NCBI GenBank assembly: GCA_013306675.1
Contig: JABLUY010000131.1
Location: 1-64,000, forward strand
Source: Thraustochytrium sp. TN22
Lineage: Eukaryota > Sar > Bigyra > Thraustochytrida > Thraustochytriidae
DNA length: 64,000 nucleotides
Reading direction: 5' to 3'
The translations under genes were made by a program, and so were the position numbers. The notes under the pieces are model-generated. The model ran no database searches. It saw nothing but the letters and a program-made list of their open reading frames with translations, and had not been told where the DNA came from. Numbering within the stretch: position 1 is the first letter of the stretch; every line of letters starts with the position of its first letter. This document shows positions 1 to 64,000 of this stretch, in pieces.

Positions 1-118
1 GCGGCGGCGCGCGGCGCGGCGGGCGGCAGCTGCGGCGGGCGCGGCGGGCGGCAGCGGCAGAGCTGCCGCGCGGGCGGCGGCTGCGGCGCGCAGCAGGCAA
101 CCGGCGGGCGCGGGCGCC
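1..118 (+). other. GC-rich leader upstream of SPT5
   Basis: Very GC-rich, low-complexity sequence made of GGC/GCG runs ends directly at the SPT5 start codon. It is probably 5' untranslated region or core promoter. I see no separate gene in it. Confidence 0.4.
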
Positions 119-226
119 ATGAGCTCGGACGAGGAGGACGTGGAGTCGTCGGAGAACGAGGAGGAGGAACGGCGCGAGTCGAAGCGGCGCAACCAGTCGG
201 ACGACGACTCCGACGATGACTCGGAC

Positions 227-279
<53 letters not shown>

Positions 280-3082
280 TGACGACGAGGATGAAGGGCG
301 CGGGGCCGGGGCCAAGCGCAAGAAAGCGCCCGGGGGCCGCAAAGGAAACTCGAAGAAGCGAGCCATGGCGAGCATGTTCGAGGAGGAGGCGCTGGACGAC
401 GATGACGATGAAGAGGACGACATGGCCGCGGAGCGCGGTTACCGCGACGAGGACGAGAACTACCTGGAGGACGCGGAGACCCGCGAGCGGTACGAGCGGC
501 GGCGGCGCGAGGACGAAGCGTTTCGCGCGCAGTCGGCTGAGGAGATCGCACAGCGCATGAAGGAGCGGTACCGGCAGGACCAGCGGACGACGACGAACGA
601 GGGCGACGACGATGACATGGAGGTATCGCGCAACGCTTTTTTGCCGAATGCGAAGGACCCGAAGCTTTTCTGTGTCAAGTGCAAGAAGGGCGACGAGCAG
701 CTGCTGTGCGTGCAACTCATGAGCAAGTACCTGTTCTCGTCGAACAAGGACGCTCAGAACGGGACCAAGACGGCGCCCAAGATCTTCTCGGCGCTGACGG
801 CCGGCACGCCAGAGTTCATCTACATCGAGGCGCGGACCAAGGAGCACGCGCTGGACGCTCTCAATGGCCTGCGCGGCGTGTACCGGACCAAGTGGACCAT
901 GGTGCCGCAGAACGAGATGCCGACGGTGCTGCGCATCGTGAGCAAGAAGCGCGTCATCAAGGTGGGCGACTTCGTGCGCATGCGGCGATTCCCGTACAAG
1001 GGCGATCTGGCGCGCATTGTGCACGTGGGCGACATGGACAAGGTTGTCGTCAAGTGCGTTCCGCGCATCGACGTGGGCGCCTCGATGCTGGAGGGCGATG
1101 AGCTCAAGGCGCACCGCGCTCGCAAGGTGGTTCCGCCGAAGCGCTTCTTCAACGCAGACGCGCTGGCAGCAGCCGGCGAGCGCCCGGAGCGGGATCTCTT
1201 CGACCCGCTCGGCGGCCTCGAAATGGACAAGCTTGGCAAGGACTTCTTCCAGGACGGCTATCTCATCAAGGAACTCAACGAGAAGGCCATCCAGACACGC
1301 AACGTCAAGCCGACGCTCGAAGAGCTCCAGGTCTTCCGCCACGGAAAGGCGCTGGACGCGGACGCCGAGGAGGACGCCAACGAGGCCTTCGAGGACGGCG
1401 ACCTGCTCGAGACAATCGGATACACGGAGAACAACAAGGAGGAGAACGCGGCCGGCCCCAAGTTCCAAAAGGGCGACATTGTAATGGTGCGCGAGGGCGA
1501 GTTGCAGCACCTCAAGGGCGAGGTCACCGCCGTCAACGGCACGACCGGCGAGATTACCATGAACCCAACCGATGAGGCGGTGCGCGGAAGCCTGCTCGAA
1601 TTCCCGGCCGGCGACCTCGTCAAGGTCTTCGTGGTCGGTGACCACGTCAAGGTACTCAACGGCCGTTATGCCGGCGAGACTGGCACGGTCGTCAAGATCA
1701 TGGACACCGCCGACAACAAGTCCAAGGCGATCGTGTTTACGGACTCGGCGTCCAAGGAGATTGTCGTCTTCGTGGACGACCTCCATGTCTCCGCGGAGGT
1801 GGCGCAGGCCACGGAGAAGCTCGCTGGCTTCGAGCTCATGGACCTCGTCTCACTTGGCACGCAGGTGGGCGTCGTCGTCAAGATCGGCAGCGAGTCGCTA
1901 GACGTCCTCCTGCAGACGGGCTCTGTGCGCACGTGCGGTTTGCACGAGATCCGCGGCAAGCTCAACCACAAGAGCCGGGCCACCACCGCCATGGACAAGG
2001 AACGCAACTCCATCGGCCAGAACAGCGCCGTCAAGGTCGTCTCGGGCGAGAACGCTGGCCTCGAGGCCATCGTCAAGCACGTGCACCGGTCCATCCTCTT
2101 TTTGCACTCCCGCATGCGCCTAAACAACGCCGGCGTCTTTGTGGAGCGCGCCCGCAATGTGCAGCTTGCCGGCGTCAAGCTCCGCAACGAGGCCGGCCTC
2201 GGCGTCATGGGCGCACGCCGCGGCGGCTTCGCGTCGGGCCGCGGCGGTCGCGGCGGAGGCGCCTTTGGAGGCGGCGGCCGCGGCGGCGACGACGGCCTGC
2301 TCGGCAAGAGTGTGCAGATCAAGCGCGGCCGCCACAAGGGCTACATCGGCATCGTCGTTAGCGCCACCGAGGGCAAGGCCAAGGTCGAGATCCACTCCAA
2401 GAAGCTCACCATCGAGATCCCGCGCGAGCATGTCAACATCGTCGGCGACGAGAACGGGGCACGCGCGCCCGTTGTTCACAACTACGCCGCCGCGCCCGGC
2501 ATGGGCGGCTACCCGACTGACATCGGCGGCGCCATGGGCGCCACGCCGCTGCACCCGAGCGAGTCGCAGGACTCCTCCTCCGCGTGGAATCCGGCGGTCT
2601 CCTCGTCAGCCCCGGTCTCCAACGCCGGCGGAGGCACGCCCGGGCCTGGCACGCCCGAGCCCGGGACGCCTGGCGGGCCTGGCACCCCGGGCGCTGAGGA
2701 GGACGCTTGGAACCCAAACCGCGACTCGGGCCCCGCCGTGCCGGCCCCCAGCTACAACGTGCCCAAGACGCCGGCCGCCGGCTTTGGTGCCTACGCCAGC
2801 TCCTCTGGCTACGGCTCCATCGCCACGCCCGCTGCCATCCCGCAGACCCCGGCCACGCCGGCTGTTCCCAAGACTCCCGCCGCACCCGGCATGTCGGGCG
2901 ACGACGACCGCCGCCCGCTCGGCCCGCCCAGCCTCGGCCTCTACAAGGGCGACCGCGTGCTCATCAAGGATACACGTGAGCAGGCCTACCTTGAGGAGTA
3001 CGAGGAAGGCGAGTGGATTCTCAAGGTCAGCGGTAGCATTCGTATCCTCAACTCCAGCGATGCGTTCCAGAAGATCGCATGA
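119..3082 (+). CDS. SPT5: Transcription elongation factor SPT5
   Basis: This 987-residue protein matches SPT5, the large subunit of DSIF, which with SPT4 clamps RNA polymerase II and supports elongation and capping in the nucleus. The N-terminal ~110 residues are extremely acidic, with a near-pure Asp run at residues 26-58. An NGN domain (SPT4-binding) lies at about 179-275, from FCVKCKKGDEQ to LRIV. KOW modules follow, for example VGDFVRMRRFPYKGD (~281), KGDIVMVREGELQHLKG (~452), VGDHVKVLNGRYAGETG (~504), AVKVVSGENAGLEAIVKH (~640) and GKSVQIKRGRHKGYIGIVV (~728). A Gly/Arg-rich insert (GGRGG) precedes the last of these. The C-terminal region is rich in Thr-Pro (GTPGPGTPEPGTPGGPGTP, VPKTPAA), like the phosphorylated CTR of SPT5, and a terminal KOW-like segment (GDRVLIKDTREQAYLEEYEEG) closes it. 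Length fits the family (about 1,000-1,100). No intron is needed. The gene is convergent with RMC1. Confidence 0.95.
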
Positions 3083-3285
3083 TACTGCCAGGTTGGGTAC
3101 ACGACCTTTCCTTCAGATTCCCGCTCCCTACCTAGGCCTAGGCTAATCCGCCCAACAGAATCACAACCAGTAACTAGCCAGCAGCCAGCAGCCAGCAGCA
3201 CCAGTGGCGCCTTCACTTCAGCAGCTGGCAAACAGCGAAAGTAAATGCTCAATCATGGAAAAGAAAAACAAAGTCACAAACTAGT

Positions 3286-6200
3286 TCAGGCGGCCGCCAT
3301 CGGCGGGAGACCGAGCGCAGTCGCGACAGGGACGGCCTCTTGCTCAGAAAGGATGGTCGACAGCCGGGCACGCAAATCTGGCACCTCCGTCGCCAGCGGC
3401 GACGGTGTCGACCCATGCGCCGTGATTGTACGCGGAGACACGCTCATGAAGAAGCTGTAGAGCGCGTAAAAGGGCGCCGCCGTGCCGCCGCGCTCCGCCG
3501 CCTGGTGCAGCGCGCACTCAAAGAGCTCCGCGGCCGTCACGAGGAGGCAGCCGTCCTGAAGCGACGAAGTCTTGCCAGATCCTGCGCCAGCCGTTGGCGA
3601 GGACGCCGGTGGCGTCGAGGTCTCCGCGCAGAGCAGGTACTGCGGGTGGTGATGAATGACCTGGAGCGCGCTGCTGAGGTCACTACGACTCAGAAGCGCC
3701 TGAATGACCAGGTCATGGTGGCCCAAGCGGTGCATCATGTCGAGCGCAAGCTCCCAGAGCGGCGGGTGCTGAACGCTGGCCTCGAAGAGAGCGCGCGCCA
3801 GTCGTCGCGAGTCCGTCGGCACGCGCTGTTGAAGGAGCTGCCGCAGCACGTGCTCGCGCTGGCCGGCAACCAGCAACCACGTCAGCAGCTCGTACACATA
3901 CTTCTCGATGGGCACCTCAAACGCCTGCAGACTCTGCACATACGTCAGCAGGTAGGTGGACATGCGCCGGCACGCGTCCAAACCCTCCTGGTCCTCGGGG
4001 TATTCCGGCATGAGCGGCATAAAGACCCAGGTGAACACGTCAATTTGCAGCACCACCGCCGCGCTGTTGTAGCAGCGAATGTCCTTGAGCGCGATACGCC
4101 CCGCATCGCGGAAGTCTGCCATGGCGTGCGTCAAGATGCGCTGCGAGCCGGGCCGCGGGAGCCGCCCAGACGCATTGCCTCGCGCAGCCCTTCTCGGGCA
4201 CGCCTCCTCGGCGCTCCCAGGCGGCGTACTGGCGTACGGAGAGCCGGGACGGCCCTCCAGGACATCTCGAGCACTTTGCGTGGGTGGCATGCTGTGCGCG
4301 AGACTGTCTTGCGCAGGCGGCGAGAGCGCCTCGCTGCTGCCCCGCCGCCGGCCCATGCTGTCTAGGAACTGGGAGCGCCGGCTCTTGGACCCAATGCTCG
4401 AAGTGAAGCGAGTGCGCATCGCGCCGGGCGCCCAGCGTGCGGAGGTGCGCCCCAAGTACGAAGTGCGGCCCGCGGGCTCTGCGTGCTGTGAGGAGGCCGT
4501 CTCGCCGCCCCGCATCAGCGTGGACGAGGATGAGCTGGCCCTCCTGGCCGAGACCAAGCCGTCAGGAGCCGACGCGCTCAGCGCGCCCTCGCTACTGCCA
4601 CCGCCAACCGTCGCGGCAGCCGCGTCACCACCATCCCGATCTCGCGCCGTATTCACGCGCAAGCTCCCGCGGCGTACAGCGGCCGAGCCCGCCGCCGTGA
4701 CCGTCTCCGTCTGGTTCGCGCCGCCGGTGGAGCCCGCGCTGAAGCCACGCCCGGAGCCGGCGCGCATGCGGAAGCTGCTGGTGCCTAGACCAAAGCTCAG
4801 ATTCACCGCAGCAGCGCTTGGCGCGGAGGCGACGGGGCTCCCCGCGCTTGCGCTGCTGCCCTTCCCGTGGCTGCCGTCGGCGCCTGTCCCAACGCTAACC
4901 GGGGCGCTTGATGCGCGCTCGCGCAGCGCGCGCAGGTAGGTGTCGTTGACTTGGTTGAAAATCGCCAGCACAACCCCCGGCGAGGACACGCCGGAGGCCA
5001 CCAGGCGGCGCAAGCAATGCAATAGGATCGCCTTGCCGTAGGCGCGCGGATCGCGCCGCGAGGAACCAAAGGTGAATTCCGTCACCGAGCTCAGCGAGGG
5101 CGTGCACGCGCGCCGCAGCAGGAAGCCCACCAGCTGCCGCGGGTCGCGCAGGACAAAGGAGGGCTCCTCGATCTCCACTGCGCCAGCAGCGGCACGCTCC
5201 GCCTCCTCGCGCGCGACGCGCAACACCTCGCTCGGAACAGAGTCCAAGTTCAGTTCGAGCCGCCACACGTGGCCCAGTTTCGAGTCGAGCACCCAGTACG
5301 GCGCAAGGAATACCCAGCTTGGGCTGTAGAGAATCTCGTCGTCCCGCAGGTCCGGCGTTGACATGTATGCGCGCACGTCGTCACCGCCGTTCGGTGGAGA
5401 TCGCGGTCGGTCTGCCTCCTCGAGGCCGACAACCGAGGCCTCTGCAGAGGCCCGCGCCGCGGACTGCGGAAAGAGCTGGAAGCGGAGCCGCACCGGTCGG
5501 GGCGCCTCGTCGATAGAGTCCACGACACTGTCGAAGCTCATCGCACTGACAAGCTCCTCGTTCACGTGCGTCAAGACACTGCCCACCACTGCAGTCGATG
5601 GGTTCTCCTCGGCTAGCGACATTTGCGTCAGACGGGCCGAGAACGCCAGGGGCGGCGGCTGGGCGCCGTTGTCGTCGGTCGCCGCACTGGGCCCGGCGTT
5701 GAAGATGGCAGCGTCGACCGGCTCCAGGCCGATCGACTCGCCCTCGTTCAGCTCAAGCTCGAGCTCCAGGCCGCTGCCCAGCGAGTCGGCGTCCTCCCCG
5801 CCGCTCACGCTAGGCAAGCCATCCATGTCAGTTTCCGCCGTGAGCGACTCGACATTCTGACCAACGGCGCGCCCCCAGGCGCGGTACAGGCCCTTGGGCG
5901 CCACACACGGGAGAGAGGTATCCGAATAAATGTCGTAGATGCACGTGAATCGGCCCTCCATGTTATGCACGCAGAGCAGATTGTCCACCACGCTCACCGA
6001 GATGCTGCCGGGAGACGGAAGCTCCAGCGTGCGCACCTGGACGGTACTCTCGCGCCCGATGCGAAAGACGTTCAGGCGCCGCGCCGCGAGTGCCAGCTCG
6101 ACCGCATACATGCCGTCGTAGAGCCGGGCCAGAACCATCTCGCGGGGCGCCGGCGGCCGGTCAAGGGTAAACTTGGCCAGCTTCATGGGCAGCTGTCCGT

Positions 6201-6822
6201 TTTGAAACTGGTAGGGCCGCAGCTCCGTCCCGTTGCCCGCCGCGAGCACCAAGAGCTGGTGCTCGGGCGCATACCAAAAATTCTGGACCGTGTGCTTGAT
6301 GGTGCCCACCAGCTTGCAGGACTCCTCGCCACGCTCCGTGTGCGGGAGCCGGTGCACCTCGAGACCGCAGCGCGCCACCATGCACAGGCTGGGGAGCTCG
6401 TCCTCGTCTGTGTCAGGACGGCCACCGCGCGCCACGTCACGCTGCAGCCAGAGCACGCCACCACGCAACACGAGGTTGCCGCGCTTGGGCCGGCACGAGA
6501 CGCGCGTCTCGGTCGCCATGACAAGGTCTACCACCTCCACGGTGGTGTCGTTCCGCTGGATCGCCATGAAGCGCTTGCACAGCGAGAACTTCACGTCCAG
6601 CACCGGCCCGGCGTGCACGAAGTTGAGCGGCGGCGACAGCTTCGCGCCAAAGCTCAGCTCCAGCGTGTAGTACACGTTCTTCTTCATGAGCACCAGCTGC
6701 TCGTTCGCCTGGTCGTACCACACCTTGTGCCCGGCGAAGTCCACGTCCACCGCCTCCCTGGACAGCTCGACCCACGCGCGCGACGCCGCGCCCGCCAGCA
6801 CCGACGACGTCGGGGTCGCCAT
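3286..6822 (-). CDS. RMC1: RMC1/Mic1-like regulator of MON1-CCZ1
   Basis: The 1,178-residue product resembles RMC1 (C18orf8/Mic1), a subunit of the MON1-CCZ1 complex that activates Rab7 on late endosomes and lysosomes. The N-terminal ~460 residues look like the family's beta-propeller (VKFSLCKRFMAIQRNDTTVE; KHTVQNFWYAPEHQLLVLA), followed by a conserved-looking block near residue 500 (WVFLAPYWVLDSKLGHVWRL). The C-terminal Mic1 domain is at about 900-1125 (YVYELLTWLLVAGQREHVLR; ALDMMHRLGHHDLVIQALL). The protein is much longer than animal RMC1 (about 650 residues) because of a Ser/Ala/Gly-rich linker at roughly 590-890. The reading frame is open upstream to 8007, but that extension is Arg/Ala-rich low complexity, so I chose the ATG at 6822 (MATPTSSVLAGAASRAWVEL), where propeller-like sequence begins. 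It is head-to-head with the giant gene and tail-to-tail with SPT5. Confidence 0.85.
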   Translation of the reverse strand: MATPTSSVLAGAASRAWVELSREAVDVDFAGHKVWYDQANEQLVLMKKNVYYTLELSFGAKLSPPLNFVHAGPVLDVKFSLCKRFMAIQRNDTTVEVVDLVMATETRVSCRPKRGNLVLRGGVLWLQRDVARGGRPDTDEDELPSLCMVARCGLEVHRLPHTERGEESCKLVGTIKHTVQNFWYAPEHQLLVLAAGNGTELRPYQFQNGQLPMKLAKFTLDRPPAPREMVLARLYDGMYAVELALAARRLNVFRIGRESTVQVRTLELPSPGSISVSVVDNLLCVHNMEGRFTCIYDIYSDTSLPCVAPKGLYRAWGRAVGQNVESLTAETDMDGLPSVSGGEDADSLGSGLELELELNEGESIGLEPVDAAIFNAGPSAATDDNGAQPPPLAFSARLTQMSLAEENPSTAVVGSVLTHVNEELVSAMSFDSVVDSIDEAPRPVRLRFQLFPQSAARASAEASVVGLEEADRPRSPPNGGDDVRAYMSTPDLRDDEILYSPSWVFLAPYWVLDSKLGHVWRLELNLDSVPSEVLRVAREEAERAAAGAVEIEEPSFVLRDPRQLVGFLLRRACTPSLSSVTEFTFGSSRRDPRAYGKAILLHCLRRLVASGVSSPGVVLAIFNQVNDTYLRALRERASSAPVSVGTGADGSHGKGSSASAGSPVASAPSAAAVNLSFGLGTSSFRMRAGSGRGFSAGSTGGANQTETVTAAGSAAVRRGSLRVNTARDRDGGDAAAATVGGGSSEGALSASAPDGLVSARRASSSSSTLMRGGETASSQHAEPAGRTSYLGRTSARWAPGAMRTRFTSSIGSKSRRSQFLDSMGRRRGSSEALSPPAQDSLAHSMPPTQSARDVLEGRPGSPYASTPPGSAEEACPRRAARGNASGRLPRPGSQRILTHAMADFRDAGRIALKDIRCYNSAAVVLQIDVFTWVFMPLMPEYPEDQEGLDACRRMSTYLLTYVQSLQAFEVPIEKYVYELLTWLLVAGQREHVLRQLLQQRVPTDSRRLARALFEASVQHPPLWELALDMMHRLGHHDLVIQALLSRSDLSSALQVIHHHPQYLLCAETSTPPASSPTAGAGSGKTSSLQDGCLLVTAAELFECALHQAAERGGTAAPFYALYSFFMSVSPRTITAHGSTPSPLATEVPDLRARLSTILSEQEAVPVATALGLPPMAAA

Positions 6823-7510
6823 GCCTGCCCGCCTGCCCGCCTGCCTACCCGCCTTGCGGCCGGCGGGCGCCCTCCAGCCGCGACCCGGGCGGAGGCGGCG
6901 GAGGCGGCGGAGGCGGCGGAGGCCGCGCCGCGCTCCACGCCCGCCCGCCCGCCCGCTCGCGCCCGCGCGCGAGCTCGCGGCGGGGAGAGACCGACCGCGC
7001 AGCGGCACGGACGAAAAGAGAACTGCGAGCCTCGCCGCGCAGCGTCCGGAACGAGCGCGACCGTCGCGCGGCGTCGCGGACGGTCGCAAACCCCTTCCGT
7101 TGAGCGCCGCTGATCGCCACTGGCGCGCCGCCGGGCTCGGAGCGCGCGGCGGCGCGGGCGCGGCGCGCGCGGCGGCGGCGGGCGCGGCGCGCAGTTCCCC
7201 TCCCGCCCGGGCGCGGCAGCCGCGCGGCAGCGCCCCGCCCGCCTGCGCCGCTCGGCGGCCGGCACGCCGAGGCCCAGGCGCCGCGCGCGGGATGGCGGCG
7301 GCGGGCATGGGACGTGCGCGTCCCAGTTCTTTGGAGCACGAGCAGCAGAGGGAGCGCGGGCGGCGCGAGCGCGGGCGGCGGCGGGCGCGACGCGGCGCGC
7401 AGGCCGCGCAGGCCAGGGCCGCGGAGCCAGGGCCGGAAGCCGCGGCGGACGGGCCGCCGCAGGCGAGGCGGTCACGACGAAGGCAGCAGGTGAGGCGCCG
7501 GCAGGCGCGC
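6823..7510. promoter_or_regulatory. Divergent intergenic region, RMC1 / giant IPT gene
   Basis: This 688 bp gap separates two start codons on opposite strands, so it must carry both promoters and 5' leaders. It is extremely GC-rich with GGAGGCGGC and CGCGGCGG runs. I see no convincing TATA box and no conserved coding sequence. The open frames that cross it on both strands encode only Arg/Ala/Pro-rich low complexity. Confidence 0.4.
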
Positions 7511-7594
7511 ATGGCGCGCGTGGCGCGCGTGGCGCTCGTGGCGCTCGTGGCGCTCGTGGCGCTCGCGCTGACGACGCGGGCCGCGAGGGCGGCG
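7511..7594 (+). other. Signal peptide of the giant protein, built from a 9-nt tandem repeat
   Basis: Residues 1-28 start Met-Ala-Arg, then a hydrophobic core of Val-Ala-Leu triplets, ending AARAA before Gly29. The core is encoded by tandem 9-nt units (two of GTGGCGCGC type counting the ATG unit, four of GTGGCGCTC). It supports secretion of the N-terminus and the choice of this start codon. Confidence 0.75.
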
Positions 7595-10500
7595 GGGAGC
7601 CTGGACAATGGACTGCTTTGGAGCGTGGAGCCCGTGAGCAGCGCCTCGCTCCTGGTGGACCAGGTCCAGGATGGATGGCTGGATGTCCCGGACACCTCGG
7701 TGAACTTCACGCTCGACAAGGAGTACACCGTGCGGGTGTCGTACACCGCAACAGTCGTCGCGGACAAGCCGTACGAGCCAGGTGCGGACGCTCTCGGGTG
7801 GGCCGACCAGAACGATGTGCTGGGCATGCGCCTCGTCGTGGACGGCGTCCCATTCCGCCAGTCCGGTGCGCATACGACGCCCTTCACGTCGTTCGAGCAG
7901 GCGCGCGGTAGCCTGCTAGGCCACGCAGTCGCCACGCTCGCCGCCGGCAACCACTCCGCCACGCTGCAGTGGCGTCGCTGGGGCGACCGCGTGCGCAGCT
8001 GGAGCATACGCCCGACGCTGCTGCGCGGTCAGGGCGGTTCGCGTGCCGTCATGGTCAAGGCGCGCCATAAGTACTTTTACGCCGCGCAACCGCTCACCGG
8101 CGCCCGTATTTCCAGGGCCGCAGACGGCTGGGTGGAGGTGCCCGGGTGCTCCGTGGCCTTTTCGCTCCCGCGGAGCTGGACCCTGCACATGGTGTACGCG
8201 CTGCAGGCGCATCCGCAGCTCGCGCCCAACGCCGACGTGCTCGAAGAACCGGACATTCTTGGCACGCGCCTACTCGTGGACGGGGTGCCGTACCGCGAGT
8301 CGGGCGCCAGCTTCCGGACCGTCTCGCGCAGCTTCCGCCCGGCGGTCCTCGCCGGCAACCTCGTGCTCCCGCTCACGGCCGGCGAGCACACCGTGACGCT
8401 GCAGTGGCGCAAGTGGGGCTCGACTGTTCCGCTCTGGCTCTCTCAGCCGTCCATGTTTGGTGGCTTCATCTCGGGCCGTAGCCTCATCGTCGAGGGCGAG
8501 CACACCGCCATCGTGCTCAGCCGCTCGCTTGACAAGACCACTCTCGATAAGCGCAAGATAGCGCTGCAGCCAGCAGCCCCTGATGTCGATGGCTGGTTCG
8601 ACATCCCGGGCGCCTCCAACACAATCCAGCTCGTGGCCCCTTCCAGTACGGTGCACGTCAGCTTCTCGCTCACCACGAGCCAGCTCGGCCGCACCGACAT
8701 GGACTTTTGGACGTGGGAGCGCTGGAGTGCACTCTCCATGCGCCTCGTCGTCAACGGCCACGTCGTCTTCGGCAGCGGATCCTCCATGGACGCCCTCGTC
8801 CGCGTCACCGACACCATGCGCGGCGCCGTCATGCTCACGCTGCCAGCCGGGACGCACGTCGTCAAGATGCAGTGGCGCCAGGAGGGCGGGGACGATTCGC
8901 TTTCGTGGCAGACCGCGCAGGAGCTCTTGCAGGGCTTCGGCGGCGGACCGGCGCTCGTTTCCGTCTATCACGCCTTCAACCAGGCGCCAGAGGTTCACTA
9001 CGAGCCCCCCGACGATGAGACGCAGCTGCTCCTCGTGCAGCAGGGCGACAACATCACACTTGAGCTTACCGAGGACGGTGCGCGCCGCATCGCGGGCTTC
9101 CGCGTCTCGGACAAGGATGTCGAGCTAAGCCCGGACTCCGTTTTTGCCGTCACCATCACAGCCGAGAACGGCCTCATCTCGCTCGACGCGGCCGCTATCG
9201 TCAATGTGTCCTTTGCTACCGGCACGGGCGATCGCGACCAATTGGTCACCTTTACCGGCGGGCTCGACGCCGTTAATGGCGCGCTCCAGGCCTTCACCTA
9301 CATCGGCCACCTTAACTGGAACGGCTACGATACCATCACGGTCACCGTCGACGACCAAGGCAACGCGGGCCTCGGCATGGGTGGCTCGCGCACCGCGACG
9401 CGCCGCATCCAGGTTCACGTATCTCCCGTCAACGACGCCCCCTCTCTGGCGGTCCCCAGTGACCAAGTTACGGACGAGGACGAGGCCATCGTCATCTACG
9501 GCATTCACGTGCACGACGTGGACATTGATCAGTGGCGTGCGGACCACGGTGCTGACGGAACGGATGAGCCCCGCTTCCAGGTCTCCCTTGCGGTAGCGGC
9601 CGGCGCGGTGACCCTCGCCTCCACCGATGGGCTAACTTTCGCGCAGGGCACCGGCGCAGCCGACCGTGCCGTCACTGTCGTCGGCACGCTCTCGGATCTC
9701 AACGCCGCGCTCGCGCGGGTAACCTACCTCGGCGACGCCAACGTCAATCTGCGCACCGCCGCCGAGAACCTTGTAGTCCTGGTCAGCGACCTCGGCTTTG
9801 GCGCGGGCGAGCCCGTCGGGTCGACGCCGCAGCCGCTTACGGACTCAGTTACCATCCCCATCTCGGTACTTCCAGTCAATGACGCGCCCACCGTTGTGAT
9901 CCCATCGACCACCGCCATGCGCCTCCGCGGATACGCGGTCTCTGACATGGACCTGCTCGCCCGTCATCTCGACGACGACGCCCAGCAGTACACGGTCGAC
10001 ATCGTTGTCTCGAGCGGAATCGCCAGCCTCACGCTGGGCTCTGCGCTCGCGCTCAGTTTTGCTACGGGCTCCGGCACGAGCGACGATCGCATGACCTTCT
10101 CGGGGACCCTAGAGGACATCAACGCGGCGCTTTCCAGCATCGTGTACGAGCGGCCTTCCACCTTTCAGGGCGTTGACGATCTGCGCATCACCGTTGACAG
10201 CGAAGTCACTGGCGAGTCAGCGTCTACGCGCTATATTGAGGTCCTCATGGACCTCGATCCAGGTGTGACGCCCCACTTTGAAGGTGTTGCCCCGACACGC
10301 GCCTGCCTCGATGCCGCGCAAAACAACTCCGTTGTCATCACCGCGCCGCAGCTTCTGGCCATCTTGCAGGCCAACGAGGAGGACACCCTGCTGCCGGGCC
10401 CGACCGGCTGGTGGTGTCAATTCGGTGCCGCAACCGCCAGGTCACCGCTGCTCCTAGGCGAGGATGCTTTGCTGCGCTGCGAGGCGTCCGGAGACGGGCT

Positions 10501-13500
10501 CACCGGGCCCGAGGCCGTCATGCTGCGCCTCACGGACGGCCTCACGAGGTGGACCAACGCCCATGCCTTCTCCTTTTACGCAGCGCCACAGATCGAACGC
10601 TTCTGGCCTTCGGCGATTGGCCTCGAGGGCGGCGAGCTCCTTCACATTTTCGGAGCTGCCTTTGGCGACGTTGGCGCAAACGACTTGGAGTGCGTCTTGT
10701 CCTTCGACGGCCAGAGCATATACGCGCCGGCAATCTGGACGTCAAGCGCCGATCTTCTTTGCGAGGTACCGCGTGGAGGTTTTAGCGGACCTGGCGATGT
10801 GGAGCTCGCCCTCACGGTCGGTCGCCAGCAGACCTTCGTCTCAGCGGACACGCTGCAGGTCGTGGCGGAACCTGTTCTCACCGCCAGCGCGGCAGCGGGC
10901 CGCTGGGGCACGCGCGCCGGGGGCTACGAGCTCCCGCTCACCGGCGCCAACCTCATGACGCTGCAGGACGGCCCCGCAGTCTGCGTCTTTGGCACCATGC
11001 AAACCCCATTGGTCGTGCGCAGCGCCACGGAGGCGAGCTGTCTTGTCCCCGCGGCAGCGACGGCTGCCGCGCCCGTGTCGCTGAGCGTGCATTTGCCCGG
11101 CAAGGTGCTCTTCAGCGCGGACTTTGTCTACCTGCCGCTCCTCCACGTCGCGGACGTGGAGCCTGGCCACGCGTCCCTGTACACAACGACCGAGCTTACG
11201 CTACATGTCGCCCTCACGGGCGATGGAGGTGCGCCCGCGGAGCTCTCCATGGCCCAAACCGATGCGCTGCGCAACACCACCGTGTCGCCTGTGTGCGTGC
11301 TGCACTGGGCCGATCGCACCGAAAGCATTGCGGGAAGGCTCGGGCATGCTGTTTCGGCGGGCGACTCAAACTTCACCGTCGTATGCGAGGCGCCGCCTCA
11401 GGTTTACGCCGGGGAGGCGCGCCTGACGGTGGTGTTCAACGGCGTGGAGGAGATCGGCGGTAGCGAGAACGCCACCCTGGCACTCCACGCGGAACCCGAG
11501 CTCTTGTTCGCGTCGCCGGCCGTCGTTTTCGCGTCGGGCCCGGCCCGCGCAACGAGCGTCGTTCTTCACGGAAGCAGCTTTCCCGCGTCGCTCGGCGTCG
11601 AGCACGATCTCTCCAGAACTTTCTGCCTCTTCACGCGGACCTCGCCGCAGGCCCGCGCATGGACGGAGGCCACTTGGCTTACGGAGAACACGATTCGCTG
11701 CAGGTTGCCGACATGGACCACGGACAACATCACCGAGGTGGCCGTCGGCCTTTCCAGCTTCCCGGAGGCCGGCTCCGTCGCCATGACCTGGGTCCCGGAA
11801 CCTTCGCTGGCATCTTTGACGCAGCCGCAGCAGACGCGCCTAGGAGACTCCTCCGTCGTGCTGCGTGGCACTGGCCTGGCCCTGGCCCCCGGTCTTGCTT
11901 GCGGCTTCGGTGACGAACGCCTTTTCGCCACTGTGCTGGCAAGCTCGGTCACGGAGGATGACGACGAGGTAGCCTGTCGGCTCCCACTCAGCGCAGTGCC
12001 GAGCCCCGAGGGTACTTTGGCGGTCTCGCTCAGTGTGGACGGCCGAACCTGGCTGCCTACAAACCGTGTCGTCAATCTGAGTGCCTCGGACCTCGTCTTT
12101 TATGAGCTATCGCCGCGCCACGGAGCCGCCGGCGGGCTCGATGCAGTCAGCATCTACGTGGCTGGGCCCGAGCAGAACTGGACGGAAGCCCGCTGTCGCC
12201 TTGGACCCGCGAGCAGCCCCGAGCACCCCATGCCCGTAAGCTTTGACGAGGGCGGCATCCTCCGCTGCCCACTTCCGTCCGGCTTCGACTCGTCCGGAGC
12301 CTACCCAGTCTTCGTTTCGCTCAGCGAAACGGCGCCGTGGATCGACACCGGCTTGGTGCTCGCCCTGCACGAGCCTTTGATCACGACGCGCGTGTCCCCA
12401 CGGGTGTTGCGCGTCGGCGGCGGGGAAGTCGTCCGTGTTGGCGTTCTCAACGCGCTCGACGTGGCCGACCTGGTGTGCGTCTTTGAGGATCCCACCTCGG
12501 GTCTGCGCATCGAGGAAACTGCGCTCATGGTCGGTGCATCTACGGCCGAGTGCCTGACGCCGGCCTCCATTCTTCAGGCCAAGGCAGGCATGCGCGTGTC
12601 GCTCGCTTATGCGCAGGCCGATGAGCAAACCACCACGTGCATGGCTTTGGAAGACTGCCTCGTGGACTTGATGTACGAGCCAAGCATTGCCGCGGTGCTC
12701 CCTTCCGTCGTTGTTCTCGCTGCAGCTGATCACGAAGAGGCTCTTCTCGTACAGCTGGAGAGCCCGGTCCTGGCGCTGGGCGCCTCTGGGCACGCTTCCG
12801 GAGGCATCCAGTGTGAAGTGACCGGGGAGACGAGCGGTCTCTCTGCCGTGGGACAGGCGGCGCTGTCGCAGGATGATGACATGCAGCTCCGCTGCATCCT
12901 CTCTTTGAGCTTCCAGCGAGCCTGGGACGATGCAGGTTTGGCGGCCGAAGCCACGCGCGTGCGGCTCTCCATGGACGATGGGGCGACCTTCTCCGAGGCT
13001 TTTGCCGGGCCGGAATTCGTGCGCGCCGTGACTTTGGACGCTCTCGAACCCCAGGTATTCTACTCGCCGAGCGAGGCCAGCGCAGCGCTGCAGCTCACGG
13101 TCACAACCTCTGGTCTGGGCGACATGCCCGCCAGCGTCCGGGTCGCTCTCGTGTGCGTCTTCACGGACGCTAGTGCGGGCGCCATCTTCGCCGAGACGCC
13201 TGCGGTGGTCTTGCCCGGCTTCCAGCAGGCGCGCTGCTCGGCGCCGGCAGCAGCGCTTGGGCCGGGCGCTGCGGGACGCGTTGACCTGCGCTTCTACACG
13301 GAGCTTGGTGACTCCGTCTCCGTAGCGCGGGCCGACGGGCTCCCGGCTTACCGTACGGTCGACGAGCCCACCATCATCAAAGTGCACCCGCAAAGGGTGG
13401 GCCCTGAGGGCGGCGCGCTCGTGCGCATGCAGGTGACAAGCCTCGGTGCCCTCCGCTTTGCTTCGAGTTCGCCCAAGTGCCGCTTCGGCGATGTCGTGGT

Positions 13501-16500
13501 GGCTGGTCGACTCCTACACGACGATTGGCTCGAGTGCATGGCGCCGCCCGGGTCGCCCGGGTCGGAGGTTACGCTGGCCGTCTCTGTCAACGACGGCGCG
13601 CAGTTCTCCTGCAACGCCGGTCGCGACGACATGTGCAGCTTTGTGTATGCCAATGGGAGCGCGCAGCTCCTCTCCGCTGCCCCGGCTCTCGTCTGGCCTG
13701 GCATAGAAGTCGCAGTGGCTGGGCAAGGCCTCTCGCAGGATGGGCTGCGGGCGTGTCTACTGCGCGAGCCGGGCTCCACGTGGACTGCTTCGTATGTGCA
13801 CGCCAAGCTCCGCGTCGTAAGCGAGACAGAGGCCCGCTGCAAGATCCCTGCGGACTGGGCGGTGGACAGCCTGCTGCTCTCGGCCACGGAACGCCGCCTC
13901 GTGCTGGAGCTCGCGCTCTGGACCACGGCCGGCAGTGTGTTGGAGGCGACAGCGCCGCTCCAGCTGTACATGGACCTCGTGTCGGCGCCCGTTTTCTCCC
14001 TCGACGAGACCTCCGCCTTTGGCGCGGCAGGGACCACAACCATGGTGCACGTGCGAGCTGTGTCGGCGTGGCCGCTCGCTGACACTGACTCCATCCTGTG
14101 CCGGGTCGCTGGCCGGGAGAGCGCTGCAGTGATGTTGTCGGCCAACCTCGTGGCCTGCGAAGTGCCGCCGCTGGAAAACGCTGAGGTAGCCGCGGACTTC
14201 ACTGCCGTGGTCAGCATCGCTGCAAATGGCGCTGACTTTGTCAATGCAGCTGGCGTCTTTCAGTACACGCCTCTTCTCGTGCTGGAGGCTGCGGTGCCGC
14301 CTCGTGCAGTCTTTGGCATGACCTCGCAAATTGGGCTCGAGTCCGCCTCGCAACTCCAGCCGCTGTGGAAGGCGCTCGCGCAGGCCGGGTCGGACGCGGT
14401 TCGCTGCCGTTTCTGGAATGAAGATGCCTCTGCGAGCGCGAACACTCAGCTCACCCTTGCTGCAGGAATGCAGCCGCTGCGTTGCGCCTTCCCGGATGCC
14501 GAGGCCGCCTCCGCGCTCGGTGGGGATGCGTGGTGGAGCGTGGAGGTTGTCACCACCGCCTCGGATGCCTCACTCTCCACGAGACTTCCGATTGAAGTCG
14601 TGGCGCTCGCCCCTTCGCCAACCCGTGTGGAGCCCACCGTCCTTGTCGAGGGCGGCTCGCTCACCGTCTTCGGCGACAACATTACCTTCTCCCCTTTCAT
14701 GCAGTGTGGGTTTGGAGATCCTCTGCTGGCCGTGAGCGACGCGACCTTCGATGAAGATCTTGGCGCCCTGCACTGTGACGTTCCACACCGCGTCTACAAG
14801 CAGCTCACGCTGGACGCAGTTCAGGAGGTGGCTGTGCGCGTCTCGCTCAACTCGCACGAGTTCACACCGGCGCTTGGCGCGCCGGTGGTGCAACTCGTGC
14901 AGTCGGCTGGCGCTGGCCAGAGCCCGCGTGTGGCCACTCAAGTGCGCGTGCACGCTGTGCAACCAGCCATGGGCGACGTCCTGGGCGGCACGCAAATCGC
15001 TGTCCTTGGACAGGGCTTCACGTTGCTTCAGGGCGCGCAGCTGCGCGACGCCGACCCGCGCTGCGTCTTCACCAGCTCGCACCCGCACGCGGGCTTTTTG
15101 AGTGTGTCACGACCCGCCACCGTGGAAGACGACGCCACCCTAACGTGCTCCACACCCCGCCACAACGTGCCAGGCGCTGTTAGCGTTCGCGTAGCCTTTT
15201 ACGAGACGGATCGCGGGCAGTACGGCGCGGCGGACTTTGTCTACGCCCCGCGCCCGGAGGTGCTTCGCGTGCAGCCGTCCACGGTGCAGGCAGGCCGTGC
15301 CGAACCGGTGAACTTCCGCGTCTTTGCCCACGGCCTGGTCGCGTCGGTCGGGCTGCGTTGCCATATTGGCGACGTGACGTTGCCGGCCTCTTTGTCCGCG
15401 GACGGCCGCTCCGCGCTCTGCGATGCCTATGCGCTCGACTCGGCTACGGCAGGCGAGGCCATACAAGTGCGCGTGAGTAACAGTGCAGGGGAGCTCTCGG
15501 ACGCGCTGCCGGCGCCAGTCTACGTGCACGCTTTGCTCGCGCTCCACGAGCTCGAGCCGCGCGTGATCAGCGCTGACGAGGCCGCACGCCTTCGCCTGCG
15601 CGGCGAAAACTTCGTCCCGGCCGCCGACATGGCCTGCGTCTTCAATGGGACCACGCGCTACGCTCGCGCCGTCGTCGAGTCTGCGGACACTGTCGTCTGC
15701 TCGCTTCCCGCAAATTTGCTGCAACAAGGCGCGTACTCGGTGGCTCTGGTCGTCGACGGAGGCGCCTCGATCGTTGACTTTGAGGGCAGTGCCACTGGTG
15801 TCCTGCACGTCCGCGACCCGGGTCCTGGCTCCGTCGGCCGCTGCGAGCCGTCCTCGGGGCCCATGTCGGGGGGCACGTCCATCAGTGTGGCGCTAAATCA
15901 GGACCAATTGCCCCTGGCGGGAGATGTCCATTGCGCCTTTCTCTTCGCCGACGGAACTGGGCTTACCAGTGCCGCCGCACTCCGAGAGAGTGGCGCCAGC
16001 GCGCAGTGCGCGACCCCGGATGGGCGCAGCGCTGCCGGGGGCGAGGTGCGCGTCGAGGTTCGCACGGCCGGCACGCTCGATACGCTCGCCGCGGCAATCT
16101 TTACGTACCAGCCCGAGGTGAGCCTGGTGGCGGTGCAGGGTCCCAAGTTCCTCGCAGCCAACGGCGGCACTCCCCTCCGCGTTCTTGGCCTTGGTCTCCA
16201 CAGCCCTGGACATGCCTCGGTCCCACTGTGCCGGTTCTCCAGCACTGGCAGCGCAAGCTGGACCGCGGAAACCACGGGCGTGACCGATAGCGTGGAGACC
16301 TTCGGCCTGGACTCAGCCGCCGGCGCAAGCTATGCGGTGCTCTGCAGCACTCCGGCGCTGCCCGGCACACTAAGCCCTGCGGACGTGGGCGTTCCCGATG
16401 TCCGCGTGAGCCTGAATGGCGGCGTGGATTTCTCCGAGCCGGTCTCTTCGGGTTTCGCCTTCGTGTCCTCGCCGCGCGCCGACGCCGTTCAGCCAGAGAT

Positions 16501-19500
16501 TGGAGTGGTCGACAGGCAAGGTGCAGTGCTCTGGCCCGCGGTCTTCGTGGTCCTCGGCGATGGGTTCGACGAGGATAACGCCAAGTTCTGCCACCTGGAG
16601 GGCGCACAACCGGCGTACGTGGACGCCTTCGTGCTCAATGCCACGGCAGTACTCTGCGAGGTGCCCAGCGAGTGGGGCCAGCTTGCGAGTGTCAATCAGC
16701 TCGCGAGCCTGCGCATCTGCGCAAATGACCTTGACCCGCTCGCGGTCGCGGACATCATCCAGCTGCGGAGAGTGCAACTCCCAACCATCGAGACCATCAC
16801 GCCGCAGATCCTCCTCACTGAGGGGGGGTCGCCGCTGCGGCTCTCGCTCGCTGGCGAGGCTGCGGTTGATGTAACAGACTGGCGCTGCGTCTTTCAGTGC
16901 GACGCTGAAGTGGTGGGCGTCGCAAACCTCACCACGGACTTCACCTGCGTCTCGCCTACCCTGCCCGAGCACCAGCGCGGTGTCAACGACGCGCTCGTTT
17001 GCCAGATGTGGCTCGCTCTTGCAAAGGAGACCACGCTCAGCGGCGCAGAGCGTGGCGACCGCCAAGCCGTGCCCCTCTGGTTCGCAGAGCGTCCAATTCT
17101 GGCGGCGAGTGAGTTGAGAGCGCCCCGCTATGTCCATGCGGACCAGTCGGCTGTCCTTCCGGTCCTGCTCGAGGTCGATGCCGCTCTGGACGCAAGTTCT
17201 GCGCCTTGGGCTCTCTCGTGTCGCTGGACCGTGCTGCAGGGTGAGGCTGCTACGGAGACAGCCGTCGTGTACACGCATGGCACGTCGAGCGGAGCGCCAG
17301 CGCTCCTGCATTGCAGTCTTCCGCGCCTCGAGGAGCTACTCGAGCAAGCGGCCGTGCCACTGTGGGACTACTCAACAGATCGGCTGTCCTTGAGCGTTGC
17401 AACGAATGGCGAGGACTTCGCGGAGGCATCCATCACCGTCATCCCGTTGCCCTCTCCGGCCGCGCTTTCCTTTCAGGAGCTTAGCGCACCGACGACAAAG
17501 TTTCTTTGGGGCGCGCGTGGTGCACTCGCCGAGGTGCAGCTCACGCTCGACGCGGCCTCAGTCGCTCTCGGTCAGCGCCTCGCGGCTGCCGATGCGAGCG
17601 TCCCGATCATGTGCAGGTTTGGCGCCAAATGGCTCGCGCCCGCGGCGCTCAATACGGCATCGGGCGTACTCTCTTGCCCGCTCCCAGACGCCCTGACCGG
17701 TCGAGTCGGCGTTGAGGTCTCCTCGCTCTACGCCGACGATGTCTTTGTCGATACAGGGCTCTTCGTCGATATCCCGAAGGACCCGTTTCGCATTGAGGTG
17801 CTGGAGCCCAGCACAGGTCCGCTCACGGGTGGTACGCAGATGACTGTGCATCTCGCTTCTGCGGCACTGCTCGAGGTGCATGGCGGCGGCGCCGGGACCC
17901 TGGCGTGCGTCTTTGCGAGCGTGGACGCGGACGAGATTCTCGTCCCGGCCATCGCCAACGCCGTCAGTGCAACACTCCAGTGCGAGACGCCTGCGGTGGA
18001 GGCTCCACAGGACGCCCTGGTGAGCGTGCGCGTTCTCTCGACCGGGACCGACGAGGCGCTCTCGATGCAGGAGCCATCTTCCGGGACCGCCCCCTTTCGC
18101 TACCAGATGGAGCCGCAGGTCTTCAAGGCCGATCCGGCCGTCCTCCAGGTCGAAGCCGCGGACGGGTCGCACGTGCTTACGCTTGTCGGCGCAGACTTCA
18201 TCCCCGAGGCGAGCTTCAGGTGCGCGTGGTTCTCGAGCGCGCAGACCGTTCGCACGGCCGGGAACGCCATATTCGGCGAGGCCGCAGTCATCTCGTCATC
18301 TAACGTGCAGTGTACGGCACCTGCAGAGCTCCTGGAGCCGAGCCGAAGCGGCGGGTCCGCGTCCTTCGACGTGCACGTGAGCACCAATGGGATTGACATT
18401 TCGACGGCCTCGGCGACTGTCGAGGTTGTTCCCGCTATGGAGATCGCCGGACTTTCGCCCGCCGCTGGCCCGCAGAGGGGCGGCACCGCGCTGCAAATCG
18501 CTGGCCGCAACTTTATCAAGCACCGAGATCTCGACTACCAGTGCGTCTTTCAGGCGCAGGACTCACTTTCACACGCGGCGACCGTGCCGGCTGCCTGGGC
18601 GTCGGCGTCTGCGCTGCAATGCAGATCGCCCCCGCTACCCTTCGCGGGAAGCTACGTGGTGCGCGTACAGTTCGTAGGCCAGCGTGGCCTCGCGCATTTG
18701 GCAACAACCCTGTCGTTCGCCTCAGACCTGGTCTTCGACGCACTTCCCCCTGTTGTGTTCGAGGCTGCCAGCCCGGCTTGGGCCGCACCCGAGCAGCCCT
18801 TCACGCTGCGCCTCGCCCTCGAGTCAGCTTCCGCCGCGGCCCTGCGCGATCACATCGGCTCCGTCGTGGTGCGCGTGGGCGTGCATGAGACAACCTGCTC
18901 AGCGGCCGACCGGGAGCTCGCCTGCTCGGTGCCTGCGTGCGGGCCTGGCTCGTTATGCGGCGAGACTGGCGAAAAGGTCTTCGTCGGCCTCTCGGGCGAC
19001 GGCCTGCTCGAAGAGGCGGTGCTCGCTGGTGAAAACGGCCCGCTGGTTGTCGACCGCACCGCGGAGGTCGTGCTTCGGCGACAAGTGCAACCGGAGCTAG
19101 TCTTCGCGTACGAGCCGGCGTTGCTCGATGTGCACGGCGCAAATTTTGCGCCGGCGAGCACGCTCGGGTGCGCCATTTGCTCCGAAGCGCTTGACGTGTG
19201 TGTGCCGTCGCAACGCCTCCTCCGTCGCTCCAGTGCACACGTGGCGTGCGAGATCCCGGCGATGCCCGAGTTCTTGGGCGCCTCGGTGACAGCCTCGGCT
19301 CGTCTATACGTCTCGAACGACATGGGGACCCGCATCAAGGACGGAGACCTTGCCGCGCATTTGCGCGCAGCCGTCGAGGCGCCTTTTGTGCCGCTCCTTC
19401 TCCTCGGCCACGTGACCATCAACGCCGCGGAGCCTGAGCTACCGCGGCCCGGCCAAGAGCTTCGCCTCCGGGTCTCCAGCCTTCCTGGCGACGTCACCAC

Positions 19501-22500
19501 GGTTTGCAGTTTTGGTGACGATCTCCAAAGCCCCGCTCTGCGCGTGGAAGCGCACGCCGTCACGTGCATCGTACCGAGTCGCGTCGCGGCAACATCGACA
19601 TCGGTACGCCTGCTTTTTGGCGTGCGCGGCGAGACGCGCGCCGAGTCTGCGGTCTACACGCTTTCGGTAGACCAGGAGCGGGGCAAGACGGTGCTGGAAG
19701 GTGGCTCGCTCGTCTCGCCCGCGTCCGGATCGCTCCAGGGCGGCACGCGCATTCGCATGGAGATGCCGATCTCGACGCCGCAAGGCGTCCACTTCCTCTG
19801 CCGCTTTGCGGACAATATCAACGGCTGGACAGCCACGGCGCAGGCCGAAGTGGAGATCGAGAACAGCGTCTTCGCTGCGTGCGTCACGCCGCGCTCCACT
19901 GCAACGCAGGCGACGCATGTAATCGTCACCGTGGTGGTGCAGAGCTCCGGCGAGGCCGTGGCGCAGGCCACTTTCACGTACCGTCCGCAGCCGCGAGGCT
20001 TGGCGACCCAAGAGTCCGTGCTGGTGGCCCTGCCCGAGCCCAAGGGCGAGGTACGACGCGTCGGCCTGCTCGGCGAGGGCTTCTCCCAGGGCCAGCTTTT
20101 ATGCGCTTACACGACGATGGACTCTTGCGCAGATGTGGGCTCCAGCGCGATATTCTCCTCCGGCGAGACGTTCGGTTCGGAGCAGGCGGCCTGCGATGTA
20201 CCCACGGAGCTCGTGGAGCGCCTCGGCCTGGACCAGAACGCCCGTCTGTGCGTCTCCGTGGACGCAGGCCAGACCTTCGTGGGCGGCGACCAGGCGCTGC
20301 TGCGCGTCGTTGCACCGTGGGAGGTGGCAACAATGGAAACCGTCACCGTCTTTCGCGGGCCGGCGCCCACGCGCCCGCTGCGCATTGCTGGCCGTAACTT
20401 CGTTGCCGAGGTGGCTCTCTTTTGCGTCTTCGACGCCTACCGAAAAGTCTACTCGGAGGCGTCATTTGTGAGTGCAGACGCTGTCCTGTGCGAGATTCCC
20501 ATGGACCTCCTTGCTTCGCAAGAAAAAGAGAGTGGCGCGGCTGCCGGTGTGAGCCTCCTCGTTGGCCTCTCTCGATACGCGACAATCTATGAAGCTTCCT
20601 CGACGCGGATGGAGCTCGAGCTAGCCAGCGCGCCGCTCATGGAGGTGGTGCGCATCGCCGATTGTGGCGGGCCTGCACTCATTTGCGCAGTCGTGCGCGT
20701 CCAGGGCGCGCACTTGGCGCAGGCGAGTCTGGCCTGTCGTCGCGGCGACACGGCGGCTGCCCTGAACGCGGAAGCTGGCGAGGCAGGCCGCAACGAGGTC
20801 ATCTGTGAGCTCCCAATGGAACCTGTGCATACCGTGTCGGTGTCCCTAAACGCAGGTTTGCAGTGGTTCGACGTCTCGGTCCCGGCTGGGGCGTGGATCG
20901 CCATGCCGCCCGTCGAGGGTGTCAAGCCGCTCTGGGTTCCGAATGACATGGATTCCTTCATCACCATCTCGATTGCGGCCGGAGCAGAGGACGATGCAAC
21001 GCAGCAGTACGAGTGTGCGTACTCTGGACGCGCGGCACGCAAGATTGCCGCCGAGCGCATCTCCATGACCACGCTGCGGTGCGCAGTGCCCGCAGCGACG
21101 ACCGTCCACGAGGCTGCTTTCGACGAGATCACCGTGACGCTGCGCCAAATCGAGACCGGCCGCGAGCTCCTTGCGGGCCGCCTCCGCGTCTTCAGCTCGC
21201 CACGCATCGGCCTCGCCACGCCATTCGAGATTACCGGCATGGAGCCCACCGACGTGGTGGTCTCCGGGACCGGCTTTCAGCCTCTCTCCACGCTTTCGTG
21301 CCGGATTTCAGGGCCGCAGGTTGCAGCGCGCACCGTCGTGGCTACGTTTGAGAGCGCCACCTCGGTGCGCTGCCGCGTGCCGGAGATCCCGCGGGGAACC
21401 ACGGCCGGCGGGGACCTCGTTCTCGCCATCTCGCTGAATGGTCAGGACTTCGTCGATGTCTCCCAGCGTCTACGAGTGGTCGATGCACCGAGTGTAGCGC
21501 ACATTCGCCAAGACGAGCTCCTCGTCTCACGAAAGACTGGGATCGTGCACGTTGAAATCGAGGTCTCCCTCCTCGGGGCCAACGCGGAGCCAGCCTGTCG
21601 CCTCCTCTTGCATGACACGGTGATGGACCTGGAGGCTCTTCCTGATGCGATGAGGGGCATCGTGAGGTGTTATGGCCCATGGCGGGGTCCGGCGCTGAGT
21701 GAAGGGGGCGAGGCGCGGGTGTCTGTGGACTTTGCGGATCGATTTCCGGCACGGAAGCTGCGGCGAGTCGCTGATGGCATCCGCGTCGCCGTCGCACCCA
21801 TCGTTACGGACGCCGCGCCGCTCGAACTTACGCTGCAGGTGGGTTCGTCCGAGGCCGTGCGCTTCGGTGGCCTGGGCTTCTTTGCGAACCAGTCCTACTC
21901 CTGTATCGTGGATGGACGCGAGGATGGGTCCCAGAAACAGGGCCTCGCCAGCTTCGTTTCATCGACGGAGCTGACGTGCTCTCTGGACCATATCCAAACG
22001 CCCGGCGTGTACGACGTGTCGCTCGTGGGGCCGAGCGGCGTCCAGGTGGAGGCGCTCGCTTCAGACCTCGGAGCCAAGGTCCAAATCCGGGCTGTTGCTC
22101 CGCTCCGCATCTTTGCGGCGACCCCAGCAAGCGCTGCGGCGGCTGGTGGCGATATGGTGCAGGTGCATGGCGCAAGCTTCGATGTCACGGACCGACTTCA
22201 GTGCGTATGGACCTCCGCGCGAGCTGAGGTTCTCCGCACGCTCGCCACGGCCGCGAACGCATCTACGCTCTCATGCGCTACTCCGAGGTGGACGGCGCAG
22301 GCCCTTGGCCCGGGTCTTGGCGCGAGCGTGCAGCTCTCGCTCGAGGGCAGCGCCGGCGTCACCACGGAAGATGTTCTCTTCGAGGTGATCGCGGACGCCG
22401 TGGTCGCTCGCATCGAACCGACGAGTGGCCCATCCTCGGGCGCCACGCCGGTCAGGCTTCTCGGCAGCTTTCTGGCCGCTGGCGAGGCAGAGCGCGGAAG

Positions 22501-25500
22501 AGCGGCCGAGATCTACTGCAAGTTTGGTCTGCGGGGCGTGCCAGTTCTTGCGACTGTCCTCTCTGCGCAGGAGATCATTTGTGCCACACCGCCCGTGGAC
22601 CCCACCCTCGAGGGCAAGACCCAGCTGGTGGCAGTAAGCAGGGATGGCGGCCGCCGATTTGCTGGGGCGGCGAGCTTCACCTACGAGCAGCCTCTGGCGC
22701 TGGACGGTCTGGCACCGGCGCTCGGCTCCGTGGGCGGCGGCACTGACGTGATTCTTACCGGCCAGCAATTCGCGCACGGCGACCTGCTCTATTGCCTCTT
22801 TGCCTTTTCGAATGGAGATGGATACACGGTGGCCGGCAGCTACGTGTCTCCGTCCCAGGTGTTGTGCAGGACTCCTCGAGTGGCCGCGCCTGGCCAAGCG
22901 CTCGTGAGCGTCGCCCGCAACGGTGTGGACTACTCGGAACCTCTGCCTTGGCCCTTTGCGTTTCACGCACCTCCCACAATCCTGGACCACGCGCCGGGCT
23001 TCGGCTCGACGCTCGGCGGTACGCTGGTGACCATTCGTGGCACCAACTTTCCGCGTTCGCCGGTGACGCGCTGCGAGTTTGGATTCATCGCCACGCCAGC
23101 GACCTGGCGCACCAAGAACCTGCTCGAATGTGTTGCGCCCCGCGTCGCCACAACCGGCCGTGTGCAGCTCAGCGTCTCCATGAACGGTGCAGACGTGATC
23201 AAGGTGGGCTCCTTCGTCTATAGCCCGCCCGTCGCAGTCGCCCGCTTTGGACCGCGCTCCAGCCCTGCACAGGGAGGGGCGACGATTGGCTTCGAGCTTG
23301 CGTGGACCTCGATCGCCGAGGACGACGAGGAGGTCAAGGCGGCGCACGCGGAGCAGCTCCAGCGGCTGCGCTGCGAGTTTGTGGGGGGCTCCACGTCCCT
23401 CGCGGTGCCCGCGCAGCCCTCCGACAGTGGCGCCTGGGCGTGCACGGTGCCGTCGCAGGCTGCGCTTGGGGCCAGCGCAACCGACGATCTCGTCGTGCGC
23501 GTCGTGGTGCGTGACGACCAGATCCTCGACGCCTTCCCTTTTGCATACCACCCGCATACCTTCGTGGCGAGTGTGTGGCCGCGCGCCGGAAGGCGCGGCA
23601 CGTCCGAGCTCCAGCTCTCCGGCGAGGGCTTCGTGCGGCCCAGGGCTGATGCCATCCATGGTTACGTTTGCGTCTTCGCTGCTGCTGCCAGCGGAGCTGA
23701 GGTGAGCTCACCTGCCAGGTGGGTCTCCGGCTCGCTCCTGACTTGCACGGCGCCTGAGGAGCTCGAGCAAGGAACGCATGCAGTGCGCGTGGAGCTGCAG
23801 GGCAGCGCCCTCGCACAACGCTATGCGGAGGATACACTCCGCTTCCGCGTGATTGACGCACTCCAAGTGGACCGTGTGTGGCCACTGTCTGCACCCTTTC
23901 GCGGCGGGACAGCGGTGGTGCTGATGGGCCACGCTTTTGGCGATACCGCGCTCGTCGACCTGCAGTGCCGCTTCGGCGCTGCGGGTATCGTCAAGGCGAC
24001 CGTACTCAACGAGACCGCCTTCCGCTGCATCGCCCCCGTCAAGGCGCAGACAGCTACGGACGTCTCCATCGTGCAGCTGAGCCTCTCCGTGGGCGGCCAG
24101 CGCTTTTACGAGGTCGCCAACTTCACCTATCAGGACCCACCACAACTGGTTGCCATGGCGCCGCGCGAGGGCACCGCGGTGGGCGGCACACAAGTCCGTA
24201 TCGAAGTTGCCGTGCCTCTCCCGATGAACGCGTCGGTCCTGTGCAGATTTGGTGCCGGCTCCGTGACGGGCGTCGTGGTGGAGCACGAGCCAACGATAGT
24301 TGAGTGCGAGACGCCGGCCGCGGCCGACCTGGCAACGGGCGACGTCGACGTTGTGCTCTCGACCAACGGTGGCGCAGACGTGAGCTTTCACGCACTCCAC
24401 TTTACCTACACTGCAGCGCCGCGCCTAGTGGGACTGACGCCCGCCTCGGGTCCAGCGCGAGGCGGCACACGCCTGCGCATTCGGGGTCACGGTTTCCGGC
24501 CGCAGATGCAGCTTCGGTGCGATTTCAACAGCGGTCAGGCGGGGGCCATTGCCAGCGTGCGATCCGCCTCGGAGCTCGAGTGCGTGGTGCCCCCGCTGCG
24601 CACGACCGGCGCGCCCGTCGCGGTTGCCGTGCACGTGGGTGGCGTTCGACTGCAGGACATGGAAGGCGACACAAGCCTGCCCTTCGCTGTATACCACGCA
24701 ACGGGCGCGGGCGCGCCCAGTCCAGCGCGTGGGCCTCTGCATGGCGGCACGGAGGTGCGCTTGCGGCTCATCACCGACCTTGCGGGCGCCCCGGAGAAGG
24801 TACGCTGCCGCTTTGGCTCGGCGCGCTCCGTGCCGGGCCGTCTGCTCAGCAGCGAGCCCGGTGCGGAAGCTGCTCGCGACGGCTATGGAACCCTGCAGGT
24901 CGCCTGTGTGAGCCCAACTTGGTCCACGTCCATGGGCGCCGTTCTGCAGGTCCCGATCGCTCTTACGCTCAATGGCGAAGATTATGAGCAGGCGCCGGAG
25001 CACATCTTCGAATTCGCGGCCCAGCCGGCCGGAGTTGAGATGTGGCCACGAAGGGGGCCGGCGACCGGGAGCACGGCGCTGCATTTTCGCGGGCTCGAGG
25101 CCGCCGCGACGGGAGCCTCCCTCGTGTGCCGCTTCGAGGACACCGATGCAACGAGCGCCGAAGCACGGTGGCGAGAGGACGCCAGCGCCTTTGCCTGTCT
25201 CGCTCCCGCGGGCAGCGAGGGCGCGGGCGTCCTCGTTCGACTGGAGGAGGCCGACTCAGGCATTGTACTCCATCACGCCCGCTTCGACTACCACGCGCCG
25301 CTGCTGCTGGCGCCCGACGCGGTGGAGCCGGTGGCCGTCGCGCGCTTCGTCGACACGCCCACACGCTTCCGCATCCGCGGAGAGGGCTTTCACGCGCTGG
25401 ATACCCTAGTTTGCATATTCTTCGGGCAAACGGCCGCGGGTTCGCGCGAGCTCGCCCGCGTCGCGGCGCACGTCGAGGGTGACGGCGAGCTCGCCTGCGA

Positions 25501-28500
25501 GTGGCCGCCGCCGGCGGCTGGTGACGGGCTCTGGGACGTGCTGCGCGGCGTCGAGATCTGCCTCTCCAACAACGGAGGCGCCGACCGGAGCTGCCTGAGC
25601 GTTCCTGTCCGCGAGCCTCTCGAGGTGATCCAGGTGAACCCGGTGCGAGGCCCCGTCTCTGGTGGCACACGTGTCGAAGTCGCGTTCCTGTGGGCGGACA
25701 CGGAGGAGAACCTGCCGGCTCTCACGTGCCGCTTTGGCCATGATATCGTAGACGCAGCTCCCGTCGTCCAGAGCATCGAGGCAGGTCTGCGCCGCATTGC
25801 GTGCATCGCGCCGGCAGTCGCGCGCGAGGGCGTTGTCGACTTCGGGATCGCGTGGGTCGGCGGACCGACCTACGCGCTCGCGACCACAGAAGGCAGCTTC
25901 AGGTACGTGGCAAGGTTCGCGGACGACGCAGAGGCCTGGGCAATCGAGGCCAAGCCGAAGGCGGGCTCCGCACGCGGCGCCGAGCAGGTGGAGCTGCTGG
26001 GCGTGCGCAACCCGCAGGACGTGACAGACTGCGCCTTTGTTCGTGCACTCGACCCTGGCGCGCAGCCATTCGTGCGCGGCATCCTCTCACGCCGAGAGGC
26101 GGACGGCGCACTCTTCTGCACCACGCCCGCGGTGCAAGTCGACTCAGACACTGCGCGTTTGCATGCGCAGGTGGTGATCTCGCGCAACGGCGGAGCACAG
26201 TGGTCCGAGGCGTCGCGCGGGGCAGCCTTCAGCTTCCTGGCGGTACCGAGCGTGCGTGGCCTGCAGCCAGCGAGCGCCTTTCCAGGCGACTGGATCGAGG
26301 TGCTTGGCGATGACTTCGCGGCCGGTCATGACACGGCGGGCCAGCACGTGGAGTGCTCCTTTGAAGACCCAATGGAGCCGCTCGCCACGGCCAGCTCGCG
26401 GACGACAGCCGCGGTGCTCTCCAGACACCGCGCCCGGTGCCAGCTTCCCACTGGCCTCCGCGCCGATCGTGCCTACCTGGTGCGTGTGAGCAACACACCC
26501 GGGGCTGAGGACGTTCAGGCCTACGCCAATCTGCGCGTGCTTGGTCCGCTGCAGCTTCACAGCCTCACGCCGGAGCGCGTTGTGGCCACGAGCGCTGCCA
26601 GCGCGAGCCATGTACAGCTGACCGTGGTTCCGTCCGAGGACCTCGCCGGCCTCGAGGATTACCGCTTCGCTCTCCTCTGCGAGTTTACGGCGGAGGAGCC
26701 CTTCTGGCGGGCCGAATCACCCGCGGCGCTTGACCTCGCCACGGACGGCCACGGCGTCATCTCGTGCGCACTACCGCTGGGCGTGCCCGTGGCCACGGAC
26801 GCCGTGGAGGCCACGCGTGTCAGCGTGGCCCTGCGGTCCTCAACAGCAGCCAGCGCGAACGTGGTATCCATCCCGGCAGCAGGCCTCGCGCTCGACGTCT
26901 ATGCCCCTTGGCGCATTGAGACCGCCTCGCCGGCGACCGGCAGTCTCCGCGGCGGCACGCAAGTCCGCCTGTCGCTGGACCGCATCGTGCCATCGGAGCT
27001 GCGTGAGTCGCTCGCCTGCAGGTTCTCTTGGGTTGTCGACGACAGCCCGGCGGCGCATCTCGGCGTGCCGAGGCAACTGCTCGAGGTTGCGCCGGATTAT
27101 TTCGAGGACGACGGCGAGCAGGGCACGCTCGTGATTTGTACGACGCCAGACGTTGGCGCCAAGGACGCGGCAAGCGGGCGCTTTGTAACAAACCGCACAC
27201 TGTGGCTGGCACTGAGTAGCGATGACGACCTGGTGCGCTGGACAATGAACGAGAAGCGGTTCGACGCCGTTCAGCGCGCTGTAGTGCGCTCCATCAGCCC
27301 GATGCGAGGCGACGTGCGCGGTGGCACGCTCATTTCTGTGCGCGGCCACGGCTTTCTTGCTTCCGGCGCATACAGCTGCGTGATGGGCGAGGCGGCGCCC
27401 GTGCCTGCGCGACGCCGTAGCGCATCGCTGCTGGAGTGCATCTCGCCTTCCTTGGAAGCGGAGGGCCCGCGCACCACTGCTGTGCATGTCCTGCACGAGG
27501 GGCAAACAGTATCCGTGTCGGAGAGCACGGTCCTATCGGACCTGGCCTTTGCCTTTGAAGTACTTCCGAGGGTGCATTCGGTATCTCCGGGGCGCGTTCT
27601 GGCAAGTGGTGGGGCGCTCGTGACGCTGCGGGGCACCAGCTTCCCGTGGGAGGAGGCCGCCGCCGACTTGGAGGTCTTCTGCCGCTTTGGCGGGGATATT
27701 CAGGTCCCGGCAACGGTGATTTCAGAAACCGAGGCGACCTGCTACGCCCCCGCGGGCCTCCTTGCGGCGGGAGCCACCGAAGAGGAAATGGTCGCCGTGG
27801 AGCTGAGCGCGGCCAACGGCTTCGAGTACGACACATATGCGGACACCGTCAAGCTTACGATCGTGCCTTCGGCTCGCGTCGTGGCCGTAGAGCCGCGCTT
27901 TGGTAGCGTGCACGGCGGCACGCTTCTCCGCGTGAGCGGGCGCCATTTTGAAGCCCCGACGTCCTGCGAGTTCTACATGAACGGAGATTCCAAGGTGGCG
28001 GTGGTGACCTCTGCCGAGGTCGTGCATTCAAATCTCCTCGAGTGCGCAACGCCCGCGCGGCCGTCGTCGCAAGTTTCCTTCGCCCTCGTTACGATCGCAG
28101 GCCTTGGTCTCCCCGCGAGTGTGCGCTTCAGCTATGCAAGAGACCCATTGGTCTTGGAGGTAGCACCCGAGGCGGCGCATGTGGACGGCGGCGTGATGAT
28201 CCAGCTGCACGGCCAGCACTTTCGCCAGGAGGCCGGCACGCTGCGATGCCTCTTCTCGGACGATGACGGCGCCTTGTCAAGCTCACAGGCGGTCATCCTG
28301 AGCAGCGAGCTTGTGGAGTGCGCCGTGCCAGCGGCCGGGCCGCGTGTCTCGGCAACGCAGGTGCGCGTGACGAACAATGGGCAAGAGGAGTCGAACGCGT
28401 TGGATCTCGCGCGTTGGTGGCGCGTCGACCTGCAAGGCGGCCTTCTACCTGCCGGTGGCTCCGTCGAGGGCGGCCTGAGAACGTTGCTCACGCTCGCAGA

Positions 28501-31500
28501 TGCGGCCCTGCCCACCCTGCAGGGTGCGGCGCTGCGCGTGGCGTGCCGCGTGGGCAGCATCGCCTCGCGTGCAACCCTCGATGTGGCCGCGGGCGCGATC
28601 TGGTGCGATGTGCCGCCCAGTCTGGGTCACGTTGCAGGCCCGGTTGAGGTCGCCCTCTCTTTGGACGGCGGCCTACACTTCTCGAGCACGGGCCTTAACT
28701 TCAACTACATGAGCTTGCCCCGCGTTGCTCGCGTGCTACCGGAGCTCGGAGACCTCACCGGCGGGACCGAGGTGGATGTCAACATGGAGGCGGTGGACGA
28801 GGCCCTCGTGCGATTTCGCATTACGGGAGGCGGCAGTACGAGAGCCTCCGACTGCACTGTGGTGACTCGCGAAGGCTCGTCGGTGCATCTCCAGTGCCTG
28901 GTGGGCCAAGACAGCGAGGGAGCCGTGCCGCAGTTGCGCATCGAAGGCAACCATGGTGAGGTCATGCTCGCGCCCCTGTATCGGCTGCGGCACGCGCCTC
29001 GGCCGACATTGCTACGCTTGGAGCCGTCGACAGGCTACACGCAAGGCGACGTGGAAGTCTCAGTGGTCGGGCGACACTTTATCAGCACGCAAGCGCTTTC
29101 GTGCAGGTTTGGTTCGGCGGCGGACGGGGCGGTGACGACGGCGCATTTCGTCCACAGCAAGTTGGTGCGCTGCCTCGCGCCCAGGCACGCAGTTGGCTCT
29201 GTGACTGTGGAGGTGACGAACAACGGCGTGGACTTCTCGGACAGTGGGCTCGTCTTTACCTACGCAAATGCGCCGCAGGTGTACCAGGTGGTGCCGGCGA
29301 ACGGACCGGTGGCCGGCGGCACTTGGGTGGATGTCCATGGCCTTGACTTGGTGTCGCACGAGGGCCAGCAGCCGCTGTGCAAGTTTGGCGCCGTGGAAAC
29401 GCCAATCGTGGAGCTCGTCAACAGCACCTTGCTCCGCTGCCTGAGCCCGCCGTACCCAACCGCCACGGCAGCGGCTGCCGCCGTGTCAGTGGAGATAGGT
29501 TTCGCGGGGGAACACGGGCCCGGCGCCTTTGCTCACCACGAGGTTCGCTTCACATACACGCGCGAGCCCACCGTGCATGCTGTGTACCCGTCGTTCGGCC
29601 CGCGCTCGGGCGGTACGTCTGTGCATGTTGCAGTGCGGCATCTCCTGCACGCAGACGAGGTGCGCTGCAAGATCGGAGACGGTCCGTCCACACCAGGCAC
29701 GGTGGTGCTCCGTCGCGAGGGACGTACAGATCTGGGCGTCGACGCCGATCTCTCGATCGTTTCGTGCGAGACAACGGGCCGGGCCGGCGCGGCGCGCGTC
29801 GCGGTGCAAGTGTCTCAGAACGGCGGATCCGACTTTAGCACTGGCTCAGCGGTTTTCTTCTCGTATGAGGACGACGACCTGGTCCTCGTGGATGTCTCGC
29901 CCCGGAGTGGTCCGGCCCAGACCGGCGGTACGGTTATTTCGGTGCACGGCGTTGGCTTCGTGGAGTCAAGCACACTGCGGTGCCGCTTCGATGGCGCCGT
30001 GGAGCGCGCTGCGCGCTTCTTGAGCACGAGCAAGGTGCTCTGCTCGACGCCGCCGGCGAGGTCTGGCTTGGCGCTGCGGCAGGGCGTGACCGTGGAGGTA
30101 AGCAACAACGGCGTGGATTATGTGATGGCGCCGGAGCGCTTCGTGTACTACGCCGACCCGAGTGTGGACAGCGTCGTGCCACCGCAGGCGCTGAGCCAAG
30201 GCGGCATCCCGATTCTGGTGCGCGGGCGGCACTTTCGCAACGAGACAACGCTTGCATGCTGGTTTGCAAGAGGTACCTACGTCGTGCCGGCGCTGTACAT
30301 CTCGCCCCGTGTGCTGTCCTGCACCCTGCCGTTGCTTTCGGAACGAGACCCGACGCTGCTTGACGTTCGCGTGACGATCAACGGGCAGGACGCGACCTCA
30401 TCCGTGGCGCACTTGGCCGTGCTGCGAGAGGCGCTGGCGGGCTCCTTCAGCAGTGAGGCCCGCCTCGTCGCGGCGCCAAACGGGACTCACGTGCCGCGGC
30501 ACGGCGCGGCCAACTTCACGCTGTGCGAGCCGGGGAGCTTCCAGCCGCGCAGCGGGCAGCGCGCGTGCGTTTCCTGCCCGGTGGGCTACTTTTGTCCGGA
30601 CTTTGGCCTGGCAAAGCCGGTGGCCTGCCTCCCGGGCTTCGTGTGCGACGAGGCCGGTCTGCGCGCCCCGCGGGACGCCTGCCCACCAGGTCACTTCTGC
30701 GAGGCCGGGACCAAGACAGCAATGCTGACGGCTTTCCAGGACTCGGCGAAGATGGACGGGCCGACGCCCGTGCGGCCGTACTTCGTGGGGCTGGCGGAGG
30801 ACCTGTGGAGCCGCAGCGCGCTACGCGGTGTCCTGAGCTTCATGTGGTCGTCCTCGGTCCTGGACTGGGCGCGCACGCGGCGAACGGCGCCAGCAACGGG
30901 CTTTGGCTCGCGGGGCCACCCGGCTGCAGCCACGCAGGACTTCTTGGACGCGGCGCCAGGGCTGCTCGCCCCCATCGCCGAGGTGCCGCTGCCTTGCCCG
31001 GCCGGCACGTTCTGCCGGTCGGGCGTCGCGAGCGGTACTCTGCAGGAGGCGAACTTCTCCACGCCGCAGCGTTGCTATGATGGTTTCTTCTGCCCACCCG
31101 GGTCATCAACGCCGGAGGGCGCTGGCGCGTGTCCGACCGGTCATTACTGCCCCACGGGCGATGGCGCCCTGGAGGCAATCCCGTGCCCGCCAGGATCGCA
31201 CTGCCCCGGCGTGGGCAATCTGGTTCCGGTGGACTGCTTCCCTGGCACGTATAATCGCTTCGAGGGCCAGTCGAACTGCACGGCGTGCCCAATGGGCCAC
31301 GTCTGCCCCGGTTGGGGCCTTGAAGAGCCCGAGATCTGCCCCGCCGGCTTCGTGTGCTACACCGAGGCGCTCTCGACCGCCATCATCCAGTGTCCGGCAG
31401 GGTACTACTGCGAGGAAGGCACACTGACGTTGATTCGGCCCGACCACGTGGACGCGGCCGATGTGGCGTGCATGCCGTACCCGGCAACGGAGGACGGCCT

Positions 31501-34500
31501 GCCGCTCGCGCCACAGGAGGACACAGACTGCCTGGAGCACAACCTGACGCTGGCACGCGCGGAGCTCCTTGACCAGCTCGCAAGCACGCTGGCACCCACA
31601 TACATGCAGGTGTTGCTGGCGCCGCTGCGGCCGCTCCCGTGTGCACCGGGGACCTTTTGCCTGGGCGGCGTGGCGCACAACACGACCATCGACTGGGTCC
31701 CGGACGCGCCAGAGGGCGCGGAGGCGCCCCAAACGTGCACGGAGGGCGCCTACTGCGAGTGGGCGAGCTCGACGCCTGGTGGGACGGGGGCGTGCCATCG
31801 CGGGCACTACTGCCCGCCCGGGTCCGATTACCCCACGCACGCGCCGATTGGCACCATGTCGACCAACACCGGGTCCATCGCGCCGACGCTGTGCTTTCCC
31901 GGCACGTATACGCCGCAGAATTCAAGTACGGTCTGTCGCGTGTGTCCGGCGGGCTTCACGTGCCAGGGCTATGGCACATACGAGCCAACGATCTGCGATT
32001 CAGGCACATACCGGTCGCTGGCGGACGACGTAACCTGCAAGTTGTGCCCGATGGGTACGTGGAACCAGCACCGCGGCGCGACGGACATCTCGCTGTGCGA
32101 GCCGTGCCCGAGCTCCCGCGTGTGCGGCGTGGAGGCCATGTCGAACCTGACCGCGAGCACCGCATGCCCCTCCGGCCACGTGTGCCCGCAAGGCACGGAC
32201 TCTTCGACGCAGTTCAAGCACCAGGTCCCCGCCGGCTACTACACGGACGACGCGACGATGCCGGAGGACGTCTTCGCGAACATGTGCCCAGCTGGCAGCT
32301 TCTGCGAGCGTGGCACCAAGGGCTACTTGCGTGAGCGTAACAAGTGTATGGCCGGCTACTACTGCCCGCCTGGGTCTGCATCGGCCGCCGGCATGCGCAA
32401 CCGATGCCCACGGGGCACGACGTCCACGTCCGGATCCTCAGAGCTGGCAGCGTGCGAGATTGCCGGCGTTGATGTGTGCGACAAGGAGCTCGGGACGCGG
32501 TCGCACGGCACGTGGGGCTGGTACACGCAGGACAAGATCTACTTGCCGGCCTTCACTTACACGGGAAGCGACGGTTCGACCATTTCCTTCGACTCGACGG
32601 TCGGGTCGTCGCTCTCAGGCCAGGTGGAAGCCGAGGTGGAGGTCGTGCAGCGCATCCTGGTGGTCGACGAGAGCGAGTCGTCTCCGACGTGGCGCAACGA
32701 CAGCGTGCATGTGGAGCGCATCTGCCCGCCGCAGGCGCCGGCCATTGGCGGCACACTACTCACGGTGATTGGGCGCAACTTCTTCAACGTGCCGACGTCG
32801 GTGTGCCGCTTTACGGTGATCGATCACACGAGTGCAGATGCGAGCGCCGCCATGGCAAATGGTCTGCCGTCGCGCGACGCCCCGCTCATGGCGGGCACGC
32901 CGCTGTACGTGCCGGCGGTGTACGAAAGCCCGACGCGCATGCGATGTCGCCTGCCGGACCGAGCGACGCTTGCAGCCAACACCCCAGACATCTCAGCTGC
33001 CAGTGAGGTGAAATTTGTGAGCGTGGCGGCGTCGAACGATGGAGTCTTCTTTGGCGAGACGAGCGCCCCCATGGCGTTTTGGACGGGCACCACGGACCTT
33101 TCAGAAGCGCAAACAAGTGCAGTGGACGTGCTGCGCGTGGAAGCTGAGCACGCGGATTGCACGGGTGAGGCGGTGAACCTGCACCCGCTCAATCAGGGCT
33201 TCTCAACGGCGTGGCCGCAGACGGAGCGCGCGCTGGCATACGTTGGCAACGCCACGACGGTGGCGCTCCCGAGCTCCCGAGCGGAGTACGACGCGCTGAA
33301 GGCGGAGATGGGGTCCTCTTGGTGGACGGCGCGGTCCGACGAGCTGGCGACCTGGGACGAGCTGGCGGTTCGCATCGAGCGGCAAGAGCTGGAGGAGGGT
33401 ACTCGGGACAGCGAGCGCGGCTGGTTCATGCTGCAGACGCTGCACAAGGCGTCGATCCGCTTCGACCTCTCGCACCTGCCAGATGACCTCACCTATGGCG
33501 TGCACTACCGACTGGCCATCTTTGTCGCCAATTCGACGTGCGAGGAGCAGCGGTGCAGCGAGAGCCGCGTCCGGCGCACGGTTGTCTCGCAGGCGGATTG
33601 CGAGAATTCGGCTGGCTGCTCGATTGGCGACGAGCTCGAGGTGTACCCGTGCCACAGACCCATTGACCTGAGTCCGTGGTTCGAGAGCGGAGATGTGGCC
33701 AAGAACGCGATCTTTTCGCTCTCGCTCGTGGCGCTGGAGGATGTCATCTTCCGTGTCGAAGTGCATATCCTGCACGGCATGTACAGCGCTATGAGCCCGC
33801 TCTTCGAGGGCTCCGCGACGGTGGTGACCTCAGGGCCGGCGCGCGCCAACTCGACACGGCACATCGAGTCGGACACCATCGCACGGCGGCGCCTGAGCGC
33901 GGTGGTGAGTGCAGCGGAGAGCGAGGTGACGCAGGACTTTGTGTTTGCGAGCATCTTCCGTCGCGACACGCTCACCTCCGTGTCGCCTCCATTGAACCTG
34001 CCGCCGAGGTACGAGGACACGACGCGTGGACGCGTGCTGGTGTCCTTCAATGGATCCGAGGATGGCTCGGCACCGCACGTGCTGGACGACTACGAATCGG
34101 TTGCGACAGACCAGCAGTGGTGGAACCCGCCTGACTCTGTGCCGACAACGGTGCGCGACCTCATTGTCAAGTACCGCGAGATCTTCCATGAGATGGACCT
34201 GTCGGTGAGCGATGAAGATCTGAGTTTCTCGCTGGAGAAGATCGTGCTCCCGTACCTGCCATTCTTCTCCAGCTGCGAGGGCTTTGACTCCTACGTGACA
34301 ATGTGGGACCTCATGGAGTCCTCGGAGTGCGAGCTCCCGCTCTTTGACGACGACGGGGCGCGTCTACCGACCGAGTGGGAGCGGTACTCGTACGCGCCGC
34401 TGGTGGACTATGACGACGTGCGCGTAGTGGATCCGTACGATTTCTTGCAGGGCGACCCGATCGCGGACTACTGCACGCGCGAGGTGACGTGCCACTTCGA

Positions 34501-37500
34501 GGAGGATCTTACGTCCCGGGACCTGACGCCTCGCTGGTTCGAGGTGGCCTCCGGGACCACGTTGCTGGAAATTGCCTGGGAGCCCATGACGGTGGAGGAC
34601 TTTCTGCGGGGTGGTGCCTTCGTGGACGATTTTGTGACCGCCGGCTCGTCGGACTGGCTCATCCCGCTGGAGGTAAACCGCGACGCGGCAGACCTCATGT
34701 CAACCGAGTGCGGGCGGCAGTGCTTTCCGCGGTCTGTCACGCTCCAGGTGCACTACTACCAGGTGGATGTGAACTTGAAGCGTATTATCACACTCGCGCT
34801 GGTTCTAGACGACTACGACTACGACGAGAACCGCACCGATTACACCCTGAACTTGGAGCTCCGCGCACTGGGCTACTACGATCTGATTGTCAACTTTGCG
34901 TTTCAGCGCATTGTCTTCATCAATCTCTTCGTGGCGATCGGCGTCTTCACCGTGATGATCGCCGCGATGTTTTGGGCCATCAACCGAGTAACGACTCATC
35001 TGCAGCGGCCGCCCAAGTTCAGGTTCTTCTCGTATATGGCTCTGACAACGCCGGGCCCGGTGGTCGGGGTGAGTCTGGCGCTACTGCCCCTGAGCAGCAT
35101 TCTCGCCTTATGTTGGATCCTGATCGAGGGTCGCGAGGCGTTGCGCACGATCTCACTGCAACTGTGGCCCATGGAGATTGCCGGCGCGGACTCGATGACA
35201 GCTGTGCAGCTGGCAGAGGCAACGGCCGCCGCCGAAGAGGAGTACCTGGCGGAGCCCTACTTTCTGGAGTCCTGGCCGAAGCACTACATGGAGGATTCTG
35301 CCCTGCCGGACGAGGTGGCTGGGACTCGGTCCGGCCGCATGGGCCTAGCCTTTGTCCTCGTGGCTTTCTATGTCTTGCTCCTGAGCGTGCGAGCCTTCGT
35401 TCCGCGCAAGGTGTCCATCGAGGAGCAGGGCTACGAGGACCAGCATGACCACCACTCACGAGACCGCAGCACGTGGCGGCCGACGCTTTGGAAGCGGAGC
35501 ACCATGGTGGGCACGACATTGGTGCAAGCGGTGTTTTTGCTGTTCATGATCGAGTTCTCGTACTGGAACAACTTCGGCCAGTTCCTGTGGTCCTTCATCC
35601 TGCTCATGAAGCTGGTGGAGATCATGCACGATTTCGTGATGGAACACCTTCTCGTCGAGACGCTCCTCGTCTGCCCGCACAACGTGGCCTTTGGCATGGT
35701 GTTCAGCCTGGTGACCTTTGGTGCAAACAACTTCTTGGACATGGTCGTCGCCTACGTGATCTCGTATGGACTCATGATCATCACGCGCGTGTTCTGGGCG
35801 CCCGGAAAAGAGCGCATCTTCTCGATTCTGCGTCAGCGCGCCTTGGAGGTGAAGGACTTCGTGAAGCGCCATGTGACGCGGGGCCCCAGCGTGGACGAGC
35901 AGATCGCGCAGCTGGACTCGATCGCCGCCAAGAAGCAGCTGGTGGAAGACATGGAGAAGGCGCTGAACAAGGGCCTTGGACCGCGCCCGGACGCGAAGCG
36001 AGAGGTGGAAAAGCAGTTTGAGACAAGCGAGACGGTGGAGCCCATCTTGACGGCGTACATGGGTTTCTCAACCGAGGTGCTGGCGCTCTACTTCCAACCG
36101 TTCATCATTGTGCTGCTCATGGTCTTTCGCGATCAGATCGGCCTGCCGGATCTGTACGGCATCCGGAATCAGGATATGGAGTACTACCTTTGGTTCGCCA
36201 TCATTCTGATCGGCGCGCAGACGGTCTCGGACGTCTTCATCCTGCAGTCGCAGGAGCTCTTCCACGGGTGGAAGATCTACGACTACCTGACGTACACGCG
36301 ATACCGCTTCATCCAGCGCGAGCACCGCTGGAAGGGCTTCGAGGACAACCTGGACGAGTGCATCGACGAGACGATGCGGACGGTGGACCAGCTCTGCTTC
36401 AGCAGTCAGTACTACATGATCTGCACGGCGTACGCCTCGGGCATTATGATTTTGGTGCTCGGCATCGAGATGATGCTGCGCGCGGATTACAACGCATTTG
36501 GCGACCCGGCACTGCTCATGATCGTACCCTTTGTCATTTTCGACTGCAAGCTCGTGCGGCGCGGCGCCGTCAAGCTTGCGGACAAGGTTGGGCTCTGGCG
36601 GCTGCGCCACGAGGACACGGCGTGGCACACGGCGCTGGACGACGACGACGGCGGCGCGCCGCGGTGGGACGAGCTGGACAAGATCAAGGGTGCCTCGCAT
36701 GAGGCCTACCTCATGAACCAGAAGATCACGAGCGAGACCTTCCGGCACAAGTTCCTGGACTACAACCGGCCCTGGCTTGTGGCGCAGCTGCCCAACATCT
36801 TGACCCCGCGCACGTTGCGCCGTTCGCGGCCGTACCTGACGGCACAGCTGCAGAAGATTCTCGGCAGCGTCAATCCGGACGTGTCTTCGGACGACGAGGA
36901 CGACGACGGCCGCCCCAAGTTCGGTCCGGTTACGCTCACCAGCGCCTCGCGCAACATCATTCGCCTCTGGCTGGCGCGCGCGCGCCGCCTGCGCTCGCTG
37001 CGTGCCGCCGTGCAGCCGCTCCTCAATCGCGCGCGCAAGGTGGAGTGCGAGCAGTGCCTGAGCCGCAAGCAGCTGCAGGTGGAGCTGCTCACCCCTATTG
37101 ACGAGCTTGGTGACGCCTTTGAGGCTCAGTACCCAAGCGAGGAGTTCGACCAGGTCGCCTGGAAGAATTTCTTTCAGAAGCACGCCCGAATGCGCACCCT
37201 CTGCCTCGCATGCGTGCAGCGCCACCGCGAGGAGGTGGCCGGAGGCGGCGCGGGCTTTGCTCCTGGCGCTTGGGGCAGCGGTGGCGCCCGTGGCGGCGGC
37301 GGCGGCGGCGGCGGCGCCCGTGCGCGCGGCGTGTCTTCGGCGGGCGGGGCCGGAGAAGGGCCTGCTGCGGAGGCCGCCATCTTTGGGCCTGTCGTGCTCT
37401 CCGCGGCCTCGCGCGCAATCATGATGCATTGGCTACACAAGGCGCAGGAGTCGGCGCGCCGCCGTGGTGTCTCGCTCGGCATTCGCGACGCCGAGGTCAG

Positions 37501-37714
37501 CGACGACGACGAGGATGACGACCGCTTCGACAATGCGAGCGCGTTCGCGGGCCAGCGCCTCCAGCTCAGCGATGCCTCTGTGGCGATCATGCGCCGCTGG
37601 CTCGCGCAGGGCCGCCAGCAGCTCATCGCCCAGGGACGTGCAAACACAGCGCCGCGGGCCCGCAAAAAGAAGAGGAAGCAGAAGGCGCAAATGGCCAGCA
37701 TCTTTGGCCTCTGA
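7511..37714 (+). CDS. Giant IPT/TIG-repeat multi-pass membrane protein
   Basis: One uninterrupted frame encodes about 10,067 residues (roughly 1 MDa). The ATG at 7511 was chosen because it opens a signal peptide (residues 1-28, cleavage near AARAA/G); the frame is open further upstream but only through low complexity. Order: three related N-terminal modules (~34-485) sharing DGW.(D/E)(V/I)PG, MRLVVDG or LLVDGVP, and LQWR.WG; three cadherin/CSPG-like repeats (~487-918, VNDAP and INAAL motifs); one degenerate then about 65 IPT/TIG domains (~1020-7640); a cysteine-rich GCC2/GCC3 ephrin-receptor-like stalk (~7670-8325); one further IPT (~8402-8525); a ~600-residue ectodomain; 8-10 membrane segments (~9139-9677); and a ~390-residue cytoplasmic tail. 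It is likely a surface adhesion or sensing protein. IPT and GCC2/GCC3 domains occur in extracellular receptors generally; the function here is inference. I do not recognise a named orthologue. Confidence 0.85.
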   Translation: MARVARVALVALVALVALALTTRAARAAGSLDNGLLWSVEPVSSASLLVDQVQDGWLDVPDTSVNFTLDKEYTVRVSYTATVVADKPYEPGADALGWADQNDVLGMRLVVDGVPFRQSGAHTTPFTSFEQARGSLLGHAVATLAAGNHSATLQWRRWGDRVRSWSIRPTLLRGQGGSRAVMVKARHKYFYAAQPLTGARISRAADGWVEVPGCSVAFSLPRSWTLHMVYALQAHPQLAPNADVLEEPDILGTRLLVDGVPYRESGASFRTVSRSFRPAVLAGNLVLPLTAGEHTVTLQWRKWGSTVPLWLSQPSMFGGFISGRSLIVEGEHTAIVLSRSLDKTTLDKRKIALQPAAPDVDGWFDIPGASNTIQLVAPSSTVHVSFSLTTSQLGRTDMDFWTWERWSALSMRLVVNGHVVFGSGSSMDALVRVTDTMRGAVMLTLPAGTHVVKMQWRQEGGDDSLSWQTAQELLQGFGGGPALVSVYHAFNQAPEVHYEPPDDETQLLLVQQGDNITLELTEDGARRIAGFRVSDKDVELSPDSVFAVTITAENGLISLDAAAIVNVSFATGTGDRDQLVTFTGGLDAVNGALQAFTYIGHLNWNGYDTITVTVDDQGNAGLGMGGSRTATRRIQVHVSPVNDAPSLAVPSDQVTDEDEAIVIYGIHVHDVDIDQWRADHGADGTDEPRFQVSLAVAAGAVTLASTDGLTFAQGTGAADRAVTVVGTLSDLNAALARVTYLGDANVNLRTAAENLVVLVSDLGFGAGEPVGSTPQPLTDSVTIPISVLPVNDAPTVVIPSTTAMRLRGYAVSDMDLLARHLDDDAQQYTVDIVVSSGIASLTLGSALALSFATGSGTSDDRMTFSGTLEDINAALSSIVYERPSTFQGVDDLRITVDSEVTGESASTRYIEVLMDLDPGVTPHFEGVAPTRACLDAAQNNSVVITAPQLLAILQANEEDTLLPGPTGWWCQFGAATARSPLLLGEDALLRCEASGDGLTGPEAVMLRLTDGLTRWTNAHAFSFYAAPQIERFWPSAIGLEGGELLHIFGAAFGDVGANDLECVLSFDGQSIYAPAIWTSSADLLCEVPRGGFSGPGDVELALTVGRQQTFVSADTLQVVAEPVLTASAAAGRWGTRAGGYELPLTGANLMTLQDGPAVCVFGTMQTPLVVRSATEASCLVPAAATAAAPVSLSVHLPGKVLFSADFVYLPLLHVADVEPGHASLYTTTELTLHVALTGDGGAPAELSMAQTDALRNTTVSPVCVLHWADRTESIAGRLGHAVSAGDSNFTVVCEAPPQVYAGEARLTVVFNGVEEIGGSENATLALHAEPELLFASPAVVFASGPARATSVVLHGSSFPASLGVEHDLSRTFCLFTRTSPQARAWTEATWLTENTIRCRLPTWTTDNITEVAVGLSSFPEAGSVAMTWVPEPSLASLTQPQQTRLGDSSVVLRGTGLALAPGLACGFGDERLFATVLASSVTEDDDEVACRLPLSAVPSPEGTLAVSLSVDGRTWLPTNRVVNLSASDLVFYELSPRHGAAGGLDAVSIYVAGPEQNWTEARCRLGPASSPEHPMPVSFDEGGILRCPLPSGFDSSGAYPVFVSLSETAPWIDTGLVLALHEPLITTRVSPRVLRVGGGEVVRVGVLNALDVADLVCVFEDPTSGLRIEETALMVGASTAECLTPASILQAKAGMRVSLAYAQADEQTTTCMALEDCLVDLMYEPSIAAVLPSVVVLAAADHEEALLVQLESPVLALGASGHASGGIQCEVTGETSGLSAVGQAALSQDDDMQLRCILSLSFQRAWDDAGLAAEATRVRLSMDDGATFSEAFAGPEFVRAVTLDALEPQVFYSPSEASAALQLTVTTSGLGDMPASVRVALVCVFTDASAGAIFAETPAVVLPGFQQARCSAPAAALGPGAAGRVDLRFYTELGDSVSVARADGLPAYRTVDEPTIIKVHPQRVGPEGGALVRMQVTSLGALRFASSSPKCRFGDVVVAGRLLHDDWLECMAPPGSPGSEVTLAVSVNDGAQFSCNAGRDDMCSFVYANGSAQLLSAAPALVWPGIEVAVAGQGLSQDGLRACLLREPGSTWTASYVHAKLRVVSETEARCKIPADWAVDSLLLSATERRLVLELALWTTAGSVLEATAPLQLYMDLVSAPVFSLDETSAFGAAGTTTMVHVRAVSAWPLADTDSILCRVAGRESAAVMLSANLVACEVPPLENAEVAADFTAVVSIAANGADFVNAAGVFQYTPLLVLEAAVPPRAVFGMTSQIGLESASQLQPLWKALAQAGSDAVRCRFWNEDASASANTQLTLAAGMQPLRCAFPDAEAASALGGDAWWSVEVVTTASDASLSTRLPIEVVALAPSPTRVEPTVLVEGGSLTVFGDNITFSPFMQCGFGDPLLAVSDATFDEDLGALHCDVPHRVYKQLTLDAVQEVAVRVSLNSHEFTPALGAPVVQLVQSAGAGQSPRVATQVRVHAVQPAMGDVLGGTQIAVLGQGFTLLQGAQLRDADPRCVFTSSHPHAGFLSVSRPATVEDDATLTCSTPRHNVPGAVSVRVAFYETDRGQYGAADFVYAPRPEVLRVQPSTVQAGRAEPVNFRVFAHGLVASVGLRCHIGDVTLPASLSADGRSALCDAYALDSATAGEAIQVRVSNSAGELSDALPAPVYVHALLALHELEPRVISADEAARLRLRGENFVPAADMACVFNGTTRYARAVVESADTVVCSLPANLLQQGAYSVALVVDGGASIVDFEGSATGVLHVRDPGPGSVGRCEPSSGPMSGGTSISVALNQDQLPLAGDVHCAFLFADGTGLTSAAALRESGASAQCATPDGRSAAGGEVRVEVRTAGTLDTLAAAIFTYQPEVSLVAVQGPKFLAANGGTPLRVLGLGLHSPGHASVPLCRFSSTGSASWTAETTGVTDSVETFGLDSAAGASYAVLCSTPALPGTLSPADVGVPDVRVSLNGGVDFSEPVSSGFAFVSSPRADAVQPEIGVVDRQGAVLWPAVFVVLGDGFDEDNAKFCHLEGAQPAYVDAFVLNATAVLCEVPSEWGQLASVNQLASLRICANDLDPLAVADIIQLRRVQLPTIETITPQILLTEGGSPLRLSLAGEAAVDVTDWRCVFQCDAEVVGVANLTTDFTCVSPTLPEHQRGVNDALVCQMWLALAKETTLSGAERGDRQAVPLWFAERPILAASELRAPRYVHADQSAVLPVLLEVDAALDASSAPWALSCRWTVLQGEAATETAVVYTHGTSSGAPALLHCSLPRLEELLEQAAVPLWDYSTDRLSLSVATNGEDFAEASITVIPLPSPAALSFQELSAPTTKFLWGARGALAEVQLTLDAASVALGQRLAAADASVPIMCRFGAKWLAPAALNTASGVLSCPLPDALTGRVGVEVSSLYADDVFVDTGLFVDIPKDPFRIEVLEPSTGPLTGGTQMTVHLASAALLEVHGGGAGTLACVFASVDADEILVPAIANAVSATLQCETPAVEAPQDALVSVRVLSTGTDEALSMQEPSSGTAPFRYQMEPQVFKADPAVLQVEAADGSHVLTLVGADFIPEASFRCAWFSSAQTVRTAGNAIFGEAAVISSSNVQCTAPAELLEPSRSGGSASFDVHVSTNGIDISTASATVEVVPAMEIAGLSPAAGPQRGGTALQIAGRNFIKHRDLDYQCVFQAQDSLSHAATVPAAWASASALQCRSPPLPFAGSYVVRVQFVGQRGLAHLATTLSFASDLVFDALPPVVFEAASPAWAAPEQPFTLRLALESASAAALRDHIGSVVVRVGVHETTCSAADRELACSVPACGPGSLCGETGEKVFVGLSGDGLLEEAVLAGENGPLVVDRTAEVVLRRQVQPELVFAYEPALLDVHGANFAPASTLGCAICSEALDVCVPSQRLLRRSSAHVACEIPAMPEFLGASVTASARLYVSNDMGTRIKDGDLAAHLRAAVEAPFVPLLLLGHVTINAAEPELPRPGQELRLRVSSLPGDVTTVCSFGDDLQSPALRVEAHAVTCIVPSRVAATSTSVRLLFGVRGETRAESAVYTLSVDQERGKTVLEGGSLVSPASGSLQGGTRIRMEMPISTPQGVHFLCRFADNINGWTATAQAEVEIENSVFAACVTPRSTATQATHVIVTVVVQSSGEAVAQATFTYRPQPRGLATQESVLVALPEPKGEVRRVGLLGEGFSQGQLLCAYTTMDSCADVGSSAIFSSGETFGSEQAACDVPTELVERLGLDQNARLCVSVDAGQTFVGGDQALLRVVAPWEVATMETVTVFRGPAPTRPLRIAGRNFVAEVALFCVFDAYRKVYSEASFVSADAVLCEIPMDLLASQEKESGAAAGVSLLVGLSRYATIYEASSTRMELELASAPLMEVVRIADCGGPALICAVVRVQGAHLAQASLACRRGDTAAALNAEAGEAGRNEVICELPMEPVHTVSVSLNAGLQWFDVSVPAGAWIAMPPVEGVKPLWVPNDMDSFITISIAAGAEDDATQQYECAYSGRAARKIAAERISMTTLRCAVPAATTVHEAAFDEITVTLRQIETGRELLAGRLRVFSSPRIGLATPFEITGMEPTDVVVSGTGFQPLSTLSCRISGPQVAARTVVATFESATSVRCRVPEIPRGTTAGGDLVLAISLNGQDFVDVSQRLRVVDAPSVAHIRQDELLVSRKTGIVHVEIEVSLLGANAEPACRLLLHDTVMDLEALPDAMRGIVRCYGPWRGPALSEGGEARVSVDFADRFPARKLRRVADGIRVAVAPIVTDAAPLELTLQVGSSEAVRFGGLGFFANQSYSCIVDGREDGSQKQGLASFVSSTELTCSLDHIQTPGVYDVSLVGPSGVQVEALASDLGAKVQIRAVAPLRIFAATPASAAAAGGDMVQVHGASFDVTDRLQCVWTSARAEVLRTLATAANASTLSCATPRWTAQALGPGLGASVQLSLEGSAGVTTEDVLFEVIADAVVARIEPTSGPSSGATPVRLLGSFLAAGEAERGRAAEIYCKFGLRGVPVLATVLSAQEIICATPPVDPTLEGKTQLVAVSRDGGRRFAGAASFTYEQPLALDGLAPALGSVGGGTDVILTGQQFAHGDLLYCLFAFSNGDGYTVAGSYVSPSQVLCRTPRVAAPGQALVSVARNGVDYSEPLPWPFAFHAPPTILDHAPGFGSTLGGTLVTIRGTNFPRSPVTRCEFGFIATPATWRTKNLLECVAPRVATTGRVQLSVSMNGADVIKVGSFVYSPPVAVARFGPRSSPAQGGATIGFELAWTSIAEDDEEVKAAHAEQLQRLRCEFVGGSTSLAVPAQPSDSGAWACTVPSQAALGASATDDLVVRVVVRDDQILDAFPFAYHPHTFVASVWPRAGRRGTSELQLSGEGFVRPRADAIHGYVCVFAAAASGAEVSSPARWVSGSLLTCTAPEELEQGTHAVRVELQGSALAQRYAEDTLRFRVIDALQVDRVWPLSAPFRGGTAVVLMGHAFGDTALVDLQCRFGAAGIVKATVLNETAFRCIAPVKAQTATDVSIVQLSLSVGGQRFYEVANFTYQDPPQLVAMAPREGTAVGGTQVRIEVAVPLPMNASVLCRFGAGSVTGVVVEHEPTIVECETPAAADLATGDVDVVLSTNGGADVSFHALHFTYTAAPRLVGLTPASGPARGGTRLRIRGHGFRPQMQLRCDFNSGQAGAIASVRSASELECVVPPLRTTGAPVAVAVHVGGVRLQDMEGDTSLPFAVYHATGAGAPSPARGPLHGGTEVRLRLITDLAGAPEKVRCRFGSARSVPGRLLSSEPGAEAARDGYGTLQVACVSPTWSTSMGAVLQVPIALTLNGEDYEQAPEHIFEFAAQPAGVEMWPRRGPATGSTALHFRGLEAAATGASLVCRFEDTDATSAEARWREDASAFACLAPAGSEGAGVLVRLEEADSGIVLHHARFDYHAPLLLAPDAVEPVAVARFVDTPTRFRIRGEGFHALDTLVCIFFGQTAAGSRELARVAAHVEGDGELACEWPPPAAGDGLWDVLRGVEICLSNNGGADRSCLSVPVREPLEVIQVNPVRGPVSGGTRVEVAFLWADTEENLPALTCRFGHDIVDAAPVVQSIEAGLRRIACIAPAVAREGVVDFGIAWVGGPTYALATTEGSFRYVARFADDAEAWAIEAKPKAGSARGAEQVELLGVRNPQDVTDCAFVRALDPGAQPFVRGILSRREADGALFCTTPAVQVDSDTARLHAQVVISRNGGAQWSEASRGAAFSFLAVPSVRGLQPASAFPGDWIEVLGDDFAAGHDTAGQHVECSFEDPMEPLATASSRTTAAVLSRHRARCQLPTGLRADRAYLVRVSNTPGAEDVQAYANLRVLGPLQLHSLTPERVVATSAASASHVQLTVVPSEDLAGLEDYRFALLCEFTAEEPFWRAESPAALDLATDGHGVISCALPLGVPVATDAVEATRVSVALRSSTAASANVVSIPAAGLALDVYAPWRIETASPATGSLRGGTQVRLSLDRIVPSELRESLACRFSWVVDDSPAAHLGVPRQLLEVAPDYFEDDGEQGTLVICTTPDVGAKDAASGRFVTNRTLWLALSSDDDLVRWTMNEKRFDAVQRAVVRSISPMRGDVRGGTLISVRGHGFLASGAYSCVMGEAAPVPARRRSASLLECISPSLEAEGPRTTAVHVLHEGQTVSVSESTVLSDLAFAFEVLPRVHSVSPGRVLASGGALVTLRGTSFPWEEAAADLEVFCRFGGDIQVPATVISETEATCYAPAGLLAAGATEEEMVAVELSAANGFEYDTYADTVKLTIVPSARVVAVEPRFGSVHGGTLLRVSGRHFEAPTSCEFYMNGDSKVAVVTSAEVVHSNLLECATPARPSSQVSFALVTIAGLGLPASVRFSYARDPLVLEVAPEAAHVDGGVMIQLHGQHFRQEAGTLRCLFSDDDGALSSSQAVILSSELVECAVPAAGPRVSATQVRVTNNGQEESNALDLARWWRVDLQGGLLPAGGSVEGGLRTLLTLADAALPTLQGAALRVACRVGSIASRATLDVAAGAIWCDVPPSLGHVAGPVEVALSLDGGLHFSSTGLNFNYMSLPRVARVLPELGDLTGGTEVDVNMEAVDEALVRFRITGGGSTRASDCTVVTREGSSVHLQCLVGQDSEGAVPQLRIEGNHGEVMLAPLYRLRHAPRPTLLRLEPSTGYTQGDVEVSVVGRHFISTQALSCRFGSAADGAVTTAHFVHSKLVRCLAPRHAVGSVTVEVTNNGVDFSDSGLVFTYANAPQVYQVVPANGPVAGGTWVDVHGLDLVSHEGQQPLCKFGAVETPIVELVNSTLLRCLSPPYPTATAAAAAVSVEIGFAGEHGPGAFAHHEVRFTYTREPTVHAVYPSFGPRSGGTSVHVAVRHLLHADEVRCKIGDGPSTPGTVVLRREGRTDLGVDADLSIVSCETTGRAGAARVAVQVSQNGGSDFSTGSAVFFSYEDDDLVLVDVSPRSGPAQTGGTVISVHGVGFVESSTLRCRFDGAVERAARFLSTSKVLCSTPPARSGLALRQGVTVEVSNNGVDYVMAPERFVYYADPSVDSVVPPQALSQGGIPILVRGRHFRNETTLACWFARGTYVVPALYISPRVLSCTLPLLSERDPTLLDVRVTINGQDATSSVAHLAVLREALAGSFSSEARLVAAPNGTHVPRHGAANFTLCEPGSFQPRSGQRACVSCPVGYFCPDFGLAKPVACLPGFVCDEAGLRAPRDACPPGHFCEAGTKTAMLTAFQDSAKMDGPTPVRPYFVGLAEDLWSRSALRGVLSFMWSSSVLDWARTRRTAPATGFGSRGHPAAATQDFLDAAPGLLAPIAEVPLPCPAGTFCRSGVASGTLQEANFSTPQRCYDGFFCPPGSSTPEGAGACPTGHYCPTGDGALEAIPCPPGSHCPGVGNLVPVDCFPGTYNRFEGQSNCTACPMGHVCPGWGLEEPEICPAGFVCYTEALSTAIIQCPAGYYCEEGTLTLIRPDHVDAADVACMPYPATEDGLPLAPQEDTDCLEHNLTLARAELLDQLASTLAPTYMQVLLAPLRPLPCAPGTFCLGGVAHNTTIDWVPDAPEGAEAPQTCTEGAYCEWASSTPGGTGACHRGHYCPPGSDYPTHAPIGTMSTNTGSIAPTLCFPGTYTPQNSSTVCRVCPAGFTCQGYGTYEPTICDSGTYRSLADDVTCKLCPMGTWNQHRGATDISLCEPCPSSRVCGVEAMSNLTASTACPSGHVCPQGTDSSTQFKHQVPAGYYTDDATMPEDVFANMCPAGSFCERGTKGYLRERNKCMAGYYCPPGSASAAGMRNRCPRGTTSTSGSSELAACEIAGVDVCDKELGTRSHGTWGWYTQDKIYLPAFTYTGSDGSTISFDSTVGSSLSGQVEAEVEVVQRILVVDESESSPTWRNDSVHVERICPPQAPAIGGTLLTVIGRNFFNVPTSVCRFTVIDHTSADASAAMANGLPSRDAPLMAGTPLYVPAVYESPTRMRCRLPDRATLAANTPDISAASEVKFVSVAASNDGVFFGETSAPMAFWTGTTDLSEAQTSAVDVLRVEAEHADCTGEAVNLHPLNQGFSTAWPQTERALAYVGNATTVALPSSRAEYDALKAEMGSSWWTARSDELATWDELAVRIERQELEEGTRDSERGWFMLQTLHKASIRFDLSHLPDDLTYGVHYRLAIFVANSTCEEQRCSESRVRRTVVSQADCENSAGCSIGDELEVYPCHRPIDLSPWFESGDVAKNAIFSLSLVALEDVIFRVEVHILHGMYSAMSPLFEGSATVVTSGPARANSTRHIESDTIARRRLSAVVSAAESEVTQDFVFASIFRRDTLTSVSPPLNLPPRYEDTTRGRVLVSFNGSEDGSAPHVLDDYESVATDQQWWNPPDSVPTTVRDLIVKYREIFHEMDLSVSDEDLSFSLEKIVLPYLPFFSSCEGFDSYVTMWDLMESSECELPLFDDDGARLPTEWERYSYAPLVDYDDVRVVDPYDFLQGDPIADYCTREVTCHFEEDLTSRDLTPRWFEVASGTTLLEIAWEPMTVEDFLRGGAFVDDFVTAGSSDWLIPLEVNRDAADLMSTECGRQCFPRSVTLQVHYYQVDVNLKRIITLALVLDDYDYDENRTDYTLNLELRALGYYDLIVNFAFQRIVFINLFVAIGVFTVMIAAMFWAINRVTTHLQRPPKFRFFSYMALTTPGPVVGVSLALLPLSSILALCWILIEGREALRTISLQLWPMEIAGADSMTAVQLAEATAAAEEEYLAEPYFLESWPKHYMEDSALPDEVAGTRSGRMGLAFVLVAFYVLLLSVRAFVPRKVSIEEQGYEDQHDHHSRDRSTWRPTLWKRSTMVGTTLVQAVFLLFMIEFSYWNNFGQFLWSFILLMKLVEIMHDFVMEHLLVETLLVCPHNVAFGMVFSLVTFGANNFLDMVVAYVISYGLMIITRVFWAPGKERIFSILRQRALEVKDFVKRHVTRGPSVDEQIAQLDSIAAKKQLVEDMEKALNKGLGPRPDAKREVEKQFETSETVEPILTAYMGFSTEVLALYFQPFIIVLLMVFRDQIGLPDLYGIRNQDMEYYLWFAIILIGAQTVSDVFILQSQELFHGWKIYDYLTYTRYRFIQREHRWKGFEDNLDECIDETMRTVDQLCFSSQYYMICTAYASGIMILVLGIEMMLRADYNAFGDPALLMIVPFVIFDCKLVRRGAVKLADKVGLWRLRHEDTAWHTALDDDDGGAPRWDELDKIKGASHEAYLMNQKITSETFRHKFLDYNRPWLVAQLPNILTPRTLRRSRPYLTAQLQKILGSVNPDVSSDDEDDDGRPKFGPVTLTSASRNIIRLWLARARRLRSLRAAVQPLLNRARKVECEQCLSRKQLQVELLTPIDELGDAFEAQYPSEEFDQVAWKNFFQKHARMRTLCLACVQRHREEVAGGGAGFAPGAWGSGGARGGGGGGGGARARGVSSAGGAGEGPAAEAAIFGPVVLSAASRAIMMHWLHKAQESARRRGVSLGIRDAEVSDDDEDDDRFDNASAFAGQRLQLSDASVAIMRRWLAQGRQQLIAQGRANTAPRARKKKRKQKAQMASIFGL
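10271..30430 (+). repeat. Array of about 65 IPT/TIG domains within the giant gene
   Basis: This is a protein-level repeat of 80-105 residues. Each unit begins with a Pro-x-V/I strand, has a GP..GGT turn followed by V.G..F, a C.F(G) motif mid-domain, a second C..P motif, and often ends with VS.NG.DF. I counted 65 units by the paired C.F and C..P cysteines, plus a degenerate leading unit (around 10271-10560, with WWCQFGA and LRCEAS). The motif is most canonical from about unit 38 onward (nt ~22100-30400). Many earlier units have lost the GGT turn but keep both cysteines. I see no obvious long DNA-level identity between units, so the array looks old. Confidence 0.85.
30517..32480 (+). other. Cysteine-rich GCC2/GCC3-like stalk in the giant protein
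   Basis: Residues ~7670-8325 carry repeated C..G..C and CP.G..C spacing, e.g. CEPGSFQPRSGQRACVSC, CPVGYFCPDFGL, CPPGHFCEAGT, CPAGYYCEEGT, CFPGTYTPQNSSTVC. This is the pattern of GCC2/GCC3 (ephrin-receptor-like) modules, which form disulfide-bonded rods in extracellular proteins. It sits between the main IPT array and the last IPT domain and the membrane bundle. Confidence 0.8.
34880..36560 (+). other. Multi-pass membrane region of the giant protein
   Basis: Hydrophobic segments suggest 8-10 membrane spans, including FVAIGVFTVMIAAMFWAI (~9139), VVGVSLALLPLSSILALC (~9183), GLAFVLVAFYVLLLSV (~9277), TLVQAVFLLFMIEFSYW (~9334), VAYVISYGLMIITRVFW (~9415), FQPFIIVLLMVF (~9528), YLWFAIILIGAQTVSDVFI (~9559) and ASGIMILVLGIEMML (~9640). 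A charged loop with helical character (residues ~9440-9510) divides the bundle. I do not recognise the family. Exact span number and topology are uncertain. Confidence 0.7.
36920..37640 (+). repeat. Three copies of a short tail motif in the giant protein
   Basis: The cytoplasmic tail repeats a pattern of about 25 residues: FGPVTLTSASRNIIRLWLAR (residue 9804), FGPVVLSAASRAIMMHWLHK (9958) and RLQLSDASVAIMRRWLAQ (about 10016). Two copies follow or precede acidic SDDEDDD stretches. The motif is amphipathic and could be a helix that binds a partner; that is inference. Confidence 0.7.
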
Positions 37715-38016
37715 GACTTTTTTACTGCAAAGAAAGCACATTTGTCAATGAGAAAACGTATAAGAGAGGCCGTCCCACTGCCCTGGGCGCCAAGTCCAAA
37801 CCGCAGATACACATGCACGAGCTCATTCAGAGTGGAGAGGGGATCACCTGGGATCAATGGATACCAGGCGGCTGGCTGGTGCATCACACACCGCGCAGAG
37901 AGGGAGGGGCGCGCGGCTTGCCGGATCGACCCACGATCCGCACGCAAGCGACATCGCCGCTGTGCGTCTGTCCGGGCTGTCGAGCTGCACAGGCAGACTT
38001 TTACTACGAATGAGGA
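37715..38016. other. Convergent intergenic region, giant gene / SmE
   Basis: 302 bp between two stop codons, so it holds the 3' ends of both transcripts. It is less GC-rich than the coding flanks and has a T-run and A-rich stretch just after the giant gene's stop. No gene is supported. Confidence 0.5.
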
Positions 38017-38319
38017 TCAGGTGTTGGCCACCTCCTCGCTACCCGCTGCCTTACCCTTGCTAACGCCCATGATGAGCGTGACGTTGTCCCCCTTGAGCAT
38101 GATCCGGCCCAGCGGCCGCCGCGTCTTAGCCTTGACGTTGATCTCCTCAGCGTCATCCAGCATCAGGTTCATGAACTCGTCAAAGCCCATGATACGGCCC
38201 TCGATGCGCAGGTTGGCCTGCGCGAAGAGCCACACCTGGACGCGCGCCTTGTTCTGCAGGAACCTGAAGATTAGGTTGATCGGCTGCGTCATCACCTTCT
38301 GCGCGCGGGGAGGCGCCAT
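38017..38319 (-). CDS. SNRPE: Small nuclear ribonucleoprotein E (SmE)
   Basis: This 100-residue protein matches SmE, one of the seven Sm proteins that ring the Sm site of U1, U2, U4 and U5 snRNAs in the nucleus. It begins with the family's N-terminal helix ([20 protein letters not shown]). The Sm1 motif follows ([20 protein letters not shown], then [12 protein letters not shown]), and the Sm2 motif is [17 protein letters not shown]. Length is close to human SmE (92). The short C-terminal extension ([14 protein letters not shown]) is the only difference I notice. A single exon suffices. It is head-to-head with the DCN1-like gene. Confidence 0.95.
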
Positions 38320-39372
38320 GGTGCCGGCGCCGCGGTAGCCACCGCCACCGCCACCGCCGCCGTCGCCGTCCGCTGCCGCCGCCGCCGTCCGCCGCCGCCG
38401 CGCCGCCGCCGCCGCCGCGCCCCGCGCGCAAGTAGCTTTGCTGCGCGGCCAACAACCACCAAACGGCCTATCCGAGGTTGAGGCTCTTTTCCCTTGACGT
38501 TCGTGATCTCACTGGCACTGTCACGGTCAAAGAAGAGAGGGAGAGGCCCAGCGACGGACGCACTTGTACTTATGGGTACTAGCAAGGACTCGAGAGGGGC
38601 CGGTTGGCAAAGCGGCGATGTTGAAGAGTCTTCTTTTGTTGCGAGCGCTGCGGCGAGCGAGATCTCGAAGGCTTTGTGTGCAGCTTGCCAATGAACGGGG
38701 AGCGACTCCGTCCCCCGGCTTTTCCTCTGCACGCCGGCCTGGCGGCGCGACACGGCAAGTAAGCATTCCTCCAGCGGGTCCTGCGACTGGCAGCAACCAT
38801 CATCACGACCGCGATCACGATCGGTCCTCTCGCCGCCCTTCACCAGCCTCGGCGGCGCGACGCTACCGCCCCACTTCTCAGGCTGATTGAATCCCTCTCA
38901 GGCTGCGCAGATCACAGCTCCGCTCAACGACCTGCTTGGAGCCTTTGCGGACCTCCCTCGCCGTCGAGTGCGCAATTTGTTGTCTCGCGCGACTTGTTGT
39001 CTCGCGCGCTCCCGGGCCGTGCGCTTGCCGTGGTCGCTCTCCAAGTCGCGTCGAGTCGCGCGCGCGAGGTGTGCTGTGCAGAGCCTGCCAGTGCCAGAGC
39101 CTGATTTTTGAGAGGTTCTCCAAGCAAGCCTTGGCATTTACTTCTTGTTGACAAGGGCGGCGACCGAGCGCGGCGACCTTGACGACGCCGGCCGCCGCCG
39201 CGCCCAGAACCACTTGGCGGCAACGGCGGCGGCGCAGGCCGGCAGGGCCGGGCGCGCGGCGGCGAGGGGCGGCCGCAGCGCGAGTCTCGCCGTGCTGCCC
39301 GGGGCGAAGCGAAGCGAAGCAAGGCGGGCGGCGCGGGCGGCGCGGCGCAGCCTTCCGTGAAGGCCCAAGAGG
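38320..39372. promoter_or_regulatory. Divergent intergenic region, SmE / DCN1-like
   Basis: About 1.05 kb between opposed start codons, so it should hold both promoters and leaders. The SmE side is GCC/GCG-rich. A 15-nt direct repeat (TTGTTGTCTCGCGCG at 38977 and 38994) lies in the middle. Short open frames here look non-coding by composition. I see no tRNA or other RNA gene. Confidence 0.35.
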
Positions 39373-40629
39373 ATGGCGCGCAAGCACGAGATGGGCGTCG
39401 CAGACCTGGGCGAGGCGCTGCGCAAGCTGGGGTTGGAGAGCGAGGCGGCCGCCGCGGCCTCGGCATCGTCCCCCACGCAAGCGCAGAGCCTGCTGCTGAA
39501 CAGGCTGCGCCTGCTGCTAGCGCAAGGGGAGGGAGCACGACGAGAACTCTCGCTCGAGCAACTCGCGCTGCTGCACAGGGCGGCGCAGGGCCACGAGGTT
39601 GCGGTGCGCAGTAGTGGCCTGTCGCCGGCGCAGGCGGCCGCGGCCTTCGTGTCGACCAAGCGAGCGAGAGCGGCGAGCGAGATTTTCTGCGACGGCGCCG
39701 CCACGCCGCTCTCGCTCTCCGCGTGCCCCCGCGGCGCGCTACTGGACTTGCAGGATGGGCACATCATAGGCACGCGGGAGGGAGGCGACCTTGAGGTGAC
39801 CAAAGAGGCACTACGGCGCGAGGACATTGCTGGCGGCGTCCGCAGCGCTCACAGCAGAGGCGGCGGCGGCGGCGGCAGCAGCAGCGTCGTCGGTAACGGT
39901 TTGCTGGGCGTGGCACCGGGCGACAGCGCGCCGCTCCGCGCGTCGCCGCTCTGCCACAAGCGGCGGCGGCAGACGAACGAGCTGCGAAGCAGTAACGAGC
40001 GGCGCGAGGCCACCTTTGACCTGTACAAGGACCCGGACTCGGACCGCGTAGGGCCCGCCGGCGTGCTGCGTCTCTGCGAGGATCTCGGCGTGCACCCGGA
40101 GGACCCCGTCATGATCGTCTTCTCGTGGGCCATGCACGCACGCGAGCTGGGCGTGTTCTCGCGCTCAGAGCTCGTCATGGGGCTTGAGGCGCTCAACGTT
40201 GGCTCGCTAGGCGAGCTGCGCGCGACCGGCAAGCTCGACGAGATGCGTACCCTCCTGGACGCCTCGCACCCGGAGTATGTAAATGTGTACAAGTTCGCTT
40301 ACGGCTGGGCCTGCGAGGCGGGCCAGCGCTGCCTGAGTAAAGAGGTCGCGCTCAGTCTCTGGCCCCTGCTCCTCGCGTGCTTCTCCGTCGCGCAGCCGCT
40401 GCTAGTCGACCTGCTGCGCTTCCTGGAAGCCTCTCCCCTCCGCGGCATCTCCCGCGACCTGTGGATGCAGACACTCGAGTTTATTCGCGTTGCGGACCGT
40501 CGTGGACCTGCCTTTTTGCACGAGTACGACACCGCCGCCAGTTCGTGGCCCGTCGTGCTCGACGACTTCGTCGCCGCCTACATCGCGTCGCGCACGCAGC
40601 ACGATGCGGCTCCGGTTGAGCGGAGATGA
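39373..40629 (+). CDS. DCN1: DCN1-like cullin neddylation factor (PONY domain)
   Basis: The 418-residue product has a C-terminal potentiating-neddylation domain at about 213-412: LYKDPDSDRVGPAGVLRLCE, ARELGVFSRSELVMGLEAL, NVYKFAYGWACEAGQRCLSK, VALSLWPLLLACF, and ISRDLWMQTLEFIRVADRRG. DCN1-type proteins act as co-E3 scaffolds that help UBC12 transfer NEDD8 to cullins. The domain normally ends with a D.W..(L/V)(L/I)D(D/E)FV block, seen here as SSWPVVLDDFVAAYIA. The N-terminal ~200 residues are Ala/Arg-rich, and I cannot see a clear UBA domain there, so this may be a divergent or differently targeted member. A low-complexity run of Gly/Ser lies near residue 160-170. Single exon, same strand as THOC1 downstream. 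Confidence 0.85.
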   Translation: MARKHEMGVADLGEALRKLGLESEAAAAASASSPTQAQSLLLNRLRLLLAQGEGARRELSLEQLALLHRAAQGHEVAVRSSGLSPAQAAAAFVSTKRARAASEIFCDGAATPLSLSACPRGALLDLQDGHIIGTREGGDLEVTKEALRREDIAGGVRSAHSRGGGGGGSSSVVGNGLLGVAPGDSAPLRASPLCHKRRRQTNELRSSNERREATFDLYKDPDSDRVGPAGVLRLCEDLGVHPEDPVMIVFSWAMHARELGVFSRSELVMGLEALNVGSLGELRATGKLDEMRTLLDASHPEYVNVYKFAYGWACEAGQRCLSKEVALSLWPLLLACFSVAQPLLVDLLRFLEASPLRGISRDLWMQTLEFIRVADRRGPAFLHEYDTAASSWPVVLDDFVAAYIASRTQHDAAPVERR

Positions 40630-40636
40630 TGCACTT

Positions 40637-40714
40637 CTCCTGGCCTGCCACTCACCGCCAACATAGACCAACACGTAGTACTCCTGGCCTGCCACTCAGC
40701 TCACCGCCAACATA
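40637..40714. repeat. Imperfect direct repeat downstream of DCN1-like
   Basis: CTCCTGGCCTGCCACTCA followed by CCGCCAACATA occurs at 40637-40665 and again at 40681-40714. The second copy has a 5-nt GCTCA insertion. It probably lies in the 3' untranslated region. Confidence 0.85.
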
Positions 40715-41084
40715 AATAATCACGATGTAAACTGGTTCCTGAAGTTTGAGAAAGACTGACAATGAGGTTCTGTTCGTGTTGGCTTGAAGCGATCTTGTAC
40801 AAGCCGGCAGGTGATGAGTAGGCAGGTGATACGCAGGCAGATTCCAGCTGCCGCCGAGCTGTAGCGCCGCAAGGTGGACGATGTCATCGTTCGTGTGGAA
40901 CCTCGCGAACGTTCATGCGGCGTGTGAATGTATGTGGATGATGATGGACAAGAGCGAAGTCGTGCACGAGCCATGGGCGACGTTGTTTTGGCAGCCTGAG
41001 CAAACTTTGAAATCAAAGCGCGGCGCGGCGCGGCGGGGCCGCGGCGGCGCTCGGTGCGGCAACCGCGCGCGGCGCGCAACCTCG

Positions 41085-41096
41085 CGGCCGGCCGGC

Positions 41097-41129
<33 letters not shown>
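41085..41129. repeat. CCGG/CCAG tetranucleotide microsatellite
   Basis: Several GGCC units run into about eight CAGC units just upstream of the THOC1 start. It is a simple repeat with no coding role. Confidence 0.85.
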
Positions 41130-41170
41130 CTGGTCGCCGACTTGGCGCGGGCGGCGCGGCGGGCGCCAGG

Positions 41171-43247
41171 ATGCCGGGCAGCAAGACCTTCGACGCGTGG
41201 GCCGCGAGCCTCGCGTCGGCGGCCGAGGCGTGCCGCGGGGCGCTGCAGGAGGACGCCCAGAAGGCGCACGAGGCAGAGCTGGTGCTAGCGCGTCGCGCCG
41301 CGCCCGAGGGCGTCACGGGCGAGCCCGAGGACCGCGAGGCGCTGCCGGAGGCGCTGGCACCGCTCGTGCGCGCCTGCGAGGAGACGCTGGCGGCGCTCGT
41401 GCAGAGCGCTGGTGTGTCGGAGGCGGACGCCGCCGAGGAGGTATCCGTGGCGCTAAGCATCGCGCTGCGCAGGTGAGTTGAGAGCGGCTTGACTCGTGTT
41501 GTCGTGGGTGATTGATTTCCTGACGGAGTGACTGACGGAACCGAACGACGAATGACTTGCTCGTCTTGTTGTCGCATGGCGTAGCCTGCTCCGAAAGCAT
41601 GGCATGGAGGCTGCGGACGCGCTGGTGAGCTCTGCTGTGCTGCTCTCGCTAGGCACGCAGTTTGCCAAGACGGAGCTGGCACTTCTGCTGTTGGAAGACC
41701 TCTTCCAGACGTCACCGGTGCAGAGCATGGGCGCCGCGTGGGAGCTGGTGGAGTCGCGGCTGCGCGTGCTGACAAGCAAGCGCATCATGCCGTTCGGCAG
41801 AGTAACCAAGGCGAAGATGGCGATGCTGCGCATTGCCAACTTCATGCTGCGGCGGCTCTCGGCCTCGCACGACACGGTGCTGTGTGGGCGCGTGATGATG
41901 TTCCTCGCATACGCTTTCCCGCTCTCGGAGCGCAGCGGCGTAAACCTGCTGGGTTCGTACAATGAGGACAATGTGACGGACTTCGAGGACGAGGCGGACT
42001 TCGATGAGGCCAACGCGGCGCAGCCCGACGGGTCCACGGCGGCAGCGGTGGCCTCGGCAGCCGCGGGCGCCACGGGCGCGGACCGCCAGGCGGTCAACTA
42101 TACGCTGTATAGCCGGTTCTGGGAGTTGCAGCGGTTCTTTGCCACACGCGTGGACCGGCCCGGCGGCGCGGCCGCCGACGTGAAGCGCTGGGCAGCCTTC
42201 GCGGACGTAGCCAACGTGGTCCTGACGGCCTTCGAGTCAAACCCGTTCTCTCAGGCAGACCTGGACCGCGAGTCGTCGGCGAGCCGCGCGAACAAGCGGC
42301 GAAAGACGAGCGGCGACGCCATGGACATGGACGAGGCGGCGGGCCCCGGTGCTGGCGAGTCGGCGGCAGCCTCCTTCTTCCCGACCAAGTACCTGAGCAG
42401 CAGCCGCCTTTTGCGGCTGCAGCTCACGGACCCGACCTTGCGGCGCAACGTGTTGTGCCAGTTCTCCATCATGCTAAACACGCTGCGGCAGCTGGCTGCG
42501 CAGGGCGTGCTGGCGCCGACGATGCGTACGCGGCTTGCGGACAAGTCCGCCGGCCTCGACGCGCTCGGTGAGCGCGTGGGCGCGCTCCTGCGCAAGACGC
42601 CGCCGGACGGAGACAACTTTGTCAAGGACCTCGCGCACATTCTGGGCCGCGAGCGCAACTGGATCGAGTGGAAGCAGGCCAAGTGTCCGAACTTCGAGCG
42701 CTTCCCCTCGACCAGTGACGCGCTGTCGGCTGGCCAGGAGCAGGCTGAGGCGCGCAAAAGAGCCAAGGCTTCGCGCGCGCGCCGGGTGCAGGACAGGGTC
42801 AAGGCAAACCGCCAGTTGTGGCGATCCGGCGTTGCCAAGTGGCGCGACAAGCTCTCGGAGGCGAGTGCAAACCCGGTTCCGGACGTTAAGGAGTTCTTGG
42901 CTCCGCTCGAGGAGGCGATGGACCCGGAGAACTGCATCGAGGACGACTACAACCCGAAGCACAACCCGACGTATTGCTGGCGCGGCTTTCGCCTCCTGGC
43001 GAGGTCCAGCCTCGATGCGCTGGACAAGGTGAAGAACGGCAAGCTCGAGGACCTGCTCGCGCAGCTCAGCAACAAGCCCGTGCCTCAGGTGGACCAGCCC
43101 GAAAAAGGGGCCGACGCGGAGGCCGAGGGTGAAGGCGGCAATGGCAAGGACGCTGCCGGTGAGAATGACTCCAGCGGCGGCGGCGACGGCGACGACAACA
43201 ATGACATCGGCAATAAAGGCAACGATGACGGCGACGGCGACAACGAT

Positions 43248-43303
<56 letters not shown>

Positions 43304-43457
43304 CAACGACGGCAACAGCGACAGCGACGGAAGTCGCGACGGCGATGATGATGGCAATGACGACATCGTTGACGATGACGGCAAGGGCGACGACAAGGAT
43401 GGTGCCGAGGGTGATGAGGATGAGGCGGCCGCCATGGACGAAGATGAGGATGCGTGA
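41171..43457 (+). CDS. THOC1: THO complex subunit 1 (THOC1/Hpr1-like), two exons
   Basis: Joining exon 1 (41171-41472) to exon 2 (41585-43457) gives a 724-residue protein. The split Ser codon (AG/C) restores one frame across the junction: SVALSIALRR-S-LLRKHGM. The protein matches THOC1, a subunit of the THO part of TREX, which couples transcription to mRNA export in the nucleus. The diagnostic core is ANFMLRRLSASHDTVLCGRV, MMFLAYAFPLSERSGVNLLG and SYNEDNVTDFEDE (residues ~178-240), with later blocks YTLYSRFWELQRFF, LARGKEL-type DKSAGLDAL, RERNWIEWKQAKCPNFE and DYNPKHNPTYCWRGFRLLAR. Animal THOC1 ends in a death domain; I see none here. Instead the last ~180 residues are acidic low complexity (Asp/Asn, Gly, Glu) encoded by GAC/AAC repeats. 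Codon use is otherwise like the neighbours. Confidence 0.9.
41473..41584 (+). other. Spliceosomal intron in THOC1 (112 nt)
   Basis: The donor is CAG/GTGAGT and the acceptor ends GGCGTAG. Removal joins two frames that together give continuous THOC1 homology. A CTGAC that could serve as branch point lies about 50 nt before the acceptor. Confidence 0.9.
43236..43322 (+). repeat. GAC/AAC trinucleotide repeat in THOC1
   Basis: Alternating GACAAC units then pure GAC units encode the Asn-Asp and Asp runs of the acidic tail. On the other strand they create spurious valine-rich open frames. Confidence 0.85.
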
Positions 43458-43659
43458 GCGAGCGAGCAAGATAGATTGCTACGTAGTGATAATCAAAGAT
43501 CAGCTTGGTCGGTGATGTGGCAGGTGTCAAGCCACGTGTGTTGTTGTCATCATCATCACGGGTCCATCGACGGGGTTGTAGGATGGTAAGTAGGGTTTCA
43601 TGAAAAGGCGTGTTCACGCGGCCAGCGGAGAGGTGCAAAATGGAGCGACCGGTGTTGGT

Positions 43660-44547
43660 TCACTTGGCCGGCGAAGCCGGGGGGAGGTAGTCATGCTCAA
43701 GAAGCGACACGCGGCTACCGTCTGTGGCGTCAGAGACCAGAAGGCCATCATCCCCAAATGCCATGCCGGCGGCAGGGCCCTCGGCAGGCGCCTTGGCGGA
43801 GGCCTTGGGCGCGTCCTCGGAGGGCATGGAGCGCGCTGAAGAGGAGCGCCACCAGCGGAACCAGCCTGAGCCGCTGCTGGCCGTGCTGCTGCCGATGCGG
43901 GCGGAGGCACGACGGCCCGGCACGGTCTGGCCCGTGGTGCTGGGGCGGTCGTTGTTCTGCGAGCGCTGACTGAGGAGCCTAGCGTGCTCGCGCTCCCAGT
44001 CCATGTCGCGGCGGCAGGCCTTGAGGGCCTCGCGCAAGTCGCCCTTGTTTGTGGACATGTAGTATTCCACCTCGTGCTCGGCCACATCCGGGAAGGTGAT
44101 GCGGAAGACGCGCACGATCTGCATCTTCTCGGTCTTTTGGTTCGCCACGAAGGTGGGCACCATACCAGTAGGCTTGCGGTGTGGCGTGCGCGGGATCTTG
44201 AGGTGCAGGTACGCGTTCAGGCGGTCGTTGGTCATGCCGTTCACCCGACGGATCATCGACCCCGAAACGCCGTAGCGCAGCTCCAGGCCGCCTAGGGTGT
44301 CGCTGGACGAGACCGTGTGAATGATGAAGTCATCGTCCGACTGCGGCGCCTGCTGCGGCGCCGTCGCCGCCGTGGTGGCCTCCTCCGTCTCCTGCTTGAG
44401 CTTCTGCTGCTGCCGCTGCTGCTGCTGTTGGTCTAGCACGCGCTGCGACGGCGAGTCGCCCAGCGCGCCCTGCTGGTACTTGGACAGCAGCGCGTGCATG
44501 CACGCGTCCGCGCGCTTGCGCTCCGCGTCCCAGTCCTTGCCGGCCAT
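43660..44547 (-). CDS. LysM domain protein with UBA-like domain
   Basis: This 295-residue protein has a LysM domain at ~74-120 (IIHTVSSSDTLGGLELRYGV and then IRRVNGM, LHLKIP), preceded by a Gln-rich stretch. A UBA/CUE-like segment follows at ~144-184 (VRVFRITFPDVAEHEVEYYM, NKGDLREALKACRRDMDWE). The C-terminus is Ser/Pro/Ala-rich. There is no signal peptide or membrane segment, so it resembles the intracellular eukaryotic LYSMD1/2 type rather than a cell-wall binder. Function is not established for this type. The open frame extends upstream to 45096, but only as Arg/Ala/Gly low complexity, so the ATG at 44547 (MAGKDWDAERKRADACMHAL) is preferred. Convergent with THOC1. Confidence 0.8.
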   Translation of the reverse strand: MAGKDWDAERKRADACMHALLSKYQQGALGDSPSQRVLDQQQQQRQQQKLKQETEEATTAATAPQQAPQSDDDFIIHTVSSSDTLGGLELRYGVSGSMIRRVNGMTNDRLNAYLHLKIPRTPHRKPTGMVPTFVANQKTEKMQIVRVFRITFPDVAEHEVEYYMSTNKGDLREALKACRRDMDWEREHARLLSQRSQNNDRPSTTGQTVPGRRASARIGSSTASSGSGWFRWWRSSSARSMPSEDAPKASAKAPAEGPAAGMAFGDDGLLVSDATDGSRVSLLEHDYLPPASPAK

Positions 44548-45777
44548 GGTCTCGCCAGCGCGCAGGCCAGCCAAGCAAGCACCCACGCAAGCGGCGCCCG
44601 CCGCCCTGGGCCTCCTCCTGTGACGCTGCGGCGCGTGCCGGCGCTGCACCTCCGCCTCCTCCACCCGCACGCGGCCTGCCTGGGCTGCCTGGGCTGCCTG
44701 GGCTGCTGCTCGCCGCTCGCCGCTCGCCGCTCGCCGCCTCGCGCCTCGCGCCGCTCGCCGCTGCGCGTCTGGCCGCCGCCGCGCCGCGCGCGCGCGCCCT
44801 CTCTCTCGCCGCGCGAAGAAGCAGGAAAGAAAGAAAGGAAGGAGAAAGGCGCTCGCCTTGAAAGGAAGGCAAGAAGAACACGCGCCCTGGCCGGCCGCGC
44901 GCCGCCGCGGGCGCCGCGCCCGGAGCCGCGCCGCGCCGCGCCGCGCCGCGCCGCTGCTCGCCGCCGCCGCCGCGCCGCCGCCGCCCGCCGCCGCCGCGCC
45001 GCCGCCGCCGGTCCGCCGCCGCCGCTCGATCGGGGTCTGCTGTGCGCTGCTCAGTGCTCGCCGCGTGCGGCTCGGCGCCTTGCTTTGCCAAGTCAACCGA
45101 GGTCGGGTCGCGCGCCGTCTTCAAGTTGCTTGCGATGCGATCTGCGGACGACAGTGCGACCAACTCGACTCAACTCTTCATCACAGTCAACTCAACTCAC
45201 TCTCTGTCAGCCAGACAGCAAGCTGACTGCAGAACTCGGGCAGGATTCAGAGGCCGCACGGCACGACCGACGGCGGCGGCGCCGGCGACTCGGACACGGA
45301 CTCGCGCCGGGCTTCTGGGCGGGCTCGCTCGTGCAGGCATCAGCACTGCAGGCCGGCCAGCGGCTGGCGCTGGATGGGAGGCGGTGCGATGCTCGCGGCG
45401 TGGCGCGGCAAGTGTGGGCTCGCAAATCGTGACCTGGAGCTGGTTGAGGCTGATCCGATCGATCACAGGAGGCAGCCTGGCAGAGCCCGGCCGCCAGGGA
45501 GGATGGGGTCCGATGGGCCTGCGCCGTTGCGGGCGGGGGAGGACTCGGACTCTTATCTTGCCAGTGACGCAGCGCAGCGCAGTGCGGCAAGATCTGGCTT
45601 GCGCTTGTGCCGGGCAGACTGAGGCTGCCGAGACTTGAGCCGAGTCAAAGCCCCGTCGTGGCCTGGCAGGGAAGGGGCTTGGGCATTCGTTTTGTGCTAA
45701 CTTATCACAGGTGGCAGGCAGGTACAGAACGGCATCACGCCAGCTGGCAGGCGTGCATCAGCGGTGGCAGATCTTGG
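44548..45777. other. Intergenic region, LysM gene / AIG1-like gene
   Basis: About 1.2 kb between two minus-strand genes. It holds the LysM gene's promoter and leader (GC-rich, with repeats such as GGGCTGCCT at ~44680-44710 and CGCCGCTCG at ~44710-44740) and the 3' end of the AIG1-like gene. Long open frames on both strands are compositionally biased and not credible genes. No RNA gene is seen. Confidence 0.45.
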
Positions 45778-46734
45778 TCAAGTGAGCGTCATGGCGGCGG
45801 CCGAGGGCGGACGCGAAAGCGAGGCGGTGGCGTCGATGGCGCGAGCCGCGAGGTCGGTGGCGTGACCGGCCTGGCCCGAGGCGACGATCTCGAAGGAAGA
45901 GGCCGGCGCGGGCGGCGCGCCGAGGCGGCAGAGCGTGTCGATGGCGTGGTCGCGGTAAAAGGAGAACATGTGATCGAACATGGGCGCGAGCTCGCCATCC
46001 TCCTGATCCTCGAGCTGCAAGGAGTCGAGGTTGTAGGCCCAAATGACGCGGTCGCCGAAGAAGTCAAAGAGGCGATCCAACTTCTCGCGCGCGACCTCCT
46101 CGGTCTTGGGCTTGAAGGAGGAGGCCAGGTAGGCGTCGTAGCTCTTACGCATCTCTGCGGGCCGCGGCGGCTCACCCTTGAGGTCTGCCTTGGAGCGCGC
46201 GCGGCGGTTGGCCCGGCTGTAGGCGCGCAGCGAGGCGTTCCACTCGGCCTGCACCGCGTTGGAGTTCCACTTGGTCAGGCACAGAAAGCAGCGCTCGCGT
46301 GCGTCCCGAAAGGCTTCCAGCAGCGTGAGCAGGTTCAGCACAGTGGGCGCGTTCTGGCGGTCCTCGAGGTCGAGCGTGAAGAGCACGTGCGAGACCTTGG
46401 CGTTTGGCATCTGCGCCATGGCGCGCGCTAGCATTACCAGGTGCGCCTCCAACTCAGTCGCGTCCACATACTTGTCCCTGCGCAGGCCCTCGCTGTCGAC
46501 AAAGTCCAGGCATAGCCGGCGGTGGCCCGGCAGCTCCTGCGAGCGCTGGGCCGCCACCACGGCGAAGCCTCGCGTGCCGCGAAGCTGTCCGCCCGACACC
46601 TTGCACACCGAGCTCGAGTTGAGTAGCGTGTTGATGGAGCTCGACCGCCCCGTGCCGATGATGCCCACGCTCACCAGCTGCAGCCGCGCCTCGCCGTCTG
46701 CCTCCTTGACCTCCTCCTCGACGGCAAGCCTCGC

Positions 46735-46774
<40 letters not shown>

Positions 46775-47157
46775 GGGCGCGGCGTCAGCGGCGGCTCCGC
46801 AGCGGCGCCATCCTCATCCTCGCCCTCCTCGCCCTCCGGCTCGCGCGCCGGCGATACGCGCGCGCTGGCGGCGGCCGCCGAGGGCAGCGGCGAGCTGGCG
46901 CCGGAGGAGCCGTTTGGCAGCTGCAGCCGCTGCTGGTGCTCCTGCTGCTGCGGCGGTGCGCCCACGAGCGCGACGTCCTCCGCGCTGAGCGCCGGGCTGC
47001 GCAGCGGCTCGCCCAGCACCTCCCTGTCGCGCTCCTCGCCCGCGCGCGACGCCGCCCTGCGCCTGCGCACGAGCGCCACGTGCGTCTCGCGCTCCTCGCG
47101 CGCGTCCAGGTCGTCGTCGTCCTCCTCGCCCAGGCAGCACGTCCAGCGCGCGCCCAT
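45778..47157 (-). CDS. AIG1/GIMAP-like GTPase with substituted P-loop
   Basis: The 459-residue protein has a GTPase-like core from about residue 160: P-loop GIIGTGRSSSINTLL (165-179), a switch Thr in GTRGF (195), DFVDSEGL in the G3 position (219-225), and TKWN in the G4 position (295-298). The spacing and the long C-terminal helical part fit AIG1/GIMAP (TRAFAC class) GTPases. The usual P-loop Lys is Arg (GTGRSS), and G3 is DSEG rather than DTPG, so nucleotide handling may differ. The N-terminus (MGARWTCCLG) has Gly2 and paired Cys, which fits N-myristoylation plus palmitoylation and membrane attachment. Between them is an acidic, disordered region with a polyGln tract (129-141). Single exon. 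The family assignment is by motif only. Confidence 0.65.
46737..46773. repeat. CTG/CAG repeat encoding polyGln in the AIG1-like protein
   Basis: About a dozen CTG units on the plus strand read as CAG on the coding strand and encode the Gln tract at residues 129-141. Such tracts often vary in length. Confidence 0.85.
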
Positions 47158-47715
47158 GCTGGCCGCCGCCGCCGCCGCGCGCCGCCGCCGCCGCCGCCGC
47201 CCGCGCGCGCCGCGCTGGACCGCCTCTGCGCCGCGCCTCGCCGCGCCGCGCCGCGCCGCGCCGCGCGGGCGAGGGAGCGAGGCCGGCCGGCCGCCTCGGA
47301 CTGGAGAAAGAGCAGGCCAAGGGGACGGGACACAGGGGCCGCACTCGGCAGCGCTACTAAGTTAGTAGCCTAGTACCGGCGAACTCACCGCCTGGCCAGC
47401 GAGCGCCAGCGATAACGCGGCGCCTGCGGCCGTCTCCACGTCCACCACGACGGGGCGGAGGAGCTCGGGCTGGAGGAGGAGAAGCTCCTCAACCTGCTTG
47501 TTTAGCTGGCTGCCTAGCTAGAGATAGCTCTAGCCTAGGATGGCTGGTGACGACGTGAGCGGGGCGAGACACGGCGAGACGTCGGGGTGGGGACTTGGCA
47601 CGCTGGGGTGGTGGCAAGCTGGCGCAAGATGGGACTCGCCTGCTGGCTGCCAGTGACATTGAGAACGACATAGCCTGACGCTGGGGAGAGGTTAGTCTCG
47701 GAACGAGGAGCGTCG

Positions 47716-47763
47716 GGTCGCTCCGCGTCGCTCCGCGTCGCTCCGCGTCGCTCCGCGTCGCTG
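47716..47763. repeat. 10-nt tandem repeat (GTCGCTCCGC)n
   Basis: About four to five nearly perfect head-to-tail copies lie here. It is a minisatellite without spacers, so not CRISPR-like. Confidence 0.85.
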
Positions 47764-47888
47764 CCCACACGTCTCTTGCTTCGACGCCAAAGGCATTCGG
47801 TGCACCTCTTCGCACCCTCGTGGTATGTGGCGAGTGGTGCGAGAGAGAACTGGCTGGCACGGAGAGGCACGAAGTGCGGCCCGGGGCT

Positions 47889-48082
47889 GTATGCAGGATG
47901 GCAAATAAGCCGAGGAGTCATCATCATGGTCATGGGTCAAAGAAAAGGGGGAGGACATCATCGGCCGCGAGCCTTGGTCTTGTATGCAGGATGGCGAATA
48001 AGATAAATTGAGAGAGGAGTCATCATCATGGTCATGGGTCAAAGAAAAGGGGGAGGACATCATCGGCCGCGAGTCTTGGTCT
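47889..48082. repeat. Tandem duplication of about 100 nt
   Basis: The segment beginning TGTATGCAGGATGGC at 47889-47980 is repeated at 47981-48082 with few differences and a ~10-nt length change (AAGCC versus AAGATAAATTGAGAG). Both contain GTCATCATCATGGTCATGGG and a purine-rich AAAGAAAAGGGGGAGG. It sits at the 3' end of the TIR-TPR gene. Confidence 0.9.
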
Positions 48083-48119
48083 TGGTCTTAGTCTTGGAGT
48101 TGGACTTGCCGCCGGATGT

Positions 48120-50312
48120 CTAGGTGCTCGCGTAGGTGGTGTAGAGACGCAGGCGGGCGGCAGCGCGCTTCGTGGCTTCGTGGGTCTCGCCCTGGACGAC
48201 ACGGCGGATCTGCAGGGCCTCGCTGACGAGGGTGGCGGCACGGGAATAGTCGCGCATCTGAAAGTAGCAGATGGCGGCATTCTCGATGGAGTCGGCGAGT
48301 GATTCCTGCGGCGAGGCGCCAAAGATGCGGCGCTTGATGCGCATGGAGTCCTCGTAGCACTCGAGGGCCTGCGGATAGTCGCCGGAGCTGGTGAGAACAA
48401 GGCCAATGTTGTGGCGCACGCGCGCGTAGGCGAGATGCTCGTCGCCGCGCGTCTCGTGGATGGAGATGGCGCGCTGCAGGAAGATGAGCGCGTCGGTGAA
48501 GAAGCCGAGCGCGTGAGCTTCGAGCCCGGTCTCATTCAGGATGTTGGCGATGAGCGGGTGGTTGCCGTCGAGGGACTCCTCGGCGATGGACTGCGCATCG
48601 TGCAAGAGGCGGAGGGCGCCGCGATGGTCGCCCTCCCGCGACGAGACGGCGGCGAGCGTCTTGTACACCTCGGCGCGCCATGGATGGCGCATGCGCAAGC
48701 TGGCGTCCGCAGTGGCGAGCGCCTGTGTGGCGATCTCGCGAGCGCGCGTCGTGTCGCCTTGCTCGAGCGCCACGAGCGCCTGGTCAATGTAGATTCGCGT
48801 CAGCTCGTAGAAGCGCGGCCCGCGCTCCGCGCGCAGGCGGGTCGCGGCCTCGTTCAGGTGGTCGGCCGCCTGGTCGTACTTGCCCATGCGCATGTAGATG
48901 GTGGCCATCTCGTCCAGAGCGAGGGCCAGGCGCCGCTCGCGGTCCGTCACCTCGGTGTGCGAAAGGATGATGTGGTGCGCGCGCTCCAGCACCTCCAGCG
49001 CAGGGCCGAACTGATCGTTGAGGCGCAGCACCTTGCCTACGCCCATGACGAGGATGTCGGCAACGAAGATGTCGTCCGGGCCCTGATAGGCTTCCACGAT
49101 GGTGAGCGCCTGCGCCTGGTAGACCTGCGCCACGTCGTAAAACGCCTGGTCGATCATGAGCTGGCTCGCCTGGAAGAGCAGGCGTGCATGCGCCATCATA
49201 AGGTCCGCGTCGTGCTCGCGGCCCTGCGTGGCGAGGTCCTCCGAGTCGACGGCCGCCTGCGCCTTGTTTACGAACCACGTTCGCAGCTGCCGGAGAATGA
49301 CCCCATTCAGCCGCGCGAAGCCGCCCTCCACGTGTGTGGCCACCGCCGTCATGATGCGCTCGCGGTCCGCCGCGCTATGGCACTCTGCCTGGCGCATGTC
49401 CATGCGCATGAGCGAGCCCAGCACCCGCTGGTAGTCCTCGCGCAGCGCCTCCAGAAACCGCAGGTGCTCGCCTGGCGGGAAGGCCAGCGCAATCGATCGC
49501 TCACTCTGCACCGCGCCGTAGATCTCCCAGATGCACCACGCGCGCTTGAGCGGCGTCGGATTCACCCAGCTGTCGAAGAAGACGATGCGCTCGTCGAAGC
49601 GCCGGATCGCCTCGTGCAGGCCCGTCGACAGCAGGCGCTCCCGCTCGCGCCGCACCTCGTCCAGCTGCTCATCCGCCGTCAACAGCCCCTGGTTCGCGCC
49701 AAAGATGTCAATCCACACGAAGGACTCGCGCATTGGCGCGCCCTGCGACTCGAAGTGCGCCGACAGTCCGGCCACCACGTCCGCGAACCGCGTCTTGCGC
49801 GCCTGCGACACGAAGGCGCCCTCGAACGGACGCCCCACCAGCGCGCGGTCCACCAGCTTCAGGTAAATCTCGCCCGCCGTGCGCACCGCCGGCAGCACCA
49901 GGTACTCGCAGAGATCCTCCACGGTCCACTCCTCGCGTTCCTTGAGCACCACGTCGCTCGGCGAGAACTCCACGCCCAGCGCGTCCTCGGCCGACCCCAG
50001 CTGGCCCTGCCACACGTGGCCGGACTTGTCCGTCACCGCCACGGTCGACCCGCCGCGCAGCGTCCTCGCCGCGCGCTCCACGTCCGCCCTGACCGTCGCC
50101 AGCTCCACCTGGGGCAGCAGCTCGCCGCTCAGCAGGTTCTCCCTGAGCTCCAGCAGGAACTCCATCGACAGGCCCTGGAAGCACACCACCTCGTTGCTCA
50201 GCCGGTCCGAGTACTCGCCGCTCGACCGCTGCGTCGCCGACCGCGCCAGCACGCGCGCGCCGCGCGCCAGCGCCGCCGACTTGCGTCGCGCCGCCGCCGC
50301 GCGCCGCCGCAT
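48120..50312 (-). CDS. TIR-like domain plus kinesin-light-chain-type TPR protein
   Basis: The 730-residue protein has two parts. Residues ~160-300 match a TIR-like domain that I recall from algal and stramenopile proteins: AFVSQARKTRFADVVAGL (167-184), FVWIDIFGANQ (198-208), IVFFDSWVNPTPLKRAWCIWEIY (243-265, split around the Pro). The paired WIDIF..NQ and LKRAWC(I/L)WEI motifs are the recognisable features. Residues ~370-725 hold about seven 42-residue TPRs of kinesin-light-chain type, e.g. ALDEMATIYMRMGKYDQAAD, ARVRHNIGLVLTSSGDYPQA and SIENAAICYFQMRDYSRAAT. There is no NB-ARC or other NTPase between them. The first ~30 residues are Arg/Ala/Ser-rich without acids and could be a mitochondrial presequence; Met50 is an alternative start. 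Role is unknown; a signalling or immune-type adaptor is inference. Confidence 0.7.
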   Translation of the reverse strand: MRRRAAAARRKSAALARGARVLARSATQRSSGEYSDRLSNEVVCFQGLSMEFLLELRENLLSGELLPQVELATVRADVERAARTLRGGSTVAVTDKSGHVWQGQLGSAEDALGVEFSPSDVVLKEREEWTVEDLCEYLVLPAVRTAGEIYLKLVDRALVGRPFEGAFVSQARKTRFADVVAGLSAHFESQGAPMRESFVWIDIFGANQGLLTADEQLDEVRRERERLLSTGLHEAIRRFDERIVFFDSWVNPTPLKRAWCIWEIYGAVQSERSIALAFPPGEHLRFLEALREDYQRVLGSLMRMDMRQAECHSAADRERIMTAVATHVEGGFARLNGVILRQLRTWFVNKAQAAVDSEDLATQGREHDADLMMAHARLLFQASQLMIDQAFYDVAQVYQAQALTIVEAYQGPDDIFVADILVMGVGKVLRLNDQFGPALEVLERAHHIILSHTEVTDRERRLALALDEMATIYMRMGKYDQAADHLNEAATRLRAERGPRFYELTRIYIDQALVALEQGDTTRAREIATQALATADASLRMRHPWRAEVYKTLAAVSSREGDHRGALRLLHDAQSIAEESLDGNHPLIANILNETGLEAHALGFFTDALIFLQRAISIHETRGDEHLAYARVRHNIGLVLTSSGDYPQALECYEDSMRIKRRIFGASPQESLADSIENAAICYFQMRDYSRAATLVSEALQIRRVVQGETHEATKRAAARLRLYTTYAST

Positions 50313-50956
50313 CGTGCTGCCACGGCACGCGCCGCCGCCGCCGCCGCCGCCGCCGCCACTGCCCGCGCGCGGCCGAGCGCGCGCCGCGACCCGGACGGAG
50401 CGAGCGAAGCGAAGCAGGCGCGGGCCCGAGCAGTACCGCGGTTGCTGCTTTGAAGTCAGGCGAGCTTTGATCGAGGGTCAGCGACCTTGGCGGCCGGCAC
50501 GCGCGCTTTACGCCCGTCAGGGCAGTGCACGCGCTCGCCGACCTGGCGGTTGCTAGCTAGCTAGCTAGCTAAGCTAGCACGCCCGAAGCTATGAAGCATG
50601 AGAGAGAGAGAGAGAGCTGGCTGGCACTGCTGAGAGCTCGGAGCTGGGCTTTGAGCTGACAGAGCCTGACAGAGCCTGTCTTGCTTCCTTCCTCCAACCT
50701 CTCGAGCCGACTCGCGACGAGGGGATCAGCAAGTGCGGCCAGGTTGTGAGCGGAGCAAATGAATCGGATTGTCAAAATCTGTCTGTCTGTCTGTCTGTCA
50801 TTCTGTCGGTTGCTGCTTGGTTGGTTGGTTGCTCACGGACTCACCGTCTCGTGGGTTTCCAGATTTCCCGTGGACGGCGTGGACCATGACCAACGACCTT
50901 GTCAGAACCTGTCAGAACTCGTAGTGAGCAAAAGGTTGCTTGAATTACGACTTACT
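50313..50956. other. Intergenic region, TIR-TPR gene / ABCA gene
   Basis: 644 bp between two minus-strand genes, with several simple repeats: CCG runs next to the TPR start, GCTA units at ~50551-50574, GA units at ~50600-50615, CTGT units at ~50777-50798 and TTGG units just after. No gene is supported. Confidence 0.5.
50551..50798. repeat. Cluster of short microsatellites
   Basis: Separate (GCTA)n, (GA)n and (CTGT)n tracts lie within 250 bp in the promoter or leader of the TIR-TPR gene and the 3' flank of the ABCA gene. None has coding potential. Confidence 0.8.
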
Positions 50957-53900
50957 TTACTTGCCAAAGATGTTGGGAAAGATGCCTGAGCTCATAAAGG
51001 AGGAGGCAAAGGAAGCCGACGTGGCGACTCGCGAGCGATTGGTCGGGGCATAGCGGTTGGCAATGTTCATAAAAACCTGCTCGAGAGAAGCCTGAGAGAC
51101 GCTGTAGGAGTCGAGGCCCCATACGTCGCGATTGGCCTCGAGGGTCTGAAAGATGGAGGCAAGGGAGTGACCCTCAAAAGGGATGCTGAGTGTGGCCTGC
51201 GGGCCGTACTGCTCTTTGACAGAGCCGCCTAGGGCCTCCTGCATGTAACCAACGGCGCGCAGGCAAGCCTGATAGCCGGCGACTCGGATCTGGACCTCGT
51301 AGCCAGAGCAGAAGCGCTTCTTGAGATGCTGCGAAGTGCCGATGCAGCGCATGACGCCGCCAGCCATGATGCTCACGCGATCGCAGAGCGCCTCGCACTC
51401 CTCCATGGAGTGGCTGGTGAGCACGATGCTGCGCGACTCGTGCATGAAGCTGCTGATGATCTCCCAGATGCGGCGCCGCGCGCTGGGATCCACGCCCGCG
51501 CTCGGCTCGTCCAGGAGAATGACGTCCGGCCCGCCCAAGAGCGCGATCGCAATGGACAGCTTGCGCTTGGTACCGCCCGAGTAGGTGGAGGAGATGACAT
51601 CGGCGAAGGGCCGCAAGTCGCAGGCATCCAGCAGGGCGGCAACCGTCTTATCGATGTTTGCGGCCGGGATGCCCTTGATGCGCGCGTAGATTTCCAGATG
51701 CTCCTGGGCAGTCAGTCTTGGAAAGAGCGCGTCGAACTGCGGACAGTAGCCAATGTCGCGGCTCGACCCGTGCAGGAAGATTGATTTGCCGTGCAGGAGG
51801 ATCTTGCCCTCGCTGGGCATGAGCTCGCGCGTGATCATCTTCATGGTGGTCGTCTTGCCGGCGCCGTTGGTGCCAAGGAAGCCAAAGCACTCACCCGGCA
51901 TGATGCCTAGCGAGAGCTGCCGCACCGCCACGAACTTGCGTCCGGTGCGTGCGCTCGAGAAGACTTTGCGAAGCAGGCGCAGCTGGAGAATGTCCTCGGC
52001 CCCGCTGCGGAAGACGCGCCGCCGCTCCTCGCGCACGTCCTCGTCCTCATCAAAGATGTAGCGCCCCAAGCGACGCGCCTTGGCCGACCTGGAGCTGCCA
52101 CCGCCGCCGCCGCCCTTTTCGTCGCCGCCAAAGCGGTGCGGCTCGAACTCAAAGCCCGTGGCGCCACCGCCCTCGATTGGCCGCAGGACGCCAGCGCCGC
52201 TCATCTTGCGCAGCGTGAGGTCATACTCCATGATCTTGTCGTTGGTCATGTGCTCTAGGCTCTGCTCCTCGAGAGGCTCGGGTCGCCCGCCCTCAGCCTG
52301 CAGCTTTGCCTCCTGGCCGCCATCCTTCGCCTCCTCGCGCCCCGAGGTGTACAGCTTGTGCAGCTGGACGTCCTCCTGCGAGGCGGCCTTGGACCCCGTG
52401 CCGTGTGTCGACGCCCTGCTCTCCGTTTCCTCGTCGCTGTCCTCCTCATCACTGAACTGGTATACGGGCTCATTGTTGGCAACCTCGTTGCGCAGCTCCT
52501 GCGCACGCTTCGCGACGTGCATAGGCATAATGGACGCCTTGGTCTGACGACCATGATGGCAGCGCGCCACGGCCCGCTTGACCTTGTGGAAGGTCTTGTG
52601 CAGCCGTACGTTGCCCATGAGCCACTCAATGATGACCAGCAGGGAGAAGTAAAACCCCGAGAGCAACGCGAGCACAGTCAGATTGCGCCCGAGCAGTTCC
52701 CACGCGAAGACATTCCAGCTCGAGTCGTCTTCCAACACCGAGCGCGTGATGGACTCCTCGGTCGCCGCAATGAGGCCCTCGCCCAGATTGAAGGCCGGAA
52801 ACCAGCGAAAGACGCGGCGCATTGCCTCGCCCTGGGTGGTGAGTCCATAAATGTCCAACGAGACCGCCGTCACCACGAACATCCAGCCGGTGAGAAAGTT
52901 GAAGAGCGAAATGGCAATCTGCGCCGTGTTGTCGTCCTGGAACAAGAAGGAAAGGCAGTACGCCTGCGGGATGGCCGCCAGGCCGTATAAGAAGAAGAGC
53001 GCGCAGGTGCCAAAGGCGACGGCCGACTGGTTATCCGCGAAGTCGATGGCGCCCGAGATGGAGAAGCAGAACAGTGTCCACACCGCCACAAGCAGGTAGC
53101 ACAGATAGTCAAAGAGCAAGTTGCCCAACCAGTACGTCTTGTAGCCCAGGCCGCTCACGAACATGAGGTGCTTGGCGTGCGAGACGCGCTCCTGCACGGC
53201 GTGCATGCCATAGCACGCCGGGTTGTAGCAAAAGGGGACCAGCGTGAAGAGCACCGCGAAGAACGCCAGCCATACCACGCGAAACACGTTCTCCTTCATG
53301 GACGTCTCAAATGGATGGTTCCACACCCGGAACGACGCCTCTGGCTCTCCGGTCTCCGCCCGCAGTCGCGCGGTTGCCACTTCGTTGATGCACGCGGCCT
53401 TGGCATGCCCCGAGGATGCGCTGTACAACGTCGTCAGCGGCACGGGGAGACTCACATTGAGCGTGCGCTGGCCTACGAGCGTGCCAAAGGTCAGCGTCCC
53501 GGCCACGGAGGCGAACGCGCTTGCATCCACCCAGCCGGACACCAGGCCGTCCGAGCCGACCACCGGCACGCCCGCTAGCTCCAGTGTCTCGCGCACCGTC
53601 AGCCCGCTCACGTCGGGCAGGCGAATCCACGAGAGCCCGCGATCCAGGATGCGCGACGCCTCGAGCAGGACCGAGAACGGCGTCGTTGCCTCCGTGGCGT
53701 CGAGCACGAAGCTCTGTCCTAGGAGGCTACTCAGCGCAAGCGAGAGCGGCCGGAAGCGCACCGTGCCCAGCACCTGATCGTATAGCGAGTATACGTTGCC
53801 GTCGGCGGGCATTCCGTTCTCCTCGAGAAAGAGGACCGCCAGCGCCAGCGACCCGTCGCCTGCCATCACAGCGTCGCACAGCGAAGCCCATTCGGCATTC

Positions 53901-56900
53901 TCGTCGATCCCAAAGGATGTGGTGAGGTTCGCGAGCCCGAACGACGCCTGCACCTCCGCCAGCGTCAGATTCGAGCCGCAGGCGCGCGCGCGGTAGTAGC
54001 GGTCCGGGTCTGAGCCGAGGGCGTCCATCACGTCCTCCACCGTGAGGTCGGCCAGGGTGGCGCCGACGCCAAAGGCTTCCGTGGCATTGACCTCTTCGCG
54101 GATGGAGTCCAGCAGTGCGTCCAGCGCTTCCAGACCCCGCAGGGTTGTGTTCTCTGGAAGCAGGCTCAACACGAGCGATTCGCTTTGCGCGTCCATGGTT
54201 TGGCGCAAGAGCTGGAAGACCTCCGGCAGCAGCTCGTCGGCGGCAAAGCCGAGGAGGAGAGCTGCCGGGTCTTCCGGGTCAAGCTGCACCACCGCGCCTT
54301 CCAGGAGGCCGGCGCCAAAGATGGCCTGCAAGCCTTCCAGCACCCAGGTCTGCACTTGGACCACTGCGGAGTTCGCGTCGCTGGCATCGCCCACGCCGCC
54401 TGAGCCGCCTGAGCCGCCTGAGCCGCCGCCACTGACCGCGGCCGCGCCGCTCGTGAGCCAGGACACCACATCTGTGCCTGTGCTGGTCACCGTCTGGGCC
54501 AGGCTCATGACGGGCGAGTCAAGAACGTCGGCCACCATCTTGTCCATGAGCGCGTCGAACCGAAGCGCCGCGGCCTCCGCCACAGTCATCCCCATCTCGT
54601 TTGCAACCCAGGCGAGAATCGCATCCTGATCGACGCCGGAAAAGCCGGCAATGTCGCCGAGGTTGATGGGCACATAGACTGTGTCACCTAGCACATACGA
54701 GCACAAGTCCATCTCGCGGCGCTTGAGGTCAATCTCGGCCGAGAACTCGTGCACCTGCGCCTCCTGTTTCTGCAGATTTCTCCACGACAGGCACGTGCTC
54801 GACGCGCAGTCGTGGTCATAGAGTGCGACGTTCTCGGCAAAATTCGGAGACGTCAGGGCCTGGCCGTTACGCGAAGTGTGTGGCGAGCGCCCCGGTGAGG
54901 TGCTGGTGGTCGCCGAGGTATCGATCTCGATGCCCAGCTCCTGTGGCGAAACCTCCACTTCGGGCGGCCAGCGCACGCCGTCAGAGTTTTCCTGGCTGTT
55001 GATATACGTCACGAAGTCAAAGCCTGGCATCATCGCTGCGGTCGACATCTGCAGCGCCGGGCCGGCGCCCTGGGGGCTGATGGAGAGAATGAAGAGAACA
55101 GAGGTGACGACGATGAGAGGCATACACAGCTCGTGGAAGATTGACCCGCGGTCGCGGCGCAGGGCGATGATGCGCTTGCGAATCACCTGCCAAAGTTGCG
55201 CGCGGTACGAGATCTCGACCGGGCCAGACTTGGCCGGATCTGCCTCGGCGCTGGCCGTGCGCTTCTGGTGGCTTCGCGAGAAGCGCGCTGTTGAGTCCTT
55301 TCCATCGCTGCTCTCGCTGGGCGTCATTGCGTTCTGTGTCTTCTCAGCAACCGAGAGAAAGACGTCCTCGAGCGAGGTCATGCCAATGCCGTACGAGGTG
55401 ACGTTGAAGGAGGCCAGGCGCTGCTCGAGTGCCAAGAAGAGATCGCCAAGCGCCTTGTTTTGGCGCGACGGTAGTTGAAAGGAGACCTCGCCCGCCGAGT
55501 TGGTGAGTAAGCGGGCCTCCGGCACGTGCTTCTGCACGAAGGCCTCCAGTGCGCTTACGTCCTTTTTGGAGTGGTCCGTCTTGGTCATGAACATGACGTA
55601 GCCAAGGCCATACTCGAGCTTGAGTTCGAGCGCGGACCCGGTGCACACGATCTTGCCGTCTTTCATGATGGCGATCCGATCACCCAGCAGGTCAGCCTCC
55701 TCGAGGTGGTGCGTCGTCAAAATAATGGTACGGTTGCGCTTGTGGCGCAGAATCAGCGACATCATAGAGCGCCGGCTCTGCACGTCCATGCCGGCGCTCG
55801 GTTCGTCCAGAAAGACCACCTTGCTGTCGCCGATGAGCGAGATGGCTAGGCTCAGCTTGCGCTTCTGGCCACCCGAGAGCCGCGCGGTCTGCACGTTTGT
55901 CTTGTCGCAGAGCTCGCAATCCTCGATCATGCGGTTCACCTCGGCGTCAAGGTACTCGTCCTTGACGCCCTTGAGCGCAGCGAAGAACTCGAGGTGCTCG
56001 CGCACCGTGAGGTCCGGGTACAGCACGTTGTGCTGAGGGCAGACGCCCATGATCTTGCGCACCGAGTTGATGTCGCGCACGATGGATTCGCCGTAAATGT
56101 ACGAGTCCCCGCTCGAGACCTCCTGCAGGCCAGACAGCATAGCGATCGTGGTGGACTTGCCTGCACCGTTCGTGCCCAGGAGGCAGGTCACCTCGCCGTG
56201 CATCATCTCCAGGTCGATGCCCCTGACGGCCACCTTGCGTTTGACGCCGCCGTACGCCTTGGTGAGCCCACGCAGCTCCACAGACGGTTGGGCAATGTCC
56301 CAGCGGCGAACACGGTCGAGCTGCCGCTCGATGGTGCCGGCTGTGGCGGCCGCCATGGCCGATGCCGTCGTGCCTTCGCCGCCATCGCCGTTGACGCCGG
56401 CATCACCACCACCATTGCGGCGCAGGATTCGCTTCGACCAGGCGCCGCAGGTCTTGGTCCAGAAACTCGGGCGCAGGATGAAGCTAGGGCTCTCGTGTCC
56501 GCCGAACTTGCTTGGAAGCACCTTGTCCAGATACCAGGCGAGAAAGCAGTACAGCAGGAAGTCGAAAATGAGCATCCCGAGCGTGAAGCTGAAGGGCATG
56601 TTGCCCTCGGACATGTTGCTCCACGTGAGACCGACGCTGTTGCGCTCGTACGCGATGATGCGGTCGAGGCCAAGCGCGTAGGCGGTCGGCGACAGCAGTG
56701 AGAGCGCCTTCTTCACCTTCACGAATTGGTAGGTTTCGTAAAAGGTGAAGATGTAGGCCGGGACCACCATGCAAAAAACCACGAGCGGGCCGAGCATACT
56801 AGCAAGCTTGGCGCGGTTGAAGAAGGTCGAGATGATAAAGGCCAACGAGATGAGCGACATATTGAAGAGGAAGATGAAGACCAGCACGAGGGAGAAGTCT

Positions 56901-58442
56901 GCCTTACCGAAGACCGTCGCGCTCATGTAGGCCGCTTGCGCCAGGGCCTGCACAAAGAAGAAGACGGTGTAGGTGACCAGCCACGACAGGTTGAAGACCC
57001 ACTCGCGCAGGCCCATGATCTTCATCATCTCCTTCATGCGTACTTCTTTCTCCTGCACAATGACCATGATGAGCTGCGACACCGGGTACACGACGGCGCA
57101 CGCCATAATTAGCCCAGTGATGTAGCCGAAACGCGCGTAAAACTCGGAGACCTCCCACTCAAGTGTCGGATAGGGCGAGCTCCAGTCATCCCCAAGGGAG
57201 AACGACTGCGGCGGTGGCGGCAGATTCTCCATGGCCAGACCCACGCCTTCAGCGTCTAGCGCCGGACTGCTGACGCCAGAGACGTTCTGAGCGAACCGGA
57301 GGAAGGCCGTGACGCTCAGAGACGTGAGCGCGTCCGTGGCGCCTTGCGCGCCACCGAGGTACTTGTTCGCATACTGTAGACCCTGCGCAGCCGCAGCAAC
57401 GCTCTCGTCCTGCATAAGGGTCGCTGACAAAATGTCCTCCACGAGGTCGAGCCCGTCCTTTCCCGAATGCACGGTGTGCGTCCGGTTCGCCACAAAGAGT
57501 TCCACAGCCCGCTGCAGCGAGAGGAATCCGGACCATTGGTACGCGTTGCTACCTGTGCCCAAGTCGCGTGCGAACTCGCGTATCGTTTCCTCCGTGTTGG
57601 GCAGTACGGTGTGCTGCATGCGGATGCGCACGTCGAAGCGCTGGGCAGTGAAGTCCAGCTCATCAAAATGCAGGTGAGCCCACACGCGCTGGCGCCTCGC
57701 TTCCTCCGGGTCAGTCGCCTGGAGGTCTGCGGCGTTCTCCACCGTCTCGTAGTAGTGGACCTCGGCCTTGTCGAAATCTGCAAAGACATCACCTTCGACC
57801 TTCTCCCAGAAGCGATAATTCTCGTGCATCCATGCGCGGAAGCGATGCACCTCTGGGGTGTCTGGGCTCAAAATTACCTTGCCGAGGCGAAGAAGGTTCC
57901 ACCAAATGGCGCCGTCGACGCGGCTTATGAGGTCCGAAGCAGTGTCGAGATTGTCCGCGCCGACCGTCTCGCGCAATGCGAGGTGAATCCAGACGAACTC
58001 GTCGAGCGTCAGCAGGTTCCTCATGCCTTCGGCCATAAAGATGCTGTCGAGGTCTTCGTAAAGGGCGATCAGCTCGTCATCACCCTCAGGCAGGTCGACC
58101 AAGACTTCGCTTAAGACCCTCGCGGTCTTGGCCACGTCGTAGAATCGCGTCGCGTAGAGGGTGGTATCATGGCGCTTTATCTTCGAGATCTGATAGAAAG
58201 CAACCACCACAAGAATGAAGAGCATGGGCGAGAGCATCTCGAGAAGCGTCTGCATTGGCCGCCGCCGCTTCATGGTCAAGTTTTTTTTCATCACGGCGCG
58301 CAGCTGTCGCGCGCCGAGCCCTGCTGACGACAGAATGCATGGTCGCTCCGGGCGATGCTGCATGTTCGACAGCGCGCTCCTCGCCTGCTCCTCGCCGCCC
58401 TGCTGGAGTTTTGCCTCCTCTCCTGCTACTCCGGCGTTTGCA

Positions 58443-58475
<33 letters not shown>

Positions 58476-58543
58476 GCAGCAGGGGCGGGCGCTTGCTCCT
58501 GGCCGGAGCCCTGGCCTAGCTCGGCACCGCCGCCGCCCGTCAT
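50957..58543 (-). CDS. Full-length ABC transporter, subfamily A
   Basis: The 2,528-residue protein has the ABCA layout: TM1 at ~104-119, a large first exocytoplasmic loop (~120-465), TM2-6 (~468-700), NBD1, a regulatory linker, TM7, a ~590-residue second loop (~1155-1745), TM8-12 and NBD2. NBD1 has Walker A GTNGAGKST (~790), signature LSGGQKRKLS (~889) and Walker B VVFLDEPSAGMD (~908). NBD2 has Walker A GTNGAGKTT (~2222), signature YSGGTKRKLS (~2320) and Walker B VILLDEPSAGVD (~2337). All catalytic motifs look intact. ABCA proteins move lipids or sterols across membranes; the substrate here is unknown. The N-terminal ~60 residues are Ala/Gln-rich low complexity, and Met61 is an alternative start. 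Between TM12 and NBD2 lies an acidic, charged region (EDSDEETES). No intron is needed over 7.6 kb. Confidence 0.93.
58440..58483. repeat. CAG/CTG repeat in the ABCA N-terminus
   Basis: A run of mostly CAG units on the plus strand encodes the polyAla stretch near residues 21-35 of the ABCA protein. It is a simple repeat likely to vary in length. Confidence 0.8.
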
Positions 58544-59061
58544 CCTCCTCCTCGCCCCGCCGCGTCGTCACCGCAGCGTCTCGGGGCGCCCGTAGGAGGT
58601 CCGCTCGCGGTCACGAGCGAGACAGGAGGTTTTGATGAGCGAAATGATGTTGTTGAGCGAGCGAACAGTGCCTCTTCACAGCAAGTCGAAGCGGTAACTC
58701 ACGTCTTGCCTCGTTTCCTCCGGGCGAAAAGTGAGAGCAACTGCAAAGCTGGCCAATCGATCGCACGCCGCCAGTCAACAGCATTCCGCGCCTTGTTCGG
58801 GCCGCTGCTCGCCTCGCGGCGCGCTTCCTCTTAAGCTTGCTTGTGGGCCCGGGCGCACCCTCACGCTTCCTGCCCGCCGGGGGGCCGTTTAGTCGTTCAA
58901 CGGGCAACTTGAAGGACTGCCAGTGTGCGCACCGTTTTTTCTCAAACCCCTCCCCCGCCGGGCAGGCACTGGCAGGCACCGTGCCCGTGCAGTGGTTGGT
59001 CATGCAGGACGCACGCGCCGCAGAGGCCGCCGCAGTGCCGTGGGGCTTCGTGTAGCCGAGG
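58544..59061. promoter_or_regulatory. Divergent intergenic region, ABCA / ankyrin-FN3-IQ gene
   Basis: 518 bp between opposed start codons, expected to carry both promoters. An in-frame TAG at 59053-59055 limits the downstream gene. No other feature or RNA gene is recognised. Confidence 0.4.
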
Positions 59062-60450
59062 ATGGCGCCTCGCGAGGCGTGGCGGGAGGAGCTCTTCTGC
59101 GCGATCAGCGGCGATGACGTGAGGACTGTGCGCAGATTATTGGCTGAGCAGGGCATGCTCAAGGAAGGCAGCGCCGACAAACTGGTCTTTGGCGTGCAGT
59201 ACAAGGAGCAGGATGTCGTCGCGCGCGGCGAGGCGACCTTGGGAGACGAGGTGGAGTTCCAGGAGGAGCGGCGGGCCCGGCGGAAAATCTTTATTGCCTA
59301 CGGGGCGCATCTCGAAGACAGTCGCGGCTTCGTGCGATACGGCGCGACATGTTTGCACGTGGCCGTGTGGAGGGACGCGCGGCGCGTGGCCAGGGCGCTC
59401 AACGCGCTGGGCGCGTCCACGGGCCGAACGGATGCTCTTGGTGGCACCGTCTTTGACCGCGTGCACTCGGACCCAATGAAGCAGCTCCTGCGGCGCCCGC
59501 CGGCGCCGCGAGACCTGAGGGTGGTCGCCTGCGGACGGCGCTCTGCGCTGCTTCAGTGGACGGTGAGCCAGTGCAAGCCACGCGTTGACCTCTTCGAGGT
59601 GCAGGAGGTGCACACGCAGCGGACCTGGAGGCTCGATGCCATGCGCGACGTGGATCGCTTCCCGCTGACGCAGGACCGCGATGGCCCAACGGCGTGCATC
59701 TTCGAGACGCCGCCTGGGACCGTGGAGTCCGCCGCGACCTACGCCTTTGAGGTTCGCAGCCGAAATTCGTGCGGGTTTTGGAGCGAGTGGTGTGAGGTGC
59801 ACGCCGAGACCCGCTCAGCACACTGGCTCGACGAGTGGGAGGAGGACCTAGGTGCAGTCGAGGAGGAGGAGGGCAAGACATCCAAGGCGACAAGCTTGCA
59901 GCATCTGGTCGACGACGAGCGGGTCGAGACAGAGCAGAAGCAGACCGCGGCCAAAGCTCGAGGAGCGCGCGCCCGCACGCGCGAGCTCGTCCTCGGGTCG
60001 CGCAGCTTCGGCATGGTGCGCGAGTGCGATTGGTTCCGCGCGGCCCTTGAGGAGCAGGGGCGTGCGGCGACGCTTCTGCAGTCGCTCGCGCGAGCCCACA
60101 TCCAGCGGAAGCGGTATGTGGAGAACGCGTGGATCCAGCGCCGGGCACTGCGCAGATCAGGTTCCGTGCGGATCCTGCAGCGCTTTTACCACGCGTGGGT
60201 CAGCGCGGCTGCCCAGGAGCGTCGCCTTGCCCACCTACGGCAGCGGCGAGCCGCGGCAGCCGTGGCCGCGCGCGCGTCCGCCGCGCAGTCCGTGCTGGTG
60301 TCGAGCTCTGAGAAGCAGGACCTCAAATCGCGGCGTCGACGCCAGCGGCGATCCATGGAGGCTGCCGTGCGCAAGGAGGCTGAGCGCCTGCAGCTCCTGC
60401 GCAGCAACGGCTTCGACTTTACTGTCGCCCTTCCCGGGCCGTGGCACTGA
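59062..60450 (+). CDS. Ankyrin-like / fibronectin type III / IQ-motif protein
   Basis: The 462-residue protein starts 9 nt after an in-frame stop, so the ATG at 59062 is well supported. Residues 11-31 (LFCAISGDDVRTVRRLLAEQ) and ~95-125 (YGATCLHVAVWRDARRVARA, ALGAS) look like ankyrin repeats. Residues ~145-250 form an FN3-like domain (APRDLRVVACGRRSALLQW; TYAFEVRSRNSCGFWSEW). Two IQ-type calmodulin-binding helices follow: ATLLQSLARAHIQRKRYVE (~335) and VRILQRFYHAWVSAAAQERR (~370). The C-terminus is basic. There is no signal peptide or membrane span, so FN3 here is intracellular. The combination suggests a cytoskeletal or flagellar scaffold that binds calmodulin; that role is inference. I recognise no named orthologue. 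Confidence 0.65.
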   Translation: MAPREAWREELFCAISGDDVRTVRRLLAEQGMLKEGSADKLVFGVQYKEQDVVARGEATLGDEVEFQEERRARRKIFIAYGAHLEDSRGFVRYGATCLHVAVWRDARRVARALNALGASTGRTDALGGTVFDRVHSDPMKQLLRRPPAPRDLRVVACGRRSALLQWTVSQCKPRVDLFEVQEVHTQRTWRLDAMRDVDRFPLTQDRDGPTACIFETPPGTVESAATYAFEVRSRNSCGFWSEWCEVHAETRSAHWLDEWEEDLGAVEEEEGKTSKATSLQHLVDDERVETEQKQTAAKARGARARTRELVLGSRSFGMVRECDWFRAALEEQGRAATLLQSLARAHIQRKRYVENAWIQRRALRRSGSVRILQRFYHAWVSAAAQERRLAHLRQRRAAAAVAARASAAQSVLVSSSEKQDLKSRRRRQRRSMEAAVRKEAERLQLLRSNGFDFTVALPGPWH

Positions 60451-60638
60451 GAAAATTGGATTCCCCTCCACCCCGCGGGCCATGATTGAACTTGAAGAGC
60501 AAACACCATGATATCATTCTTATTCTCGTGGCTCACTGGCAGTGCGCGCTCACTCTCTCGCGGCCACCTGATCTCATCTCAACACCTGTTCGTTCGCCTC
60601 TAAAGTCGTTGACTCTGATCGCGATGCATCCAACTAGG

Positions 60639-62050
60639 CTAGTTCCGCCAATCCTCCTCCTCCGTGTTGCTAGGCATGGGCACGTACATGTTGAGCTGCT
60701 TGTTCCAGATCATGGGCACATTCTCCTCGGCGGCCTTCTCGACCTTCTTCTTCTTCTTCTTACGGCGCTTGCGGATGCCAAGCATGCTGATCTTGGGGTC
60801 GGCCGAGCCGTCGGCGGCAGCCCCGGTCCCGGCTTCGTCGTCCTCATGCTCGTCCTCGTCCTCGTACTCGGAGCCAGACCCCTCTGAAGACTCGGCCTCG
60901 TCCGAGACCACGCGCGCGCGCTTCTTGCGCGCCGAGGGCGCCCTCGGCACACGCTTGAAGGACTCCAGCACGGCCTCGAGCTTCGTTTTGCCCTTGTGCT
61001 TTTCCTCCAGGGCCACGAGACGCTTCTCGATGGAGCCGATAGTCTCAAGCTGCGTGTCCGCGTCGTTCATTGACTTGCCAACAGCCTCCATCTGGTTCTC
61101 GATGCTCATGATGAGGGCGCTGGCGAAGATGCCGGCGCGCCGCACCACTTCGCGCTTGGAGACCAGCGACTGCAGCGCCGTCATAGTGGTGTCCCGGAGG
61201 TCGTTGAAGTCCTCCTCCGACATGGCCTCCAGCGCCTTTTGCAGCCGCAGGGCCTCCGAGGTGGAAGACGACGAAGATGACGGCGGCTCGCCCTTGTCCG
61301 CGCGCTCACGAAGAGCGCGCATGCTGTCCCGCGCAAGATTCATCACATGGTCCGCGTCGGCGCGCGCATCCTCGGCGGCGCGGGACTGCAGCGGCAACAG
61401 GCGCGCCACCGGTACGCGGTGGATGGTCGAGATGGACGTCTCGCGGCGTAGCGGGTGCGTCCGGTCGCCGTTGCGGCCCTCGTCGTCGTCCTCCGCCTCC
61501 TCCTCGTCGTCGTCGAAGTCGTCGTCGTCGCTGTCCACATCGCCCTCCGGGCCGTTGAGGGCGGGTAGCTCGCCGAACTCGGTCTCAAGGCTCGCCTTGC
61601 TCAGCCGCCGTTTGAGCGACATGACAAATCCCTCGTCGAAGACACGTCGCCGCGCCCAAATGTTGAGGATACGTAGAAACTTGGCGCGGTTCGTTGCGTC
61701 GTCCTTCACCAGGTCCACGGCTTCGGGCAGCACACCCTTGAAGGCTGACCACAGCGGCCTGCCGCGGCTCTTCTGCACGATGTCGTTGGCCACGTACATG
61801 TACACCAGCGCATCGGACTTGTTCTCGCGCACATTCTGTAGCCACACCTGCGTCGTCGTTGTCGTCTCGACTCGCGTCATCTGTTAGTTCGTTCGCGCCG
61901 CGTCCGCGTCTGCGCCCGCCCTAAGCGTCCACGTACCGCGACGAAGTCTGGCACTGCATCCGCATCCAGGTCGATGGCCACGCTCGCGATGCGCTCGATG
62001 TCCTCCTGTGTGCCATCCAGCGTGCGCAGCTGCCGCCGCACCTCCTCCAT
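60639..62050 (-). CDS. CID-domain protein, RPRD/Rtt103-like, two exons
   Basis: Exon 1 (61937-62050, 38 codons) joined to exon 2 (60639-61847) gives a 440-residue protein. The junction reads VPDFVA-VWLQNVRENK, continuous across a CTD-interacting domain (residues ~1-125): RTLDGTQEDIERIASVAIDL, ALVYMYVANDIVQKSRGRPL, RAKFLRILNIWARRRVF. CID proteins of the RPRD/Rtt103 type bind the phosphorylated RNA polymerase II C-terminal domain and act in elongation and termination. After an acidic stretch (DSDDDDFDDDEEEAEDDDEG) comes a helical, probably coiled-coil region (~200-320), then a basic nuclear-localisation-like RKRRKKKKKKVEK. Human RPRD1 is shorter (about 310-330). The frame is open upstream of 62050, but that part is a His-Glu simple repeat and was not used. 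Confidence 0.85.
61848..61936 (-). other. Spliceosomal intron in the CID-domain gene (89 nt)
   Basis: On the minus strand the donor is GCG/GTACGT and the acceptor is GACGCAG/GTG. Removal restores the CID domain at phase 0. Without splicing, the second frame would start at a Met inside the intron and lack the first third of the domain. Confidence 0.88.
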
Positions 62051-62288
62051 CGTCGCCTGCGGCGCGTGACGGCTGCCGCGCCGCGCCCGCGCGCCCGCGC
62101 CGCTTGCCGGGGCCGCCTCAAACGTTTGGGCTCTGCAGTGGGGGCCAAACCTGCTTTGACTGACAGTGACAGGTGAGGCCGCTGCCGGTGGTCGCGCCGA
62201 GCAAGCGTTTACGACGAGCTGCACCTGCCTACATTCGTGTATGTGCTCGTGTTCGTGCACCTGTTCACGTTGTTTATGCCCATGCTCA

Positions 62289-62327
<39 letters not shown>

Positions 62328-62553
62328 ATCTGTCCACGTTATTTATGCCCATGCTCATGCTCATCATGCTCGTGCTCGTGCTCGGGCGCACGATTGTGTT
62401 CGTGTTCATGTTCGTGTTTGAGGTCGAATTCGTGTTCATGTTCGTGCGCCTGCCCACGTGCTCGTGCTTGCGATTCTTGATGATTTCTTTTTCTTTATGC
62501 CAGGCACCTGGTAAAGTTGAATCGTTCGTTAATGGCCTTCGTTTTGAAAGAAC
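62051..62553. other. Intergenic region, CID gene / DNAI7-like gene
   Basis: 503 bp between two minus-strand genes, dominated by a hexanucleotide-type repeat (62240-62460). The remainder is the GC-rich leader of the CID gene and the 3' flank of the DNAI7-like gene. No gene is supported. Confidence 0.5.
62240..62460. repeat. GTGCTC/ATGCTC hexamer repeat with a larger duplication
   Basis: Runs of GTGCTC with ATGCTC and TTCGTG variants fill this interval. A larger unit beginning CACGTT(G/A)TTTATGCCCATG is present twice (about 62267 and 62335). The repeat keeps frames open on both strands (His-Glu on minus, Leu-Val on plus), so those frames are artefacts. Confidence 0.85.
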
Positions 62554-64000
62554 CTAAATCGTGAAGGAAAGCGGGCGCAGGGTATGAAGCACTTGCTCGA
62601 GTGCATCGCGGAGGCCAGTGGATGCTGCGTTGTCCTGCATCCTGTGCACGCGGTCCTTGCAGTAAATGGCAGCGTCGTCGAGGGCGTTCTCCAGGTAGAC
62701 GTGAGTGGTCTGCTCCTTGAGGATGGTGTCAGTGTCGAGCTGGTCGTCGGTCTCGCGCATGCGCAGCAGCGCGCACTTGATGGCGGTATCGCGCACCTCA
62801 GCATCGTTCTGGAAGAGGACAATGCGCGGCTCGGAAGGCACAGGGTCAGGCTCGATGAGTGCAGCGGCGGCCTCCTCAGCCTCGCGCGCAGCGGCCTCGG
62901 CGGCGGCGGCGGCGGCCTCGGCCTCGAGACGCGCCTGCTCCTCCTTGTCCTTCTTCTTGTCCTTCTTCTTGTCCTTCTTCTTGTCCTTCTTCTCCTCCGC
63001 TGCCGCCTCCTGCTTCTCCTCCGCAGGGGCGGTCTCCTTGGACTCCTCGACCTCTTCCTTGGCCTCGGCACCCTCTGGCGCTGCTGCAGCCTCGGCCTCG
63101 ACGGCGGCCGGGTCGGCGGCGGTCTCAGCGGCTGCGTCGTCGGCAGCGGCCGCCGGGTCGCCGCTGGCGTTGACGGCATCGCCGGCTCCGAGGTCCTGCT
63201 GAAGGATGGCGTGGATGTCAAAGGCGCTGTCTGCCGCTTCGTAGGCCTCCTGCAGGTTGATGCAGCAGAGGTCTGGGCCAAGCTGCTGGTTCCAGCGGCT
63301 CGTGGCGACGGCGAAGGCGCTAGCGACGGCGGCGCTAAGCTCCCCGTAAATGTGGCGCTCAAGGCGCTCGTCCTTGAGGCTGAGGCGGCCGTCGAGCACC
63401 TTGGCGCCGTGAGGGAGCGCCTGGGTCTCCAGCGGGGAGCGCAGGTCAATGCCACAAGCCGCAAGCGCGGAAAAGAGCTCCTCGGGCCGCATGTCAACGT
63501 GGCGCAGGTGCGCAAGCTCGGCCTCAAGCGGCTCGAGCAGACGGCAGGTGCCGCGCGCGCCGACCTCGATCTTGACGAGCCACGAGGGGCATCGCAGCGT
63601 AAGGAGCGCAGCGCGCACGGTGGGCGCGCCGCGTGGCGAATCCTGGTCCACCTCGTCCTCCGCGAACGGGTCGGCCTCCTCCTCGTCCTCGTTCGCCTCG
63701 TCCTCCGGATCCGCTGCGCCGCCGCCGCCAGCCTCTTCGTCGGCATGCTTCTGGTCGTCGGCAGGGCCTCCGCGACGGTCCCGCTTCTTCTTTTGGGCGT
63801 CGCGCTGCCGGAAAACGGGCGTGAGCGACCAGTATCGGAAGGGGTGGTCCACGTCCCGGCGTTGCAGCAGCGCGTGCGCCGTGTTGCGTGTGGTGGTGAA
63901 GTTGACCACGCGGGCCCTGACATCGAAGGTGACCTCCGACACGCCGTCCTCGGTCCAGGCGCCCAGAGTTTCGTCCCAGGCGCCCACGCGAAAGCCGGAC
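62554..64000 (-). CDS. DNAI7: CASC1/DNAI7-like axonemal dynein-associated protein, 5' partial
   Basis: The frame runs off the right edge, so only the C-terminal ~480 residues are seen; the first in-window start-like codon (63987) is GTG, and the frame stays open through SGFRVGAWDETLGAW at the edge. Features recalled from CASC1/DNAI7: VTFDVRARVVNFTTTRNTAH then HPFRYWSLTPVF, the block WLVKIEVGARGTCRLLEPLE, the FSALAACGIDLRSP segment, and IYGELSAAVASAFAVATSRW followed by NQQLGPD. DNAI7 is linked to axonemal dynein assembly in cilia and flagella, so this implies a flagellate stage. A long Ala/Glu/Lys-rich insert (Lys-Asp repeats encoded by a 12-nt unit at ~62943-62992) interrupts it before the conserved-looking C-terminus (RDTAIKCALLRMRETDDQLD). 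Confidence 0.65.
   Translation of the reverse strand, partial: SGFRVGAWDETLGAWTEDGVSEVTFDVRARVVNFTTTRNTAHALLQRRDVDHPFRYWSLTPVFRQRDAQKKKRDRRGGPADDQKHADEEAGGGGAADPEDEANEDEEEADPFAEDEVDQDSPRGAPTVRAALLTLRCPSWLVKIEVGARGTCRLLEPLEAELAHLRHVDMRPEELFSALAACGIDLRSPLETQALPHGAKVLDGRLSLKDERLERHIYGELSAAVASAFAVATSRWNQQLGPDLCCINLQEAYEAADSAFDIHAILQQDLGAGDAVNASGDPAAAADDAAAETAADPAAVEAEAAAAPEGAEAKEEVEESKETAPAEEKQEAAAEEKKDKKKDKKKDKKKDKEEQARLEAEAAAAAAEAAAREAEEAAAALIEPDPVPSEPRIVLFQNDAEVRDTAIKCALLRMRETDDQLDTDTILKEQTTHVYLENALDDAAIYCKDRVHRMQDNAASTGLRDALEQVLHTLRPLSFTI
62943..62992. repeat. 12-nt tandem repeat encoding KKDK units
   Basis: Four copies of CTTGTCCTTCTT on the plus strand encode a KKDKKKDKKKDK tract in the DNAI7-like protein. 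It is a coding minisatellite. Confidence 0.9.

What the first reader, a model, noticed from the sequence alone, without database searches (positions are those of the whole stretch)
7511..37714. Single-exon gene for a ~10,067-residue surface protein
A 30.2 kb open frame without intron, joining signal peptide, cadherin-like repeats, about 65 IPT domains, a GCC2/GCC3-like stalk, a multi-pass membrane region and a cytoplasmic tail, is an extreme architecture. It could be a long-reach adhesin, mating or prey receptor, or a mechanosensor on the cell or flagellum. I know no characterised protein with this full order.
Basis: partly seen in the sequence, partly recalled or inferred. Interest (0 to 1): 0.8.

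Follow-up and report, generated by a model that had tools for sequence, protein, structure and literature searches.

The report
Giant tethered membrane protein of protists
A marine protist encodes a single 10,067-residue surface protein, with a predicted ligand-binding head on a very long rod joined to a membrane module whose predicted shape resembles force- and calcium-gated channels; relatives occur in brown algae, diatoms and water moulds, and no study of them was found.

Summary
One uninterrupted frame, 7511-37714 (+), encodes 10,067 residues: signal peptide, cadherin-like repeats, 63-65 IPT/TIG domains, a GCC2/GCC3 cysteine stalk, a multi-pass membrane region and a cytosolic tail. It is not a one-off. 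Two protein searches returned 85 relatives. Of 18 that carry a name, 16 are stramenopiles, one is a MAG labelled 'archaeon' and one (tag recalled) a jakobid. The nine long relatives checked keep the order. The genome also holds a 12,321-codon paralogue frame with laminin-G-like domains at its N-terminus instead.

I read it as a contact or force sensor: head binds, long rod pulls, membrane module responds. The parts are well supported, the sensing inferred. The host is most likely a thraustochytrid.

The parts
7511..37714 (+). Single open frame, 10,067 residues plus stop
7511..7594 (+). Signal-peptide-like N-terminus (residues 1-28)
   Evidence: hydropathy 2.36, inspection; no signal-peptide predictor was available
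7598..8980 (+). Head: three homologous repeats (residues 30-490) predicted to form a C1q/TNF-like trimer within one chain
8981..10246 (+). Cadherin-like region (residues 491-912)
   Evidence: Pfam Cadherin_4, E 2.6e-8, 2 stretches, best 633-707; the outer limits are my reading
10586..30388 (+). IPT/TIG array, residues 1026-7626
   Evidence: 63 domains at E<0.01 over the whole protein, including one after the stalk and a weak one at 965-1007; Pfam TIG
30461..32545 (+). GCC2/GCC3 (Ephrin_rec_like) cysteine-rich stalk, residues 7651-8345
   Evidence: 51 Cys and 16 CxxGxxC motifs
32711..32998 (+). Lone IPT/TIG domain after the stalk, residues 8401-8496
   Evidence: E 4.9e-15; a TIG hit also lies after the stalk in 6 of 9 long relatives checked
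33842..34867 (+). Membrane-proximal, strand-rich ectodomain (residues 8778-9119)
34907..36589 (+). Membrane module, 11 predicted helices (residues 9133-9693), no significant Pfam match
36590..37711 (+). Cytosolic tail, the best conserved part: NRPWL motif (9752-9756), three S-x-x-I-x-x-x-W repeats, CxxC at 9846 and 9898
   Evidence: 49-54% identity in the 13 best homologues listed; alignment A3

Best explanation
It is a conserved giant surface receptor of (mostly flagellated) protists. A C1q/TNF-like head at the tip binds a ligand on a surface, partner cell, prey or the cell's own coat. More than 60 Ig-like IPT domains form a rod of the order of a quarter of a micrometre (about 4 nm per Ig domain, recalled). 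The disulphide-rich GCC2/GCC3 stalk and a strand-rich domain carry contact or pull to an 11-helix membrane module, which responds as an ion channel or lipid scramblase or signals through the conserved cytosolic tail. Shown by sequence: order, conservation, repeats. Supported by models: head fold, 11 helices. Inferred: ligand binding, force transmission, permeation, place on the cell.
Confidence: 0.42

Rival explanations
1. A static adhesin or spacer: the rod carries the head away from the cell and the membrane part is only an anchor.
For: IPT and cadherin-like repeats and C1q/TNF-like or laminin-G-like N-terminal domains are common in adhesion proteins (recalled).
Against: An 11-helix module with conserved charged residues inside helices and a tail about 50% identical in the best homologues are more than an anchor needs.
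Confidence: 0.25
2. A contact receptor that triggers regulated secretion, as CRMPs do in Tetrahymena and Toxoplasma (for example at zoospore settlement), without being a channel.
For: CRMPs also join a cysteine-rich (ephrin-receptor-like) ectodomain to a C-terminal multi-pass domain and are proposed contact sensors for exocytosis (PMC9670195 and PMC9815656, abstracts and passages). Thraustochytrid zoospores settle and attach (PMC12221091, listing and passages).
Against: CRMPs have 9 (or 5 in Tetrahymena) predicted helices in those passages, here 10-11; no IPT array is described for CRMPs in the passages read; no CRMP sequence was at hand to compare.
Confidence: 0.2
3. A flagellum-specific anchor or sensor for hairs or the flagellar membrane.
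For: The genome has the ciliary gene meckelin. The 17 hits named for an identifiable organism come, by recall, from organisms with a flagellated stage. The stalk weakly resembles a late part of the Chlamydomonas mastigoneme protein Mst1 (E 3.9e-4; 5.1e-5; 1.5e-5).
Against: Only 18 of 85 hits carry a name, so presence or absence with flagella was not tested; the jakobid relative lacks tubular hairs (recalled); the stalk resemblance is to a common Cys-rich repeat.
Confidence: 0.13

Closest known systems
Unnamed 'IPT/TIG domain-containing protein' / hypothetical protein family of stramenopiles (e.g. Albugo laibachii AlNc14C165G7869 = P0058, Chaetoceros tenuissimus CTEN210_17444 = P0063)
   Same: Same order of TIG array, Cys-rich stalk, membrane segments; 36-37% identity over the 901-residue query.
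   Different: Shorter (7,926 and 6,328 aa versus 10,067); head not found in these two; no function assigned.
TMEM16 / OSCA-TMEM63 / TMC superfamily (TCS superfamily in PMC11534332, passages)
   Different: No significant Pfam match and no sequence signal in a low-power test; no member with such an ectodomain is known to me (recalled).
Hair-cell tip link (CDH23/PCDH15) with TMC1
   Same: Works-like analogy: a long extracellular tether pulling on a TMC-type module (recalled).
   Different: There several proteins, here one chain; tether of IPT rather than cadherin domains; force gating not shown here.
CRMP (cysteine repeat modular proteins) of apicomplexans and ciliates
   Same: Cys-rich ectodomain plus C-terminal multi-pass domain; surface contact role proposed.
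   Different: 9 or 5 helices, no IPT array or C1q-like head in the passages read; homology untested.
Fibrocystin/PKHD1-type IPT proteins
   Same: Several IPT/TIG domains on a ciliary-type surface protein (recalled).
   Different: Single membrane pass (recalled), versus 10-11 here.
C1q/TNF-like proteins (C1q head, Cbln1, BclA, BC2L-C lectin)
   Different: Three repeats in one natural chain; four of the five best matches are single-chain constructs by their titles.

Membership tests
Stramenopile giant TIG-GCC-multipass family (unnamed) | Homologous membrane module and tail | tested here: met
   tree places it in a 72-row clade with the named oomycete and ochrophyte sequences (SH-aLRT 99, quick method, midpoint root)
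Stramenopile giant TIG-GCC-multipass family (unnamed) | TIG array then Cys-rich stalk then membrane helices | tested here: met
TMEM16/OSCA/TMC superfamily | 10-helix core fold | tested here: inconclusive
TMEM16/OSCA/TMC superfamily | Match to a curated sequence model (Anoctamin PF04547, RSN1_7TM PF02714) | tested here: not met
   membrane region alone against Pfam: only two chance-level hits, E 4.3 and 5.8, neither of these. Not filed as a member.
TMEM16/OSCA/TMC superfamily | Distant sequence similarity by profile comparison | tested here: inconclusive
   hhalign probability 0.0-0.3, but the positive control OSCA-TMEM16 also failed (7.2 over 5 columns)
TMEM16/OSCA/TMC superfamily | Ion or lipid permeation | not testable with these tools
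   needs expression
C1q/TNF-like superfamily | Jelly-roll fold packing as a trimer | tested here: met
C1q/TNF-like superfamily | Match to a curated C1q/TNF-type sequence model | tested here: inconclusive
   BclA_C E 2.3e-4, 21.5 bits, under its cut-off of 38; no hit to the C1q or TNF models
CRMP | Cysteine-rich ephrin-receptor-like ectodomain | tested here: met
   PF07699
CRMP | Nine C-terminal membrane helices (Toxoplasma, Plasmodium) | tested here: not met
   10 by hydropathy, 11 in the model
CRMP | Sequence homology to CRMP core | not tested
   no CRMP sequence at hand
Fibrocystin/PKHD1 | Single membrane pass | tested here: not met
Meckelin | Meckelin sequence family PF09773 | tested here: not met
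   no Pfam match; hhalign probability 0.2 to the genome's own meckelin

The most novel reading that the evidence does not exclude
A one-chain mechanotransducer: a natural single-chain C1q/TNF-like head and a tether of over 60 Ig-like domains built into the same polypeptide as a divergent TMEM16/OSCA/TMC-type channel or scramblase, conserved from thraustochytrids to brown algae, diatoms, water moulds and (more distantly) jakobids; a paralogue keeps the tether and membrane module and exchanges the N-terminal domains.
Probability: 0.25. Interest if true: 0.9.

Novelty: new variant of a known kind. Interest (0 to 1): 0.7.

Why it matters
If the membrane module is a channel or scramblase, this family would be a striking case of a mechanical tether and its channel in a single protein, which would let force gating be tested without reassembling a complex. 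Even if it is only an adhesion receptor, it is a widespread, apparently unstudied, very large surface protein in organisms that include important algae and water moulds, with a membrane module and tail that match no Pfam family.

Full report
OBSERVATION. The frame at 7511-37714 (+) is real and coding throughout: 10,067 residues from an ATG followed by a signal-peptide-like segment, no stop, a coding-type codon-position pattern in every one of 11 blocks, and a chance of no stop of about 10^-103. The open frame reaches back to 6686, but that part is R/A/P-rich and has a different codon-position composition. An antisense frame for RMC1 (3286-8007, -) overlaps the start; its N-terminal Pfam domain begins at residue 429 of that frame, about position 6723, so the true RMC1 start is probably somewhat above 6.7 kb and the two genes divergent (my calculation).

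ANATOMY. Pfam finds Cadherin_4, many TIG domains and Ephrin_rec_like (GCC2/GCC3) repeats (the last 70 residues were left out of that scan). My own profile, iterated on this protein, finds 63 IPT/TIG domains at E<0.01 (65 at E<0.1) and none in 5 shuffles. The cysteine stalk (7651-8345) has 51 Cys. One TIG domain sits after the stalk (8401-8496). Hydropathy gives 10 segments in the membrane region, and 7 isolated marginal windows in the ectodomain.

THE TAIL. The cytosolic tail is the best conserved of the six segments compared (49-54% identity in the 13 best homologues listed), with an NRPWL motif, three S-x-x-I-x-x-x-W repeats and two CxxC pairs, and matches no Pfam family. It probably binds a conserved inside partner (inference).

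RELATIVES. Two searches of 5.8 billion proteins, limited by length to about 1,400-4,500 and 5,500-17,400 residues, gave 47 and 38 hits; the first scored only the 7,971 candidates sharing most words. Eighteen of 85 hits carry an organism or locus-tag name: 11 oomycetes (Nothophytophthora, Pythium, Phytophthora x3, Aphanomyces x4, Thraustotheca, Albugo), 5 ochrophytes (Phaeothamnion, Ectocarpus, Leptocylindrus danicus, Chaetoceros, Cyclotella), one MAG labelled 'archaeon' that groups with the ochrophytes in the tree, and P0085, whose ANDGO tag I recall as the jakobid Andalucia godoyi (lineage). P0085 keeps the order signal-like start, TIG, Cys-rich stalk, membrane segments, NRPWL tail. In the tree of 87 rows all named oomycetes fall in one group of 19 rows, all named ochrophytes in one group of 34, this protein in the 72-row clade containing both (SH-aLRT 99), and the C90 paralogue in another clade with P0043, P0044 and P0046 (quick method, root for drawing only, several long branches including P0085).

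OWN GENOME. 37.9 Mb, 453 contigs. The membrane end has one relative found, on contig C90 (such counts are lower bounds): a 12,321-codon frame with two laminin-G-like matches at its N-terminus, 65 TIG domains by the profile, a Cys-rich stalk, nine hydropathy segments and a similar tail. So tether and membrane part stay while the N-terminal domains differ. The host shows no light-harvesting proteins, has meckelin, and has ten acyl-carrier domains spaced 327 bases apart in one 3,044-codon frame, which I recall as a mark of the thraustochytrid PUFA synthase; together with the tree this makes a thraustochytrid most likely (inference).

MECHANISM. Best reading: tip binding, a rod of more than 60 Ig-like domains (roughly 250 nm if straight, using a recalled 4 nm per domain), a disulphide-rich stalk, and a membrane module that responds to pull or binding. 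The closest functional analogue recalled is the hair-cell tip link with TMC1; the closest studied multi-pass contact receptors I found are the CRMPs (PMC9670195, PMC9815656; abstracts and passages). A plain adhesin, a secretion-trigger receptor and a flagellum-specific anchor are the rivals.

LIMITS. No transcript, expression, localisation or functional data; the channel-like fold is suggestive; the flagellum link was not tested; literature absence rests on six searches of an open-access library.

Noticed in passing
G000 contig C90:24201-61166 (-), loci L014-L018: Paralogue frame of 12,321 codons with two laminin-G-like matches at the N-terminus, 65 TIG domains, Cys-rich stalk, nine membrane-type segments and a longer tail; larger than the gene in question.
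   Followed up: partly
G000 contigs C11, C99, C399 (two copies): Other frames of about 4,350-4,700 codons with TIG domains (Pfam cadherin plus TIG in C11; the others not scanned by Pfam) and about 10 C-terminal membrane segments; the four share a similar tail; possibly CRMP-like.
   Followed up: partly
G000 contig C277:154214-168136 (-): 4,640-codon frame with five cadherin stretches, several TIG domains and several membrane segments.
   Followed up: partly
G000 contig C124:29160-32300 (-): Ten acyl-carrier domains spaced exactly 327 bases apart, nine with identical scores, suggesting homogenised tandem repeats in a PUFA synthase-like gene.
   Followed up: no
window 3286-8007 (-) versus 7511: RMC1 frame overlaps the start of the giant gene on the other strand; the GC-rich stretch near 6.7-7.5 kb may be a shared promoter region.
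   Followed up: partly
P0070: A 7,319-residue homologue filed in public data as 'archaeon' groups with ochrophyte sequences in the tree: probably a mislabelled eukaryotic contig.
   Followed up: partly
residues 9813, 9967, 10023 (window 36947-37600): Three copies of a short S-x-x-I-x-x-x-W motif in the cytosolic tail; the W positions are nearly invariant in homologues; function unknown.
   Followed up: partly
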